Program-made: the position numbers and the translations under genes | In this document: piece after piece, positions 1-64,000 of the stretch | How positions within the stretch are numbered: the first letter of the stretch is position 1 | Layout: each line of letters starts with the position of its first letter | From: Streptomyces rapamycinicus NRRL 5491 | GTDB taxonomy: Bacteria > Actinomycetota > Actinomycetes > Streptomycetales > Streptomycetaceae | Assembly: GCF_024298965.1 (NCBI RefSeq) | Contig: NZ_CP085193.1 | Span: 3,596,001-3,660,000 of the forward strand | Length of the DNA: 64,000 bases | Direction of reading: 5' to 3' | The notes under the pieces: generated by a model | What the model was told of the DNA's origin: nothing | Databases searched by the model: none | Seen by the model: the letters and a program-made list of their open reading frames with translations, nothing else

Positions 1-926
1 GCCGGGGTGTGGGCGCCCTGCTCGCCCGAGGGCGTCCACCACACCCCCGCCGCCTCGTCCTCGCAAGGGTGGGCGGCGACGGCCAGCCCACCGGCCGCGG
101 GATCCTGGTGGGCCAGGACGGTGCAGTCGTGACCGTCCACCATGGCGCGCACCGCGGCGACCGGGCCGGTGCCCGTGGCCCCGCCCAGCGGCGCGGGGGC
201 CGGGGCGTCCGGCCGCCAGGCCATGACCTCACCACTGCGGGCGTCACGCCAGTAGTGGGTGAGGGTGCCGGGGCTGCTCTCCACCATGGACGCCGAATCC
301 GGCCGGGCGTCGGCGGGGACGTCCTCACCCCGCTTGGGAGCGGCGCCGGGCGTGGGCTGGTACCAGCGCAGCGCGGCGCCCTTCCCGGCCGGTGCGAGCA
401 GTTCGAGACGGCCGTCGGCGGTCGCGGCCGCCGACATGCCGCCCAGTACGTGCGCGCCCTTCCAATCGGTCCAGCGCTCCCACGTGCCCTTGGGGTCCTG
501 CCGCCGCGCGCTCACCCCGCCCCCGGCGTTGCGCACGAAGACGCGGAGGGCGCCGGAGGAGTCCACCGCCGCGGCCGGCGGGCCGGTCCGCTCGGCCTTG
601 CGGGCGTCCCTAGGATGCGGGGTGCCCAGTGAGTGCCACGCCGTCAGCGGGCGGCCGGACTGGAACTGGGTGGCGTGGACGATGTCCACGTGCGCCGGTT
701 CGCCGGCGCCGCCGCCCGGCCGGTGCCGAAGCCCCACCAGATGGGCGTAGCCCTCGGGGCTCTGAACGATGGTCAGCCCGGCCAGGCGGCCGGACACCTC
801 GATCAACCACGGCCCCGACCACTCCGCCCCTCCGGGGCGGTCCTCGGTCCAGCGGGCGACACCGCCCGTCACCGGTGCGTAGGCCGTGAGCCTGCCGTCC
901 TTGCCGCGGAGCAACCGCAACGCCAT
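1..926 (-). CDS. PLL/tectonin-like beta-propeller protein, 3' end missing
   Basis: The reading frame opens at ATG 924-926 on the minus strand and stays open to the window edge, so about 308 residues are visible and the C-terminus is missing. The product is rich in Trp and repeats blocks of the kind 'WERWTDWKG', 'RWYQPTPG', 'THYWRDA' and 'VWWTPSG', separated by short Gly/Asp turns. That is the look of PLL-like or tectonin-like sugar-binding propellers. No signal peptide is visible at the chosen start. The C-terminal third of the GH27 enzyme at 34463-36652 has a similar propeller. It is divergent from the gene at 997, with about 70 bp between the starts. The family is inferred from repeat style; binding partner unknown. 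Confidence 0.7.
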   Translation of the reverse strand, partial: MALRLLRGKDGRLTAYAPVTGGVARWTEDRPGGAEWSGPWLIEVSGRLAGLTIVQSPEGYAHLVGLRHRPGGGAGEPAHVDIVHATQFQSGRPLTAWHSLGTPHPRDARKAERTGPPAAAVDSSGALRVFVRNAGGGVSARRQDPKGTWERWTDWKGAHVLGGMSAAATADGRLELLAPAGKGAALRWYQPTPGAAPKRGEDVPADARPDSASMVESSPGTLTHYWRDARSGEVMAWRPDAPAPAPLGGATGTGPVAAVRAMVDGHDCTVLAHQDPAAGGLAVAAHPCEDEAAGVWWTPSGEQGAHTP

Positions 927-975
927 GGCCCGCTGCCAACCCTTCCCCGAGCCCTTCCACCTGATCGAACGATGT

Positions 976-1000
976 CCATAGTAATTTGCCTGGACTATGG
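976..1000. promoter_or_regulatory. Inverted repeat in a divergent promoter region
   Basis: CCATAG and CTATGG are separated by 13 bp between the two divergent starts, and the right arm overlaps the ATG of the gene at 997. The surrounding sequence is AT-richer than its neighbours. It could be an operator or part of a leaderless promoter for the plus-strand gene; no protein can be assigned to it. Confidence 0.35.
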
Positions 1001-1407
1001 ATGGGGTTGTGGTCGTGGACGCCGCCAATGTGGTCGGCTCGGTTCCGGATGGCTGGTGGCGTGACCGGCGCGGCGCCGCCGAACGGCTCCGCGACCGGCT
1101 GGCCGCCCTCGCCGGGGCCGGGCTCCCCGGCCGCCCGGGCGTGCCCGGCTGGGCCACCGAACCTCCGGTGGACATCGTGATGGTGGTCGAGGGCGCGGCG
1201 CGGGGCGTCGAGCCGGTGGCAGGCGTACGGGTGGAGAGCGCGCCGGGCAGCGGCGACGACCACATCGTGGCCGTCGTGGCGGCCCGTGAGGAGGGCCGCC
1301 CCTGCCTGGTGGTGACGGCGGACCAGGGGCTGCGGGCGCGGGTCACGGCGCTGGGCGCGGAAACGACGGGCCCCCGCTCGGTCCGCCCGAACGACTCGGC
1401 GTCCTAG
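997..1407 (+). CDS. Small NYN/PIN-like protein (annotated in relatives as NTP pyrophosphohydrolase)
   Basis: The protein has 136 residues. It starts with a hydrophobic strand ending in Asp (VVVVDAANVVG) and has further strand-plus-acid segments (VDIVMVVEG, SGDDHIVAV, CLVVTADQGL). This layout of spaced acidic residues on a Rossmann-like core is that of NYN/PIN-type nucleases such as YacP. Relatives in Streptomyces are often labelled NTP pyrophosphohydrolase, but the sequence shows no MazG or Nudix motif. The ATG at 997 is close to the inverted repeat at 976-1000 and has no clear ribosome binding site, so a leaderless transcript is possible. Function is inferred from fold only. Confidence 0.7.
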   Translation: MDGVVVVDAANVVGSVPDGWWRDRRGAAERLRDRLAALAGAGLPGRPGVPGWATEPPVDIVMVVEGAARGVEPVAGVRVESAPGSGDDHIVAVVAAREEGRPCLVVTADQGLRARVTALGAETTGPRSVRPNDSAS

Positions 1408-1876
1408 GCCCTGGCCCTGTCAGGGCCCAGGAGATATCGGATGGATCGCGCCGCCTGCGGCGGGCCGTTCCCCGCCCCTTCCCTTAACTGGGGCTCCGCC
1501 CCAGACCCCGGCCACGTCGCAGGTGCCCCGGTCGGCACCCCGGCCGGTGAACTCACCGCGGCGACGGTCCGCCCCTGTCCCCCGGCCGGACGGCCCGAAT
1601 GTACGCGGCCATCCGCCCGGTCATCCGCCGCGCCAACCTGCCGACCACGACCAGCCCACCGGTGAAGGCGTTCACGCCCTCGCCGCCACCGCGAACGGCG
1701 CGCGCCCTGGCCCCGGCGCAGTGGCCGGCCGCTCGACCACCGCTTCGCAGGCTGCGCGGTCGGGACACTGGCGCGGCGAGAGCCCGCTCCTCGCCCCGGG
1801 GTCCAGGGGCGGAGCCCCTGGTGGCGGGAAGGGGCGGGGAGGGGACAGATCCGCGGGCCCCAGATCCGCGGGCCCC
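1408..1876. repeat. Gene-free stretch with GGGGCGGAGCCCC-type intergenic repeats
   Basis: No convincing gene is seen in these 469 bp. Two copies of a Streptomyces-style intergenic repeat are present. One is at about 1470-1520 (GGGGCTCCGCCCC core beside a GGGAAGGGGCGGGGA-type tract on the minus strand). The other is at about 1797-1850 (GGGGCGGAGCCCC-like core followed by GGGAAGGGGCGGGGAGGGGA). The second is followed by a direct repeat, AGATCCGCGGGCCCC, at about 1849-1875. The cores are self-complementary and would fold as hairpins in either direction. The same family recurs at 60890-61080. Confidence 0.6.
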
Positions 1877-3436
1877 CTACCCCGTACGCGTTCCCGCCTC
1901 GCTCACCCGGCTGTGGCGGCGCCCGTAGAGGAAGTAGACGAGGAGGCCGATGACCATCCACACCCCGAACCGCACCCAGGTCTCGGCGGGCAGATTGAGC
2001 ATCAGCCACAGGGACGCGGCCACCGAGAGGATCGGCAGTACCGGGACCCAGGGCGTGCGGAAGGCGCGGGGCAGATCGGGCCGGGTGCGGCGGAGGATGA
2101 TGACGCCCAGCGCGACCACGACGAAGGCGAAGAGCGTGCCGATGTTCACCAGGGCGGCCAGCTCGGAGATGGAGGTGAACCCGGCGACCACGGCGATGAC
2201 CACGCCCAGCACGATCGTCGAGCGGTACGGCGTGCCGAAGCGCGGATGCACCCGGGAGAAGACCCGGGGCAGCAGCCCGTCGCGGCTCATCGCGAAGAAC
2301 ACCCGGCTCTGGCCGAGCAGCAGGATCATGGACACGGTGGTGAGTCCGACGGCGGCGCCGAAGCTGATGAGACCCGCGTAGAACGGATGGCCGGTCGCCT
2401 TGAAGGCGTCGGCGAGCGGGGCGTCCACCGACAGCTTGGTGTACTTCTGCATGCCGGTGACCACGATGGACACCGCGACGTACAGCACCGTGCAGATGAG
2501 CAGCGAGCCCAGGATGCCGCGGGGCATGTCGCGCTGTGGATTCCGGGTCTCCTCCGCCGCGGTCGCCACGATGTCGAAGCCGATGAAGGCGAAGAAGACC
2601 ACGGCGGCGCCGGTGAAGATGCCCTGGACGCCGAAGGTCGTCGGTTCGTAACCGAACATCAGCTGGATCAGCGGGGCCTTCAGCCCGGAGCCGGAGACCG
2701 AGCCCCGGGCCTCGGGGATGAAGGGGTGGTAGTTCTCCGGGTGGATGAAGAAGGCGCCCGCGATGATGACGAGCAGCACCACGACCACCTTGATCGCGAC
2801 CACCGCGGAGGTGACCCGCGCGGACAGCTTCATGCCGAAGACGAGGATCGCGGTGATCGCCAGGACGAGCAGGAAGGCCAGCAGGTCGAAGGAGAAGCCG
2901 TGCGCGGCCTCGGGCCCGGACAGGGCGTCGGGCAGATGCCATCCGGCGTTGTCCAGCAGTGAGCGGATGTACCCCGACCAGCCCACCGAGACCACGGCGC
3001 AGGCCAGCGCGAACTCCAGCACCAGGTCCCAGCCGATGATCCAGGCGGGCAGTTCGCCGAGCGAGGCGTACGAGAAGGTGTACGCGGATCCCGCGACCGG
3101 GACCGTCGAGGCGAACTCGGCGTAGCACAGCGCGGCCAGGGCGCAGGCGATACCGGCGGCCACGAAGGACAGCGCGGTGGCGGGCCCCGCCTGCTCCTTG
3201 GCGACCGAGCCGGTGAGCACGAAGATGCCGGTGCCGATGATGACGCCGACGCCGAAGACCGTGAGGTCCAGGACGGACAGGGACCGGGTGAGGGCGTGGT
3301 CGGGCTCCTCGGTGTCCTGGATGGACTGCTCGATGCTCTTCGTCCGCAGGTAACGCGGCCGGACTCTGCCTCCGGTGCCTCCGCCTGGTTCCGATACGTT
3401 CACCGGTGCCACCTCCACGCCTGCCGTGCGGTTCAT
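1877..3436 (-). CDS. APC-superfamily amino-acid permease
   Basis: The protein is a 519-residue integral membrane transporter of the cationic amino-acid transporter type (APC superfamily). About twelve hydrophobic segments are visible after a hydrophilic N-terminus. The first helix carries the Gly-rich substrate-binding signature VGVIIGTGIFVLTG, and later segments include FAFIGFDIVATAAEETRNPQ, the conserved TM6 loop of the family. The ATG at 3434-3436 is preferred over the upstream in-frame start because homology begins soon after it. It lies downstream of dxs in the same orientation but is separated from it by a hairpin at 3522-3560, so it is probably transcribed alone. The substrate cannot be read from sequence. 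Confidence 0.9.
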   Translation of the reverse strand: MNRTAGVEVAPVNVSEPGGGTGGRVRPRYLRTKSIEQSIQDTEEPDHALTRSLSVLDLTVFGVGVIIGTGIFVLTGSVAKEQAGPATALSFVAAGIACALAALCYAEFASTVPVAGSAYTFSYASLGELPAWIIGWDLVLEFALACAVVSVGWSGYIRSLLDNAGWHLPDALSGPEAAHGFSFDLLAFLLVLAITAILVFGMKLSARVTSAVVAIKVVVVLLVIIAGAFFIHPENYHPFIPEARGSVSGSGLKAPLIQLMFGYEPTTFGVQGIFTGAAVVFFAFIGFDIVATAAEETRNPQRDMPRGILGSLLICTVLYVAVSIVVTGMQKYTKLSVDAPLADAFKATGHPFYAGLISFGAAVGLTTVSMILLLGQSRVFFAMSRDGLLPRVFSRVHPRFGTPYRSTIVLGVVIAVVAGFTSISELAALVNIGTLFAFVVVALGVIILRRTRPDLPRAFRTPWVPVLPILSVAASLWLMLNLPAETWVRFGVWMVIGLLVYFLYGRRHSRVSEAGTRTG

Positions 3437-3521
3437 GCTTCTGGTTACCGATCGGCGGAGAGGTATGCACGCTCGGGGCCGGCCCCGATTCACCCGATGG
3501 GGGCGGGCGGCGCCACGCACG

Positions 3522-3560
3522 CTGGGCCGGTCGGAGCAGGAAGCGCTCCGGCCGGCCCAG
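3522..3560 (-). terminator. Hairpin downstream of dxs
   Basis: A 16-bp stem with one G-T pair (CTGGGCCGGTCGGAGC and its complement at 3545-3560) encloses a 7-nt loop. It begins about 20 bp after the dxs stop and precedes the permease start at 3436. There is no U tract, as is normal for Streptomyces terminators. Confidence 0.65.
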
Positions 3561-3580
3561 GCGGAAGGGGGTGGGGTGAC

Positions 3581-5545
3581 TCAGTCGCGCACCGGTTCGG
3601 CCGTCGCCGGCCGGGTCATGTCGGCGCCCTGGGAGCCGGCGTCCGCGGACTCGTGTCCGTAGCGGCCGCCGATCCTGGAGACCAGCCCGGTGACCTGCCG
3701 GGCGATGTCCGGTGCGGTCAGCCCGATCTCCGCCATGACCTCCTTACGGGAGGCGTGGTCGAGGAAGCGGGGCGGGATGCCGAAGTTGCGCACCGGCATG
3801 TCGAAGCCGCCGTCGCGCAGCGCCTGGGCGACAGCCGCGCCGACACCGCCGACCCGGATGTTGTCCTCGACGACGACCACGACGCGGTGGAGGTCGGCGA
3901 GCACGGGCAGCTCCTCGTCCACCGGCTTGACCCAGCGGGGGTCGACCACAGTGGTCGAAATGCCCTGCTTGTCCAGGAGGTCGGCAATCTCCAGGCACAT
4001 CGGGGCGAGCGCGCCGACCGAGACCAGCAGTACGTCGGGGGCGTCCCCCGCGGACTCGGCGGGCTCCCGCAGTACGTCCATGCCGCCGATCCGGCCGACG
4101 GCCGCGACCGCCGGGCCCACCGCGCCCTTGGAGTAGCGCACCACGGTCGGCGCGTCCTCCACCGCCACGGCCTCGCGCAGCTGGGCGCGGACCTGGTCGG
4201 CGTCGCGCGGGGCGGCGATCCGCAGACCGGGGACCACCTGGAGAAGCGACATGTCCCACATGCCGTTGTGCGAGGCCCCGTCGGTGCCGGTGATACCGGC
4301 GCGGTCCAGGACGAAGGTGACCCCGCATTTGTGCAGTGCCACATCCATCAGGACCTGGTCGAAGGCGCGGTTGAGGAAGGTGGCGTAGACCGCGAAGACC
4401 GGGTGGACGCCGCCGGTGGCCAGGCCCGCCGCCGAGACGGCCGCGTGCTGCTCGGCGATGCCCACGTCGTAGACCCGGTCCGGGAAGCGCTTGGCGAACT
4501 CGGTGAGCCCCACCGGGTGCAGCATGGCCGCGGTGATCGCGACGATGTCCTCGCGCTCCTCGCCGAGCTTGACCATCTCCTCGCCGAAGACCGAGGTCCA
4601 GTCGGCGCCGGAGGCCGAGATCGGCAGCCCGGTGTCCGGGTGGATCTTGCCGACGGCGTGGAAGCGGTCCGCCTCGTCCTGGAGGGCGGGCTGGTAGCCG
4701 CGGCCCTTCTCGGTGAGGCAGTGCACGATGACCGGGCCGCCGAAACGCTTCGCCCGCTGCAGCGCCGACTCCAGCGCCTCCATGTCATGGCCGTCGATCG
4801 GGCCGACGTACTTCAGCCCCAGGTCCTCGAACATGCCCTGCGGGGTGATGAAGTCCTTCAGCCCCTTCTTGGCCCCGTGCAGCGTCTCGTACAGCGGCCT
4901 GCCGACGACCGGGGTGCGCTCCAGCAGGTCCTTGCCGCGGGCCAGGAAGCGCTCGTAGCCGTCGGTGGTGCGCAGGGTGGCGAGGTGGTTGGCCAGGCCG
5001 CCGATGGTCGGGCCGTAGGAGCGCTCGTTGTCGTTGACGACGATGACCAGCGGGCGGTTCTTGGCGGCGGCGATGTTGTTGAGCGCCTCCCAGGCCATAC
5101 CGCCGGTCAGCGCCCCGTCGCCGATCACGGCGACCACATGGTCCTGCTTGCCCAGCAGCTCGTTGGCCTTGGCGAGGCCCTCGGCCCAGCCGAGGACGGT
5201 CGAGGCGTGGCTGTTCTCGATGACGTCGTGCTCGGACTCGGCGCGCGAGGGATAGCCGGACAAACCGCCCTTGCTCTTGAGCTTGGAGAAGTCCTGGCGG
5301 CCGGTGAGCAGCTTGTGCACGTAGGACTGATGGCCGGTGTCCAGCAGCACCTTGTCCCGGGGCGAGTCGAAGACCCGGTGCAGGGCGATGGTCAGCTCCA
5401 CCACGCCGAGATTGGGGCCGAGATGGCCACCGGTCTTGGAGACGGCGTCGACGAGGAAGGAGCGGATCTCCGCGGCCAGCTGGTCCAGCTCCTCCGGAGT
5501 GAGCCGGTCCAGATCGCGCGGTCCCGTGATGCGGGTCAGCAGCAC
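3581..5545 (-). CDS. dxs: 1-deoxy-D-xylulose-5-phosphate synthase
   Basis: DXS condenses pyruvate and glyceraldehyde 3-phosphate with thiamine diphosphate, the first step of the MEP isoprenoid pathway in the cytoplasm. The 654-residue length fits the family. Visible motifs are [16 protein letters not shown] near the N-terminus, the thiamine diphosphate/Mg motif [31 protein letters not shown], the catalytic Glu in [15 protein letters not shown], and the transketolase-like [15 protein letters not shown]. All key positions look intact. The 44 residues after [10 protein letters not shown] are a short, variable, hydrophilic tail. It follows the xylFGH operon after a strong terminator, so it is probably expressed independently. 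Confidence 0.97.
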
Positions 5546-5664
5546 CCGTGCCTCCTTGCTTCGAGCGTCTCCATGGAGCTTGCCGTCCGCCCGAGTCTAA
5601 TGTTCCGCCCTCCGGCGCAGACCTCCCCCCATGCGATCTCCGTCACGCGTGTTCTTTTCAGACA

Positions 5665-5699
5665 GCTGCCCGGTGCCTTCCGTGCAGGCACCGGGCAGC
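5665..5699 (-). terminator. Terminator of the xylFGH operon
   Basis: A perfect 13-bp stem, GCTGCCCGGTGCC and its complement, encloses a 9-nt loop. It starts about 27 bp beyond the xylH stop codon and separates the ABC operon from dxs. Confidence 0.8.
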
Positions 5700-5725
5700 C
5701 GGGTGAGCGGATGAGGCGTCCGGGG

Positions 5726-7042
5726 TCAGCCGCGACCCGCGGACCGCTGTGTCCTGCGCGACACCGAGTCGATGACGACGGCGGCCAGCAGCACCCCACC
5801 GGTGATCATGTACTGGACGGAGTTCGCGACGCCCAGCAGGTTCATCCCGGACGAGATGGAGCCGATGACCAGCATGCCGAGCAGCGCCGACCAGACCGAG
5901 CCCCGGCCACCGAAGAGACTGGTGCCACCGATGACCGCGGCCGCGATGGCCTCCATCAGCAGGTTGCCGGTACCGGCCTGCTGGCTGGCGGAGCCGATCC
6001 GGGAGGCGATCATGATGCCGCCGCACGCGGCCATCAGCCCGGCCAGCGAGTAGACCGAGATCCGGATGGCGACGACGTTGATGCCCGCGCGGCGGGCGGC
6101 CTCGACGCTGCCGCCCAGGGCGATCACCTTGCGCCCGTAGGAGGTGCGGCGGACCACGAAGTCCAGGATCACCAGGACCGCAACGAAGATCACCAGGGCG
6201 AGGGGCAGACCCTTGTACTCGTTGAGCCGCCAGGCCGCGGCGAAGACGATCAACGCGAGCACGCCCGTACGGACCAGGATCTCGCTCAGCGGCCGCGAGG
6301 GTACGCCGACCGCCTTACGGCGCCTGCTGTCCAGGAACTGGGCGAGGAAGAAGCCCGCCGTCGCCACCGTGGCCGCCCCGTACGCGGCGATGAGCTGGCT
6401 GAAGTAGTGCGCGGTGAGATCGCGCACGAAGCTGTCGTCCGCGATGCTGATGGTGCCGGTGGTGCCGAGCACCTGGAGCATCAGACCGTTCCAGGCCAGC
6501 AGACCGGCCAGGGTCACCACGAAGGCCGGTACGCCGATCTTGGCGAAGAAGAAGCCGTGCACCGCGCCGAGGAGCGCGCCGCTGGCGAGCGCCGCGATCA
6601 CCGCGATCCCCTCGGGCACCCCGTGGTTGACGTTGAGCACCGCCAGGGTCGCCGCGGCCAGACCGCTGACCGAGCCGACGGACAGGTCGATCTCACCGAG
6701 CAGCAGCACGAAGACGATCCCGACCGAGATCATGCCGGTGCCGCCGAGCAGGATCGAGAGGTCGGAGAGGTTCTTGGGCGAGAGGAAGGCACTGTCCTTC
6801 GCCTGGAAGACCGCCCAGATGATGGCGATGCCGACGATGACCGGGACCACGCCCAGATCACCGCTGCGCATCTTGCGGCCGAACTCCGTCAGATAGCCCT
6901 TGAAGCCCTCCTGACGGACCAGCAGCCGGGGGTCGACGACGGTTACCGCGTCCTTGGCGACGGGGTTGGCGTCGGCCGGGCCGCTCGCCTTGTTGGCGCC
7001 GTTCGACGGGCCGCCGTTGGTCTTGTCGACGTTCGTGGTCAC
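5726..7042 (-). CDS. xylH: Xylose-type sugar ABC transporter permease
   Basis: This is a 438-residue permease of the ribose/xylose (CUT2) class. A hydrophilic N-terminal stretch of about 60 residues is followed by ten or so membrane helices. The sequence VLLLGEIDLSVGSVSGL is the classical CUT2 permease signature and ALGGSVEAARRAGINV is the cytoplasmic loop that contacts the ATPase. The GTG at 7040-7042 overlaps the TGA of xylG, and GGGGAGG sits 6-8 bases upstream, so the two genes are coupled. Xylose specificity rests on synteny with the SCO6009-6011 operon, as recalled; another pentose or ribose is possible. Confidence 0.93.
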   Translation of the reverse strand: MTTNVDKTNGGPSNGANKASGPADANPVAKDAVTVVDPRLLVRQEGFKGYLTEFGRKMRSGDLGVVPVIVGIAIIWAVFQAKDSAFLSPKNLSDLSILLGGTGMISVGIVFVLLLGEIDLSVGSVSGLAAATLAVLNVNHGVPEGIAVIAALASGALLGAVHGFFFAKIGVPAFVVTLAGLLAWNGLMLQVLGTTGTISIADDSFVRDLTAHYFSQLIAAYGAATVATAGFFLAQFLDSRRRKAVGVPSRPLSEILVRTGVLALIVFAAAWRLNEYKGLPLALVIFVAVLVILDFVVRRTSYGRKVIALGGSVEAARRAGINVVAIRISVYSLAGLMAACGGIMIASRIGSASQQAGTGNLLMEAIAAAVIGGTSLFGGRGSVWSALLGMLVIGSISSGMNLLGVANSVQYMITGGVLLAAVVIDSVSRRTQRSAGRG

Positions 7043-7827
7043 TTCGCGACCTCCCCGCTGCGCGCCTTGCGGCGGGTCACGGCGTTGTCCGTGGCGCCGG
7101 TGATGGCGGAAATGATCTCTTCCTGAGAGGTGGTCTTCACATCGAAGATGCCGTTGTTGCGGCCCAGCCGCAGCACCGCGACCCGGTCCGCGACGGCCTT
7201 CACGTCGGCCATGTTGTGGCTGATGAGGATGACGGCGAGGTCGCGGTCGCGCAGCCGCTCGACCAGGTCGAGGACCTGCGCGGTCTGCTCGACGCCGAGG
7301 GCGGCGGTCGGCTCGTCCAGGATCACCAGCTTGGGCTCGCCGAGCATCGAACGGGCGATGGCGACGGTCTGCCGCTGGCCGCCCGAGAGCGAGGCGATCG
7401 GGATCCGCACACTGGGGATGCGGATCGACAGGGTCTGGAGCAACTCACGGGAGCGCCGCTCCATTTCGACCTCGTCGAGCACTCCGGCGCGCAGGATCTC
7501 GCGGCCGAGGAAGAGATTGCCGACGACGTCGATGTTGTCGCAGAGGGCGAGGTCCTGGTAGACGGTCGCGATGCCCAGCTCCTGGGCGTCGTGCGGCCGG
7601 CTGACCTGGACGGGCTTGCCCTGCCACTCGACGACGCCTTCGTCGGCGGGGCCGACTCCGGCAATGCTCTTGACGAGGGTCGACTTGCCGGCGCCGTTGT
7701 CGCCCACCAGGGCGACGACTTCACCGGCGTGGACCTCCAGATGGATGTCGGTGAGCGCCTGGACGGCGCCGAACCGCTTGGAGATCCCGCGCAACGCCAA
7801 CACGGGTCCGTTCGGCACGATGGCCAT
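7039..7827 (-). CDS. xylG: Sugar ABC transporter ATPase, single-domain
   Basis: The 262-residue ATPase has Walker A GDNGAGKSTL, the ABC signature LSGGQRQTVAIAR, Walker B LVILDEPTAAL and a switch His in VILISHNMAD. Many CUT2 importers use a fused double ATPase of about 500 residues. This is the half-size form that must dimerise. It sits between xylF and xylH, and its stop overlaps the xylH start. Two hairpins separate it from xylF, which probably lets the binding protein be made in excess over the membrane complex. Confidence 0.94.
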   Translation of the reverse strand: MAIVPNGPVLALRGISKRFGAVQALTDIHLEVHAGEVVALVGDNGAGKSTLVKSIAGVGPADEGVVEWQGKPVQVSRPHDAQELGIATVYQDLALCDNIDVVGNLFLGREILRAGVLDEVEMERRSRELLQTLSIRIPSVRIPIASLSGGQRQTVAIARSMLGEPKLVILDEPTAALGVEQTAQVLDLVERLRDRDLAVILISHNMADVKAVADRVAVLRLGRNNGIFDVKTTSQEEIISAITGATDNAVTRRKARSGEVAK

Positions 7828-7863
7828 CTCCGTTCCGGGCAGGGTGGTCCCTGCTGCGTGACG

Positions 7864-7887
7864 GAGGGGAGAGCGCGCTCTCCCCTC
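7864..7887 (-). other. Perfect 24-bp palindrome between xylF and xylG
   Basis: GAGGGGAGAGCG is followed directly by its reverse complement. In the xylF-xylG transcript it would form a 12-bp stem with almost no loop. It lies about 37 bp upstream of the xylG start and could work as a partial terminator or an RNA-stabilising hairpin; it could also be a protein site. Confidence 0.5.
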
Positions 7888-7913
7888 GGATGGGGGGGGT
7901 GAGTCAGGGGGGC

Positions 7914-7939
7914 GGGCCGTCCGTGGGTACGGACGGCCC
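7914..7939 (-). terminator. Hairpin at the 3' end of xylF
   Basis: GGGCCGTCCGT and its complement form an 11-bp stem with a 4-nt loop, 29 bp after the xylF stop. With the palindrome at 7864-7887 it makes a double hairpin in the intercistronic gap, as is often seen after binding-protein genes of ABC operons. Confidence 0.6.
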
Positions 7940-7968
7940 TGCTCCGTCTATGGGCCGGAGACCGGCCG

Positions 7969-9069
7969 TCAGTTCAGACCGGCCTCTGCGCACGCCGCCT
8001 TGAACTTGGCGGTGCAGATCTGGGCGACCGTGTAGTTCCCGTCCTTGACGACGGTGTCCTTGATGTTCTTCTTGGTCAGCGAGATCGGGGTGATCAGGGT
8101 CGCCGGGATGTCCTTGGTGGTCGGGCTGTCGACCGTGTTGGACTCGTTGACCTTCTCGCCGCGGCCGAGCGCGATGGCCATCTCCGCGGCGGCCGCGGCC
8201 TCGTCCAGGTAGGACTTGTAGACGCTCATGTACTGCTCGCCGGTGACGACCCGGCGCACACCCTCGAGTTCGGCGTCCTGGCCGGTGACCGGGGGCAGCG
8301 GGTTGAAGCCGCCGCTCTTGAGCGCGGTGATCGCGCCACCGGCCATGCTGTCGTTGGCCGAGTAGACGCCGACGATGTTCTTCTTGCCGAGCGAGGAGAT
8401 GGCGCCCGTCATGGCCTCGTTGGCCTTGTCCGCGAGCCAGCGGTCGATGTCGTACGACTTGCCGACGTCCACCTTGCCCTTGAGGACGGACATCGCGCCC
8501 TTCTTGAACATGGCGGCGTTGGGGTCGGCCTCCCAGCCGTTGAGCATGACGATCTTGCCGCTCTTGGCCTTGTCCCCCAGCGCCTCGAGCAGCGCCTTGC
8601 CCTGGACCTTGCCGACCGTCTCGTTGTCGAACGAGGTGTACGCGGAGACCGGGCCCTCGGCCAGCCGGTCGTAGGCGACGACCGGGATACCGTCCTCGTC
8701 GGCCTTCTTGACCGAGCTGGCGATGGACTTGGAGTCCACCGAGTCGAGGATGATCGCGTCGACCTTCTTGGTGATCATCGAGTCGACCTGCTGCTGCTGA
8801 ACCGAGGGGTCGGACTTGGCGTTGACGTACAGGATGTTGCAGTCCGCGCAGAGCGCCTTGAGCTTCTTGGTGATGTATGGCCGGTCGAAGTTCTCGTATC
8901 TGGCCGTCTGGTCCTCGGGCAGCAGCAGCCCGATCGTGAGCGGACCGGTCTTCTTCTTCTCGTCCTTCTTGTCGCTGTCGGCTTCCTTCGCCGAGCCACA
9001 GGCGGCGAGGGCTACCGTCATCGACATGACAGAAGCGGCAAGAGCGACGCGACGCATCGTTGCGTTCAT
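7969..9069 (-). CDS. xylF: Xylose-type sugar-binding lipoprotein
   Basis: This is a 366-residue extracellular binding protein of the XylF/ChvE class (periplasmic-binding fold type I). The signal peptide ends in the lipobox LAAC, so the mature protein is anchored to the membrane by its Cys. Ligand-domain segments such as TIGLLLPEDQTARY, SMITKKVDAIILDSVDS and IPVVAYDRLAEGP are typical of D-xylose binding proteins. The ATG at 9067-9069 has GGGAGG 9-10 bases upstream, which decides the start. It is the first gene of xylFGH. The 237-bp upstream gap carries the candidate operator for the neighbouring ROK regulator. Confidence 0.94.
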   Translation of the reverse strand: MNATMRRVALAASVMSMTVALAACGSAKEADSDKKDEKKKTGPLTIGLLLPEDQTARYENFDRPYITKKLKALCADCNILYVNAKSDPSVQQQQVDSMITKKVDAIILDSVDSKSIASSVKKADEDGIPVVAYDRLAEGPVSAYTSFDNETVGKVQGKALLEALGDKAKSGKIVMLNGWEADPNAAMFKKGAMSVLKGKVDVGKSYDIDRWLADKANEAMTGAISSLGKKNIVGVYSANDSMAGGAITALKSGGFNPLPPVTGQDAELEGVRRVVTGEQYMSVYKSYLDEAAAAAEMAIALGRGEKVNESNTVDSPTTKDIPATLITPISLTKKNIKDTVVKDGNYTVAQICTAKFKAACAEAGLN

Positions 9070-9140
9070 TTAGGGCTGACCTCCCTGACGAGGCCGCGTC
9101 ATTGCGGCCGAGGTGGCTGGAAGTCAACTCGGCCGCCCGC

Positions 9141-9185
9141 ATGGCGTCAAGAAGTAAATCCTTAACGAGATGGCAACGGTGCCAT
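9141..9185 (-). promoter_or_regulatory. Promoter/operator region of xylFGH
   Basis: On the minus strand a TTGACG hexamer lies beside an AT-rich block, GTTAAGGATTTACTTC. Just upstream is the inverted repeat ATGGCA-ACGG-TGCCAT at 9170-9185. ROK repressors of sugar operons bind AT-rich sites of this kind, and the rok gene is next door. The exact operator is inferred. Confidence 0.5.
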
Positions 9186-9306
9186 TCGTTATCTGAGTGA
9201 ACGCAGCCGGACAGGCCGGATAGACGGAGCGTGACCGGACAAAGACTCTCAAGGCAAGCCCCACGGCCCAACAGCCCCCGCCCGGCCGGGGATATGACAC
9301 AGGCTC

Positions 9307-10512
9307 TCAGGTGAGGGCCGGCGCCCCCGCCGAGAGCGCGCCGTCCAGCAGCGTCGAATCGCCCATCTCGCTGAGCACCAGCGCGAGCGCGCCCAGCACC
9401 TCGGCCCGGCCGCCGAGCGCCCCCGGCATCACCGACAGCTGATGGGCCGCGCTCGGGATCGCGTACCGCGCGACCGACTCCCGGATCGGGCCCAGCACCA
9501 GCTCCCCCGCCTCGGCGAGCTGACCGCCGAGCACCATCCGGCTCGGGTTGATCAGATTGCAGAGGTTGGCCACCCCGCTGCCGATGTGCCGGCCGACGTC
9601 CCCGATCACCCGCCGGCAGCCCGGGTCGCCCTCGCGGGCGAGCTGCACCATGCGCTCCACGGTGAGGTCCGCCCCATGGCTGGAATGCAGCAGCGGCAGC
9701 ACATAGCGGGCCGCGGCGAAGGTCTCCAGACAGCCGCGGTTGCCGCAGCGGCACACCGGGCCGGACTCGTCCAGGGTGATGTGGCCGATCTCGCCCGCCG
9801 TGCCGCCGGGGCCGCGGTAGATCTTCCCGCTGATCACCAGCCCGGCGCCGACACCGTCGGCCACCTTGATGTACGCGAGGTCGCCGACCCCGCGGCCGGA
9901 ACCCCAGACCAGCTCGCCGAGCGCGCCGAGGTTGGCGTCGTTGTCCACGTGCACCGGCACCCCGAGCCGCTGGGCCAGGTCGTCGCGCGGATTGGTGCCC
10001 GCCCAGCCCGGCAGGATCGCGGTCGAGCCCAGCGTGCCGGTCTCCACGTCGATCGGCGCGGGCACGCCGAGCCCGACGCCGACCACCTTGTCCTGGCTCA
10101 GCCCGCTGGCCGTGATCAACCTGCTGACCAGCTGCTCGGCCCGGTCCAGGCCCTGTGCGGAGGAGGCGTCCACATCCAGCGGCTCGGCCTCCTCGGCCAG
10201 CACCTGATGGGCGAGGTTGCCGATGGCGACGCGCAGATGCGTATGGCCGAAATCCACCCCTACGACGATGCCCGCGTCGCCGCTGAGCGAGACGCTGCGC
10301 GCCCGGCGGCCGCCCGCCGAGGTGGGCGTGACCTCGACCGTTCCGCCGTCCTTGAGCTCGCGCACGATGTTGGAGACGGTGGCGGCGGACAGCCCGGTGG
10401 ACCGGGCGATCTCCGCCTGGGTCAGCGAGCCCGCCATCCGCACCGCACGGACCACCCGCTCGAGATTGGCCCGGTGCAGCGACGACTGCGATCCCGGAGT
10501 CTCCACGCCCAT
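9307..10512 (-). CDS. ROK-family transcriptional regulator
   Basis: The 401-residue protein has an N-terminal winged HTH (SLTQAEIARSTGLSAATVSNIV, residues about 28-50) followed by a ROK sugar-kinase-like domain. The nucleotide-binding motif VGVDFGHTHLRVAIGN and the zinc motif CRCGNRGCLE are both present. The ATG at 10510-10512 is chosen because the domain begins right after it and GGCGGGAG lies upstream. It faces the same way as xylFGH and matches the position of S. coelicolor Rok7B7 (SCO6008, as recalled), a repressor of xylose transport that also affects development and antibiotics. Inducer and targets here are inferred. Confidence 0.92.
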   Translation of the reverse strand: MGVETPGSQSSLHRANLERVVRAVRMAGSLTQAEIARSTGLSAATVSNIVRELKDGGTVEVTPTSAGGRRARSVSLSGDAGIVVGVDFGHTHLRVAIGNLAHQVLAEEAEPLDVDASSAQGLDRAEQLVSRLITASGLSQDKVVGVGLGVPAPIDVETGTLGSTAILPGWAGTNPRDDLAQRLGVPVHVDNDANLGALGELVWGSGRGVGDLAYIKVADGVGAGLVISGKIYRGPGGTAGEIGHITLDESGPVCRCGNRGCLETFAAARYVLPLLHSSHGADLTVERMVQLAREGDPGCRRVIGDVGRHIGSGVANLCNLINPSRMVLGGQLAEAGELVLGPIRESVARYAIPSAAHQLSVMPGALGGRAEVLGALALVLSEMGDSTLLDGALSAGAPALT

Positions 10513-10685
10513 CCACTCCCGCCTTCGCGGGCGGCACGACGGCCGCTCCGCCCGACCGGACCGCAGCAGTGAGGCCCGGCTGTGTCTCCAACATGTGAAC
10601 TCTAAGCTGAGCCGCCACGGTTGTCCCACGTCAAGCCCCCGACGGCCGCGGGACCGCTCGCGGTACCCTTCGCCGCCCACGGCGG

Positions 10686-10728
10686 CACGGCCCCGTCCTT
10701 TCCGCGGAACGGAAAGGACGGGGCCGTG
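10686..10728 (-). terminator. Strong terminator after ngcG
   Basis: A perfect 19-bp stem (CACGGCCCCGTCCTTTCCG and its complement) closes a 5-nt loop about 23 bp beyond the ngcG stop. It insulates the ngc operon from the ROK gene and is one of the strongest hairpins in the window. Confidence 0.85.
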
Positions 10729-10750
10729 AAAGGCCCTCTGCGATGTCCCC

Positions 10751-11695
10751 CTATTTGAGTGCGCCCGCGGTCAGACCCGCCTGGACCTGCCGCTGGAAGA
10801 GGATATAGACGCCGAGTACGGGAAGCATCGCGAGCACCAGACCGGCGAAAAGCGCTGACCAGTCGCCCTTGTACTGCTGGCTGGCCGCGAGCTGCACCAG
10901 ACCCTGGGTGAGCACCCGCTTGTCCTCATCGGTGTTGAGCACCGTGGGCAGCATGTACTGATTCCACTGCCCGAGGAAGTTGAAGATCCCCACGCTGATC
11001 AGCCCGGGCTTCGCCATCGGCAGCATGACCTGGAAGAACGTCCTGGTATGGGACGCCCCGTCGATCAAGGCCGCCTCGGCTACCGAGGACGGCAGCGTCT
11101 TGAAGAACGAGGTGAGGAAGAAGACCGTGAACGGCAGCGAATAGGCGATATAGACCAGAATGAGCCCATGAAAGGTGTTGAGCAGGCTCATGTTCTTCAT
11201 CACGAAGAACAGCGGCACCAGCGCCAGGATGATCGGAAAACTCATCCCGCCGACGAACATGAAATAGATGAACCGCTTTCCCGGGAATTCGAAGCGGGCC
11301 AGGATGTACGCCGCCATCGAGCCCAGCAGCATCGTCCCGATCAGGGAGCAGCCCACCACCAGGATCGTATTGAGGAAGAAGTCGCCGATGTTCGACTTGC
11401 TCCAGGCCCTGCTCCAGTTGTCGAAGTGCAGGGCCGAGGGCAGCCCCCAGGGCGAGGTGAAGATCTGCTTGTCGGTCTTGAGGGAGCTCATCACCGCCCA
11501 CAGCAGCGGCAGCGTGACCAGGAGCCCCCAGACCACCAGGATGCCGTGCGAGAAGACGTTGAGGATCTTGCCCTCACTGCCGATCCGGCCCTCGGGGGTG
11601 AATCCCGGCGGCTGCTTGGCGACGGGCCCGGTGGCCGGTGCCTCGTCCTCCTTGGTGACGCCCGGGAGCTCCGAGGGCGCTGCGTGCGAGGTCAC
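10751..11695 (-). CDS. ngcG: Amino-sugar ABC transporter permease (MalG type)
   Basis: This 314-residue permease has six membrane helices and the EAA loop EAALIDGASHTRTFFQVMLP near the C-terminus, which docks on the ATPase. It opens with a hydrophilic, Pro-rich N-terminal tail of about 45 residues. It is the last gene of a three-gene operon with ngcF and ngcE. The GTG start at 11693-11695 follows a GGGGG tract. By family and order it belongs to the NgcEFG importer, which takes up N-acetylglucosamine or N,N'-diacetylchitobiose in other Streptomyces. No ATPase gene is present, so MsiK encoded elsewhere is the likely energy source. Confidence 0.9.
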   Translation of the reverse strand: MTSHAAPSELPGVTKEDEAPATGPVAKQPPGFTPEGRIGSEGKILNVFSHGILVVWGLLVTLPLLWAVMSSLKTDKQIFTSPWGLPSALHFDNWSRAWSKSNIGDFFLNTILVVGCSLIGTMLLGSMAAYILARFEFPGKRFIYFMFVGGMSFPIILALVPLFFVMKNMSLLNTFHGLILVYIAYSLPFTVFFLTSFFKTLPSSVAEAALIDGASHTRTFFQVMLPMAKPGLISVGIFNFLGQWNQYMLPTVLNTDEDKRVLTQGLVQLAASQQYKGDWSALFAGLVLAMLPVLGVYILFQRQVQAGLTAGALK

Positions 11696-11756
11696 TGTGG
11701 TACCCCCAGATCGGCGGTCGGGCGGCGGTGGCCGGGTGCGGTCGGTGTGATCGGCA

Positions 11757-12674
11757 TCAGTACTCCAGCCGTTCGCGCCGGCCGAGCCTGGTCACGATCA
11801 CCGCGAAGATCAGGGTGACGATGAGCATCGCGACGCCGATCGTGGTGGCCCGTCCGGCCTGCCCGTCGTGGAAGGTCTTGGTGTAGACGTAGTAGCCCAT
11901 GACCTGGGTGGAGTCGGCGGGGCCGCCCGGCCCCACGGTCATGATCTGCACCACGGCGAACGCGTCGAGCGCGATGATGCCCATATAGATCCAGCCGGTC
12001 TGGACCGTGTCCCACAGCAGCGGCAGGGTGATCTTGAAGAAGGTCTTGATCCGGTTGGCCCCGTCGAGCAGCGCCGCCTCGTAGAAGTCCCTCGGGATGG
12101 AGCTCATCCCGGCGGAGAAGAGGACGACGTAGAAGCCGACGTTGCTCCAGACCATCACCGCCATCAGGCACCACAGCGCCAGCTTCGGATCGGCCAGCCA
12201 CTGCTGCTGGAGCGAATCCAGACCGACTCCGTCGAGGAAGGAGTTGATCGCGCCGTTGCGCGGGTTGTAGGTGAACTGGAACAGCAGGGCGACGATCGCG
12301 ATCGACAGCACCTGCGGGAAGAAATAGATCACCTTGTACAGGCCCGACCCGCGCACCCCGGAGACCGCCGCGTTCTTGCGGCCCCGGCCTCCCACATTGA
12401 GCATGAAGGCGAAGAAGAGCCCGAGGCCGAGCGTCACCAGCGGCACCACCAGCAGCAGCACGACGTTGTGCCCGACCGCTTTCCAGAAGAGGTCGTCGTG
12501 CAGCAGCCAGTCGTAGTTCTTGAACCCGACCATCTTGAAGTCGGAGCTCAGCCCCGTCCAGTCCGTGAAGGAGTAGTAGACGGCCTGGACGAACGGCGAG
12601 ATCACGAAGACCGCGTAAAGGATCACCGGCAGGGCCAGGAACCCCGCGATGAACCGGTACTTCCCATGCTGCAT
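11757..12674 (-). CDS. ngcF: Amino-sugar ABC transporter permease (MalF type)
   Basis: The 305-residue permease has six membrane segments and the conserved EAALLDGANRIKTFFKITLP loop. The start at ATG 12672-12674 (MQHGKYRF) is chosen over the longer frame because GAGGT stands 10 bases before it and the first helix follows at once. It sits between ngcE (58 bp upstream) and ngcG. It forms the membrane channel together with NgcG. Confidence 0.92.
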   Translation of the reverse strand: MQHGKYRFIAGFLALPVILYAVFVISPFVQAVYYSFTDWTGLSSDFKMVGFKNYDWLLHDDLFWKAVGHNVVLLLVVPLVTLGLGLFFAFMLNVGGRGRKNAAVSGVRGSGLYKVIYFFPQVLSIAIVALLFQFTYNPRNGAINSFLDGVGLDSLQQQWLADPKLALWCLMAVMVWSNVGFYVVLFSAGMSSIPRDFYEAALLDGANRIKTFFKITLPLLWDTVQTGWIYMGIIALDAFAVVQIMTVGPGGPADSTQVMGYYVYTKTFHDGQAGRATTIGVAMLIVTLIFAVIVTRLGRRERLEY

Positions 12675-12732
12675 TTCTACCGACCTCGGTCTTCCCCTAC
12701 GGATAATGCCGCCGGCGACGCGTGGAGCCGCA

Positions 12733-14169
12733 TCAGACGTGCTTGTACTTCTTGACGGCGTCGTCCTTGGCCGTGTCATCGGCGAACTTCTGGCACTTCT
12801 TGATCGTCTCGGCGGGGGTCATCCGGCCGGCCATCATCTCGCCGAGCGCGCCGACGCCGATCTGCTGCTTCTGCAGCGTCACGTACCAGTCCTGCATCCG
12901 CGGGTTGACCACGTTCTTGCCCGCCTTGGTCAGCGCCTCCTGCGCCGACGCCAGGCCCGGCGGCAGGCTGAGCCCTTCGGTGCCGCCGTTGAGGGAGGAG
13001 AGCGAGGAGACCTGCTTGATGAAGTTCTTGGTGGACTTCTCACCGAGCATGATCCGCAGCAGCTCCATGCCGCCCTCGGGGTTCTTCGCCGACTTCGGGA
13101 CGATGAAGGGCTCACCGCCGGAGGCCCACAGGGTGCCGAACGGCAGCTTGTCGCTCTTGTCCAGGCTGGAGGGCGCGGCCACCGCCATCTGGAAGTCCTT
13201 CGGGGTGGTCTTCTTCGCCTCGTTCTCCACCCAGGAGCCGTTCGGGATGAACAGCGCCTTGCCCTGGTTCCACGCGGTCTGGGACTCGATGTGGGTGAGG
13301 CCCGGGGTGCCCTTGAGGATGTAGCCCTTCTTGTAGAGCTCGTAGTACGCCTCGAAGGCGGCCTTGACGGCCGGGTGCTTCCAGGCGTTCGGCTCCAGGT
13401 TGTCGATCGAGTCCAGGACGTCCCGGCCGCCGATCTTGGCGATGAAGGGGTAGAGGCTGAACGGCAGGTAGTAGGGGTACTTGCCGGGGTAGGTCCAGCC
13501 CGCGATGCCCTTCTTCTTGGCCTTCTCGCAGACCTTGAGCATGTCGTCCCAGGTCTCGGGGTACTCCACGTCGAGCTTGGCGAGGTTGCTCTTGGAGTAC
13601 CAGACGCCGTAGACGGTGTAGGCGTAGTAGAGGATCCACACCGGCTTGCCGTCGAACTGGCCCATCTCCACGACACCGGGGCGCAGCGTCTCGCGCACCG
13701 TCTTCTTCGGGTCGTCGAGGGAGGGCGCGTCCAGCAGCGGGGTGAGGTCGGTCAGCTGGTTCTTCGCGACCAGCGTGCCCATGTCCATCTGCTCGGCGCC
13801 GGAGTTGTCGACGAGGTCCGGCGGGGTGCCGCCGTTGAAGCGCGGCTGGAGCACGGTCTGGATCTTCTGGGTGGCGGCGTGCTTGACCTTGCCCTTGGTC
13901 TTCGGGAAGGCCGCGGCGTACTCCGCCTCGGCGTCCTTGGCGTACTGCTGGCCGAAGCCGCCGTCGAAGATGACGACGTCGAGCGCGGCGCTCTCATTGA
14001 CCGCGAGCGGGTTCTTGGCGCTCTTCTTGCCCTTGTCGACCTTCTTGGAGTCGTCGTCACCGCCACTGGCACAGGCGGACAGCGCGCTCATCGCCGGCAC
14101 GGTGATCAATCCGAGCGCCGCCGAGCGCTTGATCAGATCGCGACGGCCGACATCTGAGGTGGATCCCAT
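12733..14169 (-). CDS. ngcE: N-acetylglucosamine/chitobiose-binding protein
   Basis: The 478-residue binding protein has a twin-arginine type leader (GRRDLIKRSAALG) that ends in SACASG, a lipobox-like Cys, so it is probably a Tat-exported lipoprotein. The body is a family-1 extracellular solute-binding protein with conserved segments such as SGAEQMDMG, VWILYYAYTVYGVWYSKSNL and NGSWVENEAKK. The ATG at 14167-14169 is chosen because the twin arginine lies about ten residues in. It is the first gene of ngcEFG. A DasR-like site lies about 195 bp upstream. The S. coelicolor counterpart was reported to bind N,N'-diacetylchitobiose, so that is the likely ligand. Confidence 0.92.
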   Translation of the reverse strand: MGSTSDVGRRDLIKRSAALGLITVPAMSALSACASGGDDDSKKVDKGKKSAKNPLAVNESAALDVVIFDGGFGQQYAKDAEAEYAAAFPKTKGKVKHAATQKIQTVLQPRFNGGTPPDLVDNSGAEQMDMGTLVAKNQLTDLTPLLDAPSLDDPKKTVRETLRPGVVEMGQFDGKPVWILYYAYTVYGVWYSKSNLAKLDVEYPETWDDMLKVCEKAKKKGIAGWTYPGKYPYYLPFSLYPFIAKIGGRDVLDSIDNLEPNAWKHPAVKAAFEAYYELYKKGYILKGTPGLTHIESQTAWNQGKALFIPNGSWVENEAKKTTPKDFQMAVAAPSSLDKSDKLPFGTLWASGGEPFIVPKSAKNPEGGMELLRIMLGEKSTKNFIKQVSSLSSLNGGTEGLSLPPGLASAQEALTKAGKNVVNPRMQDWYVTLQKQQIGVGALGEMMAGRMTPAETIKKCQKFADDTAKDDAVKKYKHV

Positions 14170-14362
14170 GCTCAAGTCCTCGCCTTCGTCAGGACTCAGG
14201 CGGTGTAACGGTCTCCCGTACATACTCGCCTCCGGCGAGGGGCCCGACACCGCGGGTCAGTTGAAGCGTCAAGCGGAGTATTGCTGGGTGTACGCCGGGG
14301 AGAGCGGATGACCCGCCGAGGCCCTCCGATATGGGCCGTGGTGCGGCCTTCCCCCTGGGGCG

Positions 14363-14378
14363 ACAGGTATAGTCCACT
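14363..14378. promoter_or_regulatory. DasR-like (dre) operator candidate
   Basis: ACAGGTATAGTCCACT matches the DasR responsive element (AGTGGTCTAGACCACT type) at 11 of 16 positions and keeps the central GGT-TAG-CC spacing. It lies between divergent ngcE and the lipoprotein gene. DasR is the GlcNAc-responsive GntR regulator of amino-sugar uptake, so the place makes sense. Confidence 0.5.
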
Positions 14379-14510
14379 GGGCCTCATATGGGCAAGATCG
14401 AGAGGTCATCGGGTACCAGTCTTTCCCGAGTTGAGACCTGCCCGACATACCGTAAGGGGAGACATGCCGCGCGGCACGCCGCCGTGCGCGCTCCCCGAAA
14501 GGCGGTTCCC

Positions 14511-15032
14511 GTGTCCCGGAAGCAGCTCACCCTCGCCACCAGCATTGTCGTGACCGCGACACTCGCGGCCACCGCGGGGTGTGGCTCCGGCAGAGGGGGC
14601 TCGTCCGCCGGGGACAGCAAGGGCGGCGCGGCGATCGGCAAGGGCATGGCCCAGCTGCCGGTGGAGCCCACCCAGGCGCCGACCGAGGAGCCCACCGACG
14701 ACCCGTATGACGAGCCGTCGGACTCCCCCACCGGCGGCTCCGGCCTGATCACCCCGGACGCCAAGATGGGCACCTGCGGATGGGGTTCGAACGGCAAGCC
14801 CTACGCCAATGTGAAGATCAGCAACTCCGGCTCCAGCACGGCCTACTACTCGCTGCTGGTCGGCTTCGTGGACAGCTCCGGTGAGGTCGTGACCACCGGA
14901 GTGGAGTCCGACGCGTCCGTGGCGGGCGGCTCCGAGAAGACCATCAAGGTCACCGGGGTCAAGGCGGACAGCTCCCACACCGCGAAGAAGTGCCGGCTGT
15001 CGCTGGCCACCAAGTCCGACGACGGGGGCTGA
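14511..15032 (+). CDS. Small secreted lipoprotein with Ig-like C-terminal domain
   Basis: The 173-residue protein begins at GTG 14511 with AAGGCGG just upstream. It has a basic start, a hydrophobic core and a Cys in ATAGCGSG, so it is a probable lipoprotein. A low-complexity linker rich in Pro, Glu, Thr and Asp (about residues 45-75) leads to a domain beginning GTCGWGSNGKPYANVKISNSG. That domain contains two Cys and has the strand pattern of FxLYD/DUF4352-like domains. A longer in-frame start at 14388 lacks a ribosome site. Function is unknown. Confidence 0.8.
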   Translation: MSRKQLTLATSIVVTATLAATAGCGSGRGGSSAGDSKGGAAIGKGMAQLPVEPTQAPTEEPTDDPYDEPSDSPTGGSGLITPDAKMGTCGWGSNGKPYANVKISNSGSSTAYYSLLVGFVDSSGEVVTTGVESDASVAGGSEKTIKVTGVKADSSHTAKKCRLSLATKSDDGG

Positions 15033-15081
15033 CGACACGCCAGGAACAACCCCGAGGGGCGCATGGAATCGCCCCCATGGA

Positions 15082-15116
15082 CGCGGGCCGTACCACCGAC
15101 AGGGGTACGGCCCGCG
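15082..15116 (+). terminator. Terminator of the lipoprotein gene
   Basis: A perfect 13-bp stem, CGCGGGCCGTACC with its complement at 15104-15116, encloses a 9-nt loop about 50 bp past the stop at 15032. Confidence 0.75.
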
Positions 15117-15162
15117 GCGTACCACCCGCCGCACGGGCGCCCATTGAGCGCTGTCCGCAACC

Positions 15163-15224
15163 TTGACACCACCCTCCCCCTGCCTCCCTACTTATCTCTG
15201 CCCGACCCAGTGGACAACGTTGTC
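15163..15224 (+). promoter_or_regulatory. Promoter with LacI-type operator for the first GH92 gene
   Basis: A TTGACA hexamer is at 15163-15168 and a TACTTA hexamer at 15189-15194. Downstream, at 15213-15224, is the perfect palindrome GACAACGTTGTC, 21 bp before the ATG. The CG-centred 12-mer has the form of a LacI/GalR-family operator. The identical palindrome lies before the other GH92 gene at 24500-24511. Confidence 0.7.
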
Positions 15225-15245
15225 AGACTCGTTGAGAGGCTGAGT

Positions 15246-18200
15246 ATGCGACAGAGACGACCCCAGAGACGATGGCGTGGGATCGGACGGTCGGCCGCCC
15301 TGGTGGCGGCCGTCCTGCTGGCGGTGACGGCCCAGGGCGGTGCGGTCGCCGCCCCCGCCGGCCCGGACTCCGCGCACCACGCCGACCGCACCTTCGCCTC
15401 GTCCTTCGAGTCGGGCGATCCCCAGCCCGACTGGCGGAACACGGTCGAGACCGGCCCCGACGGCAAGAAGAAGGCGTCGGGAGTCGACGGCGGCTACTCC
15501 TCCGGGATCCCCGGCAATGTCACCGACAAGGTCACCGAGGTCCGCGCGAGCGACGAGAACACCGACGGCGGGGAGATCAAGGAGAACCTCGTCGACGGCG
15601 AGGTCACCAGCAAGTGGCTGGCCTTCGACACCACCGCCTGGCTCGAGTTCGACCTGAGCGAGCCGGTGAAGGCCGTCCGCTACGCCCTCACCTCCGCCAA
15701 CGACGCCCCCGGCCGGGACCCGAAGGACTGGACCCTCAAGGGCTCGGCCAACGGCTCCGACTGGACGACGCTCGACACCCGTAAGGACGAGACGTTCTCC
15801 TCGCGCCAGCAGACGCGAGAGTTCTCCTTCGACAGTTCCACGGCTTATCAGCACTTCCGGCTGGAGATCACCCGCAACGCCGGGGACGACATCGTCCAGC
15901 TCGCGGAGGTGCAGTTCGCGAACGGCGACACCACTCCGCCCGCGGCCTCCGACATGCAGTCCCAGATCGACCGCGGCCCGACCGGCTCCCCCACCGCCAA
16001 GGCCAACGCGGGCTTCACCGGCACCCGCGCCCTGCGCTACGCGGGCACCCACAAGCCGGATGGCCGGGCATACTCGTACAACAAGGTCTTCGACGTCGAC
16101 ACGGCCGTCACCCGGGACACCCAGCTGTCCTACCGGATCTTCCCGTCGATGACCGAGACGGACCTGAACTACCCGGCCACCCATGTCTCCGTCGACCTGG
16201 CCTTCACCGACGGCACCTACCTCAGCGAACTGCCCGGCGCGGTCGACCAGCACGGCGCGCGGATGAGCCCGCAGGGCCAGGCCGACTCCAAGACGCTCTA
16301 CGTCAACCAGTGGAACCACAAGGAGTCGCGGATCGGCGCGGTCGCCGCGGGCAAGACGGTCGACCGGATCCTCGTGGCCTACGACTCCCCCAAGGGCCCC
16401 GCGCAGTTCCGCGGCTGGGTGGACGACATCGCGATCGCCCCCAAGGCGCCCGAGAAGCCGCTGGCGCACCTGTCGGACTACGCGCTGACCACCCGCGGCA
16501 CCAACTCCAGCGGCAGCTTCTCGCGCGGCAACAACTTCCCGGCCACCGCCGTCCCCAATGGCTTCAACTTCTGGACGCCGGTGACCAACGCGGGCTCCAC
16601 CGACTGGCTCTACCAGTACGCCCGCGCCAACAACGCCGACAACCTCCCCACCATCCAGTCGTTCAGCGCCAGCCATGAGCCCAGCCCCTGGATGGGCGAC
16701 CGGCAGACCTTCCAGGTCATGCCGTCCGGGGCGAGCGACACCCCCGACGCCGGGCGCACCGCCCGCGCGCTCCCCTTCCGCCATGAGAAGGAGACCGCCC
16801 GCCCCTACTACTACGGGGTGACCTTCGAGAACGGCCTCACCGCCGAGATGGCGCCCACCGATCACGCGGCGGCCATGCGCTTCACCTATCCGGGCGAGGA
16901 CGCGAGCGTCATCTTCGACAACGTCAACAACAACGGCGGGCTGACCCTCGACGCCGAGCACGGCGTCGTCACCGGCTACTCCGACGTCAAGAGCGGACTG
17001 TCCACCGGCGCCAGCCGGCTGTTCGTCTACGGCGTCTTCGACACCCCGGTGAGCGCGAGCGGCAAGCTGGAAGGAGGCGGCGGCAAGGATGTCACCGGCT
17101 ACTTCCGCTTCAAGCCGGGGAAGGACCGCACGGTCACCCTCCGGCTCGCCACCTCGCTGATCGGCGTCGACCAGGCGAAGGCCAACCTCGACCGGGAGCT
17201 GCCCGCGTCGCGGTCGTTCGGCCAGGTCAAGCGGGCCGCCCAGGCGGAGTGGGACAAGATCCTGGGCCGGGTCGAGGTCGAGGGCGCGGACCGCGGCCAG
17301 CTCACCTCGCTCTACTCCAGCCTCTACCGGCTGTACCTCTATCCCAATTCCGCTTTCGAGAACACCGGGACGGCGGCGAAGCCCCGCGACCAGTACGCGA
17401 GCGCCTTTTCGCCGGCCGCCGGGGAGAACACCCCGACCCATACCGGCGCGAAGATCGTCGACGGCAAGGTGTACGTCAACAACGGCTTCTGGGACACCTA
17501 CCGCACCACCTGGCCCGCCTACTCCCTGCTCACCCCGAAGCGGGCGGGCACGATGGTCGACGGCTTCGTGCAGCAGTACAAGGACGGCGGCTGGATATCC
17601 CGCTGGTCCTCACCGGGCTACGCCGATCTGATGACCGGCACCAGCTCGGACGTGGCCTTCGCCGACGCGTATCTGAAGGGTGTGCGGTTCGACGCCGAGG
17701 CCGCGTACGAGGCCGCGCTGAAGAACGCCACCGCCGTGCCACCCACGTCGGGCGTCGGCCGGAAGGGCATGGCCAGCTCGCCCTTCCTCGGCTACACCAG
17801 CACCGAGACCCATGAGGGGCTGTCCTGGGCGCTGGAGGGCTATCTCAACGACTTCGGCCTGGCCAACATGGGCAAGGCGCTCTACGCGAAGACGAAGAAG
17901 ATCCGCTACAAGGAGGAGTCCGAGTACTTCCTGCACCGTGCGCAGGGCTATGTCTCGCTCTTCGACGACAAGGCGGGCTTCTTCCAGGGCAAGGACGCCA
18001 ATGGAAAGTGGCGCGTGCCCTCCGACAAGTACGACCCCCGGATCTGGGGCTACGACTACACCGAGACCAACGGCTGGGGCTACGCCTTCACCGCGCCCCA
18101 GGACAGCCGGGGCCTGGCCAACCTCTACGGCGGCCGCGCCGGTCTGGCGAAGAAGCTGGACACCTACTTCTCCACCCCGGAGACCGCCTCGCCGGAGTTC

Positions 18201-19103
18201 GCCGGTTCCTACGGCGGCGTCATCCACGAGATGACCGAGGCGCGGGACGTCCGCATGGGCATGTACGGCCACAGCAACCAGGTCGCCCACCACGTGGCGT
18301 ACATGTACGACGCGGCGGGCCAGCCGTGGAAGACCCAGGAGAAGGTGCGCGAGGTGCTCTCCCGCCTCTACACCGGCAGCGAGATCGGCCAGGGCTACCA
18401 CGGCGACGAGGACAACGGCGAGCAGTCCGCCTGGTACCTCTTCAGCTCGCTGGGCTTCTATCCGCTGGTGATGGGCGGCTCGGAGTACGCGGTCGGATCG
18501 CCGCAGTTCACCAAGGCCACGGTGCATCTGGAGAACGGCCGCGACCTCGTCGTCAAGGCCCCGCGCAACAGCGCGCGGAACGTGTACGTCCAGAGTCTGA
18601 AGGTCAACGGCAAGGCGTGGAACTCCACCGCGCTGCCGCATGACCTGATCGCCCGCGGCGGCACGCTGGAGTTCGCCATGGGCGCCAAGCCGTCCTCCTG
18701 GGGCACCGGCGCGAACGCCGCGCCGTCCTCCATCACCAAGGACGACAAGGTGCCCACCCCGCGCCACGACCTGACGGTGCCGAGCGGCGGTACGGCGCTG
18801 CTGGACAACACCTCGGGCACCGAGGCGGCCTTCGAGTCGGTGGACCTGCCGGTCACGAAGCCGGGCCGCGCGGTGCAGTACACCCTGACCTCGTCGGACC
18901 GCGGCAAGGCCCCGACGGGATGGGTGCTCCAGGGCTCTCCGGACGGCGAGAAGTGGCGGGACCTGGACCGCAGGTCGGGCGAGTCCTTCAGCTGGGACAA
19001 ACAGACCCGCGTCTTCTCGGTCAAGAACCCCGGCGTCTATGAGCACTACCGCCTGGTGCCGGACGGCAAGGCGACCCTGGCGGAGGTGGAACTGCTGAGC
19101 TGA
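15246..19103 (+). CDS. Secreted GH92 alpha-mannosidase-family enzyme with Gln at the general-acid position
   Basis: The 1,285-residue exoenzyme has a basic signal peptide (about residues 1-35), an F5/8 type C (CBM32-like) domain at about 97-230, a GH92 catalytic region at about 410-1140, and a second F5/8-like segment at the C-terminus. GH92 hallmarks are GNNFPATAVPNGFNFW (about 428) and GDEDNGEQSAWY (about 1052). GH92 enzymes usually remove alpha-mannose with Ca2+. Their general acid is the Glu of a conserved N-E-P-x-H-H stretch. Here that stretch reads NQVAHH, with Gln1012 in the Glu position. The same change marks an uncapping mannose-1-phospho-6-mannose hydrolase of Cellulosimicrobium. 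The start at ATG 15246 is set by the signal peptide. Confidence 0.93.
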   Translation: MRQRRPQRRWRGIGRSAALVAAVLLAVTAQGGAVAAPAGPDSAHHADRTFASSFESGDPQPDWRNTVETGPDGKKKASGVDGGYSSGIPGNVTDKVTEVRASDENTDGGEIKENLVDGEVTSKWLAFDTTAWLEFDLSEPVKAVRYALTSANDAPGRDPKDWTLKGSANGSDWTTLDTRKDETFSSRQQTREFSFDSSTAYQHFRLEITRNAGDDIVQLAEVQFANGDTTPPAASDMQSQIDRGPTGSPTAKANAGFTGTRALRYAGTHKPDGRAYSYNKVFDVDTAVTRDTQLSYRIFPSMTETDLNYPATHVSVDLAFTDGTYLSELPGAVDQHGARMSPQGQADSKTLYVNQWNHKESRIGAVAAGKTVDRILVAYDSPKGPAQFRGWVDDIAIAPKAPEKPLAHLSDYALTTRGTNSSGSFSRGNNFPATAVPNGFNFWTPVTNAGSTDWLYQYARANNADNLPTIQSFSASHEPSPWMGDRQTFQVMPSGASDTPDAGRTARALPFRHEKETARPYYYGVTFENGLTAEMAPTDHAAAMRFTYPGEDASVIFDNVNNNGGLTLDAEHGVVTGYSDVKSGLSTGASRLFVYGVFDTPVSASGKLEGGGGKDVTGYFRFKPGKDRTVTLRLATSLIGVDQAKANLDRELPASRSFGQVKRAAQAEWDKILGRVEVEGADRGQLTSLYSSLYRLYLYPNSAFENTGTAAKPRDQYASAFSPAAGENTPTHTGAKIVDGKVYVNNGFWDTYRTTWPAYSLLTPKRAGTMVDGFVQQYKDGGWISRWSSPGYADLMTGTSSDVAFADAYLKGVRFDAEAAYEAALKNATAVPPTSGVGRKGMASSPFLGYTSTETHEGLSWALEGYLNDFGLANMGKALYAKTKKIRYKEESEYFLHRAQGYVSLFDDKAGFFQGKDANGKWRVPSDKYDPRIWGYDYTETNGWGYAFTAPQDSRGLANLYGGRAGLAKKLDTYFSTPETASPEFAGSYGGVIHEMTEARDVRMGMYGHSNQVAHHVAYMYDAAGQPWKTQEKVREVLSRLYTGSEIGQGYHGDEDNGEQSAWYLFSSLGFYPLVMGGSEYAVGSPQFTKATVHLENGRDLVVKAPRNSARNVYVQSLKVNGKAWNSTALPHDLIARGGTLEFAMGAKPSSWGTGANAAPSSITKDDKVPTPRHDLTVPSGGTALLDNTSGTEAAFESVDLPVTKPGRAVQYTLTSSDRGKAPTGWVLQGSPDGEKWRDLDRRSGESFSWDKQTRVFSVKNPGVYEHYRLVPDGKATLAEVELLS

Positions 19104-19135
19104 AGTGAGCTGAGCTGCGCGATGCGATGAGACAT

Positions 19136-19173
19136 GCGGGCCGTGGCCACGCCTTCGGGCGGCCACGGCCCGC
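19136..19173 (+). terminator. Terminator of the first GH92 gene
   Basis: A perfect 13-bp stem (GCGGGCCGTGGCC and complement) with a 12-nt loop lies 33 bp after the stop. Confidence 0.8.
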
Positions 19174-19640
19174 GTGCTGACATGGTGCGGCGGCGTGGCC
19201 GTCGACCGCGCGCCGCCGGGCGCGCCGGGCGCGAGGCGGCCCGGCCATCTACCCCGCCGTCTCGCGCCTTCGGCGCATTTGAGCATGGGCGGCGGGGGGG
19301 GGGGGGGCGCGGGCCTCGCCGCCGGGCGCCGGGCCGGGTGGGGTGGGCACCGGTGGCGGCAACGGTGCTCTGAGGCTGGGCCCGGTGCCGGAGTGGGGGC
19401 ATGATCCCGTTTGGTGCGACGCCGGACCGTGTGTGGGGGCCTTGGGGCGGTCTGACGTCGCGCTCGCGTCTCCGGGTACCCCCTCCGAAAACGCTTGATC
19501 TGAAGCAACTACTACATCAAGCATTTCCAGAAGGCATCCCCAACCCTCGCAGTCCGGCACCGGGCCCGGCCGCCGGGCACAAATGCCGCCACGGCCCCCG
19601 CACCTCACCGGCCCCTCGGCCGGCGACGCGCGCCGTGGCC
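19174..19640. other. Gene-free stretch with a 14-base G run
   Basis: No coding sequence is supported here. Bases 19294-19307 are 14 consecutive G, the longest homopolymer in the window, inside a G-rich block. From about 19480 to 19530 the sequence is AT-richer than its surroundings. The stretch leads into the broken regulator at 19645 and probably contains debris of its lost N-terminal half. Confidence 0.6.
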
Positions 19641-19644
19641 CGCG

Positions 19645-19931
19645 CCCAGCTTCAACACCTCATCGAGATGAGTGAGCGCGACAACGTCGCGATCGTGGTG
19701 GTCCCGTTCGGCGTGGGGCCGCTCCATGGTTCCGGTCACCCCATCGACTACTTCGGCGGCTCGGTCCCCCAACTCGACACTGTGGAGCTCGACACGGATC
19801 ACGCCACGGTGCTACTCGACTCGGAAGCCCACCTCGTGAAGTATCGAAGCGTGCTGGATCGTCTTGAGAGCTACGCACTCAAGCCAGCAGCTTCCCGGGA
19901 CCTCGTTTACCACATCGCGCAGCACATCTGA
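19645..19931 (+). pseudogene. Truncated DUF5753 (XRE-type) regulator, C-terminal fragment
   Basis: About 95 residues are recognisable, from AQLQHLIEMSERDNVAIVVV to the stop at 19931, including HPIDYFGG and the tail SVLDRLESYALKP. This is the C-terminal half of DUF5753. Complete members have about 280 residues and begin with an XRE-type helix-turn-helix, which is missing. The frame remains open upstream to 19401 but encodes Pro/Arg-rich sequence without homology. The next gene is the usual DUF397 partner, so the pair was once a normal regulator cassette. A short expressed protein cannot be excluded. Confidence 0.75.
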
Positions 19932-19943
19932 GAGGAAACCAAC

Positions 19944-20147
19944 GTGGCCACCCGTGACTGGCAAAAGTCCTCGTACAGCCAGGAGGGATCAGCCTGCCTC
20001 TACGTCGCCGTCCCCGCTCCCCACACCGTCAGACTCCGGGAGAGCGACGAGCCGGACGTCATCCTCACCACCACCCCCGCCACTCTCGGCACCTTCATAC
20101 ACGCGGCGAAGGCAGGCACGCTCGACCGCCTCATCGAGAGCCAGTAG
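19944..20147 (+). CDS. DUF397 protein
   Basis: The 67-residue protein has the family hallmarks WQKSSYSQEGSACLYVA, the strand VRLRESDEPD, and a C-terminal helix FIHAAKAG. DUF397 proteins are small partners of XRE/DUF5753 regulators in Streptomyces development and antibiotic control. The GTG start has AGAGGA seven bases upstream and lies 12 bp after the broken DUF5753 frame. The gene looks intact while its partner is not. Confidence 0.88.
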   Translation: MATRDWQKSSYSQEGSACLYVAVPAPHTVRLRESDEPDVILTTTPATLGTFIHAAKAGTLDRLIESQ

Positions 20148-20193
20148 TGGGCCAGGTCATCGCGGTGAGGGCGTGGTGGAGGGGTGGCGTCGC

Positions 20194-20415
20194 TCAGTGG
20201 GCGGCCACGCCAGCGGGCGCCGATGCGTTGACCCCGACCATCGCCGCCGTGGCGAAGTCGCGGTCGTGCAGGGTGTCACGGAAGCGGATGCGGCCATACT
20301 CCGGTGTGAACGCGTTGCCCGTGATCTTGGCGGCGAGTCCGAGCTGACGATAGATCTCCATCGAGCGCATGTTGACCAGCCGGGGCTGCTCACCTCGGAT
20401 CCATCGGGGCACTCG
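20194..20415 (-). pseudogene. Remnant of an FAD-dependent aromatic monooxygenase
   Basis: About 70 residues resemble the region after the FAD-binding motif of aromatic hydroxylases: PRLVNMRSMEIYRQLGLAAK, then FTPEYGRIRFRDTL. This is the 'R-x-M-E-x-x-R-x-L-G-L' block of the family. The N-terminal GxGxxG motif and the large C-terminal part are absent, and a stop closes the frame at 20194. It is a fragment with no expected activity. Confidence 0.55.
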
Positions 20416-20552
20416 GTCCCTCAATCTGCCGCACCCGGTGACCGGGGGCAACGCCAGCGCGTCGGCGTACACCCGAACGCGCTGCTTGTCGCGGTGAGCA
20501 CCAGTCTCGAGAGCGCACGCGCTCGGGCGTCCCCCTCCCGGCCCGCGCGACG

Positions 20553-20992
20553 CTAACCGTCGACGAACAGGTCCTCCACTCGGGAAGCGGTCACGGCTCG
20601 GTCCAGCCAGGCATCGAGGAGGTCCAGATCCTTGCATGCCTCGATGCGCTCACGCGTCTCGGGAGTGGCCTCAAGCCCCCGAAGGCTGAGCACGCGCAGA
20701 ACATTTTTCGCACCTTTCGCAGCCTGGCCCTCAGCCTGGCCCTCTGCCCGAGCCTCGGCGAAGGCGCGCTGGGCGTGTTCGGAGCGGAAGAAGTTCAGCA
20801 GCGCAGACATCAGGTCTCTCCAGATTTCCCGTGCCGGGGTGTCTCCGAGACCTCGGTGAGGTCCGGGCTGACGACAAACGCCCTGTCCGGCTCAGGAAAG
20901 GGGACCCCAAGCAGTTTCCGGAGCGCTCGGACGACGGCCCCGGTGTCCTCCTGGAAAATGCGGTGGAGGGCCTCGTGTGAAGAACTGACCAT
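20553..20992 (-). pseudogene. Internally deleted gene of a Streptomyces Rpn-like family
   Basis: Two frames make up one decayed gene. The 5' part (20992 to 20810) encodes MVSSSHEALHRIFQEDTG and ends at a stop soon after the DLTEV block. The 3' part (20810 to 20553) starts near a FFRSE motif, has a Glu/Gly/Ala-rich repeat (AEARAEGQAEGQAA) and ends with CKDLDLLDAWLDRAV. As recalled, intact relatives have about 290 residues with exactly these ends and a nuclease-like middle of roughly 150-170 residues. That middle is missing here, and the two parts meet in different frames at 20810. Confidence 0.65.
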
Positions 20993-21012
20993 GCGTCGAA
21001 ATCTAGTGAGGT

Positions 21013-21041
21013 GAGGGCAAGTGCCGGTGGCACTTGCCCTC
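21013..21041 (-). terminator. Terminator of the second GH92 gene
   Basis: GAGGGCAAGTGCC and its complement form a perfect 13-bp stem with a 3-nt loop, 27 bp past the stop at 21068. Confidence 0.8.
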
Positions 21042-21067
21042 GCTTCACTCGATCGGGTGTGGCGGGC

Positions 21068-24000
21068 TCAGCCGCGGGCGACCGCGAAGACGTGGAGATC
21101 CGCGTTGTCGGGCAGGGTGACGCTCTTGACCGTCTTGCCCTCGGGGGCCCGGAACGCCTTCGTGGCGAAGATGTAGGCGTCGACCACGTCCTTGTCGCCG
21201 CCGCTGATGTTTCGGTACGGGGTCCTGGCGAGGGTCACGTTGCCGTACTGGACCGTTCCGCCGCCGCCTCCCACCGTCCAGTCGGTGAAGGCCAGCTCCG
21301 TGGTGTCCGAGCTCCCGTCGGTATAGGTGACCTTGGCGGTGGCCTTCTGGTTGCCGTTGACGGCGCTGCCGATGAAGGACAGGCCGGTGGACGCGGGCAG
21401 GGCGATGGTCTGGCCGGTGGCGGAGGCGTTGTCGGGGCGGCCGGACGGGGAGGCGGGCCAGGTGTAGTCCAGGCCCTGGGTGGTCCCCTTGGCGCCCGGC
21501 TCGAGACCGGCGGCGGCGAGGGCCTGGCGGGAGTAGCTCCAGCCGCCGCCGTCGTAGTCGCCCTCGTCGTGCTCGCCCGCGTCCTCGGTCGCGCCGACGT
21601 TGTTGTACGCGGCGAGCAGCGAGCCGGGGGCGGCCACGGTCAGGGTGATCGGCTGGACGACCTCGGTGCCCTCGCTGGTCACCGTCACCTTCGCGTCGTA
21701 GAACCCCTCGGCCGTGTCCTTCCCCGCGCGCAGCGCGATCTCCGCCGTGCCCTCCGGGCCCACCGTCCCGGAGGCGGGTGAGGCGGTGATCCCGTCGGGG
21801 GCGTCGGTGGTGAAGCGCACCTCGGGGCGGTCGCCCTCGCTGACCGGGACGGCGGCCACCTTCACGGTCAGGCTGTCGCCCGGGGCGAGCGTGCCCGTGG
21901 TCGGGCCCACCCCGATCTGGTACGGCTGCTCGCCCTCGCGGAAGGAGGGCGGGGCGTCGGACGGGGCGGAGCCCCAGGCGCGGTCGGGGGCGTCGGACAG
22001 GGTGTAGTCCAGCGTTCCGCCGTGCCGTACGAAGGACTCCGGCAGCCAGGGGCGGTCGCTCGCCCGCCCGTTCACCTTCAGCGCCTGGACGTACGGCGCG
22101 CCGGGCGCGGCCTGCGGGGCGCGGATGGAGATGTCCCGGCCGCCGCGGTCGATCTCGATCCGCGGGAAGAGGGGCGAGGCCAGGACCAGTTCGGCGCGTG
22201 AGGGCACCTGCGGATACATGCCGAGGGCCGAGAAGACGTACCACGACGACATCTCGCCGAGGTCGTCGTTGCCGGGGATGCCGTCGGACTTCGTGGTCCA
22301 CAGCTGGCGCATCGCGGCGCGCACGGTCTCCTGTGTCTTGTACGGCTGTCCGGCGTAGGCGTACAGATAGGGGACGTTGATCGACGGCTCGTTGTCCAGC
22401 TCGGACTTCTCGCCGCCCGCCCCCGTGAGCGCCCAGCCCCCGTCGGCGTCGTGGAAGAAGGCGTCCAGCCGCTTCACCGCGGCGTCCTTACCGCCCATGG
22501 CGGCGAAGAGACCGGCGGGGTTGTGCGGGACCATCCAGGTGTACTGGGCGCTGGTGCCCTCGACGAAGCCGTTGCCGGTGGCCGGGGTGAAGCCGGTGAC
22601 CCAGCTGCCGTCTGCCTTACGGTTGGCGGCATAGCCGCCGGTCTCCGGGTCGGCTGCGGCGTTGAAGTTGTTCTGCCACCACTGGGCGCGGCGCGCGAAG
22701 GTCTCGGCGGTGTCCTTACGGCCCGCGGCCCGCGCCAGCTGGGAGAGGGCGAAGTCCGCGCCGGACATCTCCAGGGTCTCGGCCGCGCCGCCCCAGGCGT
22801 TGGAGACGGACGGCATGTAGTGCAGCTTCAGGTACTTGTCGAGGGAGGGCCGCTGGCCGACCGACATGATGGGCTTGCCCGCCGGGCTGCGGTCCTTCTC
22901 GGTCGGCTCGGTGGCCGCCTTGACGAGCGAGTCGAGGGCGGCGTCGAGGTCGTAGTCGTCGCCGCCGAAGGCCCGGATCCCGGCGAGGGCGGCGGCCGAC
23001 GGGTCGCCGTTCATCACATGCGTCCCCGAGGCGCCCTGGAGCCAGCGGTCCCAGACGCCGCCGTTCTGCTGGGCTAGGTTCAGCAGGGACTGGGCGATGT
23101 CGGAGCCCTTGTCCGGCTCCAGCAGGGTGAGCAGCTGGAGCTGGGAGCGGTAGACGTCCCAGCCGGAGAACGTGCCGTACTGGGCGCGGTGGCCCCGGCT
23201 CACCCGGTGCACCTCACCGTCGCTGCCCCGGTAGCGGCCGTCGGTGTCGCTGATGACGTTGGGGTGCAGCAGCGAGTGGTAGAGCGCGGTGTAGAAGGTG
23301 GTGCGGTCCGGGTCCGCGCCGCCGCCGACCCGGATGGCCGACAGCTGCCGCCGCCAGGCGTCGTACGCGGCGCTCCGCACCTGGTCGAAGCCGCGCCGCG
23401 GCGGGTTCTCGGCGGCGAGGTTGGCCCGGGTGCCCTGGTCGCTGACGTAGCTGATGCCGACCTTGACGCCCACCCGGCGGGTGCCCGGGGCGAATTGGAG
23501 ATAGCCGCCGGAGCCCTTACCGGCCACCGGGCGGCCGTCGCCGCCATAGCCGCCGGAGCCGCCCTCGGCGCTGGTCGTGCCGGGCCGCAGGGTGCCGTCC
23601 CGCCAGGTGCCCTGGGCGGTGAACGGGGTGTCGAACGTGGCGGTGAAGTGCAGCGTGTAGTAGCTGCGGCGCCCCTCGGGGTCGAGATAGCCGCAGAAGT
23701 TCCCGCTGGTGACCGAGCCGGAGACGGTGCGGTGCGCCGGGTCGATGGTGAGGTCGGCGGCCGAGCTGCCGACCTCGGAGGAGGAGGTGCGGATCAGCAG
23801 GGAGGCGGTCTTGTCCGCGGGGTAGGTGAAGCGGGCCGAGCCGGTGCGGGCGGTGGCGGTCAGCTCCGCACCGGCGCCGGAGGCGAGGGAGACCTTGTAG
23901 CGGCCGGGTTCGGCGGTCTCGTCGGAGTGCCTGAAGTCGGAGGCGTAGACCTGGTCCTTGGTGTCGGCGGCGGGTGACGAGGTGACCTCGCCAACGTGGG

Positions 24001-24349
24001 GGAAGAAGGGGATGTCGCCCGCGCCGCCCGCGCAGCCGGTGCCGGACATATGGGTGAGGCTGAAGCCGCGGACGCGGGTGGCGTCGTAGTGGTAGCCGCC
24101 GGGCGCGGCGGTGCGGGTGGCGTCGCCGCGGGTGTTCTCCGGGCTCCACGACAGCATGCCGAAGGGCGCGACGGCACCGGGGAAGGTGTTGCCGCCGGCC
24201 GAGCTGCCGATGAGCGGATCGACGTACGCCGCCGGGTCCTTGACCAGCGTCGGCGGCGGGGCGGCCGACGCGGGCGCGGTGGCCGCGGTGGCGAGGAGCC
24301 CCGCGGTCAGGGCCGCGGCCGCCAGGGCGGCCAGGGGTTTTGAGGGCAT
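21068..24349 (-). CDS. Secreted GH92 alpha-mannosidase
   Basis: The 1,093-residue enzyme has a signal peptide ending in PASAAPP. The catalytic region begins at about residue 35 (KDPAAYVDPLIGSSAGGNTF) with PENTRGDATR and THMSGTGCAGG. The general-acid Glu is intact in DNEPSINVPYLY and the acidic signature reads GNDDLGEMSSWY. The last 350 residues carry a NEW3-like beta domain (TTGTLAPGDSLTVKV...) followed by a jelly-roll-like module from LLAAYNNVGATEDAG to the end. The ATG at 24347-24349 is set by the leader peptide. It removes terminal alpha-mannose by family; linkage is not readable. It shares its operator with the GH92 gene at 15246. Confidence 0.95.
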   Translation of the reverse strand: MPSKPLAALAAAALTAGLLATAATAPASAAPPPTLVKDPAAYVDPLIGSSAGGNTFPGAVAPFGMLSWSPENTRGDATRTAAPGGYHYDATRVRGFSLTHMSGTGCAGGAGDIPFFPHVGEVTSSPAADTKDQVYASDFRHSDETAEPGRYKVSLASGAGAELTATARTGSARFTYPADKTASLLIRTSSSEVGSSAADLTIDPAHRTVSGSVTSGNFCGYLDPEGRRSYYTLHFTATFDTPFTAQGTWRDGTLRPGTTSAEGGSGGYGGDGRPVAGKGSGGYLQFAPGTRRVGVKVGISYVSDQGTRANLAAENPPRRGFDQVRSAAYDAWRRQLSAIRVGGGADPDRTTFYTALYHSLLHPNVISDTDGRYRGSDGEVHRVSRGHRAQYGTFSGWDVYRSQLQLLTLLEPDKGSDIAQSLLNLAQQNGGVWDRWLQGASGTHVMNGDPSAAALAGIRAFGGDDYDLDAALDSLVKAATEPTEKDRSPAGKPIMSVGQRPSLDKYLKLHYMPSVSNAWGGAAETLEMSGADFALSQLARAAGRKDTAETFARRAQWWQNNFNAAADPETGGYAANRKADGSWVTGFTPATGNGFVEGTSAQYTWMVPHNPAGLFAAMGGKDAAVKRLDAFFHDADGGWALTGAGGEKSELDNEPSINVPYLYAYAGQPYKTQETVRAAMRQLWTTKSDGIPGNDDLGEMSSWYVFSALGMYPQVPSRAELVLASPLFPRIEIDRGGRDISIRAPQAAPGAPYVQALKVNGRASDRPWLPESFVRHGGTLDYTLSDAPDRAWGSAPSDAPPSFREGEQPYQIGVGPTTGTLAPGDSLTVKVAAVPVSEGDRPEVRFTTDAPDGITASPASGTVGPEGTAEIALRAGKDTAEGFYDAKVTVTSEGTEVVQPITLTVAAPGSLLAAYNNVGATEDAGEHDEGDYDGGGWSYSRQALAAAGLEPGAKGTTQGLDYTWPASPSGRPDNASATGQTIALPASTGLSFIGSAVNGNQKATAKVTYTDGSSDTTELAFTDWTVGGGGGTVQYGNVTLARTPYRNISGGDKDVVDAYIFATKAFRAPEGKTVKSVTLPDNADLHVFAVARG

Positions 24350-24499
24350 TGCGGTCCCACCTTGTTCGGAAGGGCCGCGATCGCCGGGTCGAGCAAGCCG
24401 TGGGGACCGTACCGCACGGGGGCCGTCGGCCGTAAGGGTGCGGTGACGGTCTTGACAGGGGCACCTGGTTGGCGGCGTACTGATCGTTGCAGTCAGTCT

Positions 24500-24511
24500 G
24501 ACAACGTTGTC
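24500..24511. promoter_or_regulatory. LacI-type operator GACAACGTTGTC
   Basis: This 12-bp perfect palindrome is identical to the one at 15213-15224. It lies 151 bp upstream of the second GH92 start and 69 bp upstream of the divergent GNAT start. On the minus strand a TTGTCA hexamer overlaps its right half, so a bound repressor would block that promoter. Confidence 0.7.
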
Positions 24512-24580
24512 GCTTTCGCCGGTCGAGCAAGCCGCTACCGCGTACCGACAATCGCTCATCGGACGCGCCATCATGGGCGC

Positions 24581-25462
24581 ATGATCCTCCGCCAGCTACG
24601 TGACACCGACGAGGACGCCGAGGCGGCATGGGAGGTGGTGGCCGCCGCCTTCGGGGACTCCGCCGCCCTCGCGGGCAAGGACGGCTGGCCGCCGGGGTAC
24701 GTGGCCGAGGTCCATGAGCGGAACCGCCATCTCGCCCGCACCGACCCGGGCGGCTGCTGGCTCGCCCTGGACGAGACCGGGATGCCGCTCGGCGTGACGC
24801 TGTCGGCCCGGCGCGAGGGCACCTGGGGGCTGTCGATGTTCGCGGTGCTGCCGCGGGCCCAGCGGCAGGGCGTGGGCCGGGAGTTGCTGGCCGCGGCGCT
24901 GCTGTACGGACGGGGATGTCTGCGCGGCATCATCTGCGGATCGGAGGACGCGCGCGCGGCCGGCACCTACCGGCGCGCCGGGTTCGCGCTGCATCCGGCG
25001 ATGCGGCTGCGCGGCACGGTCGGACCGGAGACCAAGGAGCGGCTGTCCCCGCCGGACGGCGCGGTGCACGAGGGGGTGGCCCGCCACCGGGACCTGCTGG
25101 ACTCGGTGGACCGCCGCACCCGGGGCGGCGCGCACGGCCCCGACCACGAACTGCGCCTCACCCAGCGGCGGTTGCTGGTGGTGGACGACCTCGCGGGCAG
25201 CGGCTACTGCTACGTCGGCGAGGACGGCAAGGTCGAGATGCTGGCCGCGACCTCGCGGCGGCTGGCGAAGCGGCTGCTGACCGCCGCGCTGCTGTGCCTC
25301 CCGGAGGGCACCGACGCCAGGGTCGCGGGGCTGACGGCCGAGCAGCAGTGGGCGGTGGACGTGGGGATCGAGGCCGGGCTCGAGCTGTCCACCGGCGGCT
25401 ATGTGTGTCTGCGGGGGATGCCGCCGCCGATGCCGTACATCCCTTCGGGGACGTTCCTCTGA
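24581..25462 (+). CDS. Tandem GNAT-family acetyltransferase
   Basis: The 293-residue protein has an N-terminal GNAT domain. Its acetyl-CoA loop reads LPRAQRQGVGRELLAAALLYG (residues about 89-109), in place of the usual Q/R-x-x-G-x-G/A. A second, weaker GNAT-like half follows, with LVVDDLAGSGYCYVGEDG and a short C-terminal hydrophobic tail. Such two-domain forms are common in Streptomyces. The ATG at 24581 has no obvious ribosome site. The substrate is unknown. It ends against aconitase at a two-way terminator. Confidence 0.82.
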   Translation: MILRQLRDTDEDAEAAWEVVAAAFGDSAALAGKDGWPPGYVAEVHERNRHLARTDPGGCWLALDETGMPLGVTLSARREGTWGLSMFAVLPRAQRQGVGRELLAAALLYGRGCLRGIICGSEDARAAGTYRRAGFALHPAMRLRGTVGPETKERLSPPDGAVHEGVARHRDLLDSVDRRTRGGAHGPDHELRLTQRRLLVVDDLAGSGYCYVGEDGKVEMLAATSRRLAKRLLTAALLCLPEGTDARVAGLTAEQQWAVDVGIEAGLELSTGGYVCLRGMPPPMPYIPSGTFL

Positions 25463-25484
25463 CCGCGGCGTCACCTGGTACGCG

Positions 25485-25520
25485 GACGGGCCGCACCCCC
25501 GGGCGGGGGTGCGGCCCGTC
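25485..25520. terminator. Two-way terminator between the GNAT gene and acnA
   Basis: GACGGGCCGCACCCCC and its complement form a 16-bp stem with a 4-nt loop between convergent genes that stop at 25462 and 25549. Confidence 0.85.
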
Positions 25521-25548
25521 GTCGCCGCCGTGAGCCGCTGAGCCGCGC

Positions 25549-28371
<2,823 letters not shown>

Positions 28372-28376
28372 CTAAG

Positions 28377-28395
28377 TTAGGTAAGCCTTACCGGC
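28377..28395. promoter_or_regulatory. Iron-box (DmdR/IdeR) candidate
   Basis: TTAGGTAAGCCTTACC followed by GGC matches 13 of 19 positions of the actinobacterial iron box TTAGGTTAGGCTCACCTAA. A second partial match, CTAAGGTATGGCTAAG, lies directly beside it at 28361-28376. The site is 87 bp upstream of acnA, whose product needs an iron-sulphur cluster. Confidence 0.55.
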
Positions 28396-28423
28396 ACGGG
28401 GCGGCGATGCGCCTTCCAGCAGA

Positions 28424-28441
28424 TATCTCGATGTCGAGATA
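28424..28441. promoter_or_regulatory. Palindromic operator TATCTCGA-TG-TCGAGATA
   Basis: Two perfect 8-bp arms with a 2-bp centre lie between acnA and the divergent LysR gene, 144 bp before the LysR ATG. The form suits a MarR- or TetR-type dimer. Which regulator binds is not known. Confidence 0.6.
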
Positions 28442-28584
28442 ACTCTAGTACATCGCCCCCGCGCGGTCATGCGCTGCCCGGGCGCGAGTGCGGTCCGGAC
28501 ATCGGTGTTCACCCGCATTCACTCGTCTTCACTGGTAAGGGTGATCGCCGACTGAGCCACCTCCGCCACCGCGATACTGCTGGC

Positions 28585-29484
28585 ATGGACCCGCATCTGC
28601 TCCGCACGTTCATCTCCGTGGCCCGCTGCGGATCCTTCTCCGACGCCGCCCACGAGCTGGGCTTCACCCCCGCGGCGGTCTCCGAGCACATCGCGTCCCT
28701 GGAAGCGGATCTGCGGACGTCGCTGCTGACCCGGCGGCCGGTCATGCTCACCAGCGCGGGCGCCCGGCTGCTGGAACACGCCGGTCCGCTGCTGCTCCGT
28801 CTGGACGCGGCACGGGCCGACGTCGAGCGGCTGTCGGGGTCGGGCGCCGCCCGGCTGGTCGTGGGGGCCTCGCCACTGGCGATGACCCCGAGAATCGCCA
28901 CGGCCCTGGACCGGGTGCGCCAGGCGCATCCGGCCACCAAAGCCTCCCTGCGGATCCTCGGCCGCCGGGAGATCCCGGCCGCGGTGGCGTCCGGAACCCT
29001 GGACCTGGGGCTGATCGACGGCCCGGCCACCCCCGCCGACGCCCTGCCGCTGCCCGAGGTGGGCGCGCTCACCGCGGTCACGGTCGCGGAGGCCCCACTG
29101 GTGGTCGCCCTGCCCACCGGCCACCCCCTGACCCGCCGCCTCGGCCTGCGGCTGGCCGACCTCGCCGACGCCCACTGGCTGGACGCCCCGGACGCCGCCA
29201 TGCCGCTCGAGCAGCTGCGCGCGGTCAGCCGGACCGACGGCTTCCGCGCCTCGCTGACGTACGAGGGCACCGACGTCCGCGGCCTCCTCACCCTCACCGC
29301 CGCCGGCCACGGCCTGGCCCTCCTCCCCCACCCCGCCACCAAGGGCACCCCCGGCATCGTCACCGCCCCCTTGATCGCCCCCCGCCTCCTCCACCGCACC
29401 GAACTCCTCCACGGCCCCGCGGTCGACGGCCCGGCCCGGACGCTGGCGGCGGTGATGACTGGGGACCGCCACCGGTACGGGTGA
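28585..29484 (+). CDS. LysR-family transcriptional regulator
   Basis: The 299-residue protein starts with the LysR winged HTH (residues 1-60; LLRTFISVARCGSFSDAAHE and FTPAAVSEHIASLE), followed by a type-2 periplasmic-binding-like effector domain from about residue 88 (ARLVVGASPLAMTPRIA). Residue spacing is normal and no break is seen. It is divergent from acnA across about 290 bp that contain the iron box and a palindrome, so it may regulate its own promoter. Effector unknown. Confidence 0.92.
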   Translation: MDPHLLRTFISVARCGSFSDAAHELGFTPAAVSEHIASLEADLRTSLLTRRPVMLTSAGARLLEHAGPLLLRLDAARADVERLSGSGAARLVVGASPLAMTPRIATALDRVRQAHPATKASLRILGRREIPAAVASGTLDLGLIDGPATPADALPLPEVGALTAVTVAEAPLVVALPTGHPLTRRLGLRLADLADAHWLDAPDAAMPLEQLRAVSRTDGFRASLTYEGTDVRGLLTLTAAGHGLALLPHPATKGTPGIVTAPLIAPRLLHRTELLHGPAVDGPARTLAAVMTGDRHRYG

Positions 29485-29558
29485 TCCCGGGGCCGGATCC
29501 GCGCACGCCGCGTATCGGCCGCGATAGACCTCGCGTACCGACACCCGGTGGAGGACCG

Positions 29559-30116
29559 ATGAGCACACGACCACCCTCGTACCCGGCCGACGATCCCGAG
29601 ACCGCCCTCAAGTACGCGGTCCAGCGCATCCGGGGCTTCGACCGCGTACAGGTCATCGAGGGGTTCATAGAACCGCTGTCGCCTGCTTGGGACCACGAGA
29701 GCACGATCGCGAAGGTCCGGGAGCGCATCGCGCCCAAGGTGAACGCCCTGGGCTGCATGGCGGGATCAGGCGACCTGGACCTCCCCGGCACCCCCAACTG
29801 GTTTGTGCCGGACCTCGCCATCGTCCCCCGGGAGCTCGCCAAAGACGCCGGAGCCCTGCTCCCCGACCAGACCCTCCTGATCGTCGAGGTGACCTCCGAC
29901 TCGAACGGAGACACCGACCGTGTCGTCAAGCGGCGCCGCTACGCGGAGTACGGCGCCCCGCTGTATCTGCTGGTCGACCGGCAGGAGCGCACGTGCACGC
30001 TCTACTCGGCTCCCGGCAACCTCGGCTACACCAAGGTGGACGGCCCCCACCCCTTCGGCACCCCGCTCCCGCTCCCGGAGCCGTTCGACCTCGAGCTGGA
30101 CACCTCCGAGTTCTGA
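29559..30116 (+). CDS. Uma2-family (DUF820) putative nuclease
   Basis: The 185-residue protein belongs to the DUF820 branch of the PD-(D/E)XK superfamily. Putative catalytic elements are the Asp in FVPDLAIVPRE, and the Glu-x-x pattern in LLIVEVTSDSNGDTDRVVKRR. The last Arg/Lys-rich turn and YAEYGAPLYLLVD are typical of the family. GGAGGA lies five bases before the ATG. Uma2 proteins occur in multiple copies in Streptomyces and have no firmly known role. It sits alone after LysR, and no partner gene suggests a defence system. Confidence 0.88.
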   Translation: MSTRPPSYPADDPETALKYAVQRIRGFDRVQVIEGFIEPLSPAWDHESTIAKVRERIAPKVNALGCMAGSGDLDLPGTPNWFVPDLAIVPRELAKDAGALLPDQTLLIVEVTSDSNGDTDRVVKRRRYAEYGAPLYLLVDRQERTCTLYSAPGNLGYTKVDGPHPFGTPLPLPEPFDLELDTSEF

Positions 30117-30129
30117 ATTCCGATGGGCC

Positions 30130-30489
30130 TCAGCCGCCCGCGAGGCGGGTTCTGACCAGGGTCAGGACCTCCTCGTCGGAGAGGCCCAGGGCGCGGGCCT
30201 GGTCCACCAGGCCCTGGACGCCCTCCAGGAGCCGGGCGCGGGCCGTGGGCTGGTCGCCGGTGACGACCGCGCCGCGGCCCCGGCGCAGTTCGATCAGGCC
30301 CTCCTCGCGGAGCCGTTGGTAGCCGCGCAGAACCGTGTGGACGTTGACGCCGAGGGATTCGCCGAGCGCCCGGGCGGCGGGGAGGCGTTCGCCGGGGCGT
30401 ACGGTGCCGTCGGCGATCGCGCCGCGTACGGAGGCGGCGATCTGGTCGGCCAGCGGGACCGCGGAGCCGGGGTCGACGCGGAAGAGCAT
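30130..30489 (-). CDS. GntR-family regulator, YtrA subfamily
   Basis: The 119-residue protein is a short GntR protein. The winged HTH spans about residues 10-75 (PLADQIAASVRGAIADGTV, LPAARALGESLGVNVHTVLRGY), and the C-terminus is a short helix pair rather than a large effector domain, which defines YtrA types. These regulate neighbouring membrane-protein genes. The start is one base downstream of the stop of the DUF1648 gene, so the two are translated together. An inverted repeat that fits a GntR site lies before that first gene. Confidence 0.9.
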   Translation of the reverse strand: MLFRVDPGSAVPLADQIAASVRGAIADGTVRPGERLPAARALGESLGVNVHTVLRGYQRLREEGLIELRRGRGAVVTGDQPTARARLLEGVQGLVDQARALGLSDEEVLTLVRTRLAGG

Positions 30490-30490
30490 C

Positions 30491-31474
30491 TCAGCCGCGC
30501 TCCCCCGCCGCGGGGCGGTCGCGCTCGTTCAGGTCGCGCTCGATCAGGGTGTTGAGCAGCGCGGCTGCGGTGGCGGCGTCGTCCACCGTCACCGCGAACT
30601 CCCGGCCCTTGGCGAGCGTCAGGAACAGCGCGTCGCCGGAGCGGAACACCAGCGCGCTGCCGCCGCCACGGATCCGGTAGCCCCAGCCGCCGAGGCTCAG
30701 CGCGGTGGCCTCGCGGCTGGTGGCCCGCTCGATCCGGTCCAGCGGTATCCGCATCCGGGGCCGCGGCGCGAACCATGAGGCGACGGCGAGGCCACGGCGG
30801 TCGACGGTCACCCGGCAGCGGGCCAGTGCCGCGGAGACCAGCCCGATGACGATCAGCCACGCCCCCGTCCCCGAGCCCACGGCGATCAGCACGGCGCCCG
30901 GCAGCGTGGCCCCCGCCCCCACGGCGATCAGCACGGGCGATCCGACGGTGCGCGTCCAGGTGGCCACCTCGCCCTTGGCCAGCGGCAGCCGGGGCACGGC
31001 GGCCCCCTTCCCGGGGCCGGTCCCGGACGCCGCGTCCCGGCTCGCGAGCAGCCAGCCCAGCGCGCCCATGACGGCCGCGACGGCGAGGGCGATGCCCAGT
31101 TGCCACAGGGGCTGGGAGACCCGGGAGGCGCGGGCGGCGTCGGCGTTGGCGAAGAGCAGGGCGGTGAAGGCGTAGCCCAGCAGGCCGGACATGCCGTAGC
31201 CGAGGGTGACCGCGAACCGCTGGGCGCTGAGGCCCTTGGTCAGGCGGAGGGTGGGTACGAGGGTGAGGAGGCCGGAGCCGAGGAGGACGGCGGTGACCAC
31301 CGAGAGGAACGCACCCGTACCGGTGAATCCGTTGGCCTTCCCGTCCGGGCCGAAATGCGTGGCGAGCGGGTCGGGCAGCCGGTCGCACAGCCCGGCGAAA
31401 GTCGCCACGACCACGGCCCACGCCAGCACGAAGGGCAGTGCGACGACCAGCGCGCGCCGTCGGACAGGACGCAT
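30491..31474 (-). CDS. DUF1648 membrane protein
   Basis: The 327-residue protein begins with a helix and the DUF1648 signature (LPDPLATHFGPDGKANGF), followed by several more membrane helices up to about residue 210. The last 90 residues are soluble (RMRIPLDRIERATSREATAL) and look like a PH-like fold. It is the first gene of a two-gene operon with its GntR regulator. Role unknown; family members are linked to cell-envelope stress. Confidence 0.85.
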   Translation of the reverse strand: MRPVRRRALVVALPFVLAWAVVVATFAGLCDRLPDPLATHFGPDGKANGFTGTGAFLSVVTAVLLGSGLLTLVPTLRLTKGLSAQRFAVTLGYGMSGLLGYAFTALLFANADAARASRVSQPLWQLGIALAVAAVMGALGWLLASRDAASGTGPGKGAAVPRLPLAKGEVATWTRTVGSPVLIAVGAGATLPGAVLIAVGSGTGAWLIVIGLVSAALARCRVTVDRRGLAVASWFAPRPRMRIPLDRIERATSREATALSLGGWGYRIRGGGSALVFRSGDALFLTLAKGREFAVTVDDAATAAALLNTLIERDLNERDRPAAGERG

Positions 31475-31508
31475 ATGGACCCCCTCACTTCACCGTGCGT
31501 TTCTCCAG

Positions 31509-31531
31509 TTGTTCGCATACTAATAGAACAA
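31509..31531. promoter_or_regulatory. GntR operator candidate over the DUF1648 promoter
   Basis: TTGTTC and GAACAA are separated by 11 bp, and on the minus strand a TAGTAT hexamer (a good -10) lies in the spacer. A repressor bound here would block the DUF1648-gntR operon, whose first start is 35 bp away. Confidence 0.6.
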
Positions 31532-31580
31532 TTCCCGAGCGGAGAGCCGTTACTCCTTCCGCTCCTCACGTCGCGTGCGC

Positions 31581-31596
31581 ATCTCATATGTGAGAT
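31581..31596. promoter_or_regulatory. Palindrome just upstream of the HTH-MurA gene
   Basis: ATCTCATATGTGAGAT (6-bp arms, 4-bp centre) ends 12 bp before the ATG at 31609. Since that gene encodes its own helix-turn-helix domain, this is a natural autoregulatory site. That link is inference. Confidence 0.6.
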
Positions 31597-31608
31597 AGCC
31601 TCCTCTCC

Positions 31609-33138
31609 ATGACTGACGACTACCTCTCACGTATCGGCAAGCTCATCCGTGACGCCCGTCAACACCGGGGCTGGACCCAGTCCCAGCTCGCGGAGGCCCT
31701 CGGCACAAGCCAGAGCGCGGTCAACCGCATTGAGCGGGGAAACCAGAACATCAGTCTTGAGATGATCGCCAGGATCGGCGAGGCCCTGGACAGCGAGATC
31801 GTCTCCCTCGGCTATGCGGGCCCGATGCACCTCCGGGTGGTCGGCGGCCGCCGGCTGTCCGGGGCCATCGACGTCAAGACGAGCAAGAACGCGTGTGTGG
31901 CGCTGCTGTGCGCCACGCTCCTCAACGCGGGCCGTACGACACTGCGGAGGGTCGCCAGGATCGAGGAGGTCTACCGCATCCTCGAGGTCCTGGGCAGCAT
32001 CGGCGTCCGCACCCGCTGGATCAACGACGGCGCCGATCTGGAGATCGTGCCGCCGGCCGAGCTGGATCTCGAGTCCATGGACACCGAGGCCGCGCGCCGG
32101 ACGCGCAGCGTCATCATGTTCCTCGGCCCGCTGCTGCACCGGATGGACCGCTTCCGGATTCCCTACGCGGGCGGTTGCGACCTCGGCACCCGCACCGTGC
32201 AGCCGCATATGACCGCCCTGCGCCACTTCGGCCTCGAAGTGACCGCCACCGACGGGATGTACCACTCCCACGTCGACCGCTCGGTCGCCCCCACCCGCGC
32301 CATCGTGCTGACCGAACGCGGCGACACCGTCACCGAGAACGCGCTGCTGGCGGCCGCCCGGCACGACGGCGTCACGGTGATCCGCAACGCCTCGTCCAAC
32401 TACATGGTCCAGGATCTCTGCTTCTTCCTGGAGGAGTTGGGCGTCAAGGTCGAGGGCGTGGGCACCACGACGCTGACCGTCCACGGCGTGGCCCGCATCG
32501 ACCGCGATGTCGACTACTCCCCCTCCGAGGACCCGGTCGAGGCGATGAGCCTGCTGGCCGCCGCCGTCATCACCGAGTCGGAGCTGACGATCCGCCGGGT
32601 GCCGGTGGAGTTCCTGGAGATCGAGCTGGCCGTCCTGGAGGAGATGGGGCTGGACCACGAGCGCGGCCGGGAGTACGCGGCGGACAACGGCCGCACCCGG
32701 CTGGTCGATCTGACCGTCCGCCCGTCCAAGCTGCAGGCCCCCATCGACAAGATCCACCCGATGCCGTTCCCCGGCGTCAACATCGACAACGTGCCCTTCT
32801 TCGCGGCGATCGCGGCCGTCGCCCAGGGCTCGACGCTGATCCACGACTGGGTCTACGACAACCGCGCGATCTACCTCACCGAGCTCAACCGCCTCGGTGC
32901 CCACGTCAAACTCCTCGACCCGCACCGCGTCCTGGTCGAGGGCCCCACCCGCTGGCGCTCCGCCGAGATGATGTGCCCGCCCGCCCTGCGCCCCGCCGTG
33001 GTCGTGCTGCTGGCGATGATGGCCGCGCCGGGCACCTCCGTACTGCGCAACGTGTACGTCATCAACCGCGGCTACGAGGATCTCGCGGAGCGGCTGAACT
33101 CGATCGGCGCCCAGATCGAGACCTTCCGCGACATCTGA
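31609..33138 (+). CDS. murA2: UDP-GlcNAc 1-carboxyvinyltransferase with N-terminal XRE-type HTH
   Basis: The protein has 509 residues. Residues 1-65 form an XRE-type helix-turn-helix (IRDARQHRGWTQSQLAEALG, TSQSAVNRIERGNQNIS). From about 72 onward it is a complete EPSP-synthase-like MurA domain (LRVVGGRRLSGAIDVKTSKN). MurA transfers enolpyruvate from PEP to UDP-GlcNAc at the start of peptidoglycan synthesis. The flexible-loop Cys is present as Cys190 in YAGGCDLGTRTVQPH, so a fosfomycin-type Cys is kept. The usual MurA is about 420-450 residues; the extra N-terminus accounts for the difference. The fusion is conserved in Streptomyces as a second MurA, as recalled. Activity versus a regulatory role is open. 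Confidence 0.93.
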   Translation: MTDDYLSRIGKLIRDARQHRGWTQSQLAEALGTSQSAVNRIERGNQNISLEMIARIGEALDSEIVSLGYAGPMHLRVVGGRRLSGAIDVKTSKNACVALLCATLLNAGRTTLRRVARIEEVYRILEVLGSIGVRTRWINDGADLEIVPPAELDLESMDTEAARRTRSVIMFLGPLLHRMDRFRIPYAGGCDLGTRTVQPHMTALRHFGLEVTATDGMYHSHVDRSVAPTRAIVLTERGDTVTENALLAAARHDGVTVIRNASSNYMVQDLCFFLEELGVKVEGVGTTTLTVHGVARIDRDVDYSPSEDPVEAMSLLAAAVITESELTIRRVPVEFLEIELAVLEEMGLDHERGREYAADNGRTRLVDLTVRPSKLQAPIDKIHPMPFPGVNIDNVPFFAAIAAVAQGSTLIHDWVYDNRAIYLTELNRLGAHVKLLDPHRVLVEGPTRWRSAEMMCPPALRPAVVVLLAMMAAPGTSVLRNVYVINRGYEDLAERLNSIGAQIETFRDI

Positions 33139-33244
33139 CCAGCGGCAGCAGATCGCGCGTCGGGACAGCACCGGCCCGGTGCGCCACCGGCGCGCGGGAT
33201 GCTGTTGGCCCCGGCGGGCGGCAACCGGGTGCGGCCGTCCCCGC

Positions 33245-33775
33245 CTACTCGGAAATCGATTGAGTGCCGCGGCGCAGGGCATCGTGGGCAAGGCTCATTC
33301 GCCATTCGATCAAGTAGGTCAGTGGTGCGGTTCCGACCTGCTTCTTGAAGGACGCGGCGAATACCGAGCGCGACATGCAGCTGATACCGGCGAGCTCTTT
33401 GAGTGTCCAATGGTGTGCCACGTCCGCGTGCATGGCGCGAAGTGCGGCACCGATGCCGTCGTCGTTGAGTGCCCCCGGCCAGCCAGTGGGCCGGCCGGCT
33501 TGGTCGGCGTGGGCGCGCAGCATATGGACGAACAGGATCTGTGCGAGATGGTCCAGGATCAGGGAGCCGCCGACGGCGGTGATCTCGGTTTCGGCGACCA
33601 TCAGTTCACTCAGGTGCGCGAGCAGCCTGCCTCGGGGATCCGCGGCATGGACGTGCACGAGCGGCGGCAGAACATCGATCAGGATTGAGGCGTTCAGGTC
33701 GTCGAACGAGAAGTGCCCACCGCACAGGTATGTGTCTTCCTCGTCCTCGGGTCCGATACGCACGGCGCCGTTCAC
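33245..33775 (-). pseudogene. Truncated AraC-family regulator
   Basis: The recognisable part reads FSFDDLNASILIDVLPPLV (cupin-type AraC N-domain) to an HTH beginning HWTLKELAGISCMSRSVFAA. It stops with TAG after SISE, where intact relatives continue with the second DNA-binding helix (about 45 more residues). At the 5' end the first half of the cupin domain is missing, and the sequence changes to that of the divergent SDR remnant. Both ends are therefore lost. Base composition is less GC-rich than its neighbours. Confidence 0.7.
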
Positions 33776-33778
33776 AGC

Positions 33779-34230
33779 GCAAACGGCGCTTGTCACAGGC
33801 GCCAATAAGGCGCATCGGATTCGAGACCGCACGTCAACTCGCGCAGCAGGGCTTCACGGTCTCGCTGGGGTGCCGCCATCAAGGGCGCGGTGAAGCCGCG
33901 GCAAAGGAACTCGCCCAGGACGGAGACGTTCGTTTTGTCAGCCTCGACGTGACCGACGCAGAAAGCGTCAGGGCCGCCGCGGTGCACATCTACGGGGCTC
34001 TGCGCGTCACGCAGGAATTCTTGCCGCTCGTGCGGAAGGCGCAGGCCGGACGCATCGTGAATGTGAGCAGCACGGTGGGGTCGATCGCCGCACTCGTATC
34101 GCCGGGCACCCCGCTGACGCAGTTTCCGGCCTTCGCCTACCCCGCGTCGAAGGAGATCTCGACCGAACACCTGAGCTCAGGGGCGGTCGCTGAGGCTGGC
34201 GGCCACCGCCGCCAGCCGGTCCATCCCATG
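33779..34230 (+). pseudogene. Decayed short-chain dehydrogenase
   Basis: The Rossmann start LVTGANK is followed by a one-base frame change; the continuation IGFETARQLAQQGFTVSLG is in another frame. After LDVTDAESVRAAA the text jumps to YGALRVTQEFLPLVRK, so about 45-50 residues including the NNAG motif are missing. The catalytic Tyr-x-x-x-Lys remains (FAYPASK), but the end after about 34170 has no homology. Intact enzymes of this sort often lie divergent from an AraC regulator, which is the remnant at 33245-33775. Confidence 0.75.
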
Positions 34231-34327
34231 AGCCACGCCAAGCCGCTCGACGACGATCACCTCCGGATCGGTTCCGCCCCGGTGTCGTGCGGCATGTCCC
34301 GCCCGGCCTCGGAGCGACGGGGGGCTG

Positions 34328-34356
34328 TTTAAATAAATTAGGAATAATTCTTGACA
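34328..34356 (+). promoter_or_regulatory. AT-rich promoter element, copy 1
   Basis: AAATAAATTAGGAAT is followed after a few bases by TTGACA, 107 bp before the GH27 start. In this high-GC chromosome an A/T block of this size is striking. The same block with TTGACG recurs at 36644-36672 before the ABC binding protein. The two copies agree at about 25 of 29 positions. It is probably an operator or UP-like element fused to a -35 box. Confidence 0.75.
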
Positions 34357-34462
34357 GGGTTTCGGCCGCGGGCCACAGTCTTCGCCGTGACGCCGACGAC
34401 GCCCTGTCCGAGGGCGGCCGCGTCATGTCTCCTTCCTGCTTCCCAACCCTCAGGAGAGGCAC

Positions 34463-36652
34463 GTGACTTCACCCCCGCCCGCGCGGAGACCCCGCCACCG
34501 CACGCTCACCCGCGGCGCCGTCGCGACCGCGACCGCCGTGGTCCTGGCGACGGCCGCGGGCCCCACGGCCACGGCCGCGCCCGCCGTGGACCAGGGCGCA
34601 CCCGCCGTGGCCCAAGGCGCACCCGCCGTGGACCAGGGGGCGCCCGACTACTACGACAGCGGGCTCGCCCCGACGCCCTACATGGGCTGGAACACCTACT
34701 ACGGACTGGGAGCGCCCACCGAGAAGGAGGTGCGCTCGGTCGCCGACCGGCTCGTCAGCAGCGGGCTGCGCGACAGCGGTTACGACATCGTGTGGCTGGA
34801 CGGCGGCTGGCAGGCCGACGACCCGCGTGACGCGCGGGGGCGGCTGGCGGCTCATCCGGACCGCTTCCCCTCCGGTATCCCGGCCCTCGTCTCCTATCTG
34901 CACCAGCGCGGTCTGCGGGCCGGTATCTACACCGACGCCGGCACCTACGACGGCGGCAAGAGCTGCGGCCTCGGCAGCCGTGGCCACTACACCGAGGACG
35001 CGCGACAGTTCGCGGACTGGAAGATCGACGCGATCAAGGTCGACTTCCTGTGCGGCATCGGCGAGAAGCTCGATCCGGGCCCGGCCTTCAAGGAGTTCGG
35101 CGACGCGGTCGCGAAGTCCGGACGCCGGATGCTGCTGAACCTGTGCAATCCGCTCACCGACGACTGGGGGCTGCCGCACACGCCCGAGCAGGACGCGCAC
35201 AACGCCTTCGTCTACGGCCCGACGACCGCGGACTCCTGGCGCACCGGCACCGATATCGCCTGGGGCACCCCGAGCCCCGGCCAGTGGCCCAATGTGCTGC
35301 GCAACATGGACGCCAACGCCTGGCACCCCGAGGCGCAGGGGCCCGGTCACTACAACGACCCCGACTACCTCATCCCCATGCGCCGCATGGCCGACGGCTC
35401 GCTGGAACTGACGGAGGAGGAGTCCACCACGCAGTTGGTGATGTGGGCCGAGATGGGCTCCCCGCTCGTCATCGGCTCCGACCCCCGCACCCTGTCCGAT
35501 TCGATGCTCCGGACGCTGCGCAACCCGGAGATCGTCGCCGTCGACCAGGACCCGCTGGCCGTCCAGGGCGTGCGGGTGGCCACCGACTCCGTCGGCGACG
35601 TCTACAGCAAGCCCCTCTCGGGCCCCGGACGGCGCGCCGTCGTCCTGCTCAACCGCTCGGACCGGCCCGCCGAGCGCACGGTGGCCTTCTCCGACGTGGC
35701 GCTGGGCGGCCCGGTCACGGTCCGCGACCTGCGCGCACGCACCGGCCGCGGGACGCACACCGGTTCGTACACGGTCGAGGTGCCGGCGCACGGCACCGCG
35801 TTCCTCACGCTCACCGGCGAGGACGCCCTCCCCGGCGCGGACCTGGACCGGCAGACCTCGGCGAGCCCGGCCGTCGTACGCGACGGCGACACGCTGACCA
35901 CCTTCTTCCGCGGACCGGGCGGCACCCTCGTCCAGCACACGGACGACGGCGGCGACGGCGGGCCGCGGACGAAGGATCTCGGCGGCCCGGCACACGGGCG
36001 GATCCTCGGCCAGCCCGCCGCCCACGCCTCGGCGGGCGGGCGGATCGACGTCTTCGTACGGGGCGCCGGCTCCCGGGCGTACCGGCGGGTCTTCGCGCAC
36101 GGGCGCTGGGGCGGCTGGCAGGACCTCGGCGGGAGGCTGACCGACGCACCCTCGGTGGCGTTCACCGACGGGACGCACTGGACGCTGACCGCGCGCGGCG
36201 CCGACGGGCGGATCACGCTACGGGGGCCGTCGACCGGCTGGTCGTCGCTCGGCGCGCCGGGCGACCGGCCGACGTACGGCAGGCCGTCGGCGGTCGTGGA
36301 CGCGCGGGGGCGGATCCATGTGGCCGTCCGGACCTCGGCGGACGAGGTGTGGACGCGGTCGCGCGACGCCTCCGGGCCGTGGTCGGAGTGGAGTTCGCTC
36401 GGCGGGACGGTGAGCGGCAGCCCGACGCTGGTCGCCGTGGGCGACGCGGTGGTGCTGTACGCGCGGGCGGGTGACTACACGCTCTGGCAGCGGCGGTACG
36501 GACACGGCGGCTGGCAGGGGTGGACCGAGCGGCAGGAGTTCCCCAGCGCCGCGTTCGACGGTGCGCTCGGGGCGGTCGCGGGTCCGGACGGCGCGGTCGA
36601 CGCCGTGTACCGCGGGGTCGACGGCTCCGTACACCGAACCCAGTTCAAATAA
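34463..36652 (+). CDS. Secreted GH27 alpha-galactosidase with C-terminal propeller lectin
   Basis: The 729-residue enzyme has an Arg-rich leader and signal peptide (about residues 1-38). A short linker made of three 7-residue repeats (APAVDQG type) precedes the GH27 barrel (PTPYMGWNTYYG, about 69-350). The nucleophile is Asp194 in AIKVDFLCG and the acid/base Asp264 in WRTGTDIAW. HYNDPDYLI binds substrate. A beta-sandwich follows. From about 465 the rest is a PLL/tectonin-like propeller with repeated 'GxWGGWQDLGG' blocks, probably for carbohydrate binding. It releases alpha-galactose from melibiose-type oligosaccharides or galactomannan outside the cell and starts the galactoside operon. Confidence 0.95.
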   Translation: MTSPPPARRPRHRTLTRGAVATATAVVLATAAGPTATAAPAVDQGAPAVAQGAPAVDQGAPDYYDSGLAPTPYMGWNTYYGLGAPTEKEVRSVADRLVSSGLRDSGYDIVWLDGGWQADDPRDARGRLAAHPDRFPSGIPALVSYLHQRGLRAGIYTDAGTYDGGKSCGLGSRGHYTEDARQFADWKIDAIKVDFLCGIGEKLDPGPAFKEFGDAVAKSGRRMLLNLCNPLTDDWGLPHTPEQDAHNAFVYGPTTADSWRTGTDIAWGTPSPGQWPNVLRNMDANAWHPEAQGPGHYNDPDYLIPMRRMADGSLELTEEESTTQLVMWAEMGSPLVIGSDPRTLSDSMLRTLRNPEIVAVDQDPLAVQGVRVATDSVGDVYSKPLSGPGRRAVVLLNRSDRPAERTVAFSDVALGGPVTVRDLRARTGRGTHTGSYTVEVPAHGTAFLTLTGEDALPGADLDRQTSASPAVVRDGDTLTTFFRGPGGTLVQHTDDGGDGGPRTKDLGGPAHGRILGQPAAHASAGGRIDVFVRGAGSRAYRRVFAHGRWGGWQDLGGRLTDAPSVAFTDGTHWTLTARGADGRITLRGPSTGWSSLGAPGDRPTYGRPSAVVDARGRIHVAVRTSADEVWTRSRDASGPWSEWSSLGGTVSGSPTLVAVGDAVVLYARAGDYTLWQRRYGHGGWQGWTERQEFPSAAFDGALGAVAGPDGAVDAVYRGVDGSVHRTQFK
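34577..34639 (+). repeat. Three 21-bp repeats in the GH27 linker
   Basis: Three in-frame 21-bp units encode APAVDQG, APAVAQG and APAVDQG. They lengthen the spacer between the signal peptide and the catalytic domain; number of units may vary between strains. Confidence 0.85.
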
Positions 36653-36672
36653 ATTAGGAATTAATATTGACG
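36644..36672 (+). promoter_or_regulatory. AT-rich promoter element, copy 2
   Basis: AAATAAATTAGGAATTAAT followed by TTGACG overlaps the stop codon of the GH27 gene (TAA at 36650-36652) and lies 98 bp before the binding-protein start. It repeats the element at 34328-34356, so the ABC gene has its own promoter under the same control as GH27. Confidence 0.75.
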
Positions 36673-36769
36673 TGGTGCGAGCGCCACGCGAACCTGGATC
36701 CGCCGCGAGCGCGCCCCGGGCCCGTCAGCGGGGCCGGGGCCCGCCGAGTGGATCCACAAGGAGCACTTC

Positions 36770-38062
36770 ATGAGATACGCACACCCCAGCCGACGGCTGT
36801 TCCTCGCGGGCCTCGGCGCCGCCGGGACCACGGCGCTGCTCAGCGGCTGTGTCACCTCCGGCTCCTCCGGCAAGAGCTCCTCCGGGGGCGGAGCGGTGAC
36901 CTTCCAGTCCAACCTGTCCGCGCCGCAGGCGAAGGCGGCGATGGAGGACCTCGTCGCCGCCTACGGCAAGGAGGGCTCCGGGCGCGCCACCCTCAACACC
37001 GTCGCCGCCGAGACCTTCCGCACCCAGCTGCCCACCTATCTGACCTCCGCCAACCCGCCCGATGTGTACACCTGGTACCCGGGCTCGGTGGCGGACGCGT
37101 ACGCGCGCAAGAACCTGCTGCTCGACCTCGGCGAGGTGTGGACCTCCTCGCCCGACCTCAAGCGCTACTCCAAGGCGCTGACCACCCAGTGCACCTCGGC
37201 CGCCGGAAGGAAGGTCTTCGTGCCCAGCACCTACTACTGGTGGGGCATGTTCTACCGGAAGTCCCACTTCGCCAAGTGGGGTGTGCGCGAGCCCAAGAGC
37301 TGGGACGACTTCCTCGACCTGTGCGACAAGCTGAAGGCCAAGGGCGTGACGCCGATCGGCCTCGGCGCCGGCAGCAACACCCCGTGGGTGGCCTCCGCCT
37401 GGTTCGACTACCTCAACATCCGCATCAACGGCGCCGACTACCACCGCCGGCTCCTGGCCGGAAAGCAGCGCTTCGACGACCCCGAGGTGCGCAAGGTCTT
37501 CGACCGCTGGCAGGAGGCGCTCCCCTACTTCGACCCCGACGGCACCGCCCTCGCCTTCCAGGACGCCACGACCGCCCTGCTCGCCGGGCGGACCGGCATG
37601 ATGCTCATCGGCACCTTCTTCGCCGACGCCGCGCCCAAGGGCGCCCTGGACGACATCGACTTCTTCCGCTTCCCGGTCATCGACCCCAAGGTCCCGCTCG
37701 CCGAGGAGGCGCCCACGGACGGCTACTTCGCCAGCGCCCGCACCGGACGCCGCGACGGGGTCTTCGACCTGCTGCGCTACCTCGCCACCGCCGAGGCACA
37801 GGAGATCTACATCAAGGGCTCGTCGGGCACCGTCCTGCCCTGCCACCCCGACGCCGAGGACGCCGGGACCGCGCTCGTGAAGAAGGGCCGCAAGCACGTC
37901 GAGGAGGCGGCCGAGATAACCCAGTTCTTCAACCGCGACTCGAGCGACGCGCTCCAGCCCACCGCGGACACCGCGCTGACCAAGTTCCTCGCCAAGCCGA
38001 AGAGCATCGGCTCGATCCTCACCGACTGGCAGCGCGACGCCGAGAAGATCTGGAAGGCGTGA
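36770..38062 (+). CDS. Galactoside ABC transporter binding lipoprotein
   Basis: The 430-residue protein is a family-1 extracellular solute-binding protein. Its leader has twin Arg (SRRLFLAGLG) and ends in LLSGC, so Tat export and lipid anchoring are likely. The mature part has a Ser/Gly-rich linker, then TFRTQLPTYLTSANPPDVYTW and YYWWGMFYRKSHFAKWGV, both typical of oligosaccharide-binding proteins. AAGGAG lies seven bases before the ATG. It is followed after 1 bp by the first permease. The ligand is inferred to be an alpha-galactoside from the flanking GH27 and GH36 genes. Confidence 0.92.
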   Translation: MRYAHPSRRLFLAGLGAAGTTALLSGCVTSGSSGKSSSGGGAVTFQSNLSAPQAKAAMEDLVAAYGKEGSGRATLNTVAAETFRTQLPTYLTSANPPDVYTWYPGSVADAYARKNLLLDLGEVWTSSPDLKRYSKALTTQCTSAAGRKVFVPSTYYWWGMFYRKSHFAKWGVREPKSWDDFLDLCDKLKAKGVTPIGLGAGSNTPWVASAWFDYLNIRINGADYHRRLLAGKQRFDDPEVRKVFDRWQEALPYFDPDGTALAFQDATTALLAGRTGMMLIGTFFADAAPKGALDDIDFFRFPVIDPKVPLAEEAPTDGYFASARTGRRDGVFDLLRYLATAEAQEIYIKGSSGTVLPCHPDAEDAGTALVKKGRKHVEEAAEITQFFNRDSSDALQPTADTALTKFLAKPKSIGSILTDWQRDAEKIWKA

Positions 38063-38063
38063 C

Positions 38064-38999
38064 GTGGCCGTCCTCACCGCGTCCGAGCGCACCTCCCCGG
38101 CCCCGTCCCCGCCCCGCGGCAGGTGGGCCCGGGGGGCCCGGCGCACGCCGCCGCTGGTGCTCGCCTTCCTCCTCGTCCCGCTGCTCGCCGAGTCCCTGTG
38201 GGTGTTCTGGCCCGCGTTCCAGGGCTTCTACCTCGCCCTGAACAAGTGGGACGGGGTGTCGGCGCCCGAGTTCGTCGGCCTGGGCAACTTCGCCGAGATG
38301 GCCCACGACGAGGTCTTCCGCACCGCGGCCGTCGACACCGTGCTGTGGCTGGTGGTGTTCGGCGGCCTGTCCGCGCTCCTCGGCCTCGGCGCCGCGCTGC
38401 TCCTCCAGCAGGAGCGCCGGGGCGTGGGCTTCTACCGCGCCGCCCTGTTCCTGCCCGTCGTGTTCTCCCTGGTGGCCACCGCCCTCGTCTGGCAGGCCAT
38501 CTACCAGCCCGACGGCGTCCTCAACCGGCTCCTGGAGTCGGTCGGCCTGGACAGCCTGCGCCACGCCTGGCTCGCCGACCAGGACACCGCCCTCTACGCG
38601 GTCATCGTGCCCGCGCTGTGGCGGCAGGTCGGCTATGTGATGGTGCTGTACCTGGCCGGGCTCAAGGGCATCGACCCGGCGCTGTACGAGGCGGCCAAGG
38701 TGGACGGCGCCGGACGGTGGCAGCGCTTCCGGCATGTGACGCTGCCCCAGCTGCGCAGCGTCAACGCCGTCGTCCTGTCCGTGATCATCATCGACTCGCT
38801 GCGCTCCTTCGACGTCGTATGGTCCCTGACCCGGGGCGGCCCCTACCACTCGTCCGAACTGCTGAGCACCTACATGTACTCCACCGCCTTCCAGTCCCTG
38901 CGCCTCGGCTACGGCTCCGCCCTGGCCGTCGTGATCTTCGTGCTGGCCTTCGGCGTCATCGCCTCCTACCTCGTCCGCGCCTTCCGGGAGGCCGACTGA
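38064..38999 (+). CDS. Sugar ABC transporter permease (MalF type)
   Basis: The 311-residue protein has six helices and the EAA loop YEAAKVDGAGRWQRFRHVTLP. A hydrophilic start of about 30 residues precedes helix one. GTG 38064 is one base past the previous stop, and the TGA at its end overlaps the next ATG. It forms the channel with the following permease. Confidence 0.93.
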   Translation: MAVLTASERTSPAPSPPRGRWARGARRTPPLVLAFLLVPLLAESLWVFWPAFQGFYLALNKWDGVSAPEFVGLGNFAEMAHDEVFRTAAVDTVLWLVVFGGLSALLGLGAALLLQQERRGVGFYRAALFLPVVFSLVATALVWQAIYQPDGVLNRLLESVGLDSLRHAWLADQDTALYAVIVPALWRQVGYVMVLYLAGLKGIDPALYEAAKVDGAGRWQRFRHVTLPQLRSVNAVVLSVIIIDSLRSFDVVWSLTRGGPYHSSELLSTYMYSTAFQSLRLGYGSALAVVIFVLAFGVIASYLVRAFREAD

Positions 39000-39853
39000 T
39001 GACGGCACTTCGCAGCTCCGCGGCCCTGCGCCGGCGCCGCGCGGCCACCGCCGGCTTCCACCTCGGGGCCGGGGCGCTCGCCGTGCTGTGGCTGCTGCCC
39101 ATCGCCCTGGTCGTGGTGACGAGCCTGCGCACCTTCGACGACATCTCCGCCCACGGTCTTGGCAGCTGGCCCCGCTCCTTCACCCTCGGCAACTTCCCAA
39201 AGGCGTGGAGCGACGGCGGCCAGCAGCGCGCCCTGATCAACAGCCTGATCGTGACCGTCCCGTGCGTACTGGTGACCCTGGCCCTGGCCGCCATGGCCGC
39301 GTTCGCCCTCAGCCGCTACGAGGTGCCCTTCCGCCGCTCCCTGCTGCTGCTGATGCTCGGCGGCAACCTGCTTCCGCCGCAGATCCTGCTCATCCCGGTG
39401 TCCAAGCTGAGCGAGCTGATGGGCGTCTACGACACCCTGCCCGCCCTCATCGGCGTGCAGATCGGCTTCGGCGTCGGCTTCTACGTCTTCGTCCTGTACG
39501 GCTTCATGCGGGCGATTCCGGTCGAGATCCAGCAGGCCGCCGTCGTCGACGGCGCCGGTCCCTGGCAGATCTTCTGGCGGATCATCCTGCCGCTCAGCCG
39601 CCCGGCGCTCGCCGCGCTCAGCGCCCTGTCCTTCACCTGGATCTTCAACGATCTGCTGTGGGCCATCACCGTGCTGCGCAGCGACACCAAGATGCCCATC
39701 ACCGCCGCCCTCATCGGACTCCAGGGCCAGTTCGTGTCGATGTGGAACGTGATCGCCGCCGGGTCCGTCATCGCCGCGGCACCCACCGTGGCCGTCTTCC
39801 TCCGGTTCCAGCGCCACTTCGTGGCCGGTCTCAACCTCGGAGCGGTGAAGTGA
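38999..39853 (+). CDS. Sugar ABC transporter permease (MalG type)
   Basis: The 284-residue permease has six helices and the loop QQAAVVDGAGPWQIFWRIILP. Its ATG overlaps the stop of the previous permease (ATGA). Its own TGA overlaps the GTG of the GH36 gene. No ATPase gene is in the operon; MsiK from elsewhere is the likely motor. Confidence 0.93.
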   Translation: MTALRSSAALRRRRAATAGFHLGAGALAVLWLLPIALVVVTSLRTFDDISAHGLGSWPRSFTLGNFPKAWSDGGQQRALINSLIVTVPCVLVTLALAAMAAFALSRYEVPFRRSLLLLMLGGNLLPPQILLIPVSKLSELMGVYDTLPALIGVQIGFGVGFYVFVLYGFMRAIPVEIQQAAVVDGAGPWQIFWRIILPLSRPALAALSALSFTWIFNDLLWAITVLRSDTKMPITAALIGLQGQFVSMWNVIAAGSVIAAAPTVAVFLRFQRHFVAGLNLGAVK

Positions 39854-41940
39854 CGCCGAACCAGCGCTGGACGCTGCGCACCGACCGGACCAGCTACACG
39901 GTGCGGCTGTCCCCGGACGGCCCCTGGGCCGAGCTCGACGCCTGGGGCCCGCTCGGCGTCGAGACCGGCCCGTCCGCGCTGGACTGGTCGCACCGCACCC
40001 ACTTCATCACCCCCGCCGACGCGGCGCCCGCCGAGTACCTGCCGTACGGGCTGCGGCCGTTCACCGGCGCCGAGCTGGTGGCCGCACGACCGGGCACGGA
40101 CCGCGGCGTGTGGTGGGACTTCGAGGGGGCCACGGAGGAGGCGGGGAGCCTGCGGCTCGCCTTCACCGACGAGGTGCTCGGCCTGCGCACGGTCCTCTGC
40201 TACGCCACGGTGCCGGGCACCGATGTCATCCACCGGTGGACCGAGCTCAGCCGCACGGGCGACGGGGAGCTGTGGCTGGAGCGTTTCGACTCGGCCGCCG
40301 TGAACGTCCCCGTCACCGCGGGAGCCCGGCTGACGTATCTGGCCGGTCAGTGGTCGCAGGAGTTCCAGCGCACCCAACTCACCCTGTCCAGGGGCACGTT
40401 CACCATGGGCAGCCGCCAGGGCGTGCCCGGACACGCCTACGCGCCCTGGCTCGCGGTCCAGGACGCGGCGGGCCCGGGCGACGCCCCCGCCTATGGCCTG
40501 GCCCTGGAGTGGCCCGGCAACTGGCACCTCACCGCGGAGGCCGAACCCGGCGGCGCGGTGCGGATACGCGCGGGCCGCGTACCGCACGAGGGCCGGGTGC
40601 GCCTGACGCCCGGCGACACCCTCACCACGCCACGGCTCGCCTGCGCCTTCAGCGCCGAGGGCCTTGACGGGCTGTCCCGCGTCTGGCACCGCTACGAGCG
40701 CCGGCTGACCGGCGAGCGGCTGCACCGCCCCCGCAAGGTCCTCTACAACTCCTGGGAGGCCACCGCGTTCGACGTCGACGCGGCGGGGCAGCTGGAGCTG
40801 GCGAAGGCGGCGGCGGACATCGGGGCCGAGCTGTTCGTGGTCGACGACGGATGGTTCACCGGCCGCGCCGACGACACCGGCGGCCTGGGCGACTGGTACC
40901 CCGACCCGGTGGCGTTCCCGCAGGGCTTCGGCCGGTTCGTGGCGGACGTCCGTGCCCTGGGCCTCGACTTCGGCCTGTGGATCGAGCCGGAGGCCGTCAG
41001 CCCCGGCAGCGCGCTGTACGCCGAGCACCCGGACTGGGTGTACCGGATCGACGGCCGTCCGGCCCGGCTGGTGCGCCACCAGCTCCTGCTCGACCTGGGC
41101 CGGACCGATGTCCAGGACTTCGTCATCGCCACCCTGGACCGGCTGCTGACCGGCCATGACATCAGCTACCTCAAGTGGGACATGAACCGGCCGCCGACCG
41201 AGCGCGGCCGCCCCGGCGCCGGTCCCGCCGACCACCTCGACCTGGACGCCCAGCACGTCGCGGGCTATCTGCGCGTCCTGGACCGGCTGCGCACCGCCCA
41301 CCCCCGGGTCACCGTCGAGGGGTGCGCGGGCGGCGGCGCACGCGTCGACCACGCGACGATCGCCCGCACCGACGTCGTCTGGCCCAGCGACAACACCGCG
41401 CCGCTCGACCGGCTGGCCGTCCAGTACGGCTTCCTGCACGCCCACGCCCCGCATGTGATGAGCTCCTGGGTCACCGACGCCCCCGGCGTCTTCGACCCCC
41501 GTCCGCGCAGCCTCGCCTTCCGCTTCGTCACCGCCATGTGCGGAGTCCTGGGCATCGGCGCCGACCTGCGCCGCTGGGACGCCGGGCGGCGCGCCGAGGC
41601 CGCCCGCTGGATCGCCCGCTACAAGGAGGTGCGCGATGTCGTCCACCTCGGCGAGGCCCGGCTCCTGGGCAGCCCGCTGGACGCCACCTGCGGGGTGCAG
41701 TACGACGGACCCGACGGACGCACCGTCGTCGCCGCGCTCGGCACCGGCCGCCTGGACGGCGCCCCGCTCGTCCCGGGACGTCCGGCCCGGCTCCGGCTGC
41801 GCGGCGTCGACCCGGCCGCCCGCTACCGGGACGCCGCGTCGGCGACCACCTACAGCGGCGCCCATCTGCTCCACTACGGGCTGCCGTTCGCCTGGAGCGC
41901 CGAGCACGACGCGGAACTGGTGGTCCTGACCCGGCAGTAG
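39850..41940 (+). CDS. Cytoplasmic GH36 alpha-galactosidase
   Basis: The 696-residue enzyme has no signal peptide and starts at GTG 39850, overlapping the permease stop. An N-terminal beta-supersandwich (about 1-290) leads to the barrel beginning YNSWEATAFDV. Catalytic residues are visible: nucleophile Asp444 in LKWDMNR and acid/base Asp514 in WPSDNTAPL. VDDGWFTGR and GLWIEPEAVSPGS are family motifs. It would hydrolyse imported alpha-galactosides to galactose plus the residual sugar, feeding the downstream oxidative genes. Together with GH27 it gives one external and one internal enzyme. Confidence 0.95.
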   Translation: MTPNQRWTLRTDRTSYTVRLSPDGPWAELDAWGPLGVETGPSALDWSHRTHFITPADAAPAEYLPYGLRPFTGAELVAARPGTDRGVWWDFEGATEEAGSLRLAFTDEVLGLRTVLCYATVPGTDVIHRWTELSRTGDGELWLERFDSAAVNVPVTAGARLTYLAGQWSQEFQRTQLTLSRGTFTMGSRQGVPGHAYAPWLAVQDAAGPGDAPAYGLALEWPGNWHLTAEAEPGGAVRIRAGRVPHEGRVRLTPGDTLTTPRLACAFSAEGLDGLSRVWHRYERRLTGERLHRPRKVLYNSWEATAFDVDAAGQLELAKAAADIGAELFVVDDGWFTGRADDTGGLGDWYPDPVAFPQGFGRFVADVRALGLDFGLWIEPEAVSPGSALYAEHPDWVYRIDGRPARLVRHQLLLDLGRTDVQDFVIATLDRLLTGHDISYLKWDMNRPPTERGRPGAGPADHLDLDAQHVAGYLRVLDRLRTAHPRVTVEGCAGGGARVDHATIARTDVVWPSDNTAPLDRLAVQYGFLHAHAPHVMSSWVTDAPGVFDPRPRSLAFRFVTAMCGVLGIGADLRRWDAGRRAEAARWIARYKEVRDVVHLGEARLLGSPLDATCGVQYDGPDGRTVVAALGTGRLDGAPLVPGRPARLRLRGVDPAARYRDAASATTYSGAHLLHYGLPFAWSAEHDAELVVLTRQ

Positions 41941-42009
41941 AGCCCCCGCCCCCCCCCCCGGCCCCGCCCTCGCCCCCGCCCGAAGTCCAGCGAAGGAGCC
42001 CGACCCCCG

Positions 42010-42780
42010 ATGGAACAGCCCCGCCGCCACGGTGACCGCTTCACCGACCGCACGGCCGTGGTCACCGGAGCCGCCTCCGGCATCGGCGCCGCCACCGCCG
42101 AACGCCTCGCCCAGGAGGGCGCCGCCGTCGTGCTCGCCGACATCGCCGAGGAGCGCGGCACGGCGGTCGCCGAGCGGATCGGCGAGGGCGGCGGCCGCGC
42201 CCGCTTCGTGACCGCCGACGTCTCCACGGAGGAGGGCTGGCGGCGGATCGCGGCCGCCGCCCGCGGCTTCGGGCCCGTCGACGTGCTGGTCAGCAACGCC
42301 TACACCGTCGACGTCACCCCCGCCCATGAAACGTCCCTGGATTCCTGGCAGCGGCAGCTCGCCGTCAACCTCACCGGCGCCTTCCTCGGCTTCCGGGCCG
42401 TCCTGGACGATCTGCGCGCCCGCCGCGGGGCCGTCGTCCTGACCTCGTCCGTCCACGCCCACAAGGGCATCCCCGGCCATCCCGCCTACGCGGCCTCCAA
42501 GGGGGCGCTGCTGTCCCTGTGCGGGCAGCTCGCCGTCGAGTACGGACCCGAGGTGCGGGTCAACGCGGTGCTGCCCGGCCCGATCCTGACGGCGGCCTGG
42601 GACCGGGTCTCCCCCGAGGACCGCGCGCGCAGCGTCGCCGAAACCGCGGCCGGGCGGTTCGGCACCCCCGAGGAGGTGGCCGCGGCCATCGCCTTCCTCG
42701 GCTCCCATGAGTCCTCGTACATCACCGGTGCGAGTCTTCTCGTGGACGGCGGCTGGAGCGTCGTCAAGTCCTCCGCATGA
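42010..42780 (+). CDS. Short-chain dehydrogenase, probable galactose 1-dehydrogenase
   Basis: The 256-residue SDR has the cofactor motif VVTGAASGIGAATAERLAQEG, the acidic pocket VLADIAEE (NAD preference), SNAYTVD in place of the usual NNAG, catalytic Ser in LTSSVHAHKG and Tyr-Lys in YAASKGALLSL. The C-terminal ITGASLLVDGGWS is standard. A ribosome site GAAGGAG stands 9 bases before the ATG. Placed among lactonase and galactonate dehydratase genes, it is the best candidate for oxidation of galactose to the lactone. Assignment is by context; another sugar or polyol is possible. Confidence 0.85.
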   Translation: MEQPRRHGDRFTDRTAVVTGAASGIGAATAERLAQEGAAVVLADIAEERGTAVAERIGEGGGRARFVTADVSTEEGWRRIAAAARGFGPVDVLVSNAYTVDVTPAHETSLDSWQRQLAVNLTGAFLGFRAVLDDLRARRGAVVLTSSVHAHKGIPGHPAYAASKGALLSLCGQLAVEYGPEVRVNAVLPGPILTAAWDRVSPEDRARSVAETAAGRFGTPEEVAAAIAFLGSHESSYITGASLLVDGGWSVVKSSA

Positions 42781-42817
42781 CCACCGCGATCAGCTCGCAC
42801 CAGAAAGGCAGTACGAC

Positions 42818-43612
42818 ATGACGCCCTACGCCCGCCGCGGCGTGCACGGCCAGACCGTGGAGGCCCTCGCCCGCCGCGTCCTGAGCGGCGACCTCCCCGA
42901 GGGATCCACCCTGGACCTGGTCGCCCTGCAGAGCGAACTGGATGTCAGCCTCACCGCCCTGCGCGAGTCGCTGAAGGTCCTGGCCGCCAAGGGGATGGTC
43001 GACGCCCGTCAGAAGCGCGGCACCTTCGTACGGAGCCGCTCGGACTGGAACCTGCTCGACGCCGACGTCCTGCGCTGGCAGTTCGAGAGCGACCGCACCA
43101 CCGACGCCGACAGCGCGCTGCTGCGCAACCTCGCCGAGGTGCGCGGCATCATCGAACCCGCGGCCGTACGGCTGGCCGCCGAGCGGCGCACCGACGCCGA
43201 CCTCGCCGCCCTGGACGCCGCCGTGGACGCGATGGGGCAGGACGGCTCCGACGCCGCCCACGCGGTGGAGGCCGACCTCGCCTTCCACCGCGCGCTGCTC
43301 GCCGCCACCCACAACGAGCTGCTCGAACGCATGGAGATGGTGATCGAGTCGGGCCTCGCCTACCGCGATCGCATCGTGCACAGCTCCCCGCACAGCGAGG
43401 ATCCGGTCCCCGCCCACCGGGCCGTCCTGGACGCCGTACGCGACCGGGACCCGCGGGCCGCCGAGGCCGCCATGCGGGCCCTGCTCGACCAGGCCGGTCG
43501 CGACCTGGACCGGATCGGCGGCTCCCCCGAGATCGGCGGCTCCCCCGACATCGGCGACTCCCCCGGCATCGGCGACTCCTCCGACGACACGGAAAGGCCC
43601 ACCCGCCAGTGA
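42818..43612 (+). CDS. GntR-family regulator, FadR subfamily
   Basis: The 264-residue protein has an N-terminal winged HTH (about 1-75; VALQSELDVSLTALRESLKVL) and an all-helical FCD effector domain with metal-type residues (EADLAFHRALLAATHNELL, HRAVLDAVRDRD). This layout is that of regulators of galactonate, gluconate or similar acids. The C-terminus carries four 6-residue repeats (IGGSPE type) that are not part of the family. It is the only regulator in the operon, so it probably responds to galactonate or KDG and controls the AT-rich promoters. Its stop overlaps the next GTG. Confidence 0.9.
   Translation: MTPYARRGVHGQTVEALARRVLSGDLPEGSTLDLVALQSELDVSLTALRESLKVLAAKGMVDARQKRGTFVRSRSDWNLLDADVLRWQFESDRTTDADSALLRNLAEVRGIIEPAAVRLAAERRTDADLAALDAAVDAMGQDGSDAAHAVEADLAFHRALLAATHNELLERMEMVIESGLAYRDRIVHSSPHSEDPVPAHRAVLDAVRDRDPRAAEAAMRALLDQAGRDLDRIGGSPEIGGSPDIGDSPGIGDSSDDTERPTRQ
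43514..43585 (+). repeat. Four 18-bp repeats near the 3' end of the FadR gene
   Basis: Four in-frame 18-bp units (ATCGGCGGCTCCCCCGAG type) encode IGGSPE, IGGSPD, IGDSPG and IGDSSD, a disordered tail beginning 99 bp before the end of the gene. Confidence 0.9.
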
Positions 43613-44754
43613 AGATCACCCGTATCGAGACCTTCCTCGTGCCGCCGCGCTGGCTGTTCTGCCGCGTCGAGACCGACGACGGCGTGGTCGGCTGGGGCGA
43701 GCCCGTCGTCGAGGGGCGCGCCGAGGTGGTCCGCGCGGCCGTCGACGTCCTGGCCGGCTATCTGATCGGCCAGGATCCGCTGCGCATCCAGGACCACTGG
43801 CAGGTGCTCACCAAGGGCGGCTTCTACCGCGGCGGACCCGTGCTGTCCAGCGCCGTCGCCGGTCTCGACCAGGCCCTGTGGGACATCGCGGGCAAGACCT
43901 ACGGCGCCCCCGTGCACGCCCTGCTGGGCGGCCCGGTGCGCGACCGCGTCCGGGTGTACGCCTGGGTCGGCGGCGACGAGCCCGCCGAGCTGTCCGAGCA
44001 GATAGCCGCGCAGGTCGAGGCGGGCTTCACGGCGGTGAAGATGAACGGCGCCGGGGCGACCTCCCCGATGCCCACCGCGGCCGAGACCGCCGCGGTCGTG
44101 GACCGTGTGGCCGCCGCCCGGGAGGCGCTCGGCCCGGACCGCGACGTGGCCGTCGACTTCCACGGCCGTTTCACCGCCGCCGCGGCCCGCCGCGTCCTGC
44201 CCGAACTGGCCGCCTTCCACCCGCTGTTCGTGGAGGAGCCCGTCGTCCCCGAGCACGGCCATCTGCTCCCCGGCCTGGTCGCCGCGAGCCCGGTGCCCCT
44301 CGCCACCGGTGAACGGCTGTACGGGCGTACGGAGTTCCTGCCGGTCCTCGCCGCGGGCATCGCCGTCGCACAGCCCGACCTGTCCCACGCGGGCGGCATC
44401 TCCGAGGTGCACCGCATCGCCTCGCTGGCCGAGACCTACGGCGCCCAGCTCGCCCCGCACTGCCCGCTCGGCCCCATCGCGCTGGCGGCCAGCCTCCAGG
44501 TCGCGTTCGCGACGCCGAACTTCCTGATCCAGGAGCAGAGCCGCGGCATCCACTACAACAAGGACGCCGACCTGCTGTCCTACCTCGTCGACCCCGAGCC
44601 GTTCCGATTCGTGGCCGGTCACGCCCCGCGCGGCGACGCCCCCGGCCTCGGCATCACCATCGACGAGGCGGCCGTACGCGCGGCCGACCGCACCGGGCAC
44701 GCCTGGCGCAACCCGGTCTGGAGGCACCCCGACGGCTCCTTCGCGGAGTGGTGA
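43609..44754 (+). CDS. dgoD: D-galactonate dehydratase
   Basis: The 381-residue enolase-superfamily enzyme of the mandelate-racemase group converts galactonate to 2-dehydro-3-deoxygalactonate. The start MKITRIETFLVPPRWLF, the base Lys in FTAVKMNGAG, the Mg ligands around DVAVDFHGRF and LFVEEPVV, the His in HCPLGPIALAAS, and Glu in LIQEQSRGIHYN match the DgoD pattern. The His-x-Asn and His of DgoD near the active site appear present. GTG 43609 overlaps the FadR stop. Gluconate or another acid is a less likely substrate. Confidence 0.93.
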   Translation: MKITRIETFLVPPRWLFCRVETDDGVVGWGEPVVEGRAEVVRAAVDVLAGYLIGQDPLRIQDHWQVLTKGGFYRGGPVLSSAVAGLDQALWDIAGKTYGAPVHALLGGPVRDRVRVYAWVGGDEPAELSEQIAAQVEAGFTAVKMNGAGATSPMPTAAETAAVVDRVAAAREALGPDRDVAVDFHGRFTAAAARRVLPELAAFHPLFVEEPVVPEHGHLLPGLVAASPVPLATGERLYGRTEFLPVLAAGIAVAQPDLSHAGGISEVHRIASLAETYGAQLAPHCPLGPIALAASLQVAFATPNFLIQEQSRGIHYNKDADLLSYLVDPEPFRFVAGHAPRGDAPGLGITIDEAAVRAADRTGHAWRNPVWRHPDGSFAEW

Positions 44755-44758
44755 CGGC

Positions 44759-45568
44759 GTGCTGGAGATCGTCACCGACCCGGCGCACGGCGGCCGCTGG
44801 ACCTCGCTCCGCGCGGACGGACACGAATGGCTGTGGCACCGCCCGGCGCCGGAGCGGGAGCGGGTGTCGCCCGGGGACGCCTTCGTGGACGCGGGCGGCC
44901 TGGAGGAGTGCGTCCCCACCGTCCGCGGCACCCCCGACCACGGCGACGCCTGGTCGCGCCCGTGGCGGCGCGAGGGGGACGCGGACACCGTGCGCTGCGA
45001 CCGGTTCGCGCTGACGCGCGCGATCCGCGGTACGGCCGACGGCGCCGAGGCCGACTACGTCCTCCGCGCCGATCCGGGCTTCCGCTTCATCTGGGCCGCC
45101 CACGCCCTGCTCGACCTGACCCCGCGCGCGACCCTGCGGCTGCGCGAGGGGGCGAGCGCCCGGCTCTTCCCGGAGGCCGCGCCGCTGCTGGACCGGCCCT
45201 GGCCGGCCGGGGCGCCGTGGGTGGAAGGCGACTGGCCCGCGCCGCTGGGCCCGGCCCTCGACCGGTTCGGACCGGACGACGGCACCGCGGTCGGCGCGGT
45301 CGTGGACACCCCGCGCGCATGCGTCCACGACGGCGCGCGGTGCCTGGCCCTCGCGCTCGAGGCCGACGGACAGCCGCTGTCCGTCGCCGTGTGGCGCAAC
45401 CTCGGCGGCTTCCCCGCCGAGCACCCGTACCGCAGCACAGGGGTCGAGCCGATGCTCGGCCGCGCCTTCGACCTCGCCGACGCGGGTCCCGGCGACGCCG
45501 CGCTGGTCCCCGCCTCGGGCGAGGTCCGCTGGCGGCTCACGCTCACCGCGACCTGCCACTGCCCCTGA
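44759..45568 (+). CDS. Aldose 1-epimerase-like protein
   Basis: The 269-residue protein resembles galactose mutarotases: an early Gly-Gly-Arg segment (DPAHGGRWTSLRADGHEWLW), a GGLEECVPTV patch, and the active-site type Glu in FPAEHPYRSTGVEPML. It is shorter than canonical GalM (about 340) and lacks some His motifs, so it is a divergent member. It starts at GTG 44759, four bases after dgoD. In the operon it would convert alpha- to beta-galactose for the dehydrogenase. Confidence 0.75.
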   Translation: MLEIVTDPAHGGRWTSLRADGHEWLWHRPAPERERVSPGDAFVDAGGLEECVPTVRGTPDHGDAWSRPWRREGDADTVRCDRFALTRAIRGTADGAEADYVLRADPGFRFIWAAHALLDLTPRATLRLREGASARLFPEAAPLLDRPWPAGAPWVEGDWPAPLGPALDRFGPDDGTAVGAVVDTPRACVHDGARCLALALEADGQPLSVAVWRNLGGFPAEHPYRSTGVEPMLGRAFDLADAGPGDAALVPASGEVRWRLTLTATCHCP

Positions 45569-45598
45569 ACCCGCCCCACGCCATGAGGAGTTCCGTCC

Positions 45599-46231
45599 GT
45601 GGACCTGCGAGCCGCCCTGGCCGCCCATCGGCTGGTCGCCATCGTGCGCGGCAGCGACCCCGAGGCCGCGCTGCGCACCGTACTGACCCTGGCCGATGAA
45701 GGCATCGAACTGATCGAGGTGTCGCTGACCGGCGAGGACGCCCTGACCGTCATCGAGCGGGCCCGCGAGGCCCTCGGCCCCGGCCGTCCGCTCGGCGCGG
45801 GCACCGTGCTCACCGCCGACGACGCCCGCGCCGTCCACCGGGCGGGCGCCGACTTCGCCGTCACCCCCGGTCTGGGCGAGGGGATGTCCACCGCGCGCGA
45901 ACTGGGCCTCCCGGTGCTGGCCGGGGTCATGACGCCGACCGAGGTCATCGCGGCACGCGCGCTCGGCGCCGAGGGGCTGAAGATCTTCCCGGCCGCCCAG
46001 GCGGGCGGACCCGGCTATCTCAAGGCGCTGCGGGGGCCCTTCCCGCACGAGGTGTTCGTACCGGTCGGCGGCGTCGACGAGGCCGCGGCCCGCGCCTACC
46101 TCGCCGCCGGGGCGACCGCGGTCGGCATCGGCTCGCCCCTCGTCGGCGACGCCGCCGACGGCGGCAGCGCGGACGCCCTGCGCGCCCGCGCCCGCGCCTT
46201 CCGCACCGCGGTCCGGGAGGCCACCCCGTGA
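45599..46231 (+). CDS. dgoA: 2-dehydro-3-deoxy-6-phosphogalactonate aldolase
   Basis: The 210-residue class I aldolase of the KDPG/KDPGal family has the Schiff-base Lys in GLKIFPAAQ (about 131), the Glu of IEVSLTGED, PLGAGTVLTADDA and VPVGGVDE for phosphate binding. It splits KDPGal to pyruvate and glyceraldehyde 3-phosphate. GAGGAG is nine bases before the GTG. Its stop overlaps the lactonase GTG. KDPG (the gluconate isomer) would be an alternative substrate. Confidence 0.92.
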   Translation: MDLRAALAAHRLVAIVRGSDPEAALRTVLTLADEGIELIEVSLTGEDALTVIERAREALGPGRPLGAGTVLTADDARAVHRAGADFAVTPGLGEGMSTARELGLPVLAGVMTPTEVIAARALGAEGLKIFPAAQAGGPGYLKALRGPFPHEVFVPVGGVDEAAARAYLAAGATAVGIGSPLVGDAADGGSADALRARARAFRTAVREATP

Positions 46232-47127
46232 TCGAGGACCCGCGCCCCATCCGCCCCATCCACCCCACCCGCCCCGACCGGCTCGGCCTGGGCGAGGGCA
46301 TCCGCTGGACCGGCGAGGCGCTGGTACTCGTCGACATCCTGGAAGGCCGTCTGCTGACGGCCCCCCAGGAGCCCACCGCGCCCCTGGAGACGCTGGCCGA
46401 GCTGCCCGTCCCGCTGGGCGCGGTGGCGCCCGTGGCGGCCCGGCCCGGCACCTGGATCGCCGCCGCGGGCACCGGAATCTGCCTGCTCGGCCCCGGCTCC
46501 GCCACCACCTGGCTGGCGCGGCCCGAGGCGGACGGTCGCCCCGCCCGGCGCATGAACGACGGAACCGCCGACCCGTCCGGCAGGTTCTGGGCGGGCAGCA
46601 TGGCCTACGACGCCGACGAGGACGCGGGCTCCCTCTACCGGGTGGACCACGACGGCACGGTGGTGCGGGTGCTGGCGGACATCACCGTTCCGAACGGGCC
46701 CGCGTTCACCGCCGACGGACGCGCCATGTATCTGGCCGACAGCGCCCGCGGTCTCGTCCGCCGTTACCCGGTCGACCCGGCGGATGGCACGCTCGGCTCG
46801 CCGACCACGTATCTCACGGTCGACGACGGCAGCCCGGACGGGATGGCCGTCGACGACGAGGGCGCGGTGTGGATGGCCGTCTGGGGGACGGGGACGGTAC
46901 GCCGTCACCTGCCGGACGGCACGCTGGAACGCACCGTGCGGCTGCCCGCGAGCCAGCCCGCCGGGGTGTGTCTCCAGGGCGACGTACTGCACATCACGAC
47001 GGCCACGGTGGGCCTCACGGCACCGGGCCCGTACGACGGCGCCCTGTTCTCGGTCCGGGTGGCAGTGCCGGGGCCACCGGCGGCGGAGTACCGCCCGGCG
47101 GCCGGGCCGATCGGGGGCCCGGTATGA
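46228..47127 (+). CDS. SMP-30/gluconolactonase-family sugar lactonase
   Basis: The 299-residue six-bladed propeller belongs to the SMP-30/regucalcin family. Metal-ligand positions are visible: Glu in LGEGIRW, Asn in NDGTADPSGRFWAGSM, Asn in VPNGPAF and Asp in GSPDGMAVDDEG. In the pathway it opens galactono-lactone made by the dehydrogenase. The start is GTG 46228, overlapping the aldolase stop, and the stop overlaps the kinase ATG. Confidence 0.9.
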   Translation: MIEDPRPIRPIHPTRPDRLGLGEGIRWTGEALVLVDILEGRLLTAPQEPTAPLETLAELPVPLGAVAPVAARPGTWIAAAGTGICLLGPGSATTWLARPEADGRPARRMNDGTADPSGRFWAGSMAYDADEDAGSLYRVDHDGTVVRVLADITVPNGPAFTADGRAMYLADSARGLVRRYPVDPADGTLGSPTTYLTVDDGSPDGMAVDDEGAVWMAVWGTGTVRRHLPDGTLERTVRLPASQPAGVCLQGDVLHITTATVGLTAPGPYDGALFSVRVAVPGPPAAEYRPAAGPIGGPV

Positions 47128-48404
47128 ACGGGCCGCATGCCGCGGGCGCCGGCCGAGCGCGCCCACCCGCGCCGAGCGCGGTGGCCGGTGACGGTGAGAT
47201 GGCGCGGGCGGCCGTGTCACGGTCTGGCGATGGAGCGGCACGTCCGGCCGCGCCGAATACGGTGACCGGTGGCGACGAAGCAGCGCATGCGGTCACGTCA
47301 ACGTCTGGCGATGAGACGGCGCGTCCGGCCCCGCCGGGTGCGGTGTGCGGTGGCGGTGGGGCGGCACGGGGGGCCGTGTCGCGGGCGGGCGCCGGGCGGC
47401 CGGTCGCCGGCGGCGAGGCATCGCCGACCGCCGCGTCCTGGCCTCCCGCCGACGGCACCGTGGTCTGCGTCGGCGAGACGATGGCCGCGCTCGCCCCCGA
47501 ACCGCCCGCGTCCCTGGACACCGGCGAGAGCCTGCGGCTGTCCGTGGCGGGCGCGGAGTCCAACGTGGCGATGTACCTCGCTGACCTGGGCGTGTCCGCC
47601 GTCTGGCTATCGGCCCTCGGCGACGACCCGTTCGGCCGACGGGTGCGTACCGCCGTCGCCGCCGCGAACGTCGACGTCTCGGGCGTACGGTCCGACCCGC
47701 ACCGGCCGACCGGCCTGCTGGTGAAGGACCCCGGCCCCACGGGCACCCGCGTCCACTACTACCGGCGCGGGTCGGCGGCCTCGGCGCTGGGACCCGAGCT
47801 CCTGGACGATCCACGACTCGGGTCGGCGGCGCTCGTGCACCTCACGGGCGTGACACCCGCGCTCTCCCCGTCCTGCGGCGCCCTGGTGGAACGGGCGCTC
47901 GCGACCCCTCCGGCCGACCGGACCCACGCCATCAGCTTCGACGTCAACCACCGCCCCGCGCTGTGGCCGGACGGCACGGCCGCCACGGTCCTGCGCGCCC
48001 TGGCCGACCGCGCCGACATCGTCTTCGTCGGCCTCGACGAGGCACAGCACCTGTGGGGCGCGGACCTCGACGCGGGCGGCGTACGCGAGCTGCTGCCGCG
48101 TCCGCGTCTGCTCGTCGTCAAGGACGGCGGGCGGGCGGCGACCGCCTTCGGCGACGGGCCGGAGGTCACGGTGCCGGCCCCGCGCGCGGAGGTGGTGGAG
48201 CCGGTCGGCGCCGGGGACGCCTTCGCCGCCGGTTTCCTGGCCGGGCTGCTGCGCGGCGGGGCGCTGACCTCGGCGCTGCGACTCGGCCACATCACGGCCG
48301 GGTCCGCGCTCAGGGTGACCGGGGATCACGGCCCGCTGCCGGACGCCGCCACGGTCGAGCGGCTGCTCGGGCTCACCGAACGGGCGTGGGCGGCGCGCGC
48401 CTGA
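47124..48404 (+). CDS. PfkB-family sugar kinase (probable KDGal kinase) with repeat-rich N-terminal extension
   Basis: The kinase proper starts at about residue 112 (TVVCVGETMAALAP) and has GAESNVAMYLADLG for substrate, FDVNHRPALW, and the catalytic Asp in VGAGDAFAAGFLAGLL. It is of the 2-keto-3-deoxygluconate kinase type. Together with the aldolase it phosphorylates the dehydratase product. Before the kinase lies an Ala/Gly/Arg-rich extension of about 110 residues, made mainly of a 27-residue repeat (47178-47405), which typical members lack. ATG 47124 overlaps the lactonase stop; a start nearer the kinase (GTG 47461) is possible and would remove the extension. The stop lies inside a 12-bp minisatellite. 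Confidence 0.88.
   Translation: MNGPHAAGAGRARPPAPSAVAGDGEMARAAVSRSGDGAARPAAPNTVTGGDEAAHAVTSTSGDETARPAPPGAVCGGGGAARGAVSRAGAGRPVAGGEASPTAASWPPADGTVVCVGETMAALAPEPPASLDTGESLRLSVAGAESNVAMYLADLGVSAVWLSALGDDPFGRRVRTAVAAANVDVSGVRSDPHRPTGLLVKDPGPTGTRVHYYRRGSAASALGPELLDDPRLGSAALVHLTGVTPALSPSCGALVERALATPPADRTHAISFDVNHRPALWPDGTAATVLRALADRADIVFVGLDEAQHLWGADLDAGGVRELLPRPRLLVVKDGGRAATAFGDGPEVTVPAPRAEVVEPVGAGDAFAAGFLAGLLRGGALTSALRLGHITAGSALRVTGDHGPLPDAATVERLLGLTERAWAARA
47178..47405 (+). repeat. 81-bp tandem repeat coding a 27-residue unit
   Basis: Units begin at 47178 and 47259, with a partial third at 47340. They keep the frame and share blocks such as SGDGAARPAAP, SGDETARPAPP and VSRAGAGRPV. The unit-to-unit identity is moderate, so the duplication is not recent. 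Confidence 0.75.
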
Positions 48405-48484
48405 AGCCCTCGCTGGAGCCGTCCCTGGAACCCTCACTTGAGCCGTCGCGGAAGCCCTCACCGAAGCCGCCGCTGAAGCCGTCA
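48401..48484 (+). repeat. Seven 12-bp repeats starting on the kinase stop codon
   Basis: Units of CTGAAGCCCTCG type run from 48401 to 48484. The stop codon TGA (48402-48404) is inside the first unit. Later units keep the CTG/CCG...AGCC pattern. In another frame they would read as KPSLEPS-like repeats. The rest of the gap to 48670 shows no other feature apart from the likely promoter region of the next gene. Confidence 0.9.
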
Positions 48485-48670
48485 CGCGCCGCGTGCGGAG
48501 CCTCTCGCCGGACTACCTACGCCGCCCATTTGCCTCGTATGGCGTGAATGCGCCTTTCAGTCCCTAGGTCCCGCCAAGTGTGGCCCACAGCCCCTTCCGG
48601 AACTATCGTCCGCTTCATACCGTCAAGGGCTGCGCTACTCCGCTTCACGCCGACCGACTGGACGCCTTCC

Positions 48671-49105
48671 GTGCCCGATCCCTCCCACGCCGCCACCTGG
48701 CGCTTCGCCCTGCCGCACACGACGGCCGCCGTACCGCTGGCGCGTGCGCTGATCCGGAACACCCTGGCCGACATCGGGGCGCCCGTGGACGGCGACACGG
48801 CGGAGCTGCTGACGGCCGAGCTGGTGGCCAACGCGGTGCGGCACACGACCGGCGACGAGCCGATAGAGCTGGTGGTGGAGCTGGTGCCGACCGGGGGCTG
48901 GCAGGTCGAGGTGCACGACCAGGACCCGAATCCGCCCGGCGGGCTGGACTCGCTGGGGCGCCCCGAGGGGCCCAGGAGACCCGAAGGCCTCGCCGAGGGC
49001 GGACGCGGTCTGCTGCTGATCCGGACCCTCAGCGCCGACGCGGGCTACCGGCCGACCCCCTACGGCAAGGCCGTCTGGTTCGTCCTCCCGCCCACGGAGG
49101 ACTGA
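48671..49105 (+). CDS. HATPase_c anti-sigma-like ATP-binding protein
   Basis: The 144-residue protein has the GHKL ATPase motifs: N-box ELLTAELVANAVRHT (about 40), G1 EVHDQDPNPP and G2 GRGLLLIRTLS. Streptomyces carries many such short RsbW/SpoIIAB-like proteins, generally soluble partners of sigma factors or anti-sigma antagonists. GTG 48671 is chosen because homology starts there (MPDPSHAATWRFAL); the open frame extends back to ATG 48548 without support. No kinase substrate can be named. Confidence 0.85.
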   Translation: MPDPSHAATWRFALPHTTAAVPLARALIRNTLADIGAPVDGDTAELLTAELVANAVRHTTGDEPIELVVELVPTGGWQVEVHDQDPNPPGGLDSLGRPEGPRRPEGLAEGGRGLLLIRTLSADAGYRPTPYGKAVWFVLPPTED

Positions 49106-49116
49106 GCGCCGCCCAC

Positions 49117-49135
49117 CGGCGGCCGAGGGCCGCCG
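49117..49135. terminator. Hairpin between convergent genes
   Basis: CGGCGGCC-GAG-GGCCGCCG lies between the HATPase stop (49105) and the argF/arcB stop (49143) and could end both transcripts. Confidence 0.6.
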
Positions 49136-49142
49136 TCGAGCG

Positions 49143-50147
49143 CTACCGGGCGCCGAGCGTCGCGACCAGCACCGCCTTGATCGTGTGCATCCGGTTCTCC
49201 GCCTCGTCGAAGACGACGGAGTGCTCGGACTCGAAGACCTCGTCGGTGACCTCGAGCTCGGTCAGTCCGTGCCGCTCGTGGATCTCCCGGCCGACGTCGG
49301 TGCCCAGGTCGTGGAAGGCCGGCAGGCAGTGCAGGAACTTCACGGCGTCGTTGCCCGTGGCGCGCAGTACATCCATCGTCACCGCGTACGGCCCGAGCAG
49401 CGCTATCCGCTCGTCCCAGACCTCCTTGGGCTCGCCCATGGACACCCACACATCGGTGGCGACGAAGTCCGCGCCGCGCACGCCCTCCTCGACGTTCTCG
49501 GTGAGCGAGATCCGGGCGCCGGAGGCGGTGGCGAGCTGTCGCGCCAGCTCCACGATGGTGTTGTCGGGCCACAGCAGACTGGGCGCCACGATGCGGACGT
49601 CCATGCCCAGCAGGGCGCCGGTGACGAGGTAGGAGTTGCCCATGTTGTACCGGGCGTCACCGAGGTAGGCGTAGGCGACCTGATCCAGCGGCTTGTCGCT
49701 GTGCTCGGTCATGGTCAGCACATCGGCGAGCATCTGGGTGGGGTGCCACTCGTCGGTGAGGCCGTTGTAGACGGGCACCCCGGCGTGGGCGGCGAGCTCC
49801 TCGACGACGCCCTGGCCGTGGCCCCGGTACTCGATCGCGTCGTACATCCGGCCGAGCACCCGCGCCGTGTCCTTGACCGACTCCTTGTGACCGATCTGCG
49901 AGCCGACCGGATCGAGATAGGTCGTGGAGGCGCCCTGGTCGGCGGCCGCGACCTCGAAGGCGCAGCGGGTACGGGTGGAGGTCTTCTCGAAGACCAGGGC
50001 GATGTTCTTGCCCCGCAGCCGTCGCTCCTCGGTGCCCGCGCGCTTGGCCGCCTTCAGCTCGGCGGCGAGCTCGATCAGGCGGCGGAACTCGTCGGCGGTG
50101 AAGTCCAGCTCCTTGAGGAAGTGGCGGCCGGTGAGGTCAATCGCCAT
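49143..50147 (-). CDS. argF: Ornithine carbamoyltransferase
   Basis: The 334-residue enzyme interconverts ornithine plus carbamoyl phosphate and citrulline. The carbamoyl-phosphate motif [15 protein letters not shown], the ornithine motif DVWVSMGEP and the active-site HCLPAFHD are all present. The C-terminal [18 protein letters not shown] is standard. It is adjacent to arginine deiminase, so it may be the catabolic form (arcB) that yields carbamoyl phosphate from citrulline; there is no arcC or arcD in the window. An ArgR-like site is 78-105 bp upstream. Confidence 0.95.
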
Positions 50148-50224
50148 AAGGGTGGCTCCTAGGTCACGGCGAACACGTGGCGGATCAGCGGCTACGGCGG
50201 GGTGCCGCGGCCCGGAACCATGGA

Positions 50225-50252
50225 AGCATATACGACGCTCTGCATATATGCG
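50225..50252. promoter_or_regulatory. ArgR (ARG-box) candidate
   Basis: GCATATACGACGCTCTGCATATATGC has two overlapping AT-rich half-palindromes (GCATATA and TGCATATATGC) in a GC-rich setting, the form of paired ARG boxes. It lies between the argF start and the arcA stop, so it probably controls argF. Confidence 0.55.
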
Positions 50253-50262
50253 GAGACGGGTA

Positions 50263-50385
50263 GGTGAATCCCGACCCTACGGCCCGAAGGTGAACCCTGG
50301 CCCCACGACTTGAGGGTGAATGCTGGCCCTGCGGCTCAAGGCGAAACTTCGGCCCTACGACTCGAGGCGAAACTTCGGCGGCCCT
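50263..50385 (-). repeat. 26-bp repeats starting on the arcA stop codon
   Basis: Read on the minus strand, the unit is GAGCCGTAGGGCC followed by GAAGTTTCGCCTC. The TAG in the first unit is the arcA stop codon (50384-50386). Four or five diverged units follow down to 50263. They occupy the whole gap up to the ARG box. Confidence 0.9.
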
Positions 50386-51613
50386 ACGGCTCCACCGGGT
50401 CCCGCTCGACCGGGCAGCTCATGCACCGCGGCCCGCCCCGGCCCCTGCCCAGCTCGCTGCCCGGGATGTCGATGACCTCGATCCCGCACTTGCGCAGATA
50501 GGTGTTGGTCGTCGCGTTCCGCTCGTAGGCGACCACCACGCCCGGCTCGACCGCGAGCACGTTGCAGCCGTCGTCCCACTGCTCGCGCTCGGCGGCGTGG
50601 ACATCCTGGGTCGCGGTGAGCACGCGGATGGAGTCCAGGCCGAGGGCCGCGGCTATCGCGCGGTGCATATGCTCCGGCGGATGGTCGGTGACCTTGAGTT
50701 CCTGGCTGCCCGCGCCCGGCTCGATGGTGTACGAGCGGAGCATCCCCAGCCCCGCGTACTGGGTGAAGGTGTCCCCGTCCACCATGGTCATCACGGTGTC
50801 CAGGTGCATGAAGGCCCGCCCCTTGGGCATGTCGAGCGCCACGATCGTCCGGGCCGAACCGGCCTCGAAGAGCCGGTGGGCGATCATCTCCACCGCCTGC
50901 GGGGTGGTCCGCTCGCTCATCCCGATCAGCACCGCGCCCTTGCCGAGCACCAGCACATCGCCGCCCTCGATGGTGGAGGGGTACGCGGCCTGGCCCTCCG
51001 ACCAGACGTGGAAGTCCTCCTTCGCGAAGAGCGGGTGATGGCGGTAGACGGCCTCGTAGTGCACCGTCTCGTGCCAGCGGGCGGGCCAGCGCATCGCGTT
51101 GATCGACACCCCGTCGTACACCCACGCCGAGGCGTCCCGGGTGAAGAGGTGGTTCGGCAGCGGATTGACCAGGAAGTCATCGGGTTCCATGGCGTGGAAG
51201 CGGACGGAGATCGGCTCCGGGTACCGCTGCAGATACTCCCGCTTGGTCATGCCGCCGATCAGCGCCTCGGTCAGCTCCGGAGCGGTCAGCTCGTCGAAGG
51301 CGGCACGCAGATGATCGGTGGCCAGCGGCCCGTACTCCTTCTCGTCGAAGACCCGGTCCAGCACCAGCGCCCGCGCGTCCGGCAGGGTCAGGCTCTCGGT
51401 GAGCAGGTCCCCGAAGAGATGCACCTCGACCCCGCGGTCCCGCAGCACATCGGCGAAGCCGTCGTGCTCCTGGCGGGCACGGCGCACCCACAGGACGTCG
51501 TCGAAGAGCAGGGCGTCCTTGTTGGTGGGTGTGAGCCGCTTGAGCTCCAGGTCGGGGCGGTGCAGTATGACGCGGCGCAGCCGCCCGGCCTCGGAGTCGA
51601 CATGGAATCCCAT
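50384..51613 (-). CDS. arcA: Arginine deiminase
   Basis: The 409-residue enzyme hydrolyses arginine to citrulline and ammonia. The start [20 protein letters not shown] and [44 protein letters not shown] and the C-terminal active-site Cys in [14 protein letters not shown] are all normal. ATG 51611-51613 is chosen because the family begins here; the upstream open frame is repeat DNA. With the neighbouring carbamoyltransferase it makes a two-gene arginine-degradation unit. Confidence 0.96.
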
Positions 51614-51639
51614 GACCCCATCTTCGCCGCTCACGGCCC

Positions 51640-52090
51640 ATTGTGAACGCTCCGCGCCACGGAACTCTCGATCTCCCGCGCGAGCCGCCACCGGCGGAGT
51701 GGTGGGGAAACGCGCGCGCCGCGCGGGAACCGCCACCGTGGTCCGCCACGGGCGGTGAGCGGGTGCCGGTCGGTCCCCGTTGGCCCCGCCCCGGGGCGGG
51801 AAGCTGCCAGGGGTCCGGTGAGCCGGGCGGCGAGGATGCGCGCGCCGCGCGGGAGGCGCACGCGGCCCGCCGCGGGCGGGAAGCAGGCGTCTTCCGGTCG
51901 CCCACCATGGTTCCCCCGCGAGAGCGGGAGACCGCCGACAGCCCGGTGCGCCGGGCGGCGGGAACACGCGCGCCGGACGGGAAGCGCCGTCGCGGCCCGC
52001 CGGCCGGCCCCGGCAGAGGGCGGGACCCGCGTCGGCCCCGGCAGAGGGCGGGGTCCGGGTCCGCGTCGGCGGGGGCCGGTCTACGTCGGG
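51640..52090. repeat. Gene-free stretch with three ~128-bp diverged tandem repeats
   Basis: A core of the type ACGCGCGCGCCGCGCGGGA occurs at about 51709, 51837 and 51964, spaced about 128 bp, within similar flanking sequence. A 31-bp direct repeat (GGCCCCGGCAGAGGGCGGG core) is at about 52004-52065. No coding sequence is supported. This is the arcA promoter side and the 3' side of the tail-anchored protein gene. Confidence 0.7.
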
Positions 52091-52093
52091 CGG

Positions 52094-52900
52094 TCAGCCG
52101 GCCGCGAGCACCACGATCAGCACCAGCGCCACCGCGATGAACCCCAGCAGGGCGGAGACCCACAGCTGGCCGGGCTTCAGATCGATCCGGCTGCCGTCGT
52201 CGGCGCCCCCGCGCCGCCAACGCCGCCGCGCCGTGCGCCGGGCGGCGCGGGCCGCCGCCTCCCGGTGCTCCCGGGATTCCTCGGCCACGCCACCGAACAG
52301 CGCCTTCCAGCCCTTCTCGCCGAACCCGGTGCTCTGCCGGGTGCCGACGATCCGGCGCACCACCTCGCGGCCCGCGCCGTCCCCGGCCGTCCACAGGCCG
52401 GGCAGGACGCAGGCCATCAGCTCCGGCACGGCGCCGCGCCGCGCGTACGGGCGGACCAGCCCCTCGTACAGCATCAGCGCGTTGCGCACCCGCAGCCTGC
52501 GGTCGGGGTCCGGGGCCGGGCCGCCCGCGCCGCCCGGGGCGCGGTGCGGCGGGTCGAGATAGAGCTGGGCGAGCAGCACCTTCTCGCAGACCGCGTCCGC
52601 CAGCTCCGGGCCGCGCTCGGGCGCGCGGCGCACCAGCTCGACCACGACGCGGGTGGCCCGCTCGGCGGGCAGCCCCTCGTCGAGCGCGCTCAGCAGCAGG
52701 CCGTCGTCGGCCTCCCGCAGCGCCGCGGACAGGGCGTCCCCGCCGTGGCGCAGCGCCTCGCGCAGCGCCCGCGCCCCGGTGACCGAGATCCGGCGCGCCC
52801 CCGCGCTCGCCGGCCTCTCGTGGGCGTGGTCGTGGGTGGCCTCGTTTGTGGTCTCGTTCGTGGTCTCCGTGCCCGTCGGGTCATCTGTCTCTTTCACCAT
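52094..52900 (-). CDS. Tail-anchored protein, partner of the P-loop protein
   Basis: The 268-residue protein has an acidic/Thr-rich N-terminus (about 1-30), a helical body (about 35-190; LREALRHGGDALSAALREADDG, VVVELVRRAPERGPEL, LMLYEGLVRPYARRG) and an Arg-rich patch. It ends in a single membrane helix (SALLGFIAVALVLIVVLAAG) at the very C-terminus. The tail-anchor would leave the body in the cytoplasm. GAGGAG is 7 bases before the ATG, and the gene starts 11 bp after the stop of the 702-residue gene. I do not recognise the family. Confidence 0.75.
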   Translation of the reverse strand: MVKETDDPTGTETTNETTNEATHDHAHERPASAGARRISVTGARALREALRHGGDALSAALREADDGLLLSALDEGLPAERATRVVVELVRRAPERGPELADAVCEKVLLAQLYLDPPHRAPGGAGGPAPDPDRRLRVRNALMLYEGLVRPYARRGAVPELMACVLPGLWTAGDGAGREVVRRIVGTRQSTGFGEKGWKALFGGVAEESREHREAAARAARRTARRRWRRGGADDGSRIDLKPGQLWVSALLGFIAVALVLIVVLAAG

Positions 52901-52911
52901 CGACGTTCTCC

Positions 52912-55020
52912 TCACAGTGCCTCCAGCACCTCCCGTATCCGCGTGGCCGCCCCGGCGTCGAGCGGCTCGTCGCCGTCCTGCGCCAGCCGGGGCAGGAAGT
53001 CGCACAACACGGCCAGCTGCCGCTCGTCCCCCGCCGCCCGCCGGATCCAGCCGACCAGCGCGTCCTCGGCCGCCCCGGCCGATCTGGCCCAGGTCAGCGC
53101 GGCCCGGAGCAGCTCGGCCAGCCGTGGCCCGTACTCCGGATGGGCCGCGAGCAGCGCCGTGGCCAGCGGCCAGGCGGCGTACGGCTCCAGCTCGGGCACC
53201 TCGCCCAGCCCCCACAGATGCGAGGTGCGGGTGGTGACCGCGCGCAACGTCGCGAGCAGCGCCAGGTCCCGGCGGGCCCGCCGGGTGTCGCGCAGCCAGT
53301 GGGTGAGCGCGACCAGTACGGTCTCCGGCTCGGCTCCGGCCAGCAGCCGCACCACGCTGTGGGAGGTGGTGCGGCCGTTGTCGGCGCGGGCGAGCCGGCC
53401 GAGTTCCTCCAGGGACGCCGCGACCGAGCCCGCCGCCAGCCCGTAGCCGTGGGCGAGCGCGGCGGTCTCGCGCTCCCCCTCGTCGTCGCCGCGCGCCCAT
53501 GCGTGCAGCAGCCCGTTCACGGCGGGGCGCACATCCGGGGCGCGGGATGCCTCGGCGAGCGCGGTGGCCGCGGCCATCCGCCGCACCGGGCTGTCGGTGC
53601 GGGCCAGCGGCAGCGCCAGCTCGACCAGGCCGTAGAGGTAGTCGCGGGCGCACAGCACGCCCGCCGCGACCGCCGCGCGCACCCACACCTGGGGGCGCGG
53701 GTCGTCGCACAGCCCGCGCAGCCAACGGGCCATCGGGCCGCGGAGGTTGTGGTGGGCGTCCCAGGACTCGTGGAGTACGGCGGGCGCCAGCCGCCGCCCC
53801 TCGAACCACACCGCGCGCACGGGCACCGAGGCGTCCCCGAGGTCCTCCACCCCCTCGCCGTGGACCGCGCGCGCCGTGGCGAGGCAGGCCCCGGGGCGGG
53901 CGGAGAACAGCGGGCGGCCGGGCGCGTACTGCGGATCGAGCGTGACGGCCAGTTCCCAGGCCAGCAGCTCGGCGGCCTCCGCCGTGACACTGTGCGCGGA
54001 GCCGTCGAATACGGCGAGCGCGATCCGCAGCGCGGCGGCGCGCAGCGCGGGCAGCGCGGCGGGCAGGGTGCCGGGGTGCCCGGCCTCCAGGAACCACTCC
54101 CGGGCCTGGTGCGGGGCGAACGACCGGCAGTGCTCCAGCAGTCGCTCGTCGGACAGCCTGCCCTCGGCGTGCGCGGCCAGATGCCCGGCCAGCCGGGCGG
54201 CCTCGCCGGGCCGTGGCTCGTCCAGGCCGAGCGCCTCGGTCAGCTCGGGGCGCCGGGCGGTGGCGCGGGCCGTCTCCAGCAGTCCGGCGGGGCGGTCGGC
54301 GAGCAGTTCGGTGAGATGGCGGTCGAGGACGTCGGCGGCGGCCGGGGGACGGTACGCCATGGCGTGGCGGCGGCCGCGCAGCAGCCGGTCGGCGACCGGA
54401 CCGCCCGCGACCAGCACCACGCAGAACGCCTCGTGTTCGGCGAAGTGGGCGCGCAGCCGGTCCAGCAGGGGCTCGGCCATGGATTCGCACGTGGATTCGG
54501 CCGTGGATTCGGCCTGGCCGGCGGGGAGTTCGAGGAGATAGCCGTGGCCTCGCTCGATCTTCTCCACGCCCTTCGCCACGCCGGACGCCCCGTCCGGGCC
54601 GGCGTATCCGAGCCGGGAGACCCCGCCGCCGGTCAGTTCGGCCAGCTCGGCGAGGAGGGCGAGCCCGGTCCAGACGCGGCCGGTGCCGGGTTCGCCGCAC
54701 AGCGCCACCAGGTGGGTACGGCGCAGATGGTCGCGCATCGCGGCGTGCCCGGGGGCGGCCCGGTGGAGCCGGCGCAGCCGGGCCAGCTCCTCGCGCGGCA
54801 CCGGGCCTTCGGGCAGGGGGTACGGTGCCGGATCGGCGCACAGCCGGGCGGGGCCGTAGGCGATGTGCAGATGGGCGCGGGCCTCGCGCGCCGCACGGGC
54901 GCCGCCCGGCTGGCCCGCCCCGTCCAGCGGGTCGCCCTGGGGGATGTCCAGCCGTCGTCCCCGCGACTGTGCCGGGGCGCTCGCCTCTTCCGGTGTGCTC
55001 AGGTCTTCCGGTGCGCTCAT
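52912..55020 (-). CDS. Large P-loop-like protein with degenerate Walker A and HEAT-like helices
   Basis: The 702-residue protein has an N-terminal region with a nucleotide-binding-like loop, LVALCGEPGTGRVWTGLALL (loop about 109-115), in which Arg replaces the Walker A Lys and Val the Ser/Thr. A Walker-B-like strand, EAFCVVLVAGG, follows at about 200. From residue about 380 on there are helical repeats (WLRGLCDDPRPQVWVRAAVAAG type) that resemble HEAT motifs. It is not a recognised enzyme. It is operonic with the tail-anchored protein. A promoter is seen at 55264-55291. Confidence 0.8.
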   Translation of the reverse strand: MSAPEDLSTPEEASAPAQSRGRRLDIPQGDPLDGAGQPGGARAAREARAHLHIAYGPARLCADPAPYPLPEGPVPREELARLRRLHRAAPGHAAMRDHLRRTHLVALCGEPGTGRVWTGLALLAELAELTGGGVSRLGYAGPDGASGVAKGVEKIERGHGYLLELPAGQAESTAESTCESMAEPLLDRLRAHFAEHEAFCVVLVAGGPVADRLLRGRRHAMAYRPPAAADVLDRHLTELLADRPAGLLETARATARRPELTEALGLDEPRPGEAARLAGHLAAHAEGRLSDERLLEHCRSFAPHQAREWFLEAGHPGTLPAALPALRAAALRIALAVFDGSAHSVTAEAAELLAWELAVTLDPQYAPGRPLFSARPGACLATARAVHGEGVEDLGDASVPVRAVWFEGRRLAPAVLHESWDAHHNLRGPMARWLRGLCDDPRPQVWVRAAVAAGVLCARDYLYGLVELALPLARTDSPVRRMAAATALAEASRAPDVRPAVNGLLHAWARGDDEGERETAALAHGYGLAAGSVAASLEELGRLARADNGRTTSHSVVRLLAGAEPETVLVALTHWLRDTRRARRDLALLATLRAVTTRTSHLWGLGEVPELEPYAAWPLATALLAAHPEYGPRLAELLRAALTWARSAGAAEDALVGWIRRAAGDERQLAVLCDFLPRLAQDGDEPLDAGAATRIREVLEAL

Positions 55021-55314
55021 CGCCCGCCGTCCTTCATGCCGTGGCCCCCGTCTCGCGATGTGGTGGTGACGGGGTGCCGGTCAATGCCGGAAGCGGGCGG
55101 CGGGGCTCGTCCCCCTGCCCACCCCGCCGCCCTTCTCCGGTGCGGGGCGCTCGGGCCTTGTCCGGCAGACCGTCACCGGACAGCGGCCGGGCCGTGCGCA
55201 CCCCCGTCGCTCACGGTCCCGCGCCCTGTGCCAACTCCAGGGTCGCCGGGGGACGGCGGGACGGCTGTAGCCGTTTACACAGTCGCGTCAAAACGCGGGG
55301 GAGCGCGCGCCCGC
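55021..55314. promoter_or_regulatory. Intergenic promoter region of the P-loop operon
   Basis: The 294 bp carry no gene. On the minus strand TTGACG (55286-55291) and TACAGC (55264-55269) are 16 bp apart, a plausible sigma-70 type promoter, about 240 bp upstream of the 55020 start. The remainder shows no clear feature. Confidence 0.5.
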
Positions 55315-55434
55315 GCTCAATCGCGGTTGCTCGCTCAATCGCGGACGCGAGCTCAATCGCGGGGACGCGCTCAATCGCGGAGACGCGCTCAATCGCGGAG
55401 ACGGCTCAGTCGCGGTTGCTCGCTCAATCGCGGG
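55315..55434 (-). repeat. Seven 18-bp repeats starting on the Crp stop codon
   Basis: On the minus strand the unit CGCGATTGAGCGAGCAAC holds the Crp stop (TGA, 55424-55426) in its first copy, then repeats about seven times with small changes (18, 17, 18, 18, 18 and 18 bp). GATTGAGC or GACTGAGC is kept in every unit. Confidence 0.92.
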
Positions 55435-56143
55435 GGCGCGCCGGGATCTGCTCCCCCGTCGCACGGCCCTCGGCCAGCAGCCGCAGCAGTCCGATGTCCA
55501 TCACCTCGAACCGGCGCGAGGCGGTCCGGACCACGCCCTGGCCGCGCAGCAGCCGCAGCGCCTTGGCGACGGCCTCCCGGGTCGAGCCCACGGCGGCCGC
55601 GATGTCGTGCTGGGGCATCTGGAGATCGATGGTGATGGTGCCGTCGGCGCCGGAGAGGCCGGTGCGCTCGGCGAGTTCGACGAGCCGGGCCGCCAGCCGC
55701 TGCAGCACCTTCTCGGAGGCGAGTGACCGCCGCTCCCCGTCGGAGCTGCGCAGCCGGGAGCTGAACTGACGCATGATCAGTACGGTCGCGACGGGACGCG
55801 CGGCCAGATACGCCCGGAACCGGTCGCCGGAGACCGCCACCGCCTCCATCCGGCCGAGCGCGGTGACGGTGGCGCTGCGCGAGCCGTGGTCCACCGCGGC
55901 CTGGTCGCCCACGACCTCGCCCGCCCCGCGCAGCGCCAGGATCAGCCGCACCCCGCGCTCGGTCTCCACCGAGACGGTGGCCCAGCCGAAGGTGATCGCC
56001 ACGACGAAGGTCGTACGGTCGTGCTCGCGCAGCACGACCTCGCCGGGGGCGTAGGCGCGGGGGGTGCCGAGGGCGAGCAGCGCGCGGCGGTCCTCGGCGG
56101 GGAGCGCGTGCAGGAAGGGCCGTCCGTCCTCGAAGAGGCTCAT
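55424..56143 (-). CDS. Crp/Fnr-family regulator
   Basis: The 239-residue protein has a cNMP-type N-domain (about 10-120; YAPGEVVLREHDRTTFVVAIT and LRGAGEVVGDQAAV) and a C-terminal winged HTH (QHDIAAAVGSTREAVAKALRLLR). Cyclic-nucleotide binding residues are only partly conserved. The 3' end extends into a minisatellite. Target genes unknown; Streptomyces has several such regulators. Confidence 0.9.
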   Translation of the reverse strand: MSLFEDGRPFLHALPAEDRRALLALGTPRAYAPGEVVLREHDRTTFVVAITFGWATVSVETERGVRLILALRGAGEVVGDQAAVDHGSRSATVTALGRMEAVAVSGDRFRAYLAARPVATVLIMRQFSSRLRSSDGERRSLASEKVLQRLAARLVELAERTGLSGADGTITIDLQMPQHDIAAAVGSTREAVAKALRLLRGQGVVRTASRRFEVMDIGLLRLLAEGRATGEQIPARPRD

Positions 56144-56229
56144 CCGCCCTCCCCGCTCAGCTCGTCGTCGTCATTGCCTGCGGAGAATCCAGGGACCGCT
56201 CAGCACGCTAGGCAGGTGGCACGGGCACG

Positions 56230-56625
56230 TCAATGGTGCCGTATCGGGTCCGTGCCGGATCCACGGCTCTCACCGGGGTCGGCACCCATCTCCCCGTTCT
56301 CGGTACGAACGCGTGTGCGCAAGGCCGCGCCCGCGACGGCCGCGAATGCGGCGGTCACGGCCGTGCAGACCCACCCGGCGCGCAGCGCGTCAAGACCCGG
56401 CCGTGCGACGCCACCGGTGATCACGACCAGCGCCGCGACGCCCAGGGCCGAGCCGCCCTGCCGGGACATCATCAGCACCCCCGAGCCGAGGGAGAGCTGA
56501 CGGGCCGGAAGCAGTCCGGCGGCCGCGAACATCACCGGCTGGTAGAGCCCCGCCCCGAGCCCGGTGAGCACCAGGCCGGGCATGAACCCCACGGCGTAGT
56601 GCGCACCGTCGCCGCCCGCGAGGCC
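56230..56625 (-). pseudogene. C-terminal fragment of an MFS drug-efflux transporter
   Basis: About 130 residues remain: HYAVGFMPGLVLTGLGAGLY, then LSLGSGVLMMSRQGGSALGVA and a final helix. This is the last third of a DHA2-type efflux pump (about 470-500 residues). The frame begins abruptly next to the pnkp stop at 56628, so the 5' portion was lost at this junction. No start codon is evident. Confidence 0.75.
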
Positions 56626-56627
56626 GG

Positions 56628-59246
56628 CTACAACCGTGGGTCCACCGGCTCCGACTCCAGTGCGAGCACCGCGAAGACCGCCTCGTGGACGCGCCACAGG
56701 GGCTCGCCCTCCGCAAGCCGGTCCAGGGCCTCCAGGCCGAGCGCGTACTCGCGCAGGGCGAGTGAGCGCTTGTGGCCCAGGTGGCGCTCCCGCAGCCGGG
56801 CGAGGTTCTCCGGGCGGGTGTACTCCGGGCCGTAGATGATGCGCAGATACTCGCGGCCCCGGCACTTCACGCCCGGCTGGACCAGCCGGCCGTCGCCCTT
56901 GCGGACGAAGCCCTGGAGCGGCTTGACCACCATGCCCTCGCCGCCCGCGGCCGTCAGGTCCAGCCACCACCGGACCCCTTCGGCGACCGACGCCTCGTCC
57001 TCGGTGTCGACGACCAGCCGACGGGTGGGGGTCAGCAGCCGGGCGCCGTCGGCGGCCGGCTTCTCCGCCTCGATCATCCGGTCGATCAGGGCGAGCTGCT
57101 GATCGTGCGGAAGCGCGGTGGCGAGGTTGCGGCCCTGGACGGCCAGGATCTGGAACGGCGCCATCCGGATGCCGTCCAACCCGTCGACCGGCCAGCAGTA
57201 GCGCCGATAGGCGTCGGTGAACGCGGCCGCGTCCGACGCCCGGTCACGCTGCTTGGCGAGCAGCGCGGATACCTCGACACCGCGCGCCTCCGCGCCCTCC
57301 AACGCCGCGAGGACGCCGGGGAAGACGGCGCGCGAGGCGGCGCCCACCGCCGCGTACTGGTGGCGCAGCAGCCCCTCCGCCTTGAGCGACCACGGCATCA
57401 ACTCGGCGTCCAGCAGCAGCCAGTCGGTGTCCAGCTCCTGCCACAGCCCGGCGCGGTCGAGACAGTCGCCCAGCCCGCGCAGCACGGTCTCCGTGAGCTG
57501 GGCGTCGTCGAAGAACGGCCGTCCGGTACGGGTGTGGATCGCGCCGGAGACGCCGTCCGGCGTGCCGAAGCGCTCCCGCGCGATGTCCGCGTCACGGCAC
57601 ACCAGCGCCACCGCACGCGAGCCCATGTGCTTCTCCTCACAGATCACCTGGCGCACCCCGTCCGCGCGGTAGGCGGCGAACGCCTCCGCGGGGTGCTCGA
57701 GGAAGCCGCCGTCGGCGGCTCCGCCGCCGGTGCCCTCCCTGGAGGTGGCGGTCGGCGCCATGGTGGGCGGGAGATAGCCGAGCAGCCGGGGGTCGACCGC
57801 GAAACGGCTCATGACCTCCAGCGCCGCCGCCGCGTTCTCCTCCTTGACCGCGATCCGGCCCATGTGGCGGGTCTCGACGATCCGGCGGCCCCGCACATCG
57901 CCCAGGTCGAGCGGGCGCCCGTCGGCGCCTCCGGGGGCCTCGGTGGTGAGCGGTTTGACCGGTTCGTACCAGACCCGCTCGGCCGGAACGTCCACCAGTT
58001 CGCGCTCCGGCCAGCGCAGCCCGGTCATCCGGCCGCCGAAGACACATCCGGTGTCCAGGCAGATGGTGTTGTTGAGCCAGGAGGCGCGAGGGGTGGGGGT
58101 GTGGCCGTAGACGACGGCGGCGCGGCCGCGGTAGTCCTCGGCCCACGGATAGCGAACGGGCAGGCCGAACTCATCGGTCTCCCCCGTCGTCTCCCCGTAC
58201 AGCGCGTGCGAGCGGACCCGGCCGGAGGTGCGGCCGTGGTACTTCTCGGGCAGCCCGGCGTGGCACACCACCAGCGCCCCGCCGTCCAGTACGTAGTGGC
58301 TGACCAGCGACTCGATGAAGTCCCGCACCCGGTCGACGAAGGCCGGGTCCGCACGGTGCTCCCGGTCCAGCTGCTCCACGGTCTCGGCGAGGCCATGGGT
58401 GACCCGGACCTTGCGGCCCTTGAGGTAGCGGGCGAGCTTGTTCTCGTGGTTGCCGGGCACGCACAGGGCCGCGCCGGAGGCGACCATGCCCATCACCAGG
58501 CGCAGCACTCCGGGGCTGTCGGGGCCGCGGTCGACGAGGTCGCCGACGAAGACCGCCGTACGGCCCTCGGGGTGGGCGGCGTCGACCGGGCGGCCGAGGT
58601 CGTCGCGGCGCAGGGCGTAGCCCAGCTTGCCCAGCAGCGTCTCCAGCTCGGAGCGGCAGCCGTGGATGTCGCCGATGATGTCGAACGGGCCGGTGAGATG
58701 GCGCAGATCGTTGTAGCGGCGCTCGGTCGCGACCTCCACGGCCTCGACCTCCTCGGCGCCGCGCAGGACATGCACCTTGCGGAACCCCTCGCGCTCCAGG
58801 GACTTCAGCGAGCGGCGCAGCTCACGGCGCTGGCGGGGGATGACATGGTCGGGCATTCCGGCGCGGTCGGGACGCCGGGCGTTGCGCCGGGCGCACTCGC
58901 CCTCGGGGACGTCGAGGACGATCGCGACGGGCAGGACGTCGTGCTCGCGCGCGAGATTGATCAGGCTGCGGCGGGACTCGCTGCGGACGTTGGTGGCGTC
59001 GACGACGGTCAGCCGTCCGGCGGCCAGCCGCTTGCCCGCGATGTAGTGGAGCACGTCGAAGGCGTCGGGGGTGGCGCTCTGGTCGTTCTCGTCGTCGGCG
59101 ACCAGGCCGCGGCAGACGTCGGAGGAGACGATCTGGGTGGGCGGGAAGTGGCGCCGGGCGAAGGTGGACTTGCCGGAGCCGGTGGTGCCGACGAGCACCA
59201 CGAGGGACAGGTCGGGCACGCCGATGGTGCGCTTCTCCTCGGTCAT
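56628..59246 (-). CDS. pnkp: Polynucleotide kinase-phosphatase (RNA repair)
   Basis: The 872-residue protein has the three modules of bacterial Pnkp: an N-terminal kinase with P-loop GTTGSGKST (20-28), a metallophosphatase (DIIGDIHGCRSELETLL, FVGDLVDRGPD and GNHENKL), and a C-terminal ligase-like adenylyltransferase with the nucleotidyl Lys in EEKHMGSRAV. It trims and heals broken RNA ends. ATG 59244-59246 overlaps the hen1 stop (ATGA), so both are coupled. The order hen1-pnkp is the usual one. Confidence 0.95.
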   Translation of the reverse strand: MTEEKRTIGVPDLSLVVLVGTTGSGKSTFARRHFPPTQIVSSDVCRGLVADDENDQSATPDAFDVLHYIAGKRLAAGRLTVVDATNVRSESRRSLINLAREHDVLPVAIVLDVPEGECARRNARRPDRAGMPDHVIPRQRRELRRSLKSLEREGFRKVHVLRGAEEVEAVEVATERRYNDLRHLTGPFDIIGDIHGCRSELETLLGKLGYALRRDDLGRPVDAAHPEGRTAVFVGDLVDRGPDSPGVLRLVMGMVASGAALCVPGNHENKLARYLKGRKVRVTHGLAETVEQLDREHRADPAFVDRVRDFIESLVSHYVLDGGALVVCHAGLPEKYHGRTSGRVRSHALYGETTGETDEFGLPVRYPWAEDYRGRAAVVYGHTPTPRASWLNNTICLDTGCVFGGRMTGLRWPERELVDVPAERVWYEPVKPLTTEAPGGADGRPLDLGDVRGRRIVETRHMGRIAVKEENAAAALEVMSRFAVDPRLLGYLPPTMAPTATSREGTGGGAADGGFLEHPAEAFAAYRADGVRQVICEEKHMGSRAVALVCRDADIARERFGTPDGVSGAIHTRTGRPFFDDAQLTETVLRGLGDCLDRAGLWQELDTDWLLLDAELMPWSLKAEGLLRHQYAAVGAASRAVFPGVLAALEGAEARGVEVSALLAKQRDRASDAAAFTDAYRRYCWPVDGLDGIRMAPFQILAVQGRNLATALPHDQQLALIDRMIEAEKPAADGARLLTPTRRLVVDTEDEASVAEGVRWWLDLTAAGGEGMVVKPLQGFVRKGDGRLVQPGVKCRGREYLRIIYGPEYTRPENLARLRERHLGHKRSLALREYALGLEALDRLAEGEPLWRVHEAVFAVLALESEPVDPRL

Positions 59247-60805
59247 GCTGCTGCCTCCTTCGTCGTGGCCGTCGTGGCCGTCGTGGCCGTCGTGGCCGTA
59301 TCGGTCGTGTGGTCACCGCCGATACGGAAGAGCGCCAGCTGGGTGGGCGGGCCGACCTCGGGGTCCTCGGGGCCGACGGGGTGGAACTCCACCGCGTAGC
59401 CGTGCCGTTCGGCGACCTCGCCCGCCCAGGTCCGGAACTCCTCGCGCGTCCACTCGAAGCGGTGGTCGCCGTGGCGCATCCGCCCGGCGGGCAGCGTCTC
59501 CCAGCGCACGTTGTACTCCACGTTGGGCGTGGTCACCACGACGGCCTTGGGCCGTGCGGCGCCGAACACCACTTGCTCCAGGGCGGGCAGCCGGGGCGGA
59601 TCCACATGCTCGATCACCTCGCTGAGCACCGCCGCGTCATATCCGGCGAGCCGGGAGTCGGTGTAGGTGAGCGCGCCCTGGGTCAGCTTCAGCCGCGCCG
59701 ACTGCCGCTCGGCCGCGCCCGTGTCGAAGCCGGGGCGGTCCAGCCGCAGCCTCCGCGCCGCCTCGTTGAGCGCGCGCATCGACACATCGACGCCCACGAT
59801 CTCGGTGAACCGCGCCTCCTTCAGCAACGCGCCCAGCAACTGGCCCTGGCCGCAGCCGAGATCGAGCACCCGGGCCGCGCCGACCCCGCGCAGGGCGTGG
59901 AGTATCGCCTCCCGCCGCCGGACCGCCAGTGGCACCGGCCGCTCCTCGGAACCCTCCTCGCTCTCGTCCTCCTCCATCAGCCCGGCCGCCGCCGGTTCGC
60001 CGACGGCGTTGTCGATCTCCTCCACGGCGGTGTCGTCGGCCTCGGCGAGCCGCGCCAGCTCCAGCCGCTCCAGCGCGCTGCGCGTCAGCGACCAGCGCCG
60101 GGCCAGATAGCGGTTGGTGATCAGCCGCTGCTCGGGGTGGCTCTCCAGCCAGCCCTCACCGGAGCGGAGCAGCTTGTCGACCTCGTCCGGGGCGACCCAG
60201 TAGTGCTTGGCGTCATCGAGCACGGGCAGCAGCACATACAGCTGGCGCAGGGCGTCGGCCAGCCGCGGCTCGCCCTCCAGCACCAGCCGTACGTACCGCG
60301 AGTCGCCCCATGCCGGGAACTCCTCGTCCAGCACCACCGGCTCGGCCGTCACCGCCCAGCCCAGCGGCGCGAAGAGCCGCTCGACCAGGGCCGCACCGCC
60401 GCGCGCTGGCAGCGCGGGCACCTCGATCCGCAGCGGCAGCGCCCGCTCCGGCAGCTCGGGCCGGGCCTTGCACTGGCCCCGCAGAGCGCTGGAGAAGACC
60501 GCGCTCAGCGCGACCGCCAGCAGGGAGGAGGCGGCGTACGGGCGGTCGTTGACGTACTGGGCGAGCGCGGAGTCGGGGGCGCCGCCCCGGCCCTTGCCGC
60601 GGCCCCGTCGCACCAGCGCCACGGGGTCCACTTCCAACAGCAGCGCCGCGGTGCAGCGTTCGGCGGTCGCCTCGGGGTAGAGGACATGCGCGGTGCCGTA
60701 GGAGGTCGAGAACCGCTGCGCCTTGTCGGGATGCTTGTGCAGCAGAAACCCGAGGTCGGTCGCGGGGCGCTCGGCGGTGCCGGTGGTGGTTATCGTCAAG
60801 AACAC
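59243..60805 (-). CDS. hen1: 3'-terminal RNA 2'-O-methyltransferase Hen1
   Basis: The 520-residue protein has an N-terminal regulatory region (from MFLTITTTG...) and a C-terminal methyltransferase with SAM motif VLDLGCGQGQLLGALL and the Mn2+ ligands Glu-Val-Ile-Glu-His (EVIEHVDPP) and His-Gly-Asp-His (MRHGDHRFEW). Hen1 adds a methyl group to the 2'-OH of the damaged RNA 3' end before ligation by Pnkp. GTG 60805 is chosen because relatives start FLTI; the frame opens back to 60838. Confidence 0.95.
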   Translation of the reverse strand: MFLTITTTGTAERPATDLGFLLHKHPDKAQRFSTSYGTAHVLYPEATAERCTAALLLEVDPVALVRRGRGKGRGGAPDSALAQYVNDRPYAASSLLAVALSAVFSSALRGQCKARPELPERALPLRIEVPALPARGGAALVERLFAPLGWAVTAEPVVLDEEFPAWGDSRYVRLVLEGEPRLADALRQLYVLLPVLDDAKHYWVAPDEVDKLLRSGEGWLESHPEQRLITNRYLARRWSLTRSALERLELARLAEADDTAVEEIDNAVGEPAAAGLMEEDESEEGSEERPVPLAVRRREAILHALRGVGAARVLDLGCGQGQLLGALLKEARFTEIVGVDVSMRALNEAARRLRLDRPGFDTGAAERQSARLKLTQGALTYTDSRLAGYDAAVLSEVIEHVDPPRLPALEQVVFGAARPKAVVVTTPNVEYNVRWETLPAGRMRHGDHRFEWTREEFRTWAGEVAERHGYAVEFHPVGPEDPEVGPPTQLALFRIGGDHTTDTATTATTATTATTKEAAA

Positions 60806-60849
60806 CCGTCCGAGTATCGCCTGGCGGTCCTCCCTCACCTAATGGTTTC

Positions 60850-61110
60850 TCACCGGGGAAGCCGCTCGGCACCTACGGGGTGCCCGGCGGATCTGTCCCC
60901 TCCCCACCCCTTCCCGGTACCAGGGGCCCCGCCCCTGGCTCCGAGTCGGGGGCGGAGCCCCACCACGCGGCGGAGCCCCATCACGCGCCGCGCCGCGCAT
61001 CGATGCCGCGGGGAGGGGCGGAGCCCCAGTTGCGGGGTCGGGGGCGGAGCCCCAGTTGCGGGAAGGGGCGGGTAGGGGAAAGCAGCCCGCCGCAGGCGTC
61101 CCGCCCCGCC
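60850..61110. repeat. Cluster of GGGGCGGAGCCCC-type intergenic repeats
   Basis: The gap between hen1 and mmuM is almost filled by self-complementary GGGGCGGAGCCCC cores at about 60951, 60972, 61015 and 61049, plus GTTGCGGGAAGGGGCGGG tracts. The same family is at 1458-1876. They form strong hairpins and may act as two-way terminators. No gene is visible. Confidence 0.75.
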
Positions 61111-61119
61111 GGACACCTC

Positions 61120-62061
61120 CTAAGCGCCCCTCACCACCGCCGCCAGCTCCGCGATCCGCTCCGCGCCCACCCGGCAGCAGCCGCCGATGAGCCGCGCCCC
61201 CGCGTCCCGCCATGCCTTCACCCGCCCCGGGTCGAACGTCGCCCGGCCGCGCCAGCTCCGTGCCGTGGCATCCCACTCCTCTCCGCTGTTCGGATACACC
61301 ACCACCGGCTTGCCGGTGATGTCGGCCGCGATCTCCACGGCCCGGTCCGCGTCACCCGGCGCACAGCAGTTGACGCCGACCGCGATCACCTGGTCGACCC
61401 CCGCGGCCAGGGCGAACGCGTCCCTCAGCGGCTGTCCGGCCCGGGTGGTCTCTCCCGCGATGCTGTAGGAGAGCCATACCGGCACCCCGCATCCCTCGAC
61501 GGCGCTCAGCATCGCCGCGGCCTCGTCCGCGTCCGGCACCGTCTCCAGCGCCAGCGCGTCGGGACCGGCCGCGGCCAGGGCCTCGATCCTCGGCCGGTGG
61601 AACCGCGCCAACTCGGCCACGCTCAGCCCGTACCGCCCGCGGTACTCGCTGCCGTCCGCCAGCATCGCCCCGTAAGGGCCGACGGAGGCGGCGACCCACA
61701 CCGGCTCCGCGCCCCGCTCATCCGCGGCCGTCCGTCCGGCGGCCGCCCGCTCGGCCCCCGCGCGCGCCAGCTCGACACTGCGCCGCAGCAGCGCCGTGGC
61801 CTCCTCGCGGCCCACGCCCCGGTGGGCGAACCCCTCGTAGGTGGCCTGATAGCTGCCCGTGATGAGCACCCGTGCGCCCGCCCGCGCGTAGGCGGTGTGG
61901 GCCGCCTCGAGCTGCCCCGGGTCGTCGGCCAGCAGCCGGGCCGACCACAGCTCGTCGGAGAGATCGCAGCCCTGTGCCTCCAGTTGGTTGGACAGACCGC
62001 CGTCGAGGACGAGCGGCCCGCGCTCCAGCGCGGCGGCCAGGGAGGTGGGGGTTACGGACAT
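61120..62061 (-). CDS. mmuM: Homocysteine S-methyltransferase
   Basis: The 313-residue enzyme methylates homocysteine, usually with S-methylmethionine or SAM as donor, making methionine. The N-terminal LDGGLSNQLEAQG is diagnostic, and the Zn ligands appear as Cys in GVNCCAP and the pair in IGGCCRVG. The length and order are typical of MmuM. AGGAG is 8 bases before the ATG at 62059-62061, 23 bp downstream of the LLM gene. The longer upstream frame is not needed. Confidence 0.93.
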   Translation of the reverse strand: MSVTPTSLAAALERGPLVLDGGLSNQLEAQGCDLSDELWSARLLADDPGQLEAAHTAYARAGARVLITGSYQATYEGFAHRGVGREEATALLRRSVELARAGAERAAAGRTAADERGAEPVWVAASVGPYGAMLADGSEYRGRYGLSVAELARFHRPRIEALAAAGPDALALETVPDADEAAAMLSAVEGCGVPVWLSYSIAGETTRAGQPLRDAFALAAGVDQVIAVGVNCCAPGDADRAVEIAADITGKPVVVYPNSGEEWDATARSWRGRATFDPGRVKAWRDAGARLIGGCCRVGAERIAELAAVVRGA

Positions 62062-62084
62062 CACGGGTGCTCCTGGTGGTGCGC

Positions 62085-63008
62085 TCAGCCCAGCTGGGCC
62101 TGGACCTGCGAGGAAATCAGCTCCAGATGGTCGAGGTCGCTCAGGTCCAGCATCTGGAGGTAGAGCCGGGAGGCGCCCGCCTCCGCATAGCGGCCGATCT
62201 TCTCGACGACCTCGGCCGGGGAGCCCGCCAGGCCGTTCTCCTTCAGCTCCTCGACCTTCCGGCCGATCGCCGCGGCCCGCCGGGCGACCTCGGCGTCGTC
62301 CTTGCCCACGCACGCCACCAGCGCGGTGGAGTACACCAGGTCGTCGCCCTCGCGGCCGACGGCCTCGGCCGCCTCCCGCACCCGGCCGAACTGGCGCTCG
62401 CTGTCCTCGGGCGAGGCGAACGGCATATTGAACTCGTCCGCGTACCGCGCGGCCAGCCGCGGGGTGCGGGTGGCCCCCTGGCCGCCGATCAGCACCGGCA
62501 CCTTGCTCTGCGCGGGCTTGGGCAGCCCCGGGGAGTCCACCAGCTGGTAGTGGGCACCGTCATGGCCGAAGGTCTCGCCGACCGGGGTCTGCCACAGCCC
62601 GGTGACGATGGCCAGCTGCTCCTCCAGCCGGGCGAACTTCTCCTTGGGGAAGGGGATCCCATAGGCCCGGTGCTCCTCCTCGAACCAGCCCGCGCCCAGG
62701 CCAAGCTCGACTCGTCCACCCGACATCTGGTCGACCTGCGCGACCTGGATCGCCAGCACACCGGGCAGCCGGAAGGTGGCGGCGGTCATCAGGGTGCCCA
62801 GCCGGATCCGCCGGGTCTCGCGGGCCAGCCCGGCCAGGGTGATCCAGGCGTCGGTGGGGCCGGGGAGGCCGTCCACGTCTCCCATGTGGAGGTAGTGGTC
62901 GGACCGGAAGAAGGCGTCGAATCCGAGGTCCTCGGTGGCCTTGGCGACGGTGAGCAGCGTGTCGTAGGTCGCCCCCTGCTGGGGCTCGGTGAAGATGCGA
63001 AGATCCAT
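62085..63008 (-). CDS. LLM-class F420-dependent oxidoreductase
   Basis: The 307-residue barrel protein belongs to the luciferase-like monooxygenase family. AKATEDLGFDAFFRSDHYLH, LGTLMTAATFRLPGVLA, GRVELGLGAGWFEEEH and PVLIGGQG are standard LLM motifs. Actinobacterial members usually use F420. ATG 63006-63008 (MDLRIF) is chosen; an in-frame ATG lies 9 bases earlier. Substrate unknown. It is the middle gene of DUF6099-LLM-mmuM. Confidence 0.9.
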   Translation of the reverse strand: MDLRIFTEPQQGATYDTLLTVAKATEDLGFDAFFRSDHYLHMGDVDGLPGPTDAWITLAGLARETRRIRLGTLMTAATFRLPGVLAIQVAQVDQMSGGRVELGLGAGWFEEEHRAYGIPFPKEKFARLEEQLAIVTGLWQTPVGETFGHDGAHYQLVDSPGLPKPAQSKVPVLIGGQGATRTPRLAARYADEFNMPFASPEDSERQFGRVREAAEAVGREGDDLVYSTALVACVGKDDAEVARRAAAIGRKVEELKENGLAGSPAEVVEKIGRYAEAGASRLYLQMLDLSDLDHLELISSQVQAQLG

Positions 63009-63026
63009 GGCACCCATCCTGCCTCG

Positions 63027-63512
63027 TCACGCGGCACCACCCCACTCCCCACCCCACTCGCGGAAGGTGAGGTGCCTGAGCATGCCGTGCACCCGGTCCC
63101 GGGCCTCGTCCGCCGCGTCGATCGCCTCCACGCACTGCCAGTACAGCGCCTCCTCCTCGGTATTGGAGGCGACCCCGACCAGCGCGAAGCCCGCCTCCGC
63201 CAGCAGCTCTCCCAGCGCCAGCAGCACCTCCCTCGGATCGCGCACCTCCGAGAGCTGGGCGGCCCGTAAACCGCCGCCGCGCAATGTGGGGTGGTGCAGC
63301 GCCGGGTGGAACAGGGCGCCGCGCGCTCGCCCGCCCGCCTCGCACAGACCGCGCGCCTCCGCTCGCGCGGCCGCCGGGCCACTCACCACGAAATATCCGC
63401 CGACCGCTTCGGCCAGCGCTTGAACCTGCCAGGCTTCGGCCACGATGTCGTGCACGCTCCCGGCCTTCGCCAGGGCATGCCGGGTGACACCGATCAGCCG
63501 CATCGCGTCCAT
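63027..63512 (-). CDS. DUF6099-type protein
   Basis: The 161-residue protein has the Streptomyces family pattern MDAMRLIGVTRHALAKAG, AEAWQVQALAEAVGGYFVVSG and a C-terminal acidic helix. It is all-helical by eye with no transmembrane segment. ATG 63510-63512 has GGGG/GAGGGG upstream. It leads the LLM-mmuM genes with a gap of 18 bp. Role unknown. Confidence 0.75.
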   Translation of the reverse strand: MDAMRLIGVTRHALAKAGSVHDIVAEAWQVQALAEAVGGYFVVSGPAAARAEARGLCEAGGRARGALFHPALHHPTLRGGGLRAAQLSEVRDPREVLLALGELLAEAGFALVGVASNTEEEALYWQCVEAIDAADEARDRVHGMLRHLTFREWGGEWGGAA

Positions 63513-63697
63513 TCCCCGCACCCCTCTCAACGGACTTCCGAGCCCGTCACTCCTCCACTACCCAGAGTGATGACTAACAGGCCGAAAAGCTAGGGGAATT
63601 CAGGAATCTGTTGACAACAGTTGCGGTGTGGATAACTTCTTCACTACTTAGAGTGACGAATCAGGGGGCCGGAGCCCCGCGAGTCACCGGAGATCAC
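63513..63697. promoter_or_regulatory. Promoter region with repeated palindromes and a DnaA-box-like site
   Basis: CACTACCCAGAGTGA (63556-63570) and TCACTACTTAGAGTGA (63641-63656) are two copies of one site, about 85 bp apart. Between them are CTGTTG-A-CAACAG (63608-63620) and TGTGGATAA (63627-63635), a match to the DnaA box TTATCCACA. The sequence is unusually AT-rich for this genome. No gene is seen. Confidence 0.55.
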
Positions 63698-63828
63698 GGT
63701 TCACCGCCACAGCCCCCGTTCACTGCCATAGCCGCCTGTTCACCGTGAGATCACCCATTCACCGCCAAAGCCCCCGTTCGCGGTCGGCGCGCCCCTCATT
63801 CGCGGTCAGCGCGCCCCGTTCACCGGAA
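63698..63828 (-). repeat. Repeats starting on the stop codon of the MazG-like gene
   Basis: On the minus strand GGGGCGCGCTGACCGCGAAT holds the stop (TGA, 63806-63808). A second copy follows with CGA in place of TGA, then three or four copies of a related GGCGGTGAACGGGGGCTNTG unit to about 63698. Confidence 0.8.
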
Positions 63829-64000
63829 ACCGCACCTCGTTCCGGTCGATCTTCGCGGAGAGCGCCGCGAGCGCGTCGATCCCCAGCACCTCGCAGAACT
63901 GGAGCAGATACGCCAGCACATCCGCGACCTCGTCCTCGACCCGGCCTGCCCTCCCCTCCTCCTCCATCACCCGTGCCGACTGCTCGGGCGTCAGCCACTG
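63806..64000 (-). CDS. MazG-type nucleotide pyrophosphohydrolase, 5' part missing
   Basis: The last 64 residues are seen, entering from the right edge. ARVMEEEGRAGRVEDEVADV is the second part of the MazG/RS21-C6 EExxE-12x-ExxD pattern, and FCEVLGIDALAALSAKIDRN the final helix. The likely role is hydrolysis of non-canonical NTPs. The stop codon falls in a tandem repeat. Confidence 0.8.
   Translation of the reverse strand, partial: QWLTPEQSARVMEEEGRAGRVEDEVADVLAYLLQFCEVLGIDALAALSAKIDRNEVRFPVNGAR

What the first reader, a model, noticed from the sequence alone, without database searches (positions are those of the whole stretch)
48401..63828. Four unrelated genes end in tandem repeats whose first unit contains the stop codon
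The PfkB kinase (12-bp x7, 48401-48484), arcA (26-bp x4-5, 50263-50385), crp (18-bp x7, 55315-55434) and the MazG-like gene (22-bp, 63698-63828) each run into a minisatellite with the stop codon inside unit one. The unit sequences are unrelated, so this is not one mobile repeat. The repeat seems to be created again and again from the bases around a stop codon. Possible causes: slippage set off by termination of translation or by a 3'-end hairpin, or selection for a longer 3' UTR or readthrough buffer. I know of no named class of this kind.
Basis: seen in the sequence. Interest (0 to 1): 0.82.

Follow-up and report, generated by a model that had tools for sequence, protein, structure and literature searches.

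The report
Stop-codon minisatellites in Streptomyces gene spacers
In this Streptomyces group the short, unprotected DNA between the end of one gene and the control region of the next keeps growing by tandem duplication, and because that space is so narrow the duplicated piece often includes the stop codon; this is real, but mostly explained without any special stop-codon machinery.

Summary
Four unrelated genes run into tandem arrays with the stop codon in the first unit; the units are not clearly alike and not dispersed. In 2.0 Mb sampled from the same 12.5-Mb genome, 92 of 1579 gene 3' ends carry such an array, against 16 of 1579 5' ends; 96 of 353 arrays have an edge within 20 bp of a stop (21.8 after random shifts). 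Relatives in the Streptomyces violaceusniger group show young, lineage-specific growth: in the crp spacer, 35-37 bp long in 9 of 16 genomes, this genome has seven 18-bp units, S. antioxidans two 28-bp units, S. iranensis a 124-bp inverted-repeat element.

Much of the enrichment follows from geometry: the shortest spacers are about 10-35 bp, so a 12-26-bp duplication often takes in the stop without changing the protein. Within convergent gaps placement is as expected (23 seen, 23.1 expected), and the stop's phase in the unit is uniform. A 1.3-fold excess remains for arrays with periods not divisible by three, a filter chosen after seeing data, and array-edge density falls with distance from stops. 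Readthrough buffering is not supported; a weak stop-proximal hot spot is not excluded.

The parts
47460..48404 (+). PfkB-family kinase gene (start approximate), stop TGA 48402-48404
   Evidence: Pfam PF00294 6e-50; sequence
48401..48485 (+). 12/24-bp array, 7 copies, stop in unit 1
50384..51613 (-). arginine deiminase gene (arcA-like), stop TAG 50384-50386
   Evidence: Pfam PF02274 1e-117; gene call
50263..50385 (-). 26-bp array, 4-5 copies, stop in unit 1
   Evidence: similar arrays in several relatives
50220..50250 (-). conserved block with paired TATATGC sequences (ARG-box-like, name recalled) upstream of the carbamoyltransferase gene; bounds the free spacer
   Evidence: a block matching one of the search patterns found in 16 of 16 genomes examined, this one included (sequences)
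55424..56143 (-). Crp/Fnr-like regulator gene, stop TGA 55424-55426
   Evidence: Pfam PF00027, PF13545
55312..55433 (-). 18-bp array, 7 copies, stop in unit 1
55265..55285 (.). conserved TGTGTAAACGGCTACA block bounding the crp spacer
   Evidence: GTGTAAACGGCTACA found within 400 bp in 16 of 18 genomes, this one included
63806..63970 (-). MazG-like gene, 3' part, stop TGA 63806-63808
63699..63817 (-). composite array: 22-bp unit over the stop, 19/39-bp unit beyond
52007..52093 (-). fifth array (28-bp) abutting the stop of the gene at 52094-52900

Best explanation
These are young, local minisatellites that arise by tandem duplication in the narrow unconstrained spacer between a stop codon and the next conserved element (operator or promoter of the next gene, or a convergent neighbour). 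Duplications that break a coding frame or an operator are presumably lost; one that starts a few codons before the stop leaves the protein unchanged, because the first copy still ends the gene. Since the shortest spacers are only about 10-35 bp and units 12-26 bp, many tolerated duplications must touch or include the stop. Arrays then gain and lose copies within lineages. Shown: position, spacer lengths, lineage-specific presence, placement statistics. Inferred: replication slippage or unequal exchange as the copying step, near-neutrality of the arrays, and the loss of duplications elsewhere.
For: Distances from stop to the next conserved block (genomes include this one): arcA 24, 24, 25, 26 bp in 4 of 16 (133 here); crp 35-37 bp in 9 of the 16 (of 18) where the block was found (143 here); pfkB 25 and 33 bp in 2 of 5 (122 here); mazG 9, 13, 13 bp in 3 of the 8 (of 10) with the block found (148 here). 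Chance that a unit placed at random in these shortest spacers covers the stop: 1.0, 0.45, 0.29-0.39, 1.0. crp: a single copy of the stop sequence in S. violaceusniger, S. sabulosicollis and S. endocoffeicus, seven copies of its core here. The same spacer holds a separate 28-bp duplication in S. antioxidans and a 124-bp inverted-repeat insert in S. iranensis, with the downstream block present. At the mazG stop S. rugosispiralis has a 17/34-bp unit instead of 22 bp, and at the stop of the gene at 52094 four genomes have periods 28, 27, 22 and 18. Convergent gaps: 23 arrays overlap a stop, 23.1 expected. Co-directional gaps, with 60 bp at the 5' side closed: 29 vs 27.7. Phase of the stop within the first unit uniform (KS p=0.84 on the 47 of 53 arrays whose overlap is at most one period). 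Array DNA fraction falls from convergent (0.089) to co-directional (0.067) to divergent gaps (0.026), as expected if promoters exclude arrays.
Against: For arrays with periods not divisible by three, more overlap a stop than the within-gap null predicts: 34 vs 26.2 of 61 (p=0.009, own genome), 47 vs 35.4 of 91 (p=0.0015, pooled); in convergent gaps alone 17 vs 13.0 (p=0.062). A null spreading arrays over all gaps up to 400 bp gives a larger excess: 17 vs 8.8 in convergent and 17 vs 8.4 in co-directional gaps. Density of array edges in convergent gaps falls with distance from the stop, from 2.07 per kb at -12..0 bp and 1.65 at 0..12 to 0.53 at 50..100 and 0.31 at 100..200. The co-directional result depends on the assumed closed 5' zone: 0 or 30 bp closed gives an excess, 60 none, 90 or more a deficit; with 60 bp closed, edges within 12 bp are still in excess at score >=60 (51 vs 42.5, p=0.019) though not at >=70 (42 vs 36.7, p=0.091). 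Some array-poor relatives have longer spacers: arcA 39-68 bp in six genomes, where the same formula gives 0.62-0.35 rather than 1.0. Gene calls are my own and unvalidated; the conserved blocks were picked by eye.
Confidence: 0.68

Rival explanations
1. The stop codon region is a mutational hot spot: transcription or translation ending there (stalled polymerase, R-loops, hairpins) promotes slippage, so duplications start at stops more often than in other free DNA.
For: 1.3-fold residual excess for periods not divisible by three (47 vs 35.4, p=0.0015 pooled); about two-fold against an all-gap null; edge density falling with distance from stops; arrays with different periods at the same stops in different species.
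Against: No excess for all arrays in convergent gaps (23 vs 23.1); uniform phase of the stop in the unit; stop arrays fold no better than other gap arrays (z -0.63 vs -0.72, P=0.53); no clear excess in G013 (5 vs 3.8) or G005 (1 vs 0.9) alone. The filter on period was chosen after seeing the data.
Confidence: 0.2
2. The arrays are selected for a function at mRNA 3' ends: serial stop codons, terminator hairpins or longer 3' untranslated regions.
For: Seven crp copies carry TGA; arrays are densest in convergent gaps; stop arrays fold slightly better than 60 array-free stop regions (z -0.63 vs -0.19, P=0.07).
Against: Period divisible by 3 in only 16 of 53 stop arrays, so repeated stops are usually out of frame; the stop triplet is hardly more conserved than the rest of the unit (0.862 vs 0.835, 53 unit pairs of at least 65% identity); pfkB has TGA in that place in 2 of 7 copies; 16 of 18 genomes have no array at the crp stop at score >=45.
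Confidence: 0.08
3. Assembly artefacts.
For: Draft assemblies can miscount repeats; many of the relatives are drafts.
Against: Similar arcA arrays occur in several separately assembled species; copies within arrays are diverged, unlike assembly duplicates.
Confidence: 0.02
4. A dispersed mobile repeat family that targets stop codons, like mycobacterial MIRU (recalled).
For: Stops inside units; S. iranensis has a 124-bp inverted-repeat element starting directly after the crp stop.
Against: The array sequences occur once in the genome apart from weak partial matches, and are not clearly alike.
Confidence: 0.02

Closest known systems
Bacterial minisatellites / VNTR loci in intergenic DNA
   Same: Tandem units of 9-100 bp, lineage-specific, copy number different between relatives.
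   Different: Here their placement at gene ends is quantified, and many different units share the same position relative to stops. Array density (coding and non-coding, score >=70) is 90-177 per Mb in three Streptomyces against 3 arrays in 250 kb of E. coli K-12.
Mycobacterial interspersed repetitive units (MIRU-VNTR)
   Same: As recalled, MIRU lie between genes and can include stop and start codons. In M. tuberculosis-complex species the rnc-fpg spacer is 279-358 bp with direct repeats, against 1-54 bp in other mycobacteria (passages of PMC2734929).
   Different: MIRU are one dispersed sequence family (recalled); the arrays here each occur at one place. In the rnc-fpg case the repeats start 40 bp after the stop.
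Prokaryotic satellites surveyed in PMC6749651
   Same: Unique, unrelated, scattered satellites, many judged non-coding, are described there for some species (passages).
   Different: Its main text has no 'stop codon'; it lists S. coelicolor satellites, but the passages seen do not discuss gene ends.

Membership tests
Bacterial minisatellite | head-to-tail copies of a unit of about 9-100 bp beyond chance | tested here: met
VNTR locus | copy number differs between strains of one species | not testable with these tools
   one genome per species is held; copy number differs between species
MIRU-type interspersed repeat | one sequence family at many places in the genome | tested here: not met
MIRU-type interspersed repeat | unit overlaps stop or start codons of neighbouring genes (feature recalled) | tested here: met
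   stops at four loci; starts rarely genome-wide (7 of 170 gap arrays)
Functional 3' element (terminator or serial stop array) | units conserve a hairpin or in-frame stops | tested here: not met
   transcript 3' ends not testable here

The most novel reading that the evidence does not exclude
In Streptomyces the DNA just around stop codons is a real mutational hot spot for short tandem duplication, driven by events at transcript ends, so that gene 3' ends keep generating new minisatellites de novo and spacers grow at a position set by the stop codon.
Probability: 0.2. Interest if true: 0.72.

Novelty: new variant of a known kind. Interest (0 to 1): 0.45.

Why it matters
It shows how bacterial spacers can lengthen: in this clade by repeated local duplication confined between a stop codon and the next conserved block, giving species-specific arrays at about 6% of the gene 3' ends sampled (92 of 1579). 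It also warns that clustering of repeats at a feature must be tested against the narrowness of unconstrained DNA. If the small residual excess proves real, it would link duplication mutagenesis to transcript ends.

Tried and rejected
Selection for serial in-frame stops, hairpin-driven slippage and a dispersed mobile family were tested and not supported (8, 45-48). A simple random-shift null gives a 4- to 8-fold enrichment but ignores that coding and promoter DNA excludes arrays, so it was not used for the conclusion. Searches were first passes on fewer data, superseded. (alignment) used a wrong stretch of L128 and told nothing. So these are different units or boundaries at one stop, and independent origin is an inference; I lowered the best explanation from 0.70 to 0.68 and raised the hot-spot rival from 0.18 to 0.20 after adding the edge-density result. 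The pooled test includes 20 loci syntenic with the window, so it is not fully independent; L126 (3.9 kb) was left out of it. One search used the window and 17 of the 21 loci (L138-L140 and L142 left out as more distant). The split by period was introduced after one search showed that 82 of 170 gap arrays have periods divisible by 3, which suggests missed coding DNA; those show fewer stop overlaps than expected (16 vs 23.9 of 55). Paper searches; four of them found no paper, and searches listed only part of the papers found (15 of 25, 12 of 17, 12 of 34, 10 of 14). No listed title is about stop-codon minisatellites in Streptomyces. Two papers were opened, passages only.
Full report
What is there. 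The window is G000:C1:3596001-3660000 of a 12.47-Mb single-contig genome; its closest named relatives found are of the Streptomyces violaceusniger group (group name recalled; S. rugosispiralis, S. endocoffeicus, S. iranensis, S. antioxidans and others, 97-99% identity in the Crp-like protein). The four arrays are real and each has the stop codon in its first unit. At the MazG-like gene there are two adjoining arrays, the stop-spanning one with only about 2.2-2.5 copies. A fifth array abuts the stop of the gene at 52094-52900. The four arrays are not clearly alike (11 of 12 comparisons at the level of shuffles, the twelfth P=0.01). The arcA and crp queries match only themselves in the genome; the pfkB and mazG ones have only weak partial matches elsewhere, best E 0.0039 and 0.117.

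How common. I sampled 100 stretches of 20 kb from the same genome (65 at 155-kb steps, 35 filling in between 3.08 and 8.52 Mb; nothing beyond 10.145 Mb and nothing from the window) and called genes with a codon-usage gene finder written here, which is not a validated annotation. Of 1579 genes, 92 have an array (score >=70, period >=8) whose near edge lies before or at most 12 bp past the stop and whose far edge is more than 20 bp past it; 16 have one so placed at the 5' end. One array between convergent genes can count for both. In two other Streptomyces the figures are 10 and 3 of 179 (G013), and 3 and 0 of 182 (G005). Arrays of this score, coding ones included, number 176.5, 175 and 90 per Mb in the three genomes; 250 kb of E. 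coli K-12 hold 3. In gap DNA the count falls from 172 to 0.4 on shuffling.

Why at stops. That null ignores that coding DNA and promoters exclude arrays. When each array is placed at random within its own gap, with the unit allowed to reach into the gene as far as the first copy keeps the stop, convergent gaps show 23 stop-overlapping arrays against 23.1 expected. In co-directional gaps the answer depends on how much of the 5' side is closed: expected 12.0, 20.5, 27.7, 35.6 and 46.9 for 0, 30, 60, 90 and 120 bp closed, against 29 seen; the observed distance of arrays from the 5' end there has a lower quartile of 54 and a median of 98 bp. The position of the stop within the first unit is uniform (KS p=0.84 on 47 of 53 arrays). 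Divergent gaps, which have no stop, have the lowest array content (0.026 of bases, against 0.067 and 0.089).

A residual, against this reading. Density of array edges in convergent gaps falls with distance from the stop, 2.07, 1.65, 1.26, 0.63, 0.53 and 0.31 per kb for -12..0, 0..12, 12..25, 25..50, 50..100 and 100..200 bp. About half of gap arrays (82 of 170) have periods divisible by three but only 16 of 53 stop-overlapping ones do, so some 'intergenic' arrays are probably missed coding repeats. Leaving those out, 34 of 61 overlap a stop against 26.2 expected (p=0.009), and 47 of 91 against 35.4 pooled with the other genomes and the relatives (p=0.0015), while arrays with periods divisible by three go the other way, 16 against 23.9 of 55. 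G013 and G005 alone show no clear excess (5 vs 3.8 and 1 vs 0.9). A null spread over all gaps up to 400 bp gives about a two-fold excess (17 vs 8.8 convergent, 17 vs 8.4 co-directional). The filter was chosen after seeing the data, so I treat this as a lead.

Growth seen in relatives. At crp, S. violaceusniger, S. sabulosicollis and S. endocoffeicus have one copy of CCGCGAYTGAGCGCGGGCGCGC around the stop; this genome has seven copies of its core. G055, 93% identical in the Crp-like protein, has that sequence once after a short 12-bp repeat that lies inside the coding end and reaches the stop (score 53). The distance from the stop to the conserved block GTGTAAACGGCTACA is 35-37 bp in 9 of the 16 genomes where it was found (of 18), 42-63 bp in four, 64 bp in S. 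antioxidans (a 28-bp duplication with other boundaries that shares the stop core, P=0.01), 143 bp here and 163 bp in S. iranensis, where a 124-bp element with 21-bp inverted ends begins directly after the stop. At arcA the distance to the next conserved block is 24-26 bp in 4 of 16 genomes, 39-68 in six, and 83-133 in six, this genome included; the arrays there look like one family. At pfkB it is 25 and 33 bp in two of five and 120-147 in three, of which S. antioxidans has a different unit. At the MazG-like gene it is 9-13 bp in three of eight and 127-257 in five, and in two more genomes no block was found after the stop; S. rugosispiralis has a 17/34-bp unit with the stop inside, different from the 22-bp unit here but with some similarity over the longer stretch. 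Over 15 genes of the block, not counting the MazG-like one, 30 of 185 readable 3' ends have an array at the stop at a lower threshold (score >=45), at 10 of 15 genes; two convergent genes share one array and so count it twice in two genomes. At the gene at 52094 four genomes have periods 28, 27, 22 and 18. The conserved blocks were chosen by eye after reading the sequences.

Mechanism. In the shortest spacers a unit of the observed length placed at random covers the stop with probability 1.0 (arcA), 0.45 (crp), 0.29-0.39 (pfkB) and 1.0 (mazG); with the longer array-poor arcA spacers of 39-68 bp it is 0.62-0.35, and with crp spacers of 42-63 bp 0.38-0.25. A duplication that includes the last codons and the stop leaves the protein unchanged; one reaching into the next operator presumably does not survive. 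This accounts for stop-in-unit-one arrays at different genes with different units. Slippage or unequal exchange as the copying step is inferred. Against function: later copies keep the stop triplet about as well as the rest of the unit (0.862 vs 0.835, 53 unit pairs of at least 65% identity), periods are usually out of frame, and stop arrays fold no better than other gap arrays, though slightly better than array-free stops (P=0.07).

Compared with what is known. These are bacterial minisatellites. In M. tuberculosis-complex species the rnc-fpg spacer is 279-358 bp with direct repeats against 1-54 bp in other mycobacteria (PMC2734929, passages), the closest published parallel I saw. MIRU also include stop codons (recalled) but are one family, which these are not. 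The survey of prokaryotic satellites has no 'stop codon' in its main text (PMC6749651, passages). Nine searches (some listings cut) listed no title on stop-codon minisatellites in Streptomyces; most subscription papers are outside that library.

Verdict.

Noticed in passing
window 55265-55285; L062-L078; L122-L142: A conserved palindrome-like block TGTGTAAACGGCTACA lies downstream of the Crp-like gene, upstream of a 702-aa gene without Pfam match; found in 16 of 18 genomes. In some more distant relatives the stop codon TAA of the Crp-like gene lies inside it. It may be an operator of this regulator.
   Followed up: partly
L124:10721-10844; L008:19260-19337; L009:10667-10687: Small element with 21-bp inverted ends (GAGNCTGTGTCNTATCCCCGG) directly after the crp-like stop in S. 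iranensis; matching ends also in the window's own genome.
   Followed up: partly
window 56628-60838: PNKP-ligase-type RNA repair gene next to a Hen1-like methyltransferase gene, near the Crp-like regulator.
   Followed up: no
L054:17382-17718 and 19844-19996: Arrays of period 122 and 61 whose units hold a palindromic CCCGC...GCGGGG part, looking like CRISPR repeats and spacers.
   Followed up: no
window 47167-47391: An 81-bp period array of 2.8 diverged copies upstream of the PfkB-type kinase gene.
   Followed up: no
L141 (S. antioxidans), 3' end of the PfkB-type gene: A stretch like the end of the coding sequence with its TGA seems to recur just downstream of the stop, as expected of a duplication that took in the stop (read by eye).
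   Followed up: no
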